Shown piece after piece: positions 1 to 39,987 of a stretch of 39,987 bases of DNA. Both the position numbers and the translations under genes were made by a program. Every line of letters begins with the position of its first letter. Within the stretch, counting starts at the first letter, position 1. The stretch covers positions 1 through 39,987 of the forward strand of contig NZ_BBAD01000025.1 in the NCBI RefSeq assembly GCF_001311075.1, read 5' to 3'. This DNA is from Secundilactobacillus similis DSM 23365 = JCM 2765 (GTDB lineage: Bacteria > Bacillota > Bacilli > Lactobacillales > Lactobacillaceae). The notes under the pieces are model-generated. The model made no database searches. It was given only the letters and a program-made list of their open reading frames with translations, and was not told where the DNA came from.

Positions 1-6
1 GCGTAA

Positions 7-45
7 TAAAAAAGCCCTGAACTGGTTCCCTTCAGAGCTTTCTTA
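7..45 (-). terminator. Rho-independent terminator of the lmrC-lmrD-lipoprotein operon
   Basis: On the minus strand an 11-bp stem (AAAGCTCTGAA with TTCAGGGCTTT, one G-U pair) is followed by a T run. It lies just beyond the lipoprotein stop codon. Confidence 0.8.
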
Positions 46-62
46 TTAGTACTAATCGTAAA

Positions 63-1019
63 TTACTTCGTCACATAAATGTACAACGTACTCGTCGAAT
101 ACCCCAAATCAAACGATAACCCATTTGAGTGGATCGTACTGGTAGTTGTTTGACTGGTATTCTTCTTGTTCGCCTTATCCGAGAAAGCCTTCAACACGTG
201 CTTGGCGTTGGCGCCCACGCTGGTTGCCAGTAGCGAGAAGCTGGTGATAAAGGTTTTGGCATCGTCCTTATTCTTCAAAGCAGATGTTGGCACCATCAAG
301 GTCAGGCCAATCACCTGGCCGTTTTGGACGTTAGCCCGTAACGTGTTGCCTGAGGTGGTCGACAGGTTGCTGATGCCTGATTTGGCAGTTGTTGGCAGTG
401 TCTGCGACTTAACCTGTTGTTGCGCTTGTTTCATCTTAGGTGCTAAGGCAGCTTGCGTTTGTTGAAGCTTAGCCGCATTCGCTTTAAGCTGAGTTGCTTT
501 GGCAGCTTCCGTTTGAAGGGTGGCTGAAGCACTGGTATCGCCTGCCTTTAACTTGGCCTTCGCAGCCGCGACTTTAGCGGTGATGCTGGCCTGTTCTTTC
601 TTTAACGCTGCGGCCTGGCTTGAAAGCTGGGTCGCCGTTTTTTGATCAGCAGCTGATAACTTAGTAAAGGCAAGTGCTTGGTTATACGCAGTTTGGAACT
701 TCTGGTAGCTGATCAGCTTGCCAGTTTTAGCGATCGTGACGGTTTGGTGCTGGCCAGCGGTCGTTAACTTCACCGTTTGTTGGTAAGACTTAGCCGGCAG
801 GGTGATCGAGTAGCCGCCGTTGTTGGTCGTCTTTGATTGTTGTGCACCACCGTTGATCGTGTAGTGCACCTGTTTTTGGTTACTGCGGCCCTTAATGGTT
901 GCGGCCATCCCATTAGGCGTTAAGTGGTGATCGTCAACGGTGAGGGACGCTTTACCACAGCCCGCAAGTGCCAGTCCAAGTAAGGCGGCTGACAGCACGA
1001 GTTTCATTGATTTCTTCAC
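63..1019 (-). CDS. Putative lipoprotein with a central coiled coil
   Basis: This 318-residue secreted lipoprotein has unknown function. The N-terminus is a type II signal peptide ending in the lipobox LAGC, so the mature protein should be anchored to the outer face of the membrane. A beta-rich segment (about residues 25-100) precedes an Ala/Gln/Lys-rich helical segment (about 105-205) that looks like a coiled coil, and a C-terminal beta-rich part follows. The GTG start is chosen because AAGGAGG sits 8 nt upstream; an ATG four codons later is less well placed. It starts only 13 nt after lmrD and shares its terminator, so it is probably co-transcribed with the exporter. An accessory role in export or envelope stress is a guess from position only. 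Confidence 0.85.
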   Translation of the reverse strand: MKKSMKLVLSAALLGLALAGCGKASLTVDDHHLTPNGMAATIKGRSNQKQVHYTINGGAQQSKTTNNGGYSITLPAKSYQQTVKLTTAGQHQTVTIAKTGKLISYQKFQTAYNQALAFTKLSAADQKTATQLSSQAAALKKEQASITAKVAAAKAKLKAGDTSASATLQTEAAKATQLKANAAKLQQTQAALAPKMKQAQQQVKSQTLPTTAKSGISNLSTTSGNTLRANVQNGQVIGLTLMVPTSALKNKDDAKTFITSFSLLATSVGANAKHVLKAFSDKANKKNTSQTTTSTIHSNGLSFDLGYSTSTLYIYVTK

Positions 1020-1032
1020 GATGACAACCTCC

Positions 1033-2922
1033 TTAGTTGAATGAGACGCCGTTGGCGAATTGACTGTTATACAGGTTAGCGTAGAAGCCGTTTTTGGCCA
1101 TCAAATCGTTATGGTTCCCGGTTTCAACAATCGAACCGTGGTTCATGACGATGATGTTATCGGCATTTTGAATCGTTGATAGTCGGTGGGCCACCACGAA
1201 GCTGGTCCGGTTCTTCAACAGTTCGCTCATGGCGTGTTGAATCTGAACTTCGGTCCGGGTATCAACGGAACTCGTCGCTTCATCCAAAATCAAAATTTCA
1301 GGGTTGGCAACGAACGCTCTGGCAATCGTCACCAGTTGCCGTTGTCCTTGCGAAATGTTAGAAGCCGATTCGTTCAAGATCGTATCGTAGCCATCGGGCA
1401 GTTTGCGGACAAATTCATCCACGTGAGCCGCCTTAGCCGCGTCGATAATCTCATCGTGGCTGGCGTTTTCCCGGCCGTATTTGATATTATCGTAAATCGT
1501 CCCAGTAAATAGCCAGGTATCTTGGAGCACCATGGCGAAGTGGGAGCGGAGATCTTCCCGGTCAAGGCTGCGCGTGTCGACGCCGTTCAAGCGGATGGCA
1601 CCGCCCTTGATGTCGTAGAAGCGTTCCAGCAAGTTGATGATGGTCGTCTTCCCAGCGCCGGTAGGCCCTACGATGGCGACCTGTTGACCCGGTTTAACTT
1701 TAAGGTTGTAGTCGGTCATCAGCAACTCGTTATCGTTGTAGCCGAACTGAACGTGTTCCAGTTCAAGAAGGCTGTCACTGTCAGTTTTGGCAGGTTGAGC
1801 GTCCTTGGTGGTGTCAGCCATTTCTTCTTCATCCAAAACGTCAAAGACCCGTTCTGCAGAAGCGATGGTGGACTGAATCGTGTTCATCAAGTTGGCTAAT
1901 TGCGAAATTGGTTGTGAGAACTGGTTGGTGTACTGCAAGAAGGCTTGCACGTTCCCAAGGGTAACGGTCCCGTGGGCCACTTGGATTCCACCGATGATAG
2001 CGACGAAAACGTAGCCGATGTTGTTCAAGAACATCATCAACGGCATGATGATCCCGGAGATGAACTGCGCCTTCCAAGCGGCTTGGTAGTACTGCTTGTT
2101 TTGTTCCTCAAAGGTCACGATGGTGTCGTTTTCCTTATTGAAACTCTTCAGCACTTGTTGGCCGGTGTAGTTTTCTTCGACCTGATTGTTCATCAACCCA
2201 AGGCTCTTTTGTTGCGCCGCAAAATACTTCTGCGAACGTGGTGCCACAATTCCAACGATGATCAAACTCAGTGGGATGGTGACCAAGGCAATCAGCGTCA
2301 ACTTCCAACTGATCGTCAGCATCATCCATAGCGTCCCAATAAAGGTCACGGTACTGGTAACCGCTTGGGTGAGACTTTGTTGCAGGGTGTTGGCGATGTT
2401 ATCCATATCGTTAACGGCCCGGCTCATGATGTCACCGTTGTTGTGGGTATCGTAGTATTTGATCGGCACAAGGCGCATTTTACGCTTCATGTTGCCCCGC
2501 AACTTATAAACGGTTTTTTGGGAGATCAGGGTCATGATGTACTGTTGCAGGAAGCTGAAAACACCGGATGCGAGGTACATAATCCCAACAATGATGATAA
2601 TGTGAATGATCTTTTGGTAGTTGATCGGCAACTTGCTGATGTCAAAGCCGGCATTTTGTTGCGACGTGCCCTTCATGACACCCTTGTAAATTTCAGTGGT
2701 TGCTTTCCCGAGGATCTTTGGCGTCCGAATCTGGAAAATAACGCTGGTGATCGCGAAAATCAACACGAGCACCAGACCCACGATGCGGTCTGACATGTAG
2801 CTCATCAGGCGCTTAGTGGTGCCCCAGAAGTTCTTTGGCTTTTCAACGACGCCTTGGAATCGGCCACCACCTGGGCCGTGGCCGGGTCCGTGACTCGTTG
2901 TGTGTGTGTCTTCCTTAGCCAT
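1033..2922 (-). CDS. lmrD: Heterodimeric ABC multidrug exporter subunit, LmrD type
   Basis: This is a half-transporter of 629 residues with six predicted membrane segments followed by a nucleotide-binding domain. Walker A is GPTGAGKT (419-426), the signature is ISQGQRQ (about 523-529), and Walker B ends LDEATSSVD with the catalytic Glu present. That makes it the subunit with the canonical Walker B. The N-terminus is His/Gly-rich, an extension seen in LmrD-like subunits. Its ATG overlaps the upstream lmrC stop by one base (TAATG) and GAGGAGG lies 10 nt upstream, so the two subunits are translationally coupled. The family exports amphiphilic drugs, bile acids or antimicrobial peptides; the substrate here cannot be read from sequence. 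Confidence 0.93.
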   Translation of the reverse strand: MAKEDTHTTSHGPGHGPGGGRFQGVVEKPKNFWGTTKRLMSYMSDRIVGLVLVLIFAITSVIFQIRTPKILGKATTEIYKGVMKGTSQQNAGFDISKLPINYQKIIHIIIIVGIMYLASGVFSFLQQYIMTLISQKTVYKLRGNMKRKMRLVPIKYYDTHNNGDIMSRAVNDMDNIANTLQQSLTQAVTSTVTFIGTLWMMLTISWKLTLIALVTIPLSLIIVGIVAPRSQKYFAAQQKSLGLMNNQVEENYTGQQVLKSFNKENDTIVTFEEQNKQYYQAAWKAQFISGIIMPLMMFLNNIGYVFVAIIGGIQVAHGTVTLGNVQAFLQYTNQFSQPISQLANLMNTIQSTIASAERVFDVLDEEEMADTTKDAQPAKTDSDSLLELEHVQFGYNDNELLMTDYNLKVKPGQQVAIVGPTGAGKTTIINLLERFYDIKGGAIRLNGVDTRSLDREDLRSHFAMVLQDTWLFTGTIYDNIKYGRENASHDEIIDAAKAAHVDEFVRKLPDGYDTILNESASNISQGQRQLVTIARAFVANPEILILDEATSSVDTRTEVQIQHAMSELLKNRTSFVVAHRLSTIQNADNIIVMNHGSIVETGNHNDLMAKNGFYANLYNSQFANGVSFN

Positions 2923-4655
2923 TAGTTGGTTGCCTCCTCTCGAATTTGCGAGTTGACGATTTCTTGATAGACGGTGTTGTTGGCGAGCAATTCTTTATGC
3001 GTGCCCTTACCAACTAACTTCCCGTTATCCAGAACTAGAATCAAGTCAGCATCGGCCACGGTTGCAATCCGTTGGGCCACGATGATGGTGATACTTTGTT
3101 GGATGTGGGCGTCTTGGCGAAGTGCAGCCCGTAAGTCGGCATCGGTTTTAAAATCCAGTGCGGAGAACGAGTCGTCAAAGATGTAGACGGTTGACTGCTT
3201 AACTAAAGCCCGGGCAATCGCTAACCGTTGCCGTTGACCACCGGAGAAGTTGCCACCACCTTGTTCAACGTGGAGGTCGAGCCCGGCTGGGTCAGCTTCA
3301 ACGAAGTCGCGAGACCGCGCAATGTCTAACGCATGCCAAATCTCTTCATCGGTAGCGTCCGGTTTCCCGTATTGCATATTTTCACGTAGCGTCCCGGTAA
3401 AGAGGGTTGCCGTTTGAGGGACGAGGGAAACGTTATCCCGGAGTTCTGATAGGGAGAGGTCGGTTAGATTATGCCCATCAAGGGTGATCGTCCCGTTTTC
3501 GATATCGTAGAACCGGGGAATTAAGTTGATCAGCGAGGTTTTCCCAGAACCAGTCCCACCGATGATGGCAACCGTTTGGCCACTCTTGGCGTCAAAGTCG
3601 ATATCGGTCAACGCGGGTTGTTCCGCGTTGCGATAACGGTAAGTGACGTGGTCGAATTTCAGATCGTGTTGATTGGTAGCGGTCAGTGGAGCGGGATTTG
3701 ATGCGATCTTAAGGGTTGACCGCAGATCGAAGACTTCTTGGATCCGCTTAGCTGAAGCTTGCGCCCGTGGAATGAAAATCAGGACCATGGAGAGCATCAT
3801 AAAGCTCATTAGGATCTGAACGGCGTAAGTCATGAACGCAATCAGGTTCCCGACTTGCATCGCTTGGCTCCCAATCAATTTAGCCCCAAACCAAATAATC
3901 GCCACGTTAGTCCCACTCATGACCAGCGTCATGACGGGGAGTGCCAACGCAAGAATCGTGTTGACGTTAATGGCGTTCTTGGTGTAATCCAAGTTGGCGT
4001 CTTCAAACCGGTCTTGTTCAAACTGGTCTTGTCGAAATGCTCGAACGACCCGGACACCGGTCAACCCTTCACGGAAGATCCGGTTGATGCGGTCGGTCTT
4101 GGTTTGCATCGCTTGGAAGAGTGGCATCGCAAATTTCAGCATGATGCCCATAAAGATGGCTAATAGTGGTAGTGACACCACGAAAATCAGCGTTAATTGG
4201 TGGTCTTTGCTGTACGCTAAGAAACTCGCCCCAATCAACATAATTGGCGCCATGATCATCATCCGCAGCATCATGATCGCCACGTTTTGAATTTGAACCA
4301 CGTCATTGGTGGTCCGGGTAATCAGTGAAGAGGTTTCCACTTGATTATATTCATCGGTTGAAAAATTCATGACCTTGCGATAAATATCGCTTCGGAGGTT
4401 TTGGCCCAGTTTTTGAGACGTTCGGGCGGCAAGGAAGACGTTACAGATTGCCGCAACGATACTGAGCAGGGAAAAGGCGACCATTTTCGCGCCGGTTTTC
4501 CAGATGTAGCTGATATCGCCAGTTGCAACCCCGTTATTCACGATATCGGAGGTCAAACTGGGGAGATTAAGGTTTGCAATCACCTGGACGGTCATAAAGA
4601 GGACCGCGCCGATCACGGCGAGGTAGGAGACACGTCCCTTGGCAATTTTAAGCAT
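2922..4655 (-). CDS. lmrC: Heterodimeric ABC multidrug exporter subunit, LmrC type
   Basis: This 577-residue partner of LmrD has a six-helix membrane domain and a nucleotide-binding domain. Walker A is GGTGSGKT (366-373) and the signature is FSGGQRQ (470-476). Walker B is YIFDDSFSALD, with Asp495 where the catalytic Glu normally stands. An Asp at this position is the hallmark of the LmrC/BmrC side of asymmetric exporters. I start at 4655 because AAAGGAG lies 8 nt upstream; the frame is open upstream but has no ribosome site. It is the first gene of a three-gene operon. A pair of direct repeats lies 39-69 nt upstream of the start. Confidence 0.92.
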   Translation of the reverse strand: MLKIAKGRVSYLAVIGAVLFMTVQVIANLNLPSLTSDIVNNGVATGDISYIWKTGAKMVAFSLLSIVAAICNVFLAARTSQKLGQNLRSDIYRKVMNFSTDEYNQVETSSLITRTTNDVVQIQNVAIMMLRMMIMAPIMLIGASFLAYSKDHQLTLIFVVSLPLLAIFMGIMLKFAMPLFQAMQTKTDRINRIFREGLTGVRVVRAFRQDQFEQDRFEDANLDYTKNAINVNTILALALPVMTLVMSGTNVAIIWFGAKLIGSQAMQVGNLIAFMTYAVQILMSFMMLSMVLIFIPRAQASAKRIQEVFDLRSTLKIASNPAPLTATNQHDLKFDHVTYRYRNAEQPALTDIDFDAKSGQTVAIIGGTGSGKTSLINLIPRFYDIENGTITLDGHNLTDLSLSELRDNVSLVPQTATLFTGTLRENMQYGKPDATDEEIWHALDIARSRDFVEADPAGLDLHVEQGGGNFSGGQRQRLAIARALVKQSTVYIFDDSFSALDFKTDADLRAALRQDAHIQQSITIIVAQRIATVADADLILVLDNGKLVGKGTHKELLANNTVYQEIVNSQIREEATN

Positions 4656-4693
4656 CGTACCAGCTCCTTTCATTAGCTGCGTAATTGATAATA

Positions 4694-4724
4694 TAGTTAA
4701 CAAGACCGGTAGATTAGTTAACAA
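4694..4724 (-). promoter_or_regulatory. Direct repeat upstream of lmrC, possible operator
   Basis: The 10-mer TTGTTAACTA (minus strand) occurs at 4715-4724 and again at 4694-4703, exactly 21 bp apart, which is two helical turns. Each copy contains the palindrome GTTAAC. A TATATT follows the second copy, but I could not assign a convincing -35. Confidence 0.45.
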
Positions 4725-4796
4725 TTCGTAAACATGAACTATTCTACACTTAATTATGGGTAAAGGTTAGCATTATTTCTTGGGATGTGAAATAAA

Positions 4797-4838
4797 AAAG
4801 AACACCACCCAAACTCGGCTGGAGTCGGGCAGTGTCTT
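4797..4838 (-). terminator. Terminator of the padR-DUF4097 operon
   Basis: An imperfect stem (ACACTGCCCGACTC against GAGTTTGGGTGGTGT) is followed on the minus strand by TTCTTTTTTATT. It separates the PadR operon from the lmrC promoter region. Confidence 0.7.
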
Positions 4839-4899
4839 GATGAAAGTGGTGCGGTTAAAATCGGGTAATTTGAGCACCGTGTTCGTTTTTAATGAGTCC

Positions 4900-5994
4900 C
4901 TACTGCAACTTAATCGTCCCAGAATGGGCGGTTCCCGTTAGCGTGTAACTTGGTTCAGCACCAGTTTGGCCAATTGCCGCGCCTTGCACTTGAACGTCAA
5001 AGTTGGCTGATCGGTCGACTTTGACGGTACCGGAGTTAGATTGCAGGTTGAATTTGAACTGATCTTGCTGGGGTTGCTGGGTCTTGATGGTGCCAGAGTG
5101 CGCATCAAGCTTAAGATCGCCATCGACGGTCAACCAATCCAGTTTAATACTACCAGAGTGGGCGGAGAAACTACCGTGACCAGTGAGACTGCTCCCTTTA
5201 ATGCTACCGGAATGGGCATTGATGTTGAAGTTGGCGGTGGTGTTATTGAGGCGAATGACGCCGGATGTGGCGTTTACCTTCAGCTGGTCAGCCGTCAAAT
5301 GGTCCGCCTTGAAGCTCCCCGAAGTCAGTTGGGTGTTTAACGAGTGAAGGTGAGCCTGCGTAATGGTGACGGTCCCGGACGTTAAGCTGAGGGTGCAGTC
5401 CGCGTTGACTTGAAGGTCGGTTATGGTGAGTGCACCAGATTTTAGCCGCAGTTCGATACTGCCCGAAAAATCTAGCGGGAGGGCTAATTCGATTTGAGAC
5501 GTTGGGTGTCGGAACGGAATAAGGTAGTGGAGCCAACTAGGCGCGGATGCGGTTGCCTGAAGGGTATCTTGAAGTTGGTGAATCTGAAGTTGGCTTGAGG
5601 CCAGTTTAGGTTGCTGGTACTGACGAAGATGAATCTGGTTGTCAGCGCTAGGAATAAACCGAACTCGGCTGTCTTCAACGTTCAAAATAATGTGTTGAAT
5701 CTGGTTAGCCGCGAAGGTTTGTTCAACGACCGCGCCAGTTTGGTAGGTTTCAGTGATGGCTTGGTCGCTGGTTTCGCTGACGAGTTGCAGTGGTTCTGAA
5801 AGGTCACCAAGGCCGGTAACCGCAGCGTGAACGGCTTCTTCTGGAGTTGCTGCTTCACCGTTGTCCAACAAGTCCTGCGCACTTTCTTGAACGTCGGCTT
5901 TAACTTCGTTGTAGAAATCAAGCAGGTCGTCCGTTTTGGGATAACCAGCAAAAATTTGATCAAGTTCAGTAGTAATTAAGTTGTCATTAATCAT
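4900..5994 (-). CDS. DUF4097 (putative adhesin-like) protein with HAAS-like N-terminal domain
   Basis: This 364-residue protein has unknown function. Residues 1 to about 80 form a helical region resembling the HAAS/DUF1700 or permease-prefix domains often encoded beside PadR regulators. From about residue 95 it is a long series of short beta-strand repeats carrying the recurring motif SG(S/T)I/V(K), typical of DUF4097. There is no signal peptide or membrane helix. The start at 5994 is set by AGGAG upstream and by the 8-bp overlap with padR. PadR-HAAS-DUF4097 modules are a recurrent envelope-stress arrangement in Firmicutes; a role in sensing or responding to envelope stress is inferred from that. 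Confidence 0.85.
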   Translation of the reverse strand: MINDNLITTELDQIFAGYPKTDDLLDFYNEVKADVQESAQDLLDNGEAATPEEAVHAAVTGLGDLSEPLQLVSETSDQAITETYQTGAVVEQTFAANQIQHIILNVEDSRVRFIPSADNQIHLRQYQQPKLASSQLQIHQLQDTLQATASAPSWLHYLIPFRHPTSQIELALPLDFSGSIELRLKSGALTITDLQVNADCTLSLTSGTVTITQAHLHSLNTQLTSGSFKADHLTADQLKVNATSGVIRLNNTTANFNINAHSGSIKGSSLTGHGSFSAHSGSIKLDWLTVDGDLKLDAHSGTIKTQQPQQDQFKFNLQSNSGTVKVDRSANFDVQVQGAAIGQTGAEPSYTLTGTAHSGTIKLQ

Positions 5995-6340
5995 GTTTGA
6001 GCACTCCTGTCGTGAGTTGCGTAATGGTGTTTTTAGCAAATTCCCAGTCTTGGCGGAACTGAGTGAGTTCAGCCAGACCGGCATCGGTAATATGGTAGTA
6101 TTTGCGCCGGCCACCCTGAGTTTCGCTGCCGTAGTAGCTTTCGATGAGGGCGTTTTTACTGAGACGCCGAAAGACGGTGTAGAGCGTGGCTTCGTTGATT
6201 TGATAGGCGCCGTTGGACAGCGTGTTGATTTGCTGAGCCATTTGGTAGCCGTACGAATCGCCCTGCGATAAAATGTTAAGAATGATACCATCGGTGGCAC
6301 CACGCAGTAGATCCTTTGAAATATCGTGACGCGTTGTCAT
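5987..6340 (-). CDS. PadR-family transcriptional regulator
   Basis: This 117-residue regulator has a winged-helix PadR domain (SYGYQMAQQIN, INEATLYTVFRRL, GRRKYYHITDAG) and a short C-terminal helix for dimerisation. AAAGGAGG lies 6 nt before the ATG. It overlaps the DUF4097 gene by 8 bp, so the two are coupled. The Lactococcus lmrCD pump is controlled by the PadR protein LmrR, and here lmrCD is the next operon downstream. That makes PadR control of lmrCD plausible, but the sequence does not prove it. Autoregulation is likely through the palindrome at 6367-6409. Confidence 0.92.
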   Translation of the reverse strand: MTTRHDISKDLLRGATDGIILNILSQGDSYGYQMAQQINTLSNGAYQINEATLYTVFRRLSKNALIESYYGSETQGGRRKYYHITDAGLAELTQFRQDWEFAKNTITQLTTGVLKHD

Positions 6341-6366
6341 GGCAACCTCCTTTTAATAAATTACTA

Positions 6367-6409
6367 TTTGACACATAACAATGTAATCCATATTACTGTG
6401 TGTGTCAAA
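6367..6409. promoter_or_regulatory. padR promoter with nested palindromic operator; possible divergent promoter
   Basis: The minus strand has TTGACA (6403-6408), 17 bp, then TACATT (6380-6385), driving padR. TTTGACACA at 6367-6375 and TGTGTCAAA at 6401-6409 form an outer inverted repeat, and GTAAT-4-ATTAC (6383-6396) sits inside it. The symmetry also gives a plus-strand TTGACA (6368) with TATTAC 17 bp downstream. PadR operators are commonly palindromes of this kind. Confidence 0.7.
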
Positions 6410-6509
6410 CTAATTTTAAAAGTTAAACTTAATGCGTTGACTAAATGCTGTGGTGGCAACGATTATGGCGGAGTGGGTATGGGAATTTTTTTAAAACCAC
6501 TAAAATCGA

Positions 6510-6538
6510 TTGTGTTTCCGAATGTATGTTCGTATAAT
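6510..6538 (+). promoter_or_regulatory. Promoter with LexA-like (SOS) box
   Basis: TTGTGT (6510-6515), a 17-bp spacer and a perfect TATAAT (6533-6538) form a sigma-A promoter. The spacer contains CGAATGTATGTTCG at 6519-6532, one base from the Gram-positive LexA consensus CGAAC-N4-GTTCG. A repressor bound there would block the promoter. Confidence 0.7.
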
Positions 6539-6566
6539 GGAGTTAATTCAAAACGGGGTGATCGGG

Positions 6567-6710
6567 ATGGCCGAAAAAAACAATGTCATTATTCAGTTTC
6601 CAAAAACGGTGGATATGAGTGAAATTGCACAGATTCTAGAAAACGCTTTCGAGGCGCATGGGATTGAGTCGTATGAGGTGGAGTATAAGAGCGCGAAGCA
6701 AGGCGGTTAA
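6567..6710 (+). CDS. Small protein of unknown function, predicted SOS-regulated
   Basis: This encodes 47 residues, starting MAEKNNVIIQFPKTVDMSE, with no signal peptide or membrane helix. I start at the ATG at 6567, preceded by GGGGTGAT. It is 29 bp downstream of a perfect -10 box with a LexA-like operator, so DNA-damage induction is predicted. I do not recognise the family. The last seven codons and the TAA resemble the 5' arm of the intergenic repeat family described here, so the natural C-terminus may have been altered by that repeat. Confidence 0.65.
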   Translation: MAEKNNVIIQFPKTVDMSEIAQILENAFEAHGIESYEVEYKSAKQGG

Positions 6711-6830
6711 AGCGCGGCTGCCAGAACGAGCTGGTCTGATCAAACTTCACGTAATAACTGACCTGCGGAAAACAACAGTTCAAGTGGCGCCGAAAACCAT
6801 GTTGCCTGAAGGCGCGTCGCCAAGCAGCAG
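6687..6830 (+). repeat. Degenerate copy (F) of the stop-codon hairpin repeat, mostly tail
   Basis: The 5' part, AGAGCGCGAAGCAAGGCGG followed by TTAAAGCGCGG, matches the 5' arm of elements C and D. The long inner hairpin is missing. The rest aligns with the tail of element A through CAAACTTCAC, GCCGAAA and GTCGCCA blocks. The remaining sequence up to 6947 shows nothing I can identify. Confidence 0.5.
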
Positions 6831-6947
6831 TTGTTAAAGGGAAAGCTATCGTTTTTGAGCGTGTGACAAGAGAGAGTTATGTGGCGGCTATCTGCCAGTC
6901 TCAAACAAATCACCGCTAATCAAAAAACGAATCATCAAAACCAACAC

Positions 6948-6992
6948 AAAAAGGGCGTCACGACATCCCACCCGGGAAGTCATGACGCCCTT
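6948..6992 (-). terminator. Terminator of the ywlG-family gene
   Basis: GGGCGTCA and TGACGCCC (8 bp, extended by GAC/GTC) form the stem; on the minus strand it is followed by TTTTTGTG. Confidence 0.8.
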
Positions 6993-7035
6993 AATTTATC
7001 ATCGTTTAAATCCAACAACTGCGAATCAGCCCAAA

Positions 7036-7590
7036 CTACTTTTCAGGCCACTCATAAATCGCTCGTTCCCCACCAATTAGCTTTGGCCGAGAAGTCAGGA
7101 AGGTCGTGTGGGCGGCACCAATTTCCTTGACGCTAGTTTGGACGGGAATCTGAACCCAACGGACGTGCATCCCAATTTGGGTGTCACCAATGTCCATGCC
7201 ACCGTCAGCGGTAATCCGCTCAACTTCAACGGGGTCCTTAAAGGCTTTGTAGGCCGCTACTTGGCCGGCACCACCGGCGTGAAGGGCGGGGACCACGCTC
7301 ACGATTTCGTAACCGCGGCGGTCAGCAACTTCGCGTTCCAAAAGAAGGGCCCGGTTAATGTGTTGACACCCTTGGACGGCCAGATTGACGTGGTGCGCAT
7401 TTAGAATGGGTAAAATGGTTTGAATCACAGCGTCGCCAACTTCTGCGTTGGTCGCTTGACCCATCCATTCGCCCATGACGGTACTCGAACTGAAGCCCAG
7501 AACGAAGAGGCCGTTTTCGGGCAGTGTGACCTGTTCAAAGTATTCAGTTAGTGCGGTCGTTAATGATGCTTTAATGTTTTCAAGTTCCAT
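7036..7590 (-). CDS. ywlG: TIGR01440 / UPF0340 family protein (YwlG-like)
   Basis: This 184-residue cytoplasmic protein matches the YwlG family along its full length. Recognisable blocks include GLFVLGFSSSTVMGEWMG, LAVQGCQHINRAL, and GGMDIGDTQIGMHVRWVQIPV. The family is conserved in Firmicutes but its biochemical role is unknown. The start is the ATG with AAGGAGAT nearby upstream. It is a single-gene unit with its own promoter (7633-7661) and terminator. Confidence 0.9.
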   Translation of the reverse strand: MELENIKASLTTALTEYFEQVTLPENGLFVLGFSSSTVMGEWMGQATNAEVGDAVIQTILPILNAHHVNLAVQGCQHINRALLLEREVADRRGYEIVSVVPALHAGGAGQVAAYKAFKDPVEVERITADGGMDIGDTQIGMHVRWVQIPVQTSVKEIGAAHTTFLTSRPKLIGGERAIYEWPEK

Positions 7591-7632
7591 ACTACTCGAT
7601 CTCCTTATGTATGATGACGCTTCATAAAGACC

Positions 7633-7661
7633 ATCATACCTTCACTGGTGAATAATTACAA
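7633..7661 (-). promoter_or_regulatory. Promoter of the ywlG-family gene
   Basis: On the minus strand TTGTAA and TATGAT are 17 bp apart. The -10 overlaps one arm of an 8-bp inverted repeat (GTATGATG and CATCATAC), which could be an operator. Confidence 0.6.
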
Positions 7662-7772
7662 TCCACTAGGCTTATCAATCTGAAATTATGATGAGAATCT
7701 GTGCTGATCCGCTCAATCCCCGAATAATATAACAGGCCATTCCCAGACTTTCAAGTCAGACGCCTTGGCCGA

Positions 7773-8681
7773 CTAGTCAGTTGCGCGCTGGGCCGCTTGA
7801 ACTTGGTTAAATTGGCGCATCATCCACTGTTCGTAGGTGGTATGAGCCGGTTGTGATTCCGTCACTTTAACGACGGGCACGTGAGACTTGTAGGCCAGTT
7901 GTAGTAGGTTAGTGGTCATTTTACTGATTTCTTGGCTGTTAACCACGAAGAAGGCGATTTTGTGATTGGTAATGTCAGCCTGCATCTGTTTAATATCCTT
8001 TGGTGATGGATCGGTGTCGTTTTGGACGGCTTGCGCGTAGTGGTTGTTATTTTGATGGTAACCCATTTCGGTTAAGGCGTAGTCGAAAACCGGTTCGCTG
8101 ACGTTGACCCGCGCGCCGTTGCTGTTCGCTTTTAATTGCGCAACCTTGCGTTGTAGTGGCGTTAATGAGTTAATGTACCGCTTAGCATTTGCGGCAAAGT
8201 AAGCTTTATTTTGAGGCTGTAAGGTCGAGAATTTTTTGACCAAATAACGGGCTAACTTCGGCATGGTTTTCATATCGTACCAGACGTGTTCATTATCGCC
8301 ATCGTTTTTGTGCATTACATTGCCACTCACGTTGACGGTCGCAGCTTGGGTATCCTGCGTCAACCGTGTCATCCAAGAATCGTAGCCTAGACCGTTGTAA
8401 ATAACGACGTCAGCATCGCTTACCGTTTTAGCGGTTTGCGTCGTCGCCTCGAATTCGTGAGGTTCCATGCTGGGTTTATCAATAATTGAAGTGACGGTCC
8501 CCTTATCGCCAAGGACTGCTTTGGCAGCCTCACCGTAAAAATCGAGTGAGCTAACAACGCGAATCGACTGTGGATGAGTCCGCTTGGCTTGGGTGTTTGG
8601 GGTACAGCCAGAGAGTGCCAAAAGGCTGAAGCTAATGGCAATTAAGGTAATCAATGGCAAAATCTGGCGTTTAAACAGCAT
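7773..8681 (-). CDS. Metal ABC transporter substrate-binding lipoprotein (Zn/Mn family)
   Basis: This 302-residue lipoprotein has a signal peptide and lipobox LSGC (Cys26). It belongs to the cluster A-I metal-binding receptors. Visible ligands are His75 (MEPHEF), His132 (NEHVWYD) and a likely Glu196 (VSEPVFDYAL). A Glu at the third position is more typical of Mn receptors such as PsaA, whereas Zn receptors usually carry His, so the metal is uncertain. No permease or ATPase gene is adjacent, so it must work with a transporter encoded elsewhere. The Zur-like palindrome just upstream predicts repression by a Fur-family metalloregulator. Confidence 0.85.
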   Translation of the reverse strand: MLFKRQILPLITLIAISFSLLALSGCTPNTQAKRTHPQSIRVVSSLDFYGEAAKAVLGDKGTVTSIIDKPSMEPHEFEATTQTAKTVSDADVVIYNGLGYDSWMTRLTQDTQAATVNVSGNVMHKNDGDNEHVWYDMKTMPKLARYLVKKFSTLQPQNKAYFAANAKRYINSLTPLQRKVAQLKANSNGARVNVSEPVFDYALTEMGYHQNNNHYAQAVQNDTDPSPKDIKQMQADITNHKIAFFVVNSQEISKMTTNLLQLAYKSHVPVVKVTESQPAHTTYEQWMMRQFNQVQAAQRATD

Positions 8682-8705
8682 GATGATGACAGCCTCCTGA
8701 AATGT

Positions 8706-8727
8706 AAAAAGTAATAGTTACTCTTTT
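8706..8727. promoter_or_regulatory. Zur/Fur-family-like operator
   Basis: The core GTAATAGTTAC (8711-8721) is flanked by AAAAA and TCTTTT, giving near-perfect dyad symmetry. It is one base from the B. subtilis Zur core GTAATNATTAC and lies 25 nt upstream of the metal-binding lipoprotein gene. Confidence 0.55.
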
Positions 8728-8872
8728 AAGAATAGCATAGGTTGGCGGGTGGCGGAAGAATTTGCGTTAAGAAGTTCTAGAATCGCAAAAAAATGTCAAT
8801 TAGAGTAGTAACGTTCTCATTTAAATGTAATGATTTAGACGGCCTATTCCATTCGTGATATAAAAAATCTAT

Positions 8873-8941
8873 CATGCTGAGCTACTGGTATAACAACGTT
8901 TATCATGGTGCAACCCCCGTTGCTTATACGATTTCAGCATG
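8873..8941. other. Intergenic hairpin of unknown role
   Basis: CATGCTGA (8873-8880) pairs with TCAGCATG (8934-8941), and GTATAA-CAACG pairs with CGTTG-c-TTATAC inside it, around a 20-nt loop. On the minus strand the stem is followed by ATAGATTTTTTATA, so it could terminate minus-strand transcription, but no minus-strand gene lies upstream of it. Confidence 0.4.
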
Positions 8942-8945
8942 TCCG

Positions 8946-8974
8946 TTGACAATTAAACGTCAGCGGTCTAACAT
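8946..8974 (+). promoter_or_regulatory. Promoter of the Met T-box ABC operon
   Basis: TTGACA (8946-8951), 17 bp, TAACAT (8969-8974). It is the best-spaced promoter ahead of the T-box leader. Confidence 0.6.
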
Positions 8975-8980
8975 ACAGGG

Positions 8981-9266
8981 TAATCAATTTAATCGTATTT
9001 TAATACTTGGTGTTGACGGGAAGAGTACCTGTTGCGGTTGATTTACAGAAAGTCCGGCTGTTGCGAACGGATAATCAACGAACGGGGAAGATGAGCCCAG
9101 AACCTGCTTAGTGGTGAAAGCTGCTAGGCCGCAAGGATGCGTTACCATCCCTAACTTGAACACGAGTTGTTGAGGCCTAGGCGAGCTAGGCGAAAAAGGG
9201 TGGTACCACGGTGAAGCGTCCCTTTATCTATCTTGAGCAGAGATGGGTAAAGGGGCGTTTTTTTGC
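8981..9266 (+). ncRNA. T-box leader, specifier AUG (methionine)
   Basis: The T-box core is AAAGGGTGGTACCACGG (9196-9212). Stem I carries the AGTA/GAA loop-E motif, and the specifier loop reads GAAG-AUG-A (AUG at 9091-9093). A terminator stem (9215-9258) with seven Ts follows; the T-box sequence can instead form the antiterminator when uncharged tRNA-Met binds. The AUG reading fits the downstream amino-acid importer and methyltransferase-like gene. Confidence 0.88.
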
Positions 9267-9305
9267 GATTAAAACTGAGTTAACGATGGAAATGGAGGGT
9301 TACAC

Positions 9306-10093
9306 ATGATTGAAGTTCGAAATATCCACAAAGCGTTTGGTGAAAAAACCGTTTTGAACGGCATTGACTTGAGCGCGGATGCTGGCCAAGCGGTTACGTT
9401 GATCGGTCCTAGTGGGACTGGGAAAACCACGTTGTTGCGATGCATCAATCTGTTGGACGCACCAGCGGAAGGCAGTATCGAAATCGATGGCGTGAAGGTC
9501 ACCGCAACTGACGTTAACAAGAAAAATGCGTTGGCGTTACGGCGCAAAACGGCGATGGTGTTCCAACAATACAACCTGTTCCGGAACCAAACGGTGTTGC
9601 AAAACGTCATCCAGCCACAGGTGTTAGTGAAGAAGACGGATAAGAAGTTGGCAGAACAGCGGGCCTTCACCTTCCTTGAACAGGTCGGGGTGCAGGACTT
9701 AGCCAAGGCTTATCCAAGTCAACTCTCAGGTGGTCAGCAACAACGGGTCAGCATCGCGCGGGCTTGGCACTTGATCCAAAGGTGATTTTGTTTGATGAAC
9801 CAACGAGTGCCCTTGACCCTGAGCTTTCCCGAGAAGTGCTGAACTCGATTCGTAAGGTGAAGGAAGCGGGCATCGCGATTATCTTGGCCACCCACGAAAT
9901 GCAGTTTGCCGAAGAGATTTCTGATGAAGTCATCTTTATGGAAAATGGTCAAATCGTTGAAAGTGGTTCATCGCATGAAATTTTCCATCAAGCACAAAGC
10001 GAGCGGACCAAAGCATTCTTAAGCAATTATTCAACTCATCAGCAACAAGTAAGTGCACAAATTACAAATATTAATCAATATAAGGCGGTATAG
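9306..10093 (+). CDS. Polar amino-acid ABC transporter ATP-binding protein (frameshifted in this sequence)
   Basis: This is the ATPase of an amino-acid importer. Walker A is GPSGTGKTT, the Q-loop VFQQYN, the signature LSGGQQQR and Walker B VILFDEPTSALD, with the H-loop in LATHEMQFA. The frame breaks near 9763: GCTTGGCACTT should read GCTTTGGCACTT (Ala-Leu-Ala-Leu), so one T is missing. With it restored the gene is 262 codons, normal for the family. As written the product stops just after the signature motif. It is the first gene of the T-box operon and ends 4 nt before the receptor gene. Confidence 0.9.
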
Positions 10094-10097
10094 GCAT

Positions 10098-10925
10098 ATG
10101 ACAAAGAAATGGCGTTCATTATCAATTGTATTAACTTTAGTTCTCGCGGTATTTTTAACGGCTTGTGGTAAATCATCTTCAAGCAGCAATAAGAAGACCT
10201 ACCAAGTTGCAGTTTCGACAGCAAGCAAGCCCCTCAGTTACGAACAAAACGGTAAGTTAACTGGTTACGAAGTCGACGTTATCAACGCCGTTCAAAAGAA
10301 GTTGGGCAACGTTAACTTTAAGCTCAACGCGGTCGATCAAACGGCTGAACTCGTTGGCTTGGATTCTAAGAAGTACGACTTTGCAGCAAACGGCTTTTAC
10401 AGCAACCCAGAACGGGTCAAGAAGTACCATGTTGGCGCTGAAAACGATGCATTGAGCCTCGTTAAGGTTTATAGCAACAAGAAGAACGTTAAGAAAACCA
10501 TCAAGAACTTGGGTGATTTGAAGGGCCTAAACATTGCGCCAGTTAACCCAGATGGTGGGATGTATAACCTGTTGACCACTTGGAACAAGCAACACCCTAA
10601 CCAAAAGGTCAACATCAAGACGAGTGATTCATTCCCAACGCAACAATTATTGAAAGATGTTAACAATGGTAAGTACGACGTGATGATTGATCCATCTAAC
10701 TTAGGCGAAGCCGACATTATCAAGGGCTTGAAGTTGACCAACGTTGCCACCTCAGAACCAGTTCGGGCCTTCCCAACTTACTTCCTGTTCACCAAGAAGA
10801 ACGCCGCACTTGCTAAGCGCGTTGACAAAGCTTTGAAGGCATTGAAGAAGGACGGCACGTTGACCAAGTTATCGAAGAAGTACTTTGGTGAAGATGTGTT
10901 CAAATACCAAGTGAAGGAAAAGTAG
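10098..10925 (+). CDS. Amino-acid ABC transporter substrate-binding lipoprotein (SBP_bac_3)
   Basis: This 275-residue extracellular receptor has a signal peptide and the lipobox LTACG, followed by a Ser-rich linker. The family 3 fold is visible in PLSYEQNGKLTGYEVDVINAV and YDFAANGFYSNPERVKKYHV. The start is the ATG at 10098, with AAGGCGG upstream; the frame is open further up into the ATPase gene. It is in an operon with the ATPase and two permeases. The Met T-box suggests methionine or a methylated sulphur compound as ligand, though the fold is that of glutamine/cystine-type receptors. Confidence 0.9.
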   Translation: MTKKWRSLSIVLTLVLAVFLTACGKSSSSSNKKTYQVAVSTASKPLSYEQNGKLTGYEVDVINAVQKKLGNVNFKLNAVDQTAELVGLDSKKYDFAANGFYSNPERVKKYHVGAENDALSLVKVYSNKKNVKKTIKNLGDLKGLNIAPVNPDGGMYNLLTTWNKQHPNQKVNIKTSDSFPTQQLLKDVNNGKYDVMIDPSNLGEADIIKGLKLTNVATSEPVRAFPTYFLFTKKNAALAKRVDKALKALKKDGTLTKLSKKYFGEDVFKYQVKEK

Positions 10926-10940
10926 TCAGGAGGAACTAGC

Positions 10941-11651
10941 ATGAGCGTAAATGGCATTATTGGCTTATTTAAACAACTCGCAACGGGGGTTCCAGTTACG
11001 CTATCATTTATCGTTGTTGCCTGGATCTTAGGATTTTTGTTGGCAACGTTGGTGACGGCAGGGAGACTGAGTCGTCATAAGTGGTTGCGGTATCTATTGA
11101 ACGTGTACGTTTCGTTTGTCAGAAGCGTTCCCGTGGTGTTGCAGTTATTCATTGTTTACTACGGGGTGCCATTACTGGTTTTGACGGTGACGGGCATCGA
11201 TATGACAGCAGTGAATAAAATGGTCTTTTGTGTCATTGCGTTCGTTGTGTACTATGGCGCCTACCTCTCCGAAATCTTACGACCAGCTTACCGTTCAATT
11301 TCGGTTGATCAACACGAAGCAGCTTACGCATCCGGATATACCAAGTGGCAAACCAACGTTCACGTGGTGATTCCGCAAATGCTGTCGGTTGCGCTACCTG
11401 GTCTGGGTAACGAAGTCATTAACCTCGTTCATCAATCATCACTGTTATTCGTGTTAGGCACGGTTGATTTGATGGGACAGGCAGACACGATTGTTTCAAC
11501 GGATTACACCGCCTCGCCAGTCCTGACTTACTTCTGTGCGGGCGTCATCTACTGGGTCATTACGGTTATCTTAACGACGATCGTTCACGCTGTTGAGCGG
11601 CGAACGGATCGTTATAAAATTGGCGATACAAGGGAGGGACGGTTGTCATGA
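10941..11651 (+). CDS. Amino-acid ABC transporter permease (HisMQ type)
   Basis: This 236-residue membrane protein has about five helices. The EAA-loop region reads QHEAAYASGYTKWQTNVHVVIPQ, which docks with the ATPase. AGGAGG lies 8 nt before the ATG. Its stop overlaps the next permease start by 4 bp (ATGA), so the two are translationally coupled and probably form the heterodimeric channel. Confidence 0.9.
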   Translation: MSVNGIIGLFKQLATGVPVTLSFIVVAWILGFLLATLVTAGRLSRHKWLRYLLNVYVSFVRSVPVVLQLFIVYYGVPLLVLTVTGIDMTAVNKMVFCVIAFVVYYGAYLSEILRPAYRSISVDQHEAAYASGYTKWQTNVHVVIPQMLSVALPGLGNEVINLVHQSSLLFVLGTVDLMGQADTIVSTDYTASPVLTYFCAGVIYWVITVILTTIVHAVERRTDRYKIGDTREGRLS

Positions 11652-12352
11652 ATACGAGTATTTTAGCCACTGATTTTTGGGCGATTTGGACGGTCGTTCC
11701 GCAGACGTTAGCGCTGAGTGTGTTGATTTTAATTCTAGGCGTCATCATTGGGACGATCTTGTGGCAGTTACATGACTCACGTTTTGGCATTGTTCGCGGC
11801 ATTTACCGCGTGTACACCTCCTACTTCCGGGGGATGCCATTACTGATTCATTTGTTGCTGACCTACTACGCTTTACCAGTTGTTGTGAAAGTGTTCAGTG
11901 ATCAGTTTCACTGGGGCATCGATACGCAACACATCAGCTCAATGTACGCGATCATTGTGAGTTATACGCTCTACTCAGCCAGTTTTTTGGCCGAAATCGT
12001 GCGCGGGTCGTTTAAGTCAGTGGGTTCTGATCAACTAGAGGCTGCCCAAGCCCTTGGTTACAGCCACACGCAACAGTTTACGGCCGTTTGGTTACCCCAA
12101 GCACTCACCGAAGCTGTTCCGAAGATTTTGAACTACTACACGTTACTGATTCGGCAACTTTCCCTTGCTTTTTTGGTTTCCTTCGTTGATATCTTCGCGA
12201 AATCCAAGTTGCAATCATCCCTTAACGCTCATTACATTGAATCATTTGTGGCCGCAGCCATCGTCTACTGGATCCTGTGTGTCATTCTCACCTTTATTTT
12301 TTCAAAATACGAAACGTACTTACGCCGATATGAAAGGGGCACTGCTCTATGA
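11648..12352 (+). CDS. Amino-acid ABC transporter permease, second subunit (HisMQ type)
   Basis: This 234-residue membrane protein has the EAA loop SDQLEAAQALGYSHTQQF. It overlaps the preceding permease and the following UroD-like gene by ATGA at both ends, so all three are tightly coupled. With the ATPase and receptor it completes a polar amino-acid importer. Confidence 0.9.
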   Translation: MNTSILATDFWAIWTVVPQTLALSVLILILGVIIGTILWQLHDSRFGIVRGIYRVYTSYFRGMPLLIHLLLTYYALPVVVKVFSDQFHWGIDTQHISSMYAIIVSYTLYSASFLAEIVRGSFKSVGSDQLEAAQALGYSHTQQFTAVWLPQALTEAVPKILNYYTLLIRQLSLAFLVSFVDIFAKSKLQSSLNAHYIESFVAAAIVYWILCVILTFIFSKYETYLRRYERGTAL

Positions 12353-13392
12353 ACCACGTTGAACGCATCAAAGCAACTTTGAAAGGCCAACCCGTTGACC
12401 GGGTCGCCGTTAACCTATGGGTCCACATGCCCGAATACGACCAAAGTCCCAGACTATTGGCACGCAAACAAGTTGAATACGCTAAGAAGTATGATTTTGA
12501 CTTCATCAAATTAATGCCATTTGGCCTCTACGGGGTTGAAGATTACGGGGCTGAAGTAACTTACTTCGCCCAACGGGACCATCCCGCAATCTTAAATCGT
12601 CCCGGTATCTTAAACTACAAGGACTGGGAACGCATCGAACCATTACCAGGCCGTTACGGCACCTATGGTAAGCAAGTTGAGTTGGCTCAGTATGTTGGCG
12701 AATTATCAAAAGGCCAATTTCCATTTATCCAGACCATCTTTAACCCACTCACCACGGCGCTGAAGTTAGCCGGTAACCGGTTGATCTTAGACATTAAAGA
12801 ACACCCAGAAAGTGTTAAGCAGGCGCTTCAAGCGTTAGCTGAAACCACGATCAACTTCGTGAACGAAAACATTAACGCCGGTGTTGATGGCTTCTTCTAC
12901 GCCACCCAAACGGCAACTTCAAACTTCTTTACGCGTGAGGAATACTTAGAGTTCGGTCGACCATTTGACTTAGAAGTGTTAGATGCATTTAAGGATAAGA
13001 CCTGGTTCAACGTGGCACATATCCATGGTGATAACACCTATTTTGATTTAATTGAAGACTACCCGGTTCAAGCGCTTAACTGGCACGATCGGTCAGTGAG
13101 TCCAACGCTGGCAGAAGCCCGCAAGTTAACCGATAAAGTGTTGATCGGTGGCTTACACGAATTGCCTTACTATAATGAAGCTGGCAAAGTTGAAAAGCCA
13201 AGCATCTTAGTTACCGGTAGTCCAGAAGCTGTTGAAAACCACGTTCATGAAGCTATTGATGAAGTTAACGGCCATGGGTTGATCATCGGCCCGGGGTGTG
13301 TGGCAAGTCAGTTGGTGCCAGAGCAGAACATTTATGCGTTGCGGTCGGCGGTTAACTTTGATAGTGGCCGGTTGGCGGCGGAGGGAAGATAA
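12349..13392 (+). CDS. UroD-family protein, probable methyltransferase
   Basis: This 347-residue protein has the uroporphyrinogen-decarboxylase fold: an N-terminal LKGQPVDRVAVNLWVH, a central segment with HIHGDNTYFDLI, a NWHDRS motif, and a C-terminal GLIIGPGCVASQL. Many UroD relatives outside heme synthesis are methyltransferases (MtaA/CmuA type), related in fold to MetE. No heme genes are nearby, and it is the last gene of a Met T-box transporter operon, coupled by a 4-bp overlap. I therefore infer a role in using or demethylating a methylated sulphur substrate brought in by the transporter. True heme biosynthesis is unlikely from context. Confidence 0.8.
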   Translation: MNHVERIKATLKGQPVDRVAVNLWVHMPEYDQSPRLLARKQVEYAKKYDFDFIKLMPFGLYGVEDYGAEVTYFAQRDHPAILNRPGILNYKDWERIEPLPGRYGTYGKQVELAQYVGELSKGQFPFIQTIFNPLTTALKLAGNRLILDIKEHPESVKQALQALAETTINFVNENINAGVDGFFYATQTATSNFFTREEYLEFGRPFDLEVLDAFKDKTWFNVAHIHGDNTYFDLIEDYPVQALNWHDRSVSPTLAEARKLTDKVLIGGLHELPYYNEAGKVEKPSILVTGSPEAVENHVHEAIDEVNGHGLIIGPGCVASQLVPEQNIYALRSAVNFDSGRLAAEGR

Positions 13393-13451
13393 GCGAGTTT
13401 TATCGAACGCTGGCTTAATTTCCCTTTAAATATCCGAGAAATAGTCATGAA

Positions 13452-13497
13452 AATGACGTCATTACTTTCAATCTGAAAGTGGTGGCGTTATTTTTTT
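13452..13497 (+). terminator. Terminator of the Met T-box ABC operon
   Basis: A 15-bp stem around ATC (ACGTCATTACTTTCA against TGAAAGTGGTGGCGT, with three G-U pairs on the plus strand) is followed by TTATTTTTTT. Confidence 0.8.
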
Positions 13498-13549
13498 GTT
13501 GCGATAATTTCCCGGGAAATCGGGTACGGTTTAACGATGTTAAATCTAC

Positions 13550-13567
13550 GTTGCACACTCCTGCAAC
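13550..13567. promoter_or_regulatory. Palindrome upstream of the XRE regulator
   Basis: GTTGCA-6-TGCAAC is a perfect 6-bp inverted repeat about 80 bp upstream of the regulator start. It may be an autoregulatory site. No strong promoter is evident. Confidence 0.35.
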
Positions 13568-13648
13568 ACCCTAATTGCTCGACACAACACCCCCAACTCA
13601 GGTAAGCTAAACACATCAAAAGCACACAGGAGAGCAGGGGAGACAACC

Positions 13649-14416
13649 ATGACATTAACCTTCGGCAAACAACTACAAACGCAGCGGCAAGCACTAAGCC
13701 TGACACAACAAGACCTAGCAGAACGCCTACACGTGACGCGACAAACAGTGTCACGATGGGAGACGGAAACGTCCTATCCCAACTTGGATGTTTTAGTTGA
13801 GTTAAGCACAGTGTTGAATCTATCATTAGACGACCTGTTAAAGGCGGATCAATCTAAAGTGGTCGCCGATATTAGTCAAGATGTGCGGTTAAAGCGTCGC
13901 TATCGGCGGTGGTTATTTGGGTTAGGTGGCGTGATTTTGATCCTCATTATTGGATTGGGGATCCTCAGTTGGGGCCGGTATACTCAGAACGAATTGATTG
14001 ATCGCTTTAACCCGTTTTTGCCAACGGTGCGCGGTTATGCTGTTGTGCCGGCAAAGACCCCAACTAAGATCGAAACGGAGACGGTGACGCTTCAAAATGG
14101 TCGTCACAAACAGGAACGGGTTAAAACGCCACAGCCAGTTAAAGCGTTTGTTACGGATAATGCTTTTGGCGAGGGTCAGTGGTTAACCTTTCGTGTTGGC
14201 ATGATTCCCAAGAAGGGCATGAACTACGCATACGTGCAACATAAAGGAAGTTACGTGAGCCGGGCACGGTTGTTAACGGCGTCGGACCTACCCAAATTAA
14301 TGCGCAGTGTTATTGGGAAGACCTACTTTCCGTTTGATCAGCATAGGGAACCCACACATGGACCGTTGAATCCGTTTAGTGCAGTGACCAGTGAAACGAT
14401 GGTTGCAACGGATTAA
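13649..14416 (+). CDS. Membrane-anchored XRE-family regulator
   Basis: This 255-residue protein has an N-terminal helix-turn-helix (residues 1 to about 62; LSLTQQDLAERLHVTRQTVSRW), a basic linker, one membrane helix (about 87-107), and an extracytoplasmic C-terminal domain of about 145 residues with no family I recognise. The topology suggests a one-component sensor that binds DNA on the inside and monitors something outside. GGGGAG precedes the ATG. It is monocistronic, ending at the bidirectional terminator 14438-14485. Confidence 0.85.
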   Translation: MTLTFGKQLQTQRQALSLTQQDLAERLHVTRQTVSRWETETSYPNLDVLVELSTVLNLSLDDLLKADQSKVVADISQDVRLKRRYRRWLFGLGGVILILIIGLGILSWGRYTQNELIDRFNPFLPTVRGYAVVPAKTPTKIETETVTLQNGRHKQERVKTPQPVKAFVTDNAFGEGQWLTFRVGMIPKKGMNYAYVQHKGSYVSRARLLTASDLPKLMRSVIGKTYFPFDQHREPTHGPLNPFSAVTSETMVATD

Positions 14417-14437
14417 GGACGACTACTCAGGGAACGA

Positions 14438-14485
14438 TAAAGCGCACCACAGACGCCATGAATCAGGCATCTGTGGTGCGCTTTA
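14438..14485. terminator. Bidirectional terminator between the XRE regulator and tal
   Basis: A nearly perfect 20-bp stem (TAAAGCGCACCACAGA-c-GCC and its complement) with A and T runs on either side serves the converging regulator and transaldolase genes. Confidence 0.85.
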
Positions 14486-14513
14486 ATTAGGGGTTGAAGT
14501 TAGTCTAAAATGT

Positions 14514-15221
14514 TCAACCAGTGGCTTTAATATCAGCTTCAAAGCCCTTAACAGTGTTCATCGTGACTTCGTCGCCAGTTTGACCAAACTTAGAGACTAA
14601 CTTAGCGATAATGGTCGGTGGAACGGTGATAATGTCCACGCCCTCTTGTTCGGCCTGGATGATATTGTAAATTTCCCGGGTACTTGCCCAGAGGAGTTCA
14701 ACTTCGTCGCGACCAGCGGTTAATTTAACGCTCTCACGGACGAATGACATTGGGTCAGCACCGGTATCAGCAACCCGGCCCACGAAGATCGACACGATAC
14801 TTGGGGTACCGGGGGCGATAGCAGCAACACTTTCCTTCACCTGGTCAACGGTGGCAATCGCCGTGATGTTGACTTGGATGCCAGCGGCGGTTAAATCGCT
14901 GATCAGGCCAGCAGTTGATTTGCCGTCAGTTGTGCGGATCGGTACCTTCACGTAAACGTTAGGGCCGAGGTCGTGCAACAACTTGGCTTCTTTAGCCATG
15001 GTGTCGAAGTCGTTACTGAAAACTTCGAAAGAGATCGATTCGTCAGGGAAGGTTGCGACAGCCTTCTTAGCGAATTCGAGGTAGTTCGTCACGCCAGCCT
15101 TCTTTAACAGGCTAGGGTTAGTGGTAAAGCCGGTGACAAATGCATTTTGGTTGATGGCCTGCATATCTTTTAAATCAGCACCATCGGAGTAGATCTTAGT
15201 TTTGAACGTTGGAGTAGCCAA
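14514..15221 (-). CDS. tal: Transaldolase (TalC/FSA family)
   Basis: This 235-residue enzyme moves a dihydroxyacetone unit between sugar phosphates in the pentose phosphate pathway. The Schiff-base lysine is Lys92 in NVYVKVPI. Other family blocks are TTNPSLL, INITAIATVDQ (here VNITAIATVDQ) and SIFVGRVADTG. The length places it in the short TalC/fructose-6-phosphate aldolase group rather than the 310-residue transaldolases. The start is TTG at 15221 with GAGGTG upstream; no ATG fits. It lies 26 nt after transketolase, so the two form an operon. Confidence 0.92.
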   Translation of the reverse strand: MATPTFKTKIYSDGADLKDMQAINQNAFVTGFTTNPSLLKKAGVTNYLEFAKKAVATFPDESISFEVFSNDFDTMAKEAKLLHDLGPNVYVKVPIRTTDGKSTAGLISDLTAAGIQVNITAIATVDQVKESVAAIAPGTPSIVSIFVGRVADTGADPMSFVRESVKLTAGRDEVELLWASTREIYNIIQAEQEGVDIITVPPTIIAKLVSKFGQTGDEVTMNTVKGFEADIKATG

Positions 15222-15247
15222 TGTTAATTCACCTCATCAAGTTTAGT

Positions 15248-17234
15248 TTATAAATCCAAGTAAGCATCCCGAACGGCGTCGGCGGTAATGCCGAACTGTT
15301 CATGATTTGGTCTGGGTTGCCAGACTCGCCGTAACGGTTGTTGATCCCGATGGCCTTGCCATCCAAACCAACGTAGCGTTCCCAGCCAAAGGTCGTACCC
15401 ATTTCGATGGAGACCCGCTTGGTGACGCTGGCAGGTAAGACCTGTTCGCGGTACTCGGCTGGTTGTGAATCGAAGAGTTCGAAACATGGGAGGGAAACAA
15501 CGGAAACGTCGTGGCCAGCCTCACGGAGCTTGGCTTGGGCGTCCATTGCGGCCTTCACTTCGGAACCAGTGGCAATCAAGATGCCTTCTGGTTTGTCAGC
15601 GTGGGCTGGCGATAAGACGTAGCCGCCGCGGCAAACGCCTTCGTCAGCTAAGTTTTCGGTTTCTGGTAAGGTTGGTAGGTTTTGACGAGTCAGCACTAAC
15701 AGGGTTGGTGTATGGGCTGAAGCCAGAGCTGCCTTCCAAGCCGCCGTTGTTTCGTTGATGTCAGCTGGCCGGATCACGTTAATGTTTGGCATTGCCCGGA
15801 AGCCCATCAGTTGTTCGATTGGTTCGTGGGTTGGGCCATCTTCACCAACTGCGACAGAGTCGTGAGTGAAGATGTAGGTTGCGGGGATCTTTTGGATCGC
15901 CGCTAACCGAATCGCTGCCCGCATGTAATCGGAGAAGACGAAGAAGGTGCTACCAAATGCATGGATGCCACCGTGTAAGATCATGCCGTTAACGGCAGCG
16001 GCTTCGGCGAATTCACGCACCCCAAACCAGATGTTTTTACCCAGTGGGTTGTCGGCTTCGTATGCGTCAGCAGCCTTAACGTTGGTCTTGTTTGAGGCAA
16101 ACAAGTCCGCTGAACCGCCCCAGAAACTAGGGAGTTGTTCAGAGAGGGCTTGAATGACCCGTTGGCTGGTGTTACGGCCAGATTCGGATTCACCCACGTG
16201 ACTGACGGGTAAGTCGAGTTCGGCGTGAACGGGTTTGAAGCCGGTTAAGAATTTATCAGCCAGTTCAGGGAATTGAACGGCGTAAGCTTCAAACAAGGCG
16301 TTCCACTTTTCTTCAGTCGCGATGCCACGGGCCCGAACGTTTTCGTCAAAGCCGTCTTGGACGTCTGAAGGAATCTCGAATGGATCGTAGTCCCAGTGCA
16401 GGTTTTCGCGGGCGTACGACATGTGAGCGGAGCCAAGTGGTTTCCCGTGAACGGCGTTGGTCCCAGCATCTGGGGCACCGTAGCCGATCACCGTCTTGAT
16501 ATCGATCAAGGTTGGTTGGTCGGTATGTTGCTTAGCGTATTCGATAGCGGCGCTGATTTCAGCCACATCGTTACCGTCAGCCACGTGCAATACTTGCCAG
16601 TCGTAAGCTTCGAACCGCTTGGTGATGTCTTCGGTAAAGGCCATATCGGTTGGGCCATCCAACGACACGCTGTTGTCATCGTATAAGACGATCAACTTAC
16701 CAAGCTTCAAGTGCCCAGCAAGACTAGCAGCTTCGTGCGAAATGCCTTCCATCAGGTCACCATCACCGGCTAACGCGTAGGTGTAGTGATCCATAATGTT
16801 GAAGCCAGGTTGGTTGTATTGAGCAGCTAAATGGTTTTCAGCCATTGCCATCCCGACAGCATCCCAAAGCCTTGACCAAGGGGACCAGTCGTTGCTTCAA
16901 CGCCGTCAACCACCCCGTATTCAGGGTGACCAGGGGTTTTACTGCCTAATTGACGGAATTGCTTCAAATCGTCAATGGTCAACTGGAAACCTGACAGGTG
17001 TAACAGGCTGTAAAGCAAAGCGGAACCGTGGCCGGCAGAGAGAATAAAGCGGTCGCGGTTGACCCATTTTTGGTCGGTTGGGTTAATGTTTAAATGTTTA
17101 GTCCATAAAGTATAAGCCATTGGCGCTGCGCCTAATGGGAGACCAGGGTGGCCAGAGTTAGCCTTCTCAATCATATCGACACTTAAGAATCTTAAGGCGT
17201 TGATTGATCTTTGGTCTAGGTTACTATTTTGCAT
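15248..17234 (-). CDS. tkt: Transketolase (two frameshifts in this sequence)
   Basis: This thiamine-diphosphate enzyme of the pentose phosphate pathway is 662 residues once repaired. The N-terminal domain shows [15 protein letters not shown] and GPLGQGFG; the ThDP motif is [13 protein letters not shown] through [11 protein letters not shown]; the Pyr domain shows [14 protein letters not shown] and [18 protein letters not shown]. Two bases are missing. At 16860/16861 ATGCTGTC should be ATGGCTGTC. At 15300/15301 ATGAACAG should be ATGGAACAG, which restores the C-terminus [24 protein letters not shown] precedes the ATG. A consensus promoter lies 24-52 nt upstream, and tal follows. Confidence 0.93.
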
Positions 17235-17257
17235 GTCATCACGCTCCTATGTCCGAA

Positions 17258-17286
17258 AATATAAGGTATTAAACCGATTCTGTCAA
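17258..17286 (-). promoter_or_regulatory. Promoter of tkt-tal
   Basis: On the minus strand a perfect TTGACA is followed after 17 bp by TATATT. A 7-bp palindrome (CTGAAAC-8-GTTTCAG, 17311-17332) lies 25 bp upstream of the -35. Confidence 0.85.
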
Positions 17287-17794
17287 CTCATTGGTCCGGG
17301 AATGGTATAGCTGAAACTTATGATTGTTTCAGGCTAATTCCAACAAATTAAATCGGCTTGAAAGCACGTTACCATTGGCTTTTCCGGGAAGAAGCACCAT
17401 GGGATGGTAACGAACTGAAAATTAAAGGACGTTGATTGGAATATTGAAATAATGATCATTTCAATGCGTGATGCGAAGCAAGTTAAACAAATTGAGAAGC
17501 AAAAATGAGTACCTTGAAAAAATATGAAAGCAAGTTTCATAAGGGAATGGTGGCGCGAAATTCAGGAATGCACCAATCACTTTCAAATTTGTTTCAAGAA
17601 ACCTCCAAAAATTAAAGGGAATTTAATGTAATTTTTTGAAAAGGTTAATCTTATGATACTCGATTGATTGCTAAAAAGCGAGGTTCTAGCTGAATTATTT
17701 TGCAACTTCGAGATTTGTTTGGGTCCGCTGCTGGTTCTGAATTCGCGAAAGGGTTAAAATTTGAGGTGAAAACAATCGATGAGGAGGACTTCAA
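17287..17794. other. Divergent intergenic region with three palindromes
   Basis: This is 508 bp between tkt and the kduD-like gene with no convincing gene. It holds CTGAAAC-8-GTTTCAG (17311-17332), CGTTACCAT-28-ATGGTAACG (17367-17412) and ATTGAAAT-7-ATTTCAAT (17443-17465). Two share a TGAAA/TTTCA half-site. A -10-like TATGATAC near 17652 is the only other signal seen. Confidence 0.5.
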
Positions 17795-18568
17795 ATGACG
17801 ACGTTTGATCGAAGTAGTTTTTCGCTGAACGGTAAGGTGGCGTTGATCACGGGTGGCGCCCGTGGGCTGGGACAATTTTATTCAGAAGCACTCTCGCTTT
17901 ACGGTGCGGATATCTTTGTGGTGAGTGCGTCCCAGAATGGTTGGGATGATACCCGACAAAAGGTTGAGCAAAATGGTCAGCAGATCGGGTTCTTACAGCA
18001 AGATATTACGGATCCGGATGCGGCTGATCACATTATAGCTGCAGTTCTGGAACAGTTTGGTCACTTGGACATCTTGGTGAATAACGCGGGCATCCAGATT
18101 CGAAACGACGTGCTCGATTTCAAGGATGAAGACTGGCAAAAAGTGATCGATGTGAACTTGAACGGGTTATACTACTTGTCTCACGCGGCCGCTAAGGTGA
18201 TGGTCAAGCAACAACACGGCAAAATCATTAACATCGGGTCGATGCAATCGTACCGAGCAGGTAAGCGAATTTTCCCATATGCCGCTAGTAAGCATGCCGT
18301 GTTAGGATTAACGCGGGCCTACGCGGATGCCTTAGCGCCAGACCATATTCAAGTTAACGGGATTGCGCCGGGATATATCAAAACGGATATGACCACGGCG
18401 TTGCAAAATGATCCTGTCCGTGGTCCTGAAATTCAAGGGCACATTCCATCGGGCGATTGGGGCACACCAGACCAATTGATGGGGCCGATGGTCTTCTTGG
18501 CGAGCGCAGCCTCGGATTACGTGACTGGCGTGATGTTGCCGGTTGATGGTGGGTATTTGCTACGTTAG
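17795..18568 (+). CDS. kduD: SDR-family oxidoreductase, KduD-like
   Basis: This 257-residue classical short-chain dehydrogenase is NAD(P)-dependent. The cofactor motif is GGARGLG (20-26), NNAG is at 96-99, Ser is in NIGSMQS, and the catalytic pair is Tyr162-x3-Lys166 (YAASK). The C-terminus PVDGGYLLR and the overall sequence resemble 2-deoxy-D-gluconate 3-dehydrogenase (KduD) and gluconate 5-dehydrogenase. GAGGAGG lies 7 nt before the ATG. It stands alone, with no sugar-acid transporter or kinase nearby, so the exact substrate is uncertain. Confidence 0.8.
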   Translation: MTTFDRSSFSLNGKVALITGGARGLGQFYSEALSLYGADIFVVSASQNGWDDTRQKVEQNGQQIGFLQQDITDPDAADHIIAAVLEQFGHLDILVNNAGIQIRNDVLDFKDEDWQKVIDVNLNGLYYLSHAAAKVMVKQQHGKIINIGSMQSYRAGKRIFPYAASKHAVLGLTRAYADALAPDHIQVNGIAPGYIKTDMTTALQNDPVRGPEIQGHIPSGDWGTPDQLMGPMVFLASAASDYVTGVMLPVDGGYLLR

Positions 18569-18587
18569 ACGACGCCTGCGAAACTTG

Positions 18588-18596
18588 TGCTATAAT
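18588..18596 (+). promoter_or_regulatory. Extended -10 promoter of the TPP riboswitch-tenA unit
   Basis: TGCTATAAT is an extended -10 with a perfect TATAAT, starting 20 nt after the kduD-like stop. No good -35 is seen, which an extended -10 can tolerate. Confidence 0.65.
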
Positions 18597-18616
18597 GGCA
18601 ACAGAACTTAATTTAA

Positions 18617-18750
18617 ATTAACTAGGGGCGCAATTTGCTGAGACGGTGTCGAACCGAACCCTTTGAACCTGTGAGCTAACCCTCGCGTAGGAAAGTTAAT
18701 GTGACTTGCTAACTAACTGCCGACTGGGGATGACTCCGGTCGGCTTTTTT
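18617..18750 (+). ncRNA. TPP riboswitch (THI element) with terminator
   Basis: The conserved segments are present in order: AGGGGCGC, GCTGAGA, GAACCCTTTGAACCTG and GCGTAGGAA. P1 is closed by TTAACT with AGTTAA (18618-18623 and 18694-18699). A terminator stem GCCGACTGG/CCGGTCGGC with a T6 run follows (18719-18750), so thiamine pyrophosphate should stop transcription before tenA. Confidence 0.93.
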
Positions 18751-18770
18751 GCGCTTGAGGAGGACCTATT

Positions 18771-19430
18771 TTGACAACTTTTACAGATCAGATCCATACG
18801 GCGGCAGCCCCATTGTGGCAGAAGAGCTTTGACCATCCGTTCATTCACCAGTTGAGTGCGGGGAGCTTACCCAGTGAGGTATTTCGGTACTATTTGATTC
18901 AAGACCGGTACTATTTGAGCGAGTTTGGTAAGTTGCACGAACAGATTGCCGATCAATTAACGGATGACAAGGCCAAGGCCTTCTTGATGGCCGGTGCACA
19001 GGGCTTAAAAGACGGCGAAATTGCCGTACGTGAGGGGTTCTTTGAGCAACTCAACATTACGGATGACGAATTAGCACACACCCCAATCGCGCCAACGGCG
19101 TACAACTACGTCAACCACATGTACGCGGAACTTTACCGGGGCACGACAGCCCAAGCGATTGCGGGTTTGTTGCCATGCTATTGGCTCTATAACCAAATTG
19201 GCCAGCAACTAGTCGCGCAAGGCTCACCAAAAGAGCTGTACCAACGGTGGATCGAAACGTACGATAGCGATACCTATACGGATAGTGTCAACCAAATGAT
19301 CGCGCTGACGAACCAAGCGGCCGAACAAGCGGATGACGACACGCGCGCGAAGATGCAGACGTCCTTTGTGCGGAGTAGTGCGTATGAGTTGGCGTTTTGG
19401 CAGATGGCGTTGGATGAGCAAAAGTGGTAG
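18771..19430 (+). CDS. tenA: Thiaminase II / aminopyrimidine aminohydrolase TenA
   Basis: This 219-residue all-helical enzyme hydrolyses aminopyrimidines from degraded thiamine so they can be salvaged. Catalytic residues are visible: Cys136 (LLPCYWLY), Asp45 (YYLIQD), and a C-terminal Glu in SSAYELAFWQMA. The start is TTG at 18771 with GAGGAGG 8 nt upstream. It is under a TPP riboswitch and stands without other thi genes. The TAG stop is followed after 1 nt by repeat element A. Confidence 0.93.
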   Translation: MTTFTDQIHTAAAPLWQKSFDHPFIHQLSAGSLPSEVFRYYLIQDRYYLSEFGKLHEQIADQLTDDKAKAFLMAGAQGLKDGEIAVREGFFEQLNITDDELAHTPIAPTAYNYVNHMYAELYRGTTAQAIAGLLPCYWLYNQIGQQLVAQGSPKELYQRWIETYDSDTYTDSVNQMIALTNQAAEQADDDTRAKMQTSFVRSSAYELAFWQMALDEQKW

Positions 19431-19431
19431 A

Positions 19432-19675
19432 GCGTGAAAAAATCGGTTAAAGTGTGGCGTATAAGGGCGCCCAAGCAATATCAGCCGGTCCTTGACTGAT
19501 ATTGCTTGGGCGCCCTTATACATAACACTTTGATTTTTTTCACGCGTTTCGGCGTGGTGGCCTGAAAATACAATCGTTGACAAACTTCACCAAGGTAACT
19601 AATCGCCAAGAAATCAAAGCCAAATCAGAGCCGAAACCAACGCTGCCAGAAAGCACGTCGCCAGTACCACAAAGT
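19432..19675 (+). repeat. Stop-codon hairpin element A with conserved tail
   Basis: The nested hairpin spans 19432-19545. The outer stem is GCGTGAAAAAATC with GATTTTTTTCACGC, the middle stem AAAGTGT with ACACTTT, and the inner stem is 26 perfect bp (19459-19484 with 19496-19521) around an 11-nt loop. The tail starts GTTTCGGCGTGGTGGCC, continues with GTTGACAAACTTCAC and GCCGAAACCAACG, and ends near GTCGCCAGTACC. The T7 run can act as a terminator for tenA. Confidence 0.85.
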
Positions 19676-19794
19676 GGGGTGCTAAAACGCACCTATCCAT
19701 AACACACTATCAGAACGTTGTCGAAAAGCACGGTCACAATCAATCTAAAGCCGCTAACCTCAATCTCGTTCAACGCTAACTTTTCCCCAGCCCC

Positions 19795-19823
19795 TTGCAC
19801 AACCCCCACCACACCAGTACAAT
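19795..19823 (+). promoter_or_regulatory. Promoter of the GNAT gene
   Basis: TTGCAC (19795-19800), 17 bp, TACAAT (19818-19823), 25 nt before the start codon. The stretch 19676-19794 shows nothing else I can identify. Confidence 0.65.
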
Positions 19824-19848
19824 AACTCAAAAGCGATAACGAAAGCAG

Positions 19849-20334
19849 ATGGAAATAATGGAAATTCGAGAAATCACCCCACAAGACGACGCCCAAATGG
19901 CGCACATCCTGCGAACTTGTCTGGAACAGCTTCACCTCAACCTCCCGCACACGGCCTACTACGATCCGTTCGTCGACCACTTAAGCGAATGGTACGCCAA
20001 AACTCCGGCTGCCAAATACTTCGTGGCCCTAGCGGATGACGGTCGGGTAGTCGGTGGCTGCGGCGTTGGCCCCATTGCACCAGAAGAAGGCATTGCCGAG
20101 TTGCAGAAACTCTACGTTGATCCTGAATACCGACACCACGGTACGGCAACGCAACTCTTACCACCGTGCTTTGAATTTGCCAAACAGCATTATCAAAAGC
20201 TCTATCTGGAGACCTTTGATACGATGTTGGCGGCCAATCAGTTGTACCTGAAAGTGGGCTTTGAACAGCTCGACCAACCGTTACCGCAATCAGAACACGG
20301 GGCATGTAACGTTTGGTATTTGATGAATCTTTGA
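19849..20334 (+). CDS. GNAT-family N-acetyltransferase
   Basis: This 161-residue acetyltransferase has the acetyl-CoA pyrophosphate loop RHHGTATQLL preceded by AELQKLYVDPEY, and a C-terminal NQLYLKVGFEQL. The acceptor is unknown. The ATG at 19849 has only a weak ribosome site (AAAGCAG), and a second in-frame ATG at 19858 is possible. It is monocistronic, with its own promoter. Confidence 0.85.
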   Translation: MEIMEIREITPQDDAQMAHILRTCLEQLHLNLPHTAYYDPFVDHLSEWYAKTPAAKYFVALADDGRVVGGCGVGPIAPEEGIAELQKLYVDPEYRHHGTATQLLPPCFEFAKQHYQKLYLETFDTMLAANQLYLKVGFEQLDQPLPQSEHGACNVWYLMNL

Positions 20335-20412
20335 AATCGAGGGAAGCGTTGCTAGTCGTGAGTTAGGGTAGCGACGTCAGGTGAGTATTTTTAACAAAAC
20401 TGAAAATTAAAT

Positions 20413-20441
20413 TTGACAACTGCTCATAATCAGACTATATT
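20413..20441 (+). promoter_or_regulatory. Promoter of the methionine synthase T-box unit
   Basis: A perfect TTGACA (20413-20418), 17 bp, TATATT (20436-20441). It is surrounded by AT-rich inverted repeats with TTTGAC/GTCAAA half-sites. Confidence 0.8.
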
Positions 20442-20447
20442 TGTCAT

Positions 20448-20722
20448 TAAATTTTAATTCGTCAAATTAAAAACTTTGAAGAGAAGAGCGTCAGTTGCGC
20501 GTCTACAGAGAACTCCGGTTGGTGGGAAGGAGTCGTCGTTACGCTGACAAAGATGAACTCTGAGTAGTTGGTGATTGGTCCGCTGGGCTGGTCATTCGGT
20601 GGCAACCGTTACGTGTTCGGGACGCACTTGCGTCTCGATGAGGTGCGAGTGATCGCACACAGTAAGGGTGGTACCGCGCATTGTCGCCCCTTGTCGTAGA
20701 GACAGGGGGCGGCTTTTTTTAT
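20448..20722 (+). ncRNA. T-box leader, specifier AUG (methionine)
   Basis: The T-box core is AGTAAGGGTGGTACCGCG. In stem I the specifier side reads AAAG-AUG-A (AUG at 20553-20555) opposite AAGAGC, closed by GAG/CUC and GUCAG/CUGAC stems. The terminator is CGCCCCTTGTC with GACAGGGGGCG (20685-20711) plus T7. The Met reading agrees with the downstream methionine synthase-like gene. Confidence 0.9.
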
Positions 20723-20764
20723 TCTTAGCAATCTTTGACGTTAACTTCCAGGAGGCAATTTAAC

Positions 20765-21894
20765 ATGACTGAAACTACTTTAATCCAATACCCAAACCGT
20801 TACGATGTCGTTGGTAGCTTATTACGACCAGCAGATTTAAAACAAGCCCACAAGGATTTAGCAGCCGGCAAAATCACTGCCGCTGAACTCACTGAGATTC
20901 AACGTAAAGAAACAAAGCGGATCGTTGAAAAACAAGTTGCGTTAGGTTTTAAGGACGTGACTGATGGTGAATTTAACCGGAGTTGGTGGCACTTAGACTT
21001 CTTATGGAACTTGACCGGGTCGATAAGTACGACTACCACAAGAGCTACAAGTTCAAGGGTGACACAACGCGGACCGATAACGTTGAAATTACTGGCAAAG
21101 TTGCCGCTAACCCGGATCACCCATTCTACGACAGCTTCAAGTACCTCCAAGCAATCACGCCAGCTGACGTGCGCGTCAAGCAAACCATTCCATCACCAAC
21201 GATGTTATTCCGTGACAACCGGAGTGACCGCTGGAACGAATTTTACGAAACTTGGGACGCTTACTTGGCAGACGTTGCGCAAGCTTACCACGATACGGCC
21301 TTGCACTTCTACGACCTCGGCTGTCGTTACCTTCAAATCGATGACACGACTTGGGCCTTCTTGATTAGCAAGTTAAACGAAACCAAAGACCAAGTGGACG
21401 AACATGCTAAATACGTGAAGTTAGCTGAAGATGGCGTTCGGGTCATCAACGCCTTCTTGAAGGATTTACCTGAAGACTTAACTGTCGCAACCCATATCTG
21501 TCGTGGGAACTTTAAGTCAACCTACCTGTTCTCTGGTAGTTACGATGACGTGGCTGATTATTTGGGTCAATTGAACTACGATGGCCTCTTCTTGGAATAC
21601 GATAACGAACGGGCCGGGAGCTTTGCGCCACTAGCACGGATCTGGAACAACGCGCCAAAGAAGCGGTTGGTACTGGGCTTGATTACTTCAAAATTCCCAG
21701 AATTAGAGGATAAGGACGCCGTGATTGCACGCATCCAAGACGCCGCTAAAGTTGTGCCACTTGAAAACTTGGCACTATCAACGCAGTGTGGGTTTGCGTC
21801 AACCGAAGAAGGTAACCAGTTAACGGAAGACCAACAATGGGCTAAGTTAACCTTGGTGAAGGAGATTGCCGAAACGGTTTGGCCAGAAGCCTAA
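20765..21894 (+). CDS. Cobalamin-independent methionine synthase-like protein (YxjG/YxjH family; frameshifted in this sequence)
   Basis: This single-domain relative of the MetE C-terminal half would be 376 residues once repaired. It resembles B. subtilis YxjG/YxjH, thought to methylate homocysteine. Zinc ligands of the family are visible: His and Cys in THICRGN and Cys in STQCGFAS. The frame breaks near 21006, where TTATGGAACTTGAC should be TTATGGGAACTTGAC (one G missing); after that VDKYDYHKSYKF continues. AGGAGG precedes the ATG at 20765. The gene is alone under a Met T-box, so methionine starvation should induce it. Confidence 0.9.
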
Positions 21895-21917
21895 CTATAC
21901 TATAGAAGATTAAATCG

Positions 21918-21973
21918 AGACGATTCCCGGTAAGTGTCAGTTAAACTGGACACGGAGGCGGGAATCGTCTTTA
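21918..21973 (+). terminator. Terminator of the methionine synthase-like gene
   Basis: A 12-bp stem AGACGATTCCCG/CGGGAATCGTCT encloses a second small stem (GTGTCA with GGACAC) and is followed by TTTATTTC. Confidence 0.75.
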
Positions 21974-21981
21974 TTTCGGCT

Positions 21982-22010
21982 TTGAGATTCCGCTAAATTT
22001 CCGGTAAGAT
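21982..22010 (+). promoter_or_regulatory. Promoter of the HAD phosphatase gene
   Basis: TTGAGA (21982-21987), 17 bp, TAAGAT (22005-22010), about 30 nt before the start codon. Confidence 0.55.
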
Positions 22011-22041
22011 AGATAGCAGACTAAAGAAGTGAGGGACTGAC

Positions 22042-22862
22042 ATGATTAAACTAGTTGCAGTGGATATGACGGGACGTTTTTGCGGGATGACCGGACGTAC
22101 GATAAGGACCGCTTTCTGCGGCTTTTCCGGGTGATGCAGGAAAAGCACATCCGGTTCGTCGCAGCCAGTGGCTCTCAGTACCAGCGGTTGCGGTATAAGT
22201 TTGCTGAAGTGGCGGATGAGATAGACTTTATCTCTCAAAATGGCGCCATCGTGCACAGTGGTAGCGAGCTGAAGCAGATCACCCCAATTTCGGATGACCA
22301 AGTTCACAGCGTGTTAAATCTGTTGCACCAACGGTTTGGCGGCAACGACATTAATCAAGAAGTGGTCGCCGGGTTAAACGGTACCTACGTGGGCACTGAT
22401 ATTTCACCAGAAGCGTTAAAGGTGGTCAAATACTACTACCGGCCCGTTGTGTCGGTACCGAGTCTCGCCAAGTTGGTGGGCCATTCAGTGACCGATCAAT
22501 TTACGAAAATCGCGATCAACTTTGCGGACCACGTTGATTTCCAAGCAGCCTCGTCAGCGTTAAGCCGTGCATTACCTGAAGCGTTATCAACAGAAACCTC
22601 AGGCTTTAACACGGAATTGATTGGTTCCAGCAAGGCTAACAAGCGCTCCGGTATCCGGGCGTTGCAGGAGGCCTACCAGATTGCGGATGACGAAGTGATG
22701 ACCTTCGGCGACAACGGCAATGACTTGAGCATGTTGACGCTGACCCCACACAGCTACGCCATGAAAAACGCCGCAGCAAACATCCAGCAGGCGGCTGGTC
22801 ATGTTACGACGGTTGATAATAATCATGATGGGGTGTTGGAGACGTTGGCGGAGGCGTTGTAG
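22042..22862 (+). CDS. Cof-type HAD-IIB sugar-phosphate phosphatase (frameshifted in this sequence)
   Basis: This is a haloacid-dehalogenase hydrolase of the Cof/YxeH type, 273 residues once repaired. Motif I should read VDMDGTFL; the sequence has GATATGACGGGACG where GATATGGACGGGACG is expected, so one G is missing after 22068. Motif II is FVAASGSQ, the Lys lies in the SSKANKRSGI segment, and motif IV is MTFGDNGNDLSML. The cap domain lies between. As written the product would start after motif I and lack the nucleophile Asp. The substrate is probably a sugar phosphate or FMN-like phosphoester. The TAG stop is followed after 7 nt by repeat element B. Confidence 0.9.
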
Positions 22863-22869
22863 GAGCAGA

Positions 22870-22982
22870 GCGTAAAAAAATGCGTTTAGACCCCAGAATA
22901 TAAGACAAAGAACCCCTAGATTCCTGGGCCTGGAATCTAGGGTTCTTTGTCTTATATGGCTGGGGTCTGCATTTTTTTGCGC
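22870..22982 (+). repeat. Stop-codon hairpin element B
   Basis: The outer stem is GCGTAAAAAAATGC with GCATTTTTTTGCGC (14 bp, one G-U on the plus strand), the middle stem AGACCCCAG with CTGGGGTCT (9 bp), and the inner stem is 26-27 bp (22898-22924 with 22932-22957, one bulged base) around a 7-nt loop. The T7 run can terminate transcription of the HAD gene. The tail after it matches the family only weakly. Confidence 0.85.
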
Positions 22983-23109
22983 GTTTAGGCTAGATAACAG
23001 TAGCGAGCTGATAGATGAGCGTTTCGGAATGTACAAGTTAAGAAGTTATTTCGATCCTTGTCGACGTCGCAACATTGCAGAAACCAGCCTCAAAGCACGA
23101 AAACAAACC

Positions 23110-23362
23110 ACCTAGAAATCAACAGCGTATTTGGCAACAGCGCTCTCCGGCAACAATTTTCGGCGCCATTTGTGACTGTGCTGGTTGGGGTTGCTTTAAG
23201 CGAGTGGTGGCTTGAATGCCGGTACGTTTTGGCCACCGCGCCGAAACGCGTTCCACGAAGCAAAGCGCTGCATGTAAGGTAAAACCCGCAAAAAGGCCCA
23301 AAAATCGGGCCTTTCTGCGGGTTCTACCTTACATTTCGCGCTTTAACCGCTTCGTTCCACGC
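23110..23362 (-). repeat. Stop-codon hairpin element C with conserved tail (minus strand)
   Basis: The hairpin spans 23248-23362 and follows osmC on the minus strand. The middle stem is AAAGCGC with GCGCTTT, and the inner stem is 28 bp (23272-23299 with 23307-23334). Two inner pairs are G-U on the minus strand but A-C mismatches on the plus strand. The outer stem pairs at its ends (GCTTCGT/ACGAAGC). There is no T run after the stems. The tail (minus strand) starts GTTTCGGCGCGGTGGCC. Confidence 0.8.
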
Positions 23363-23368
23363 TCTGCG

Positions 23369-23785
23369 CTACACAAACTCAATATCCATCGGAATCGACC
23401 CAACCAACGATTCATGCACCGTACACTTTCTCACCACTTCATTCAAGAAGAACTGGTGATCAGATGGGGTGAGGTTGGTTTCAGCCGTAATCTTGATGGT
23501 AATGTGGGTGACGCGTGAGCTACCATCCTGATACGTTGTGGTTTCGCCCGAGACGTCAACTTGAAACTTTTTGACAGTCAGGTGTTGATCGTCATTTTCG
23601 ATGTCACGAGCAGTAACGCTCATACAGCTCCCAACGGCGGCCAGCAAATATTGAACTGGGTTTGGCGCAGCGTCAGTCCCTTTGGCGACAACGGGTTCAT
23701 CTGCTAGAAATGTGTGACCACCGGTTCGGTTCATGACCTGAGTACCGATGGGGCGTAGTGTTGAATGGACAATGTATTTTCCCAT
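23369..23785 (-). CDS. OsmC/Ohr-family protein
   Basis: This 138-residue protein has the OsmC fold: NPVQYLLAAVGSCMSVTARD with the peroxidatic Cys54 and RKCTVHESL with the resolving Cys121. The family detoxifies organic or inorganic hydroperoxides. The ATG at 23785 has AGGAGG 10 nt upstream; the frame is open further but lacks a start signal. An extended -10 (TGGTACAAT on the minus strand) lies near 23822-23830. The TAG stop is followed after 6 nt by element C. Confidence 0.88.
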   Translation of the reverse strand: MGKYIVHSTLRPIGTQVMNRTGGHTFLADEPVVAKGTDAAPNPVQYLLAAVGSCMSVTARDIENDDQHLTVKKFQVDVSGETTTYQDGSSRVTHITIKITAETNLTPSDHQFFLNEVVRKCTVHESLVGSIPMDIEFV

Positions 23786-23888
23786 AAGTGTGGATCCTCC
23801 TCGTAACGCTATAATTGGTCTCATTGTACCATACCTATCCAGTAGTGATCGGGTTGGGCACTTGGCTGGTGGTGCGGGTGAGGGCACG

Positions 23889-23934
23889 AAAAAACGACTT
23901 TCAGGAGGGCTGAACCTTCTAAAAGTCGTTTTTT
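23889..23934. terminator. Terminator of the LysM-3D gene, possibly bidirectional
   Basis: AAAAAACGACTTT pairs with AAAGTCGTTTTTT, with an inner AGGAGG/CCTTCT extension, and is flanked by A and T runs on both sides. Confidence 0.8.
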
Positions 23935-23947
23935 AATGATTGTTGAA

Positions 23948-24559
23948 TTACCCAATAACCCGAACTTGGATCGATTGGCGACCAAATTGCATGGCTTCAG
24001 CGTTGGTCATTGAGATATCGAGTTGGTTAGGGTTGCTGTAAGCAAAAGTTCCAGTATCGTTAACCACTCGTTGTTCTGTATGACCGTCTTGGAACTTGAT
24101 TTCAAGTTCAGTCCCCTTAGGGAAACGGTCTAAAGCAGCGGCAACGCCAGTCCCGGTTGGGATTGAAGTGCCTTGGCCACCAGCGGCGACTTGAGGATCG
24201 TAAGCCGTTGCGACCATGGTTTGCCAGCCTGACGTTGTGGTGCTGTTCGTGTCAGTGCTGGTTTTAGTTGTCGTACTCGTTTCAGGGAGATCCTTGATTT
24301 GAGTCGATGCCGTTGATTTAGCGGCCTTCTTAACGATGAGGCGTTCATTTGGATGGATCGTTGCGCTAGTGCCAGAGAGGTGGTTAGCGTTCACGATTGC
24401 TTGAGTCGTGGTGTTGAATTGGTCTGCGATAGCCCAGAGACTGTCGCCAGACTTAACGGTATAGGTGGTAGCGGCGGAAGCTGAAGTGGTGGCAAAGCCC
24501 AAACCAATCAGGGTGCCGAACAGGATTAAACTACGAGTAACGAACGTTTTTTGTAACAT
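23948..24559 (-). CDS. Secreted LysM and 3D-domain cell-wall protein
   Basis: This 203-residue secreted protein has a signal peptide ending ATTSASA, one LysM peptidoglycan-binding repeat (TYTVKSGDSLWAIADQFN, about residues 32-77), a Thr/Ser-rich linker, and a C-terminal 3D/RlpA-like double-psi barrel (MVATAYDP, RVVNDTG and LDISM carry the Asp residues). Such proteins are Sps/Rpf-like or MltA-like wall enzymes. I choose the ATG at 24559; AAAGG is 15 nt away, which is long, and the TTG upstream sits too close to it. No promoter is clear in the AT-rich upstream region. Confidence 0.88.
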   Translation of the reverse strand: MLQKTFVTRSLILFGTLIGLGFATTSASAATTYTVKSGDSLWAIADQFNTTTQAIVNANHLSGTSATIHPNERLIVKKAAKSTASTQIKDLPETSTTTKTSTDTNSTTTSGWQTMVATAYDPQVAAGGQGTSIPTGTGVAAALDRFPKGTELEIKFQDGHTEQRVVNDTGTFAYSNPNQLDISMTNAEAMQFGRQSIQVRVIG

Positions 24560-24866
24560 CGAGTATGTTTCCAACCTTTCAAGATATCCGAGTAATATAG
24601 GATTTTATTTAATAGTATGATAAGAAAAGTATTAATATTTCTGACCACGCTCACTACTATAACATGCAAAAAGCGGATTTCAGTAACAAAACCGCTACAT
24701 TAATTTAGGACTCGTACATCTAACTGTAATATTGTCATATTCGTGTGATGTTATGAAATATGTAAGCGAAACATGACTAAAACATTACAACGAAATGAAA
24801 GCGAAGTTAGAAAATGAGAATTAACTCGACATATAAAACGGGAATTAAACAAAGATAAGCGAAAAA
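24560..24866. other. AT-rich non-coding region upstream of the LysM-3D gene
   Basis: About 300 bp without a supported gene. It contains several TGTAA/TGTTA-like half-sites and a short AGCGG-N15-CCGCT inverted repeat, but no promoter or riboswitch I can defend. Confidence 0.4.
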
Positions 24867-24867
24867 A

Positions 24868-24917
24868 CCGCCCTCATCGCGGAGGAGACACAGCTCCAAT
24901 TCCTGAATAAGGGCGGT
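24868..24917 (-). terminator. Terminator of the gene at 24947-25330
   Basis: AACCGCCCT pairs with AGGGCGGTT; on the minus strand the stem is followed by TTTTTTCGC. Confidence 0.8.
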
Positions 24918-24946
24918 TCAAATTGAAAATTAAGGTGACAGAATTG

Positions 24947-25330
24947 TTACAATAACGCTAAAATTGCCGTTTCATCGACACTAAGTTGGTCGAGCAAAAA
25001 CGCGTTTTCGGTGATCAATCCGAGTTCGGCACTTTGGTCGCGACGCCAGTCTTGCACCTGTTGCGGCGAGATAGGATGTAATGAGGTCGTGTGATCAAGG
25101 TGACAAGCTAAAAGGTAAAACGTTTGGTGATCCGCAGATGAGAGATTGGCGGTGATGAGTTGGTGATAAGCAGTTGCTAATTTTGCCGCAAGTGGATTTT
25201 CAAAGTGCTGATTTAATTGAGCAGCTTGTTTGGCAAACGTTTCTTGCTCAGTGGCCGTGAGTGCGTGATCGAGCATGGTTAATTTGGTGGTATTGTAAAA
25301 TGCTGCGAGTTCTGGGGTGAGTGACGACAT
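24947..25330 (-). CDS. Hypothetical helical protein
   Basis: This 127-residue protein belongs to no family I recognise. It appears all-helical and soluble, with no signal peptide, rich in Leu, Ala, Gln and His, and only one Cys. Its ATG has a weak AGTAGGT site. It has its own terminator and lies between the LysM-3D gene and the divergent exopolysaccharide operon. Confidence 0.7.
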   Translation of the reverse strand: MSSLTPELAAFYNTTKLTMLDHALTATEQETFAKQAAQLNQHFENPLAAKLATAYHQLITANLSSADHQTFYLLACHLDHTTSLHPISPQQVQDWRRDQSAELGLITENAFLLDQLSVDETAILALL

Positions 25331-25523
25331 TGAACGAACCTACTTTCTAAAGATAGTGTCAAACTATGTGAGGGCGGCTATAAAAAACGCCATTGTTTGC
25401 TTAGTAATCAAACAGTTTTTCTCACCATAATCGTAACAGATTTTTATGGCAGTTAGAAACTAAATTGGGTACAATCAAATCGGTATAGACAGCAGGTGCG
25501 CATGTACGAATGAGGTGAACGAA

Positions 25524-26921
25524 GTGAAGTGGCAATTAAATCGACTGAGGCCGTCACCGGTATGGGTTGCGGTGGTACTGAGTGCCGGTATTATTGGCTG
25601 TCAGATTTTATTTGCACCGGGATACGTTGATAATGGTGATTTTGCTGGTGTTTTACGATCAAATGGGCTTTATCAATTGTCGCACGCAACTCGGTTTAGC
25701 TGGCACTTTGGTGTGATGCAGTACTACAATCCGGCATTTTTGGTTCACGGGACGACCCAGTCGTTATTGATTCAAATCGCTATGTTACTGAGTCGGTTAA
25801 CTGGTCATTCCCATTTTTTTGATATTCGTTACCTTGGCTTTGTATACGGGCTGATCTATCTGGGTGGTATTGGTTTGTTGACGTGGGCAATTACGACGCC
25901 CAAACGAACCGTTAAGAACTACTTTTTAGCGGGACTGGTGGTCGTTGTTTTGGCGGATGCGGGCATCGTTCGTTATTTTAATTCCTTGTATCCGCAGGCG
26001 GCGACTTTGATTCTGATTGTTTACGTGGTGGCACTGGCGTTATTACTTATTAGATATAAAACTGCCAAACTATGGCTGGTATTTAGTTATTTTATGGCGG
26101 TGATCCTACTACTAATGGTTAATGAGGATGGCAACTTCTGGTGTGTTGGGGTCATCTTTATAACGCTGAGTCTCTGGTGTGGACCGATGCTAGAAAAAAG
26201 ACGCCCCTACCTCATTGCAGGCATCGGTTTAATTTTGATATTCAGCGTGATAACGGCGACTAACTTACCGAAGGATGCGCAGATGATGAATAAGTATCAG
26301 GCCTTTACTCAAGGTGCGTTAGTTGAAAATCAGCATCCGGAGCGGTATCCGGCCGCTAAACAGATCAACCCTCAGTTTACGTTAATGCGGGGGAACGCCT
26401 ATTATCCAACTGCATATGCGGCCCTTAAACCGAACGGGGCGTATACCCAACGTCACTTGCTTCAGCGCTACAACCTCTCTTGGGTGGTGACGTCGTATGT
26501 AAATAGTGGCACGCAATTTTCACGGTTGTTAAATGTGATGGCTAAAAACACACTGGTAATCCCACTCACAACGCAAGGATCAGTGATTAGCTTTGTCGGT
26601 TATAGCCAGTTGATGGCAACGTTTTATCCGAAAACGTATGGCTTCAACGTGCTATTAGCTTTGGTGATCCTTAGCGGTTACGCGGTGGGCTTAGTGACTG
26701 GTCTCCGACGTCATCAGTGGGCGGGGTTTAGTCGCTTCATGATGATGTTTGGGTTGTTAACGACGATTATATTGATTCCAATCGTAACAATCGTGAACTA
26801 TGGCTTAGCTAATCTGGCAGTGCACTTAGTTCCGGTCGTAGCCTGCCTAAATTTAAGTTTGATCTTGGTGGTAGCTGATTGCTGCCACCGGCGCATACTG
26901 CGCGGGACGGAGGATGAGTGA
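25524..26921 (+). CDS. Polytopic membrane protein of the exopolysaccharide operon
   Basis: This 465-residue protein has about ten predicted membrane helices and one larger outside loop (about residues 250-340). The early segment APGYVDNGDF and the overall layout recall GT-C-type membrane glycosyltransferases, but I see no motif that proves it. The start is GTG at 25524 with GAGG 8 nt upstream; an in-frame GTG at 25515 overlaps that site. It overlaps the next gene by 4 bp (GTGA). In operon order it matches the first gene of Listeria-like pss loci. Its role in polymer synthesis or modification is inferred from position. Confidence 0.75.
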   Translation: MKWQLNRLRPSPVWVAVVLSAGIIGCQILFAPGYVDNGDFAGVLRSNGLYQLSHATRFSWHFGVMQYYNPAFLVHGTTQSLLIQIAMLLSRLTGHSHFFDIRYLGFVYGLIYLGGIGLLTWAITTPKRTVKNYFLAGLVVVVLADAGIVRYFNSLYPQAATLILIVYVVALALLLIRYKTAKLWLVFSYFMAVILLLMVNEDGNFWCVGVIFITLSLWCGPMLEKRRPYLIAGIGLILIFSVITATNLPKDAQMMNKYQAFTQGALVENQHPERYPAAKQINPQFTLMRGNAYYPTAYAALKPNGAYTQRHLLQRYNLSWVVTSYVNSGTQFSRLLNVMAKNTLVIPLTTQGSVISFVGYSQLMATFYPKTYGFNVLLALVILSGYAVGLVTGLRRHQWAGFSRFMMMFGLLTTIILIPIVTIVNYGLANLAVHLVPVVACLNLSLILVVADCCHRRILRGTEDE

Positions 26922-28487
26922 TTACGAGAAAATGGCAACGGTGGTGGGCGATGATTGGCGTGGTATTCGGATTGGGATGGGGACTGTTGTCACAATCGAC
27001 AAGGACTGAAGCAGCAACCAAACCCGTTTTATTAGTAGTTGATTCTCAAAATGCCGCGACGACCGCTCCCGCGCAACTGGACGCCCTGCAACGCTTATTG
27101 ACTAGTATGGCCCTACCGGTAGAAACAGTTCGGTTAACCGCGTATCGTGCGCACCAATTAACGCCACGGCGATATTCAGGTGTGATCACAATGATCAATT
27201 GGCCGCAATCGCGCTTGGGGAACGCTACGTTTGAGCGAGATCGCCAAAAATTTAACGGTCCTGATCTGCACATTGGTACTAATTTAACAGCCTGGGAGGC
27301 CAAACGGCTAGGGGCAAAACGAGTGGCGTTGCACCATCAACAATTCAACCTACGAGAGGGCGAGCAGCAACAGTTACTGCCATATCAAGTTGCGATGACG
27401 GGGCTGACGCGCTTAGCAACGACTAGTCAAACTCAGGGTGGTTGGTCACCCAAACCGCTCAAGAACGGCACTACCCGTTTGGATTAGTTAACCATCAACG
27501 GGGATATCTGCCATATTTTGAACCACAGGGACTAGCGTTGATTATGGTCGCCAAGACGATTAGGACACTGTTTCATACCGGTCAACCGCAGCCGCCACTT
27601 TTGACAATTACTGGTGTGACGCCGTATTCGGATATGAACGCGTTGCTTCGAGTCATTCGGTTGCTTTATCACGAAGGGATTCCATTCGCAATTAGTACGA
27701 CGAGCGTTGACGTTAATACGAAGCTTCCGGCCTTTGAACGGTTTAGTGCAGTACTTCGGGCAGCGGAGAAGCGTAATGGCATCATTTTTTTAAGGACGCC
27801 GATTGAAACGGGGATTCAACGCTTACGTGGCCGGACGCTCCAGCGAGTATTACGGACAGAGGTTACGGCGCTTAGCCAGCACAATGTATTTCCAGTAGGC
27901 TTAAGTTCACCAGGGCGATGGAACCAAACGCTTCGAACGCAAACGGCGGGGCTGTCATTGGCCTCAACTAATTTACTGTTACCGACGCGACCGCCGCTAA
28001 ACTGACGGATCACAACCAACGAGCCCGAACCTATGCCCACAGTTTTTTCGGAGTTCCACTGAATCAACTATCAGCGGTGACGCATGCAGAAGCGATTCAG
28101 TTTCAGATGCCAACGGCGTTGACGGTGCCGTTACCGCAACGAGCAACTGATCGTCAGGCGCTTCGCCGGCAACTGCGACGATTGCAGTTAACGTGGTTTA
28201 ATCCGGCACTAGGAGCGCTCACGACCCGAATTAAGGCGGGGACAGCGGATGTGCAATATCAAGCTGGCACGTATCAGTTAAATGGCCGAGTCGTTGCTGA
28301 TTTGGATGTCGGCCCCGGTTGGTGGCGTCAACGGCAACCTAAGCGGCAAGTAAGATGGATCGACCGGTATTTTCAAGCGCAGTCCCACGTTTTACTGGTG
28401 CTGTTTATGGTGATTGGGGCGGTTTTACTCGTCTTCGGGGTCTTGGGTTATCGGGTTTACCGCCGAATGTTTATTAAATCTGATTAA
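26918..28487 (+). CDS. Membrane-anchored DUF2334-like protein (two frameshifts in this sequence)
   Basis: Once repaired this is a 523-residue protein with a signal/anchor helix (residues 8-25), an outside domain, and a C-terminal membrane helix (HVLLVLFMVIGAVLLVFG). The segment LLTITGVTPYSDMNALLRVI through GIPFAISTTS resembles DUF2334, a polysaccharide-deacetylase-like fold. The usual Asp-rich metal motif (DDV-P) is replaced by TGVTP, so deacetylase activity is doubtful. Frames break near 27438 (one G missing) and near 27975 (one base missing, probably T). The GTG start overlaps the preceding gene. It probably acts on or guides the exported polymer. Confidence 0.7.
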
Positions 28488-28504
28488 AGGAGTACGTCAC
28501 GCTA

Positions 28505-29755
28505 ATGTCAGCAGTTGATACAGTTTTATTCATTGCCGTGTTGGCAATTTGGTTGATTTTAATTGTGAACTTGATCCTCACCATTGCAGGTTACGGCTTT
28601 TATTTGAAATGGCACCGGACGCCAGAAGCGCGCTTACCAAAGCAGCCGCCGATGGTGTCGATTTTAGTGCCAGCCCATAACGAAGGTCGGGTGCTGACCA
28701 AGACCGTTCAGGCGTTAATGGCATTTGATTATCCGATCAATCGTTATGAGTTGATCGTCATCAACGATAATTCCAGTGATGATTCTGCAGCGGTGTTGGC
28801 CCAATTACAGGCGCAGTACTCAGGGCGAGCATTAACGGTGATCAATACAGATGCAAAGACGGGGGGGCGTGGTAAGTCGAACGCGTTAAATATTGGGTTA
28901 AAACGTGCTCACGGGAGTCTCATTTCAATCTATGATGCCGATAATACCCCGGAGTCGGGTGCGTTGCGGGCGTTAGTGGCAACGTTGATGCGAGATGAAC
29001 AGGTCGGGGCAGTGATCGGTAAGTTTCGAACGCGTAATAAATTAGCGACCATTTTGACCCGCTTCATTAACATTGAAACCTTGGCCTTTCAGTGGATGGC
29101 GCAGGCCGGCCGCCAACAGTTATTTAAACTTTGTACGATTCCTGGTACCAATTATGTCATTCGCCGGTCAGTGCTGACAGCGGTTGGCGGTTGGGACGTT
29201 CAGGCGTTGGCCGAAGATACTGAGATTAGTTTTCGACTCTATCAATTGGGCTATCGCATTCAGTTTCAACCACAAGCCGTGACGTGGGAACAGGAGCCAC
29301 AGACGTTGGACGTTTGGTTTCGGCAGCGGACGAGGTGGGTGAAGGGCAACATCTACGTCGTTTTGAAGAACTTACCGTTACTATTAAGGCCTCAGGGACG
29401 CCGGATCCGGTTTGATTTGCTTTACTTTTTTGCGATTTACTTCCTATTGATGACGGCGCTTCTCTTCTCCGATGCGGTGTTTGTGCTTAGTGTAGCGGGC
29501 GTGGTCCATTCGACCCTTCCCGGAATCGGTAACGGACTTTGGGTGTTTGCGATTGCGCTCTTTATGATGAGTACGTTTCTAACGATTACAACGGAAAAGG
29601 GCGAGATGACGTGGGTTAATTTGGGATTGATCGGCTTAATGTACGTTGTTTACAGTCAGATGTGGTTAGCAGTTGCAGCTTACGGAATGGGGGCGTATGT
29701 TCGTGAACACATTTTTCACCAACAAGCAAAGTGGTATAAAACAAAGCGTTATTAA
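28505..29755 (+). CDS. Processive family 2 glycosyltransferase (BcsA/PssC-like)
   Basis: This 416-residue inner-membrane polysaccharide synthase has an N-terminal membrane helix, a cytoplasmic GT-A domain and about four C-terminal helices. Catalytic motifs are in order: Asp88 (VINDNSSDD), Asp144-Ala-Asp146 (the DxD), Glu237-Asp238 (LAEDTE, the base) and Gln274-x2-Arg-Trp278 (QRTRW), which defines processive enzymes of the cellulose/PNAG type. There is no PilZ domain, so any c-di-GMP control must come from a partner. AAAGGAG lies 12 nt before the ATG. The sugar is not readable from sequence; Listeria PssC makes a ManNAc-based polymer. Confidence 0.9.
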   Translation: MSAVDTVLFIAVLAIWLILIVNLILTIAGYGFYLKWHRTPEARLPKQPPMVSILVPAHNEGRVLTKTVQALMAFDYPINRYELIVINDNSSDDSAAVLAQLQAQYSGRALTVINTDAKTGGRGKSNALNIGLKRAHGSLISIYDADNTPESGALRALVATLMRDEQVGAVIGKFRTRNKLATILTRFINIETLAFQWMAQAGRQQLFKLCTIPGTNYVIRRSVLTAVGGWDVQALAEDTEISFRLYQLGYRIQFQPQAVTWEQEPQTLDVWFRQRTRWVKGNIYVVLKNLPLLLRPQGRRIRFDLLYFFAIYFLLMTALLFSDAVFVLSVAGVVHSTLPGIGNGLWVFAIALFMMSTFLTITTEKGEMTWVNLGLIGLMYVVYSQMWLAVAAYGMGAYVREHIFHQQAKWYKTKRY

Positions 29756-31813
29756 AATACTGGGGCTGGTGGCCGTTGTTATCACTGGTTTGATGAGTTT
29801 CACGATGGTGGCGCGAGCCAAAGTTATACGCAACCGTTCCAAAATCAAACGACAACGTTAATGGGGAAATCAGTGCAGGCCAATATGTATTTTGTCAAAA
29901 TGGGGTACTGGCGCTTAAAAACGGCGACCCTTAACCTTAATTTTCAATTATCGCAATTAAGCGATCGCCAGACGTCGGACGTCACCGTAACGTTAAACGG
30001 TGTGGCAGTTGCTTCGTTTCGACCACAAGCAACGACTGGTCTTCAGACTAAGCAACTCAACATTCCAACGCGATTGATTGCGGGAACGAACAACCTTCAA
30101 GTTCGAGGGCAATTACTGAATCAGGTAGATAAACAACGAGTGACTGTTGCGCCAACACCAGCTAACTGGTTGACGATCGACCAACGGAGTAACGTGAACT
30201 TTGAGTACGATATTGCGCCGGCTGAATCAAAAATTAATTCTTTTTATGAACACTTTACTGGGACTGATACGATTGTTGACCAACAAGCGGTGATGGCGAT
30301 CCCTGACCAACCAAGTCAGGCCGAGCTAACCGCTAGCCTGTACGCTTTAGCGGGGCAATCGCGATTAATCACGACTGAAGATGAGCAGTTGCCCGTTGTT
30401 CAACTAACCGATTCAAAGGTAAAACGGGCGCATTATCAGATGTTGATTGCGCGCTATCATCGGCTACCTAAGGTGGTTCGAGAACGGATAGACGTGAAAA
30501 AGATGCAGGGTGGGGCACTGATCCAAACACTGAAACTTGAAGGTCACCAACTGTTAGTTGTGACTGCCAAAACGGATCAGCTGCTAATCAAAGCGGCCAA
30601 GTTTGTGGCCAATCAAGAACTGATGCGTGAAACCAGTCAAGCCGCTAAACGAGTTACCGGTGGCACACCGACGTATACGTCGACGCTTCAGTATGATGGC
30701 AGTTATCAACTAACGCCGACGGATGACCAATTAACGGGAACGGATCATCAGGAAAAGGCCTACTTTGTTAGTTTACCGACCGATCGAACGAACGCCAACG
30801 GATCGACGATTCATTTAAAATTTCGTTACTCGAAAAATCTGAATTTTAAACAATCATTAGTTACCATCAAGGTCAATGGGCAGCCAATCGGTAGTCGGCG
30901 GTTATCGGTTGCACGAGCGGACAACGATGAACTTACCGTTAAATTGCCACCTAATAAGTCGCTGAGCAATGCGTTTACGATCCAAGTGGGCTTTGATCTC
31001 ATGTTGCCTGGTCAGGATAACGATCGGGCAGTCAGTCAAACACCGTGGGCAACGGTTCTAAGTGGCTCACAAGCGTTTATTAAATCGCAACCCAACCGAG
31101 ATTTGTTGTTTGATAACTATCCCAGTACGTTCATTAAGAATCGAACCTTTAACCACGTGGTTGTAGTGGCACCACAGACAATGGCCCCGGCGGACTTTGC
31201 AACGTTGACGAACCTGTTTAATCTGATGGGAAATTTCGTTCAGCAAAACACCGGTACCATTCAGGTTTACCGGCATCAACCAAGCCGGGCAGTGTTAAAA
31301 ACGAGTAGCGTGATCGCGTTTGGGACGCCAGCTCAAAATAACTTGATCAAGCAGTTGAATTCACAGTTATACTTTCAATTTAACCGCCAGTTTACGGGTT
31401 TTCGTTCGAACGAAGTTAAGTCTAGAAAGTCGTTATGCTCAAAATGTGGGAACGGCCCAACTAATTCGCTCACCCTATAACGCGCAACGAGCGTTGTTAG
31501 TGGTAACGGCCTCGAAGCAACGGACGTTTATCGGGCCTCAACGCAGATCAACTTACAACGCAACGTCCAACAGTACCGGGATGCGGATGCCATTTTAGTA
31601 GATCGTGATAACCATCATTTTAGTTACCGATTTAAGAAGAATAAGGCGTTGCGTCAAACGATGCCGGTGCCTCGGCTTATTCAAACGCACTCGCAACTAC
31701 TGCTCTTTTTAGCAGCTGGCTTGGGGTGTTTCGTGATTTTAGGCGGTGCCGTCATCTTGATTTTACGAAAAAACGGCTTTTTGAAACGGGAGGCGAAGCA
31801 CGATGCACGCTGA
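29697..31813 (+). CDS. BcsB-like membrane-anchored polysaccharide co-synthase (three frameshifts in this sequence)
   Basis: This protein would be about 705 residues once repaired. It has a signal peptide (through FTMVARA), a long outside region with two jelly-roll-like halves (DVTVTLNGVAVASF; SLVTIKVNGQPIGSRRLSV), and one C-terminal membrane helix (LLLFLAAGLGCFVILGG). This is the BcsB layout that anchors the synthase and guides the glucan. Frames break near 29821 (AAAA read as AAA), 31427 (one extra A) and 31517 (one A missing). The start overlaps the GT2 gene; ATG 29697 and GTG 29703 are both possible. It overlaps the next gene by 11 bp. Confidence 0.8.
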
Positions 31814-32675
31814 TGATAGTCGGGCAAGTTTACTAGCGGATGTCGGTTTATTGCTGTTTTTAACGGTGATCAGCTTAACCGTCGTACTAGCTGGCATTAC
31901 GCATCAACTCTGGCTAAACGCCTGTTATATGGGCATCACGTTAGTCGTGATGTTGGTGACCTATTTCTTCGGCATCGTTCCAGGGTTACTGGGAAACTTA
32001 CTATTCGTTTTGGGGCAGACGGCGTTGATGGTAGCCGTAAATTGGCACCATGCCGGGCAATTACCATTGACGCTCAGCTTCTGGTTAGTTATTCCCGGCC
32101 TGTTATCCGGGACGCTCGCTATGATGATGAGCCAGCAACAGCAATTACAAGCGAATAACGACTTGTTAAGGACGCAGTTGGCAGAACGGGGTGCCTTTGA
32201 TTTACAAACTAATTTGCGAACAACGGTGGCTTATGTAGCGGACGCCCGGGTATTTATCGAAAATCACCGGCGGTTTCAGTTGCCGGTCACCATGGTCGTT
32301 TTTCGAATTCGCTATTACCATGAGTTGCAGCAACTGATCAGTGAACAGCAATTACAAACGCTGTTGACGATGACGTCCAACACGTTAACGACTGCAACGC
32401 GGGATAATGATGTGACCTATTATTTGGACAATCAGTTGCCAACATGGGGCACGATTCTGTATGCGGATGCTGAAACTGCGGCGGTTGCCATCGCTCGAAT
32501 CAAGCGGACTTTCGCAACGCAATTGCTAGCTGAAGCGGAGTTGAAGTCATTGGATACCGCACTCGTCTCAGGTGTCGCAAGTTGGAACCCGGAGACGATG
32601 GCCAATCCATATGATTTGATGAATGAAGGCGTTCGGGAGATGGAATTTGATGTGGGTCAGAGCGGGGAAAAATAG
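31803..32675 (+). CDS. Degenerate GGDEF membrane protein, predicted c-di-GMP receptor (PssE-like)
   Basis: This 290-residue protein has four membrane helices (about 12-32, 36-57, 58-80, 86-109), a short coiled linker (110-130) and a GGDEF-fold domain. The catalytic GGDEF is replaced by DNQLP (209-213), so cyclase activity is not expected. Arg200-Asp-Asn-Asp203 lies exactly five residues upstream, matching the inhibitory RxxD c-di-GMP site. This is the pattern of c-di-GMP receptors such as Listeria PssE. As the last gene of the operon it probably activates the GT2 synthase when c-di-GMP is bound. Confidence 0.85.
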   Translation: MHADDSRASLLADVGLLLFLTVISLTVVLAGITHQLWLNACYMGITLVVMLVTYFFGIVPGLLGNLLFVLGQTALMVAVNWHHAGQLPLTLSFWLVIPGLLSGTLAMMMSQQQQLQANNDLLRTQLAERGAFDLQTNLRTTVAYVADARVFIENHRRFQLPVTMVVFRIRYYHELQQLISEQQLQTLLTMTSNTLTTATRDNDVTYYLDNQLPTWGTILYADAETAAVAIARIKRTFATQLLAEAELKSLDTALVSGVASWNPETMANPYDLMNEGVREMEFDVGQSGEK

Positions 32676-32696
32676 TTCGATATCGGGATTTTAGGC

Positions 32697-32731
32697 AATA
32701 AAAAACGAAACTGAGTCATTCAGTTCCGTTT
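32697..32731 (-). terminator. Terminator of the NADH oxidase gene
   Basis: On the minus strand AAACGGAACTGA pairs with TCAGTTTCGTTT around a 5-nt loop and is followed by TTTTATTG. Confidence 0.8.
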
Positions 32732-32743
32732 AGTAAAGCAGGA

Positions 32744-34145
32744 TTAGTTTTCATCATCCAATTTTGAATAACCTGGGGCAGTGAAGCGCGCTTCATCGAA
32801 CCCGGCTTCCCGTTCTTGTTCCACGGCTAATTGGGCAACCATGTTGAGGTAGTTGAACGGCGAATCAAAGTTCGAGTTAAACAACATGTCCACCAGTGAG
32901 AGATCATCGATGGTGTTGTTATTTTGGATGGCTAGCGAAATGGTATTCGCTGATGGGTAATATCGTGATCACTCCGGAGTTGTGCGCCCAGAATCTTCCG
33001 GTTATCTCGGTTATAAATCAAGATAATCGTCAGTGGATCCGTATGTGGCAAGTATTCCGGTGCCAGGTGCCATCATAAACGACTTCTTGAGCGTTTAACC
33101 CATAGGCTTGGGCGTGTTCTAACGTTAACCCCGTCGTTGCAAGGGCGGTCCCGAATAGTTTAAGGGCTGAGGTTGCTTGGGTCCCCATGTAGGGGTACGT
33201 GTTGCCAAAGACGTTGTGGGCAACTAACATCGCCTGACGAATGGCGTTCGTTGCAAGTGGGGTGTAAGCTGCTTCGCCCGTTGGGTTAAAGCGAACCATG
33301 GCACAGTCACCAGCAGCGTAAATGTCAGGGTCAGAAGTCTGCATGTATTTGTTAGTCAACAGTGACCCGTGTTTTTCGATGTCAACTTGGCCCCGTAACA
33401 GCGAGGTGTTTGGAACGAAGCCGGTGCTGACGATGGCAACGTCGGTTTGGAAATCCCCTTGGTTGGTTTCAATCGTCAAAGTGCCGTCATCGTTACCCGT
33501 AAAGGCAGTTACCCGGTGCTCAAGGTGAACCGTAATATCGTGGTCACGCAGTAAATCAACGGCCCAAGATGACATCCGCTTGCCCACGTAGTTGTTCAAA
33601 ATTTGCCCACGTGATTGGAACATTTGCACGTCATGGCCCGTTTTAGACAGGCTTTCTGCAAATTCCGTGCCGGAGTAACCGGCCCCAATGATGGCGATAT
33701 GGTGGTATTTTTGAGCGGCGTTATAAATTGCTTGGGCTTGCTGATAGTTCTTGCACAGCAGAACCCGTGAATTATCGATCCCGAATAGTGGGGGAACGAC
33801 AACTGAAGAGCCAGTGGTCATGATCAACTTGTCGTAGGTATCAGTGAAGACTTCACCTGATTTCATATCGGCAACTTGAACGGTGTGTTCCTTGGCGTTA
33901 ACCTTTAACACATCGTGGTTATCGTGTACGGTTGCGCCCAATTCGCGCAGTTCATCTGGCGACGAGTAAAACATGTCCTCTAAACGCTTAACTTGCCCAT
34001 CAAGGTAAAGTGCGATCCCACAGGAAAGAAACGAAAAGTTATTATGCCGTTCGTAGATTGTCACGTCGGCGTCTGGGTGATTTTTTAAAATCTCAGTAGC
34101 TGCAATTGTCCCAGCGTGGGTGCAGCCAATAACGATAATTTTCAT
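32744..34145 (-). CDS. nox: NADH oxidase, FAD-dependent (two frameshifts in this sequence)
   Basis: This flavoprotein would be 467 residues once repaired. It reduces O2 with NADH and regenerates NAD+. The FAD motif is IVIGCTHAGT, the redox-active Cys42 lies in NFSFLSCGIAL, the NAD motif is IAIIGAGYSGTEFAE, and the second FAD motif is DPDIYAAGDCA. Cys42 supports the water-forming Nox or CoA-disulfide reductase group. Bases are missing near 33066 (TGGCACCGG should be TGGGCACCGG) and near 32957; after these the C-terminus ISLAIQNN to TAPGYSKLDDEN is restored. AGGAG precedes the ATG. A PerR-like box lies in its promoter region. Confidence 0.9.
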
Positions 34146-34174
34146 GGTGTTGGCCTCTCCTAACTTAAAGCTTT

Positions 34175-34189
34175 TTAGAATGATTCTTA
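34175..34189. promoter_or_regulatory. PerR/Fur-family-like box upstream of nox
   Basis: TTAGAATGATTCTTA matches the PerR-type consensus TTAnAATnATTnTAA except at one position. It lies 30-44 nt upstream of the nox ATG. A minus-strand TTGACA at 34200-34205 lies just upstream of it. Confidence 0.55.
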
Positions 34190-34284
34190 GTTGCTTATGA
34201 TTGTCAAATAATTATACCTATATTCTACATCAATAATGATATAATTAACCTGTTATTTTAAATAAAATTCGGGGGAGCGTGCCA

Positions 34285-34944
34285 ATGTACCGATATTTTA
34301 TTCAACCACAGCTGAATAAATTTACGAATTCGTTGATCGGTTATGAGATGCTAATTCGTAAATCGGCTGATGACCGCTGGATCCTTCCCCAAAATTTTGC
34401 GTCAATTCCGTTGGATATTCAAGTTGACCTGTTAAAGCAGGTTGCTAATCGATTAGCCTTAAAAGTGGGTTCGGTTTCGTTTAATTTGAACCGAACGCAA
34501 TTTGTAAATCGTGATATGGCAGCGGCACTGATTGATGCCCAACACGCAATTTACCCGGTCACGTTAGTCGTTGAAGTGACCGAGGAAGAAAGTGATCAGG
34601 ACGTAACGATTGCGCAATTAAAGCAGTCGGCGGCCGAATACGAACAACACGGCATTCAGTTGAGCCTGGATGATGTTGGGACTGGTCGCAATGTGTATGA
34701 GAGTATAGAAGCGCTATTGCCCGATGCGAGTGAAATTAAAGTTGCCATGCAGAATTTTCGGCAGTCTGAGCGGACGACCGAGATTCCTGAGCAACTGCGT
34801 TATTGGCGAGACGTTGCGGCGAAACACCAATTGCGGCTAATTGTTGAAGGCACCGAAACAGCTGAAGATGATGCGTTACTGGATGAATTGGAGATTCCAC
34901 TACGTCAGGGTTACTACTACGGGAAGCCACATTTATTTAGCTAA
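34285..34944 (+). CDS. EAL-domain c-di-GMP phosphodiesterase
   Basis: This stand-alone EAL domain of 219 residues hydrolyses c-di-GMP to pGpG. Active-site residues appear complete: Glu21 (YEMLIR), Asn67 (SFNLNR), Glu97 (VVEVTE), Asp129-Asp130 (LDDVGTG), Lys152 (EIKVA), Glu188 (VEGTET) and Gln208 (QGYYYGKP). The EAL triplet reads EML and DDFGTG reads DDVGTG, both tolerated in active enzymes. I start at ATG 34285 because GGGGGAG is 8 nt upstream; GTG 34279 is too close to it. It is divergent from nox and 1.6 kb from the exopolysaccharide operon it may control. Confidence 0.9.
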   Translation: MYRYFIQPQLNKFTNSLIGYEMLIRKSADDRWILPQNFASIPLDIQVDLLKQVANRLALKVGSVSFNLNRTQFVNRDMAAALIDAQHAIYPVTLVVEVTEEESDQDVTIAQLKQSAAEYEQHGIQLSLDDVGTGRNVYESIEALLPDASEIKVAMQNFRQSERTTEIPEQLRYWRDVAAKHQLRLIVEGTETAEDDALLDELEIPLRQGYYYGKPHLFS

Positions 34945-34989
34945 CGGTCGATTTAAGGGGATTAACGTTGTTGATTGGGGAACAGCATT

Positions 34990-35033
34990 AAAAAAAGCAC
35001 CTGAACCAATGAGCTGGTTTGGGTGCTTTTTTT
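34990..35033 (+). terminator. Terminator of the EAL gene
   Basis: AAAGCACCtgAACCA pairs with TGGTTtgGGTGCTTT, followed by TTTT. The A and T runs make it potentially bidirectional. Confidence 0.85.
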
Positions 35034-35104
35034 GACTGAAACTGTGTGGTGATATACCTATTCTGTACTGTACAAGCAAAATACTGTTTTAAGGATATTG
35101 AGTG

Positions 35105-35327
35105 GAATTGGCGACGTGCATTGCTTTCAGCGCCACTTTGGCTTTTAGTTGGCAATTATCGGTACCAGTGTGAAGCTTGCGGACGTAACTGTTTTTAGGC
35201 TTCTGCGCCGAAATGAGCTCCGCAAAGCAAAGACTTGCACATAAGGCCCCGCCAACACAAACCCCAAAAACCGGGGTTTATGTTGGCGGGGCCTTATGCT
35301 CCAGTCTTTAAGCGCTTTGCTTCGCTC
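35105..35327 (-). repeat. Stop-codon hairpin element D with conserved tail (minus strand)
   Basis: The hairpin spans 35215-35327 and starts 1 nt after the permease TAG. The middle stem is AAAGACT with AGTCTTT, and the inner stem is 25 bp (35241-35265 with 35273-35297) with one U-G pair on the minus strand. The outer stem pairs as GCAAAGC/GCTTTGC and GAGC/GCTC. No T run follows. The tail (35105-35214, minus strand) contains ATTTCGGCGCAGAAGCCTAAAA and ends near GCACGTCGCCA. Confidence 0.8.
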
Positions 35328-35328
35328 T

Positions 35329-36685
35329 CTAGTCCACCTTCACCTTCCCATGAAACTTAACGAAGTACAACACCGTCATCAGGGCTAAGAAGACGACCCC
35401 GACGATAATTGAAATTCTGGTTTCTGGGTTGAAGAACATGAAGATCAACGTTAGCAATAAGAAGGCCAACGTGAGGTAGTTTGAGTATGGTGAAAATGGC
35501 ATCTTGAACGGATGCTGGTCCATCTTGGCTTTGTGTTGCTTACGGAACTCGATTTGACTGATCAAAATCACGAACCATGGCACCATACCGGGAAGGACAC
35601 TTGAACTGTAAACCATGACGAAAATATTGTCGGCACCCTTGTACACGTATGGCAGAACGAAGTCGAGGACCACGCCCAAGAAGATCCCGAAGGAAATGGC
35701 GATAACCGAGTAGAAAGGAACACCATGACGGTTCAGCTTTAAGAACCGCTTTGGTAATTGACCGTTGTTAGCTAACGTAAATGACATCCGGCTAGCACTG
35801 TAGATCCCGGAGTTCGAACCGGAAAGGGCAGCAGTGATCACCACGAAGTTAATGATTGAAGCTGCGGCAGTGATCCCAATCTTAGCGAAGGTTTCCACGA
35901 ATGGTGAGCCAACGTTGTTGAGTTGGTTCCATGGTAGATACTTAAAATTACGAAGATGGCGCCGATGTAGAAAATCAAGATTCGGAAGACCGTTGAGCGA
36001 ATCGCTTTGACCAACGTATCTTGAGGGTTTTCTGCTTCACCAGCAGTGACCCCAATCAGTTCGATCCCTTGGTAGGAAGCCAACACGATTGAAAGGGCGA
36101 AGATAAAGCCCTTGAAACCACCGGTAAAGAAGCCGTGGGTCCACATGTTGGAAATACCGATTGGGTGGAAGCCGTTACCGATCCCGAAGACGATCAGGCC
36201 AAGGCCAACAACGATCATTAAAATAATCGTGACCACCTTGATCAAGGCAAACCAGAATTCCAGTTCCCCAAACATCTTAACGGAAATCAGGTTGGCTAAA
36301 CACAGGAAGGTGATGGCAACGATTCCGGGAATCCAGGCTGGTAATCCTGGCCACCAGAACTCGAAGTACCCCCCAATCGCAATCATTTCACTCATGCCCA
36401 CGACCACGAACTGGAAGATATTACTCCAGGCGGTGAGGTAGCCCGCCAACGGGTGAATATATTCGTCGCAAACTTGGAAAATGAGCCGGTGTCTGGGTCA
36501 ACGTAAAGCATTTCACCCAAAGCACGCATAATTAAATATAAAAAGATCCCCGCGATTGCGTAGGCAATCAGCACAGAGGGGCCCGTCCACTTAATGGTTG
36601 ACGTCGAGCCCATAAACAGGCCGACCCCAATCGTTCCCCCTAATGCAATCATTTGCATCTGGCGGGCGCTTAGTTTTCGTTTCAT
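35329..36685 (-). CDS. Amino-acid permease, APC superfamily (two frameshifts in this sequence)
   Basis: This 12-helix proton-driven amino-acid transporter would be 452 residues once repaired. The N-terminal signature is [18 protein letters not shown], followed by a [11 protein letters not shown] loop, [15 protein letters not shown] and a [11 protein letters not shown] segment typical of the AAT family. Bases are missing near 36459 (AATTATATT read as AATATATT) and near 35930 (TACCCATGG read as TACCATGG). The start at 36685 has AAAGGGA 8 nt upstream. The substrate is uncertain. The TAG stop abuts repeat element D. Confidence 0.9.
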
Positions 36686-36764
36686 AAGTCTAATCCCTTT
36701 CATGACCAAATAAGTTCAAAACTGACGTAAGTTATGTAGCCCATCGATGGATGAGGTCCACAAA

Positions 36765-36770
36765 ATTATA
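36765..36770 (-). promoter_or_regulatory. Putative -10 of the permease promoter with flanking palindromes
   Basis: The minus strand has TATAAT here. GTTAT-g-ATAAC overlaps just upstream and TAGTG-t-CACTA lies about 20 bp further, both possible operator sites. No consensus -35 is seen. The rest of 36771-36989 shows nothing else. Confidence 0.4.
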
Positions 36771-36989
36771 TGTTATGATAACGATAAATAGTGACACTAC
36801 CCCCATCATTATTTATTAATATCGTATGAGAACATGCTACACGAAAAACGGTGGGAGCGCAAGTTACTGTCGGCAATGAAAACGAGTGGTTTCGGTACAG
36901 TCGTCTGAAAACAAGCAGGCCGTACAATGACCTTAGATAAGTTGACGGTAAGAACTGAAAAATTGACTGAGCTTACATGAATTTGAGAA

Positions 36990-37018
36990 TTGAAACGGAC
37001 ATTTTTCAATAATATGAC
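36990..37018 (+). promoter_or_regulatory. Promoter of corA
   Basis: TTGAAA (36990-36995), 17 bp, TATGAC (37013-37018), 21 nt before the start codon. Confidence 0.5.
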
Positions 37019-37039
37019 GATTAAAAAGGACTGATTTGA

Positions 37040-37978
37040 ATGATGACAACGCACCAGCTCTGGCAAGACTTAACCTGGCTGTCGATTGATGAACCAACGG
37101 ATGCGGACTTACAAAAGTTACGAGAAGACCACCAGATTTCTGCTAAATACCTCTCGTACATGAAAGATTCCCGGGAACGGGCCCGATTTGACTATGACGC
37201 TCAGCAACAGTGCGGCCTATTGATTTACCGGTCGATCAACCGTGAGGAACGGGCGGCGGGGCAAACGAATTACTATGATACGGTGCCACTCTGTTTTATT
37301 TTTCGGGGCAAGACGCTGATCACGGTGACGCATCGCAAGAACCGGTATGTGACGGGTGTTTTGAAGCAAATCGTAACCGAACTTCAGGAACGACAAATTG
37401 AAGATAGTCTCTTTTTGTTGGTTTTTCGGTTGCTGTTTCAACTCAATGAAGACTATTTAGATCGAATTGACGATATGAGCAAGATTCGTGAAAGCTTGGA
37501 ACACTATGGTAAGCGACCCAGCAATCGTCAAATTGCGCAGCTATCAGAGTTGGATAAGCGGCTAGTGTATTTGAGAACGGCCGCTAATAACAACGTCATC
37601 GCGATTCAGCAGTTACAGGTGATGTCGGATGCGGATGACGACCCGCTCCAAATCTCAAAGGCGGAGATGCAGAACTTAGTTGACCTCCAAATTGAGGTCG
37701 AACAGAGTCGAGAAATGGCTAACATCGCAGCTGAGATCGTGGAGCGAACCACAAGTAGCTACAACAACTTGCTGGATAACAGTTTGAACAACACGATGCG
37801 GATCATGACGGTGTGGTCACTGGCATTGGCGGTGCCACCAATCGTTTCTGGTTTTTGGGGCATGAACATGAAGCTCCCGCTGACGGGTGAGCCGTGGGCG
37901 TGGGAGCTGTCGATTGGGTTGTCCATTGTGCCGATTGTGGGGTTGTTGTGGTATTTGATTAGGCATCGAGATTTGTAG
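37040..37978 (+). CDS. corA: CorA-family divalent cation (Mg2+) transporter
   Basis: This 312-residue channel has a large cytoplasmic N-terminal domain with long helices and two C-terminal membrane helices. The selectivity motif Gly-Met-Asn is at 274-276 in GFWGMNMKLPL; CorA usually has YGMNF, so both flanking residues differ. The Asp/Glu-rich acidic residues near DADDDP may bind regulatory Mg2+. AAAGGA lies 9 nt before the ATG. It is monocistronic, and its TAG stop is followed after 1 nt by repeat element E. Confidence 0.9.
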   Translation: MMTTHQLWQDLTWLSIDEPTDADLQKLREDHQISAKYLSYMKDSRERARFDYDAQQQCGLLIYRSINREERAAGQTNYYDTVPLCFIFRGKTLITVTHRKNRYVTGVLKQIVTELQERQIEDSLFLLVFRLLFQLNEDYLDRIDDMSKIRESLEHYGKRPSNRQIAQLSELDKRLVYLRTAANNNVIAIQQLQVMSDADDDPLQISKAEMQNLVDLQIEVEQSREMANIAAEIVERTTSSYNNLLDNSLNNTMRIMTVWSLALAVPPIVSGFWGMNMKLPLTGEPWAWELSIGLSIVPIVGLLWYLIRHRDL

Positions 37979-37979
37979 A

Positions 37980-38225
37980 GCGCAAAGAAAAGCGGTTAGG
38001 GAGTGGAGCGTAAGGGCGGCAAAGTCATACTGGCTGGGTTTTGGCCAGTATGACTTTGCCGCCCTTACGTGCAACTCCCTGCTTTTCTTTGCGCATTTCG
38101 GCGTGGTGGCCTAAAAGCACTAGTGTTGACAAACTTCACAACAAAACCGATTATCCGGAAAGGCGAATCCCACACCGAGCCGAAACAAACGTAGTAGCAA
38201 AGAACATCGCCGGTACCACTCAATC
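37980..38225 (+). repeat. Stop-codon hairpin element E with conserved tail
   Basis: The hairpin spans 37980-38094. The outer stem is GCGCAAAGAAAAGC with GCTTTTCTTTGCGC (14 perfect bp), the middle stem AGGGAGT with ACTCCCT, and the inner stem is 26 perfect bp (38009-38034 with 38044-38069). The tail ATTTCGGCGTGGTGGCC, GTTGACAAACTTCAC, GAGCCGAAACAAACG, ATCGCCGGTACCAC aligns closely with that of element A. Confidence 0.87.
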
Positions 38226-38260
38226 ATGGCAACGTCCAAACCAACCAATTTGTAGTACTT

Positions 38261-38360
38261 TGCGAATTAGGCGTGGCGGGCCAAATCAACAAACTGATTA
38301 TCTGAAAAAAGAATTCCGCATAAATCTGAAACTAACTTAACCACAAAGCAAGTCGCCAAA
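38261..38360 (+). repeat. Degenerate second tail copy after element E
   Basis: TTAGGCGTGGCGGGCC and then ATCAACAAAC, CTGAAACTAAC and AAGTCGCCAAAAC follow the same block order as the tail of element E, without a hairpin. This looks like a decayed tandem copy. Confidence 0.45.
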
Positions 38361-38468
38361 ACAACTCGATTATTTTTTAGTAGCAATATTTTTATTGCAT
38401 AATATGAAAGTAATCCCAACCTATTTTCAAAAAAACAATCCCCAGTAAAATAAAATTTAACATTTTCC

Positions 38469-38495
38469 TTGACGAATCTCCAAAGAAGGTATAAA
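38469..38495 (+). promoter_or_regulatory. Promoter of the Val-type T-box unit
   Basis: TTGACG (38469-38474) and TATAAA (38490-38495), spacer 15 bp, or TAAATT at 17 bp. Confidence 0.5.
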
Positions 38496-38501
38496 TTAAA
38501 G

Positions 38502-38802
38502 ACACATTAACGATTGATGAGAAAAACAAATGTGATGACGAGGAGAGTAGCTTTCAGCCAAGCTCTAGTGAGTCCCGATGAGTGGAAAGGGATAGTGGTA
38601 CTGATCGTGAAAGTAGCCTCTGAACAGTGAATGCGATGTGTGAGTGTTCACGGTGGGTCCCCCTTAACGGACAAGCGTATCGCCAGTGATGGCTGTGCGT
38701 GAGAGGCAGTGTTGTGAGGACACTGTGAATTAAGGTGGTACAGCGCCAATAGCGCTTGACTAAGTGATGAACTTAGCCAAGGGCGCTATTTTTATTCTCG
38801 TT
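38502..38802 (+). ncRNA. T-box leader, probable specifier GUA (valine)
   Basis: The T-box core is AATTAAGGTGGTACAGCG (ACAGCG where ACCGCG is usual). Stem I has AGAGTA opposite GAAA-GUA-G, closed by GAGG/CCUC; by the same register as the two Met leaders the specifier is GUA (38613-38615). The terminator AGCGCTTG-CTAAGT/ACTTAG-CAAG-GCGCT with a T5 run ends near 38797. Confidence 0.8.
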
Positions 38803-38867
38803 TAACTTACATAGCGTGACCCATTTTTCTCATTAATCGCTCAAAACTACTTAGGAGTGTGATTTTA

Positions 38868-39838
38868 ATGAAATTTGCAATGATTGGTGCAGGCGCAATG
38901 GGTTTACGGTACGGGATTTTACTACAAGAGGCTGGCAATGACGTTACCTTTATCGATACGTGGCAACCACACATCGACAAGATTCGTGAACAGGGGGGCG
39001 TTTACGTTTCCCGGGATCACAAAGATCGTCATTTAACCAAGATCAAGTTGGAAACCCCAGAATCTTACAACGACGACCCTGACATGTTGATCTTCTTCAC
39101 GAAGCAAATGCAGTTAGCCGGCTTCTTGGAACGCTGCTCACACTTCTTCAATGACAAGCAATACGCCTTCACCTGCATGAACGGGATGGGCCACATTGAA
39201 AAGTTGCAACAGTACTTTGCGGATGACAAGATCATCGCCGGTACCGCTTTGATTGCGACCGTTTTGAACGGACCTGGCGACGTTGACTTCATGGGCAAGC
39301 GTGGCGCTGGTAAGATGAACATGGCCAACTTGACTGAAAAACCAGACGAAATGACCCACCGCTTATTCGACGAACTTCAAAAGGCCCAAATGAACCAACG
39401 TTGACTACCAACTTCAAGGGAACGTTGATGACTAAGGTTATCTTTAACTCCGTTATCAACACGTTATGTACCTTATTTGAAATTCAAATGGGTGAATTTG
39501 GGAACTTCGAAAAAGCCTACGACCTTGGTCGTCAATTGATCGACGAAGCCTACGATATCTGCGAACGAGCCGGCATCACGTTAGTCTCAACCCGTGACGA
39601 AGAAATGACGGCCCTTGACCGTAACACGCGGATCGATATGCCATTGCACTACCCATCCATGTATCAAGATATGATCCATGACCGGCCAACCGAAGTTGAC
39701 TACATCAACGGCTACATCGCTGAACTTGGTCGTGAACATCACTATGAAGCCCATACGCATATTTTCTTGACCAACTTGGTTCACTTGTCTGAATATCACC
39801 GGGCAAATGAGAAGAAGGCTAAGGAAGCGGCTAAATAA
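38868..39838 (+). CDS. panE: Ketopantoate reductase-like D-2-hydroxyacid dehydrogenase (frameshifted in this sequence)
   Basis: This NAD(P)-dependent reductase of the PanE/ApbA family would be 323 residues once repaired. The cofactor motif is GAGAMG (7-12); ICPA_C-type helices follow TKVIFNSVINTLCTL, with a conserved Lys in TLMTKVIFN and Glu in the C-terminal part. One C is missing near 39397 (AACCCAACG read as AACCAACG). AGGAG precedes the ATG at 38868. In Lactococcus a protein annotated PanE is really a branched-chain 2-ketoacid reductase, and the Val-type T-box here fits that role better than pantothenate synthesis. Confidence 0.85.
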
Positions 39839-39845
39839 TCAGAAG

Positions 39846-39885
39846 AAAAACGATGACGCTGAGAGGTTCGGCGTCATCGTTTTTG
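39846..39885 (+). terminator. Terminator of the panE-like gene
   Basis: AAAAACGATGACGC pairs perfectly with GCGTCATCGTTTTT around an 11-nt loop; the A and T runs allow use in both directions. Confidence 0.88.
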
Positions 39886-39910
39886 TCGTATGAGAAATCT
39901 GAGTTTTTGA

Positions 39911-39933
39911 CTTACGCTTGTGTCCAGCGTAAG
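39911..39933. other. Small perfect hairpin at the window edge
   Basis: CTTACGCT-7-AGCGTAAG is a perfect 8-bp inverted repeat without a T run. Its role is unknown; the neighbouring gene lies outside the window. Confidence 0.35.
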
Positions 39934-39987
39934 CATCTTTCGTTTGTGAAATGATTCTGGGTTTCTATAGTGGGAAGATGCCGCGGG

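Follow-up and report, generated by a model that had tools for sequence, protein, structure and literature searches.

Similar repeats in other bacteria

The EFAR elements of Enterococcus faecalis are palindromic, about 170 bp long and made up of two stem-loops. In Streptococcus pneumoniae, 36 copies of the BOX repeat were found to encode the stop codon of a gene without strong evidence of truncation, and the SPRITE repeat consists of an 18-bp duplex with a U-rich tract behind it and is terminator-like (both from the sections of PMC3049150 drawn on here). REPs are described, in the portion of PMC3733652 used here, as sequences of 20-40 bp that carry a GTAG or CGTC motif and are often associated with a transposase; in GTAG-REPs the TAG at the repeat end supplies stop codons, and G-T pairs occur in the stems. 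The same portion names the EFAR elements. Clusters of stem-loop sequences were reported for Lactobacillus johnsonii (three) and E. faecalis (seven) in the excerpt of PMC2267715 relied on here.

The repeats described in this work came to notice as five elements, A to E, in a stretch of 39,987 nt (the window) from Secundilactobacillus similis DSM 23365 (contig NZ_BBAD01000025.1). It has been confirmed that A to E are members of a large genome-wide repeat family in lactobacilli, bigger than an earlier note on this DNA had seen. As with REP and BOX repeats in the broad sense, its copies are many, dispersed, foldable and mostly intergenic near gene ends. The family resembles both of these kinds, known from other bacteria, and exceeds them in length. 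It shares with BOX, as far as the same sections of PMC3049150 describe it, the character of an interspersed chromosomal repeat in Lactobacillales whose ends pair in the fold. BOX is modular (boxA, boxB and boxC), whereas the family here forms one continuous three-tier hairpin with covarying arms, and the two are set apart by these descriptions. SPRITE, in those sections, is likewise a hairpin repeat enriched at CDS 3' ends, but most copies here have no U-tract. The likeness to REPs, in the portion of PMC3733652 cited above, lies in high-copy palindromes placed between genes that run in one direction or converge, in TAG stops and in G-T pairs. Unlike REPs, the family has a core of about 125 nt (hairpins of 113-115 nt), no conserved GTAG and no Y1 transposase match in seven of nine element-rich genomes, and it departs from the strict (GTAG) definition in motif, in size and in Y1 association alike. 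An unpaired GTAG at the end is absent, the bases before the initial AGAG being unconserved (T in 45% at position -35, G in 36% at -36). Any likeness to the L. johnsonii and E. faecalis clusters is one of description (PMC2267715, excerpt).

A known, named repeat family was also sought for the elements, and none was found in Rfam or in literature listings. Rfam release 15 at the gathering score gave no match to the elements, the window containing only a TPP riboswitch, and at a relaxed threshold, for 10 loci, only sub-threshold matches were seen at elements. Titles and abstract openings yielded no lactobacilli family of this kind, which is no proof that it is unpublished. In our best reading, to which we give a probability of roughly 0.6, the family is a mobile structured repeat of REP/BOX-like kind, non-coding and non-autonomous, that would act in the 3' ends of mRNAs.

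The five elements of the window

The earlier note described five three-tier hairpins of 113-115 nt, and all are present: A (19432-19545), B (22870-22982) and E (37980-38094) on the plus strand, C (23248-23362) and D (35215-35327) on the minus strand. The extent of the hairpins is as described, but the unit is often longer, with a tail that holds a second inverted repeat, TTTCGGCGC..GGCGCCGAAA; in A, B and E the hairpin coordinates stand and the true unit starts 3 nt earlier, at AGAG. The units and tails are as follows.

19429..19555, plus strand: element A, AGAG, the three-tier hairpin and GTTTCGGCG; completes the TAG of ORF 18771-19430 as T/AG
19556..19670, plus strand: tail of A, with TTGACAAACTTC, GCCGAAAC (second inverted-repeat arm) and CACGTCGCCAGTACCAC
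22867..22992, plus strand: element B, with a CCCCAG-type middle stem; the TAG of ORF 22080-22862 lies 4 nt before it, and the usual tail motifs were not made out by eye
23238..23365, minus strand: element C; the TAG of ORF 23369-23887 (minus) lies 3 nt before it
23157..23237, minus strand: tail of C, the last part of which is the GGCGCCGAAA arm, mirror of TTTCGGCGC
35205..35330, minus strand: element D, fused as T/AG with the stop codon of ORF 35329-35898 (minus)
35091..35204, minus strand: tail of D, with the final letters CACGTCGCCAATTCCACTC
37977..38104, plus strand: element E, fused as T/AG with the stop codon of ORF 37040-37978
38105..38221, plus strand: tail of E, with the GAGCCGAAAC arm and, at its end, CATCGCCGGTACCACTC

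The folding energy of A to E ranges from -73.8 to -91 kcal/mol, with z-scores of -13.1 to -15.7 against dinucleotide shuffles, and none of 200 such shuffles folds as well as the native element. The letters that the earlier note saw as common to the outer and linker parts are borne out as AGAG, CGnTTA and TAAG.

A genome-wide family with a conserved fold

The shared 5' half, AGAG..CGnTTA..TAAG, has 155 matches (93 forward, 62 reverse, some elements being matched twice) in the 3.45-Mb genome of 176 contigs, against three (2 + 1) for the reversed control pattern. From the matches listed, the window and two extra stretches, 89 distinct copies were extracted and 84 used; those left out are four cut by a contig start and L063, a complete, undocked copy with a broken TAAG pair and a G·U:A·C count of 3:0. 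A consensus built from 43 copies, picked from the 84 at less than 80% similarity, has 40 pairs in four helices: the foot, the outer stem, the middle stem and the long inner stem. The core of about 125 nt comprises a 4-bp foot, an outer stem of about 7-8 bp, a one-sided GGTTA bulge, a middle stem of about 7 bp and an inner stem that measures 25-30 bp in 83 of the 84 copies. Pairing holds in 97.3% of the 1713 pair cells of the 43 copies, compared with 66.9% after shuffling and 38-52% with slid partners; two-sided changes occur at 32 of the 40 pairs, and the covariation score is 0.835 against 0.232 for shuffled data. The conserved letters are AGAG, the bulge, TAAG/CTTA and the GTTTCGGC flank. Purine-rich 3x3 internal loops (GGA/GGA-like) were seen by eye in many copies, and also in other genera. 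The shared architecture with varying arms thus stands, but the view that the inner arms are wholly unrelated is ruled out, since across the genome they fall into subfamilies whose changes are paired substitutions.

Behind the hairpin, GCCGAAA, which mirrors TTTCGGCGC, is found at +90..130 in 43 of 84 copies and in none of the 84 within a single 40-nt control stretch upstream; it is often followed by CGTCGCCA (28/84), and about half of the copies have the second inverted repeat in their tail. In 16 of 84 copies the 3' half of a second hairpin lies 178-209 nt downstream, its 5' half being absent by pattern, and may be either a relic or a 5'-truncated second unit. Rows of partial copies at a spacing of 329-501 nt are mostly convergent elements and not relics.

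Which strand is conserved

If the fold were equally important on both DNA strands, G·T would be expected as often as A·C among the imperfect pairs. G·U and A·C were counted on the inner arms under a folding rule that forbids G·U, which makes the count strand-neutral. Read in the element's own direction, the ratio is 83:2 over the 84 copies, inverting when the opposite strand is read, and an independent alignment of the arms gave 89:6. In other genomes 89 copies were used of 129 model matches, after second-strand matches, doubly fetched loci and matches below 65 bits had been dropped; they gave 116:6, made up of 61:3 in 49 further Secundilactobacillus copies (with which loci L211 and L221 were grouped, rather than with other genera), 20:0 in 16 copies reached via orthologous genes and 35:3 in 24 copies from other genera. 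This excess indicates that conservation acts on one strand, in single-stranded form, and the ratios of 83:2 and 116:6 rule out a fold that matters equally on both DNA strands. The cruciform DNA offered in the earlier note as one possible function is, if both strands are to matter equally in it, disfavoured by the same asymmetry.

By these base counts the active form is single-stranded; it is most likely RNA and possibly also single-stranded DNA, the counts themselves suiting both alike. The excess is equally strong where the element and its upstream gene run in opposite senses (15:2 and 11:0). Its persistence beside opposite-strand neighbours makes it a property of the element, not only of the local mRNA; selection on the local mRNA alone is thereby rejected, and the finding argues against a purely local mRNA role. 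This independence from the orientation of the neighbouring gene also favours a possible, if rather unlikely, alternative in which the top-strand hairpin is a single-stranded DNA substrate for transposition, read by a putative recombinase (compare REP/RAYT and IS200/IS605), with any effect on RNA a by-product.

Docking at gene ends

An ORF end (ORFs of at least 60 codons) falls within -16..+8 nt of the element start in 51 of 84 copies, while control positions gave 3/84 (the far end of the hairpin, read on the opposite strand) and 7/84 (320 nt downstream). In 21 of the 84 the stop is formed exactly as T/AG. The link to gene ends made in the earlier note is therefore upheld; its more precise placing, directly after a stop codon, is true of most copies by this test and not of the rest. 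Elsewhere docking was found for 27 of the 49 further Secundilactobacillus copies and, more weakly, for 7 of 24 in other genera; the copies reached via orthologous genes dock in 13 of 16 cases and form a sample that is not independent. Rough ORF calls put the upstream gene on the element's own strand for 61 of 84 copies, three of them with the gene more than 500 nt off, and on the other strand for 23; convergent genes flank 31 copies and divergent ones 8. One copy, L033, begins where a tRNA gene ends, so docking concerns gene ends and not only stop codons. In the orthologues compared, protein C-termini have the same place and length with and without the element, which indicates that the element causes no truncation there.

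Distribution and turnover

A covariance-model search of the kind that the earlier note proposed gave matches in 36 of 100 genomes (the source genome, G000, included) and in 21 of 63 genera. At least 34 scored candidates per genome are present in 13 of 15 Secundilactobacillus genomes, the two element-poor ones being G008 and G014. Matches outside the family Lactobacillaceae are few and weak (G091, G102, G120, G126); locus L082 of G143, an order-level genome outside the 100-genome sample, has a similar three-tier fold. The fold is kept in the copies of other genera, which would also suit a transposition substrate.

Fifteen gene ends were compared with genome G006 (probably S. paracollinoides DSM 15502, and so named below), namely the five of the window and ten with a usable orthologous end from 14 query genes, L008, L019, L028 and L039 having been dropped. 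An element is present at the same end in both species in eight cases (A, C, D, L025, L026, L032, L035 and L037), and the S. paracollinoides end is without one in seven (B, E, L005, L012, L027, L036 and L041). In G010, four of eight usable orthologues have an element; the model found those at L012, L025 and L035, and that at L036 was recognised by eye. Elements at paired orthologous ends are on average 60.5% identical, compared with 62.6% over all 2100 cross-species pairs, and the idea that orthologous copies might be recognised as vertical copies is rejected, since pairing by position brings no gain in similarity over random pairs. The nearest neighbour of a copy belongs to its own species in 25/25 cases in S. 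paracollinoides and 83/84 in G000, the two samples differing in size. From these identities, the positions are either older than the sequences they hold or reused. At some shared sites (C, L025, L026) the offset from the stop differs between the species, a difference more easily explained by repeated arrival than by a single insertion passed down to both; conversion may also have replaced copies at shared sites.

These data bear on an unlikely alternative in which the elements are 3'-UTR RNA structures maintained by the host, fixed per gene and kept by selection locus by locus while the sequence drifts, copying being incidental. The eight ends of 15 with an element in both species agree with it; the seven without one in S. 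paracollinoides, the 25 of 25 sampled S. paracollinoides copies closest to copies of their own species, the differing offsets at C, L025 and L026 and the 23 of 84 copies whose upstream gene is on the other strand do not. Tandem copies occur, and two dispersed S. paracollinoides copies are 98% identical. Together with the clustering by species, they speak for ongoing copying, as far as sequence comparison can tell, and with the mostly same-species nearest neighbours they overturn the argument of the earlier note that transposon copies would share their interior. Of the two marks of a MITE, a target-site duplication and a parent transposase, the first was sought by aligning flanks in 17 comparisons, some with an element on both sides; the flanks had diverged too far, and no clean empty-site junction or target duplication was read.

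Paired changes in the arms

Nearest neighbours among 56 copies, with inner arms on average 83% identical, differ at 182 pairs that changed on both sides and are still paired, at 48 one-sided changes via G·U and at 47 positions where one or both copies are broken. The preponderance of compensated over broken pairs agrees with host-maintained structures. Double transversions cannot pass through G·U. They occupy 154 cells, compared with 115 for double transitions, in 95 copy pairs of 80-90% identity. Sixteen copy pairs of 88-98% identity have 34 compensated double-change cells (18 transitions and 16 transversions), 27 single changes via G·U, 17 single broken, one double broken and 40 unpaired changes. 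Some of these copy pairs share a member, so that the changes are not independent events. Such concerted change could result from strong selection with fast compensation or from template switching between the arms. A distinctly unlikely extension of the latter is a self-templating mobile hairpin, aimed at gene 3' ends, of which a single-stranded copy would propagate and have its arms rewritten by fold-back copying. If true, it would explain why the arms are free yet complementary, why they change in concert, transversions at 88-98% identity included, and how unrelated copies come to reuse the same stop codons in two species.

The search for a mover

The search for a mover covered the Y1 transposase and the reverse transcriptase domain RVT_1. 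Y1_Tnp (PF01797) has no match in seven of nine element-rich genomes (G006, G002, G010, G062, G034, G070 and G055), one in G000 and four in G029, and the element's pattern does not occur in the 3.4-kb Y1 locus of G000. For RVT_1, 18 genomes were searched: 15 gave nothing, and G000, G002 and G034 gave one match each. Neither search identified a mover. Plasmid and phage collections gave no match, in tests that are weak since the letters diverge. For the transposition substrate, the stops formed with the element recall the GTAG REPs, but seven of the nine element-rich genomes have no Y1 match, no G is conserved before the TAG, and the core is some three to six times the REP length (by the portion of PMC3733652 used here).

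The reading of the family as a mobile repeat is weakened by the failure of these searches to identify a mover, by the want of a clean empty-site junction or target duplication, by the G·U excess in copies whose upstream gene is on the other strand, by the weaker docking in other genera and by the lack of plasmid or phage matches. Under it, we infer that copies spread through the chromosome and come to rest at the 3' ends of genes, often so exactly that the stop codon is completed by their first AG. For the 61 of 84 copies that share a strand with their upstream gene by rough ORF calls, the hairpin would be transcribed into the 3' end of the mRNA, close behind the stop. Copying may depend on a single-stranded DNA form.

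Termination and possible function

The earlier note held that termination alone does not account for the hairpins, and this is sustained: in a terminator scan 15 of 84 pass and 69 do not. Plain terminators are rejected on this score, and ordinary or duplicated intrinsic terminators are a very improbable reading of the family. Apart from the 15 hairpins, what agrees with it is that element-free orthologous ends in S. paracollinoides and G010 often have an ordinary terminator (8/12, three of the 12 being one gene), and at the osmC locus an orthologue was seen by eye to have an ordinary terminator where the element sits. Against it, the outer 3' arm of 54 of 84 copies has T-runs of at most 2-3, and an existing terminator already precedes 4 of the 12 sense copies located 16-200 nt after a stop. 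A terminator-like site lies within 400 nt downstream of 14 of 58 sense copies (1.0 in mononucleotide shuffles).

Close behind a stop codon, a duplex of 25-30 bp with almost perfect pairing would be a natural RNase III substrate or exonuclease block. As a mobile repeat acting in mRNA 3' ends, the element could by its long RNA duplex either block exonucleases or be cut by RNase III, and protection of the 3' end or protein binding is a possible function.

The family raises the question of how a repeat without a known mover finds gene ends so exactly. It also supplies lactobacilli with a large natural set of hairpins at 3' ends, which share an architecture while differing widely in sequence within each genome. 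For some genes, which end in an element in one species but in an ordinary terminator in a second, the effect on the 3' end and stability of the mRNA can be tested by comparison.

Elements at gene ends and starts

Many copies of the hairpin family dock, that is, start at a gene end, and this was seen to include the end of a non-coding gene: at locus L033 the element begins at position 1201, which is the final base of a tRNA gene (1129-1201). Two minus-strand copies (L011 and L050) adjoin the start region of an opposite-strand gene, approximately 20 nt from the start according to ORF calls. The junction TAGCC/AGAG, in which AGAG is the beginning of the element, is identical in these two copies.

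Two features of the window lie in the surroundings of elements A and D:

18614-18710, TPP riboswitch upstream of the ORF adjoining element A (Rfam, score above the gathering threshold)
35329-36709, minus strand, gene neighbouring element D, present as three overlapping ORFs in differing frames

The S. paracollinoides region aligned to the latter interval gives one continuous match, and the three-frame split possibly reflects a broken gene or sequence errors.

Copies at contig starts, arrays and possible distant kin

Four of the 89 copies extracted from the window's own genome (L038, L039, L050 and L068) are cut inside the hairpin by a contig start, suggesting that the draft assembly may break at the family's palindromes. 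Head-to-tail arrays of the element were found in other genomes:

G002, contig C112, 24360-24897, unit spacing ~167 nt
G062, contig C1, 1816456-1816737, unit spacing ~120-124 nt

Among order-level relatives, single loci (L099, L103 and L105) carry AGAG..AAGCGnTTA..TAAG with a looser fold, and these may represent distant kin of the hairpins in another family of the order.
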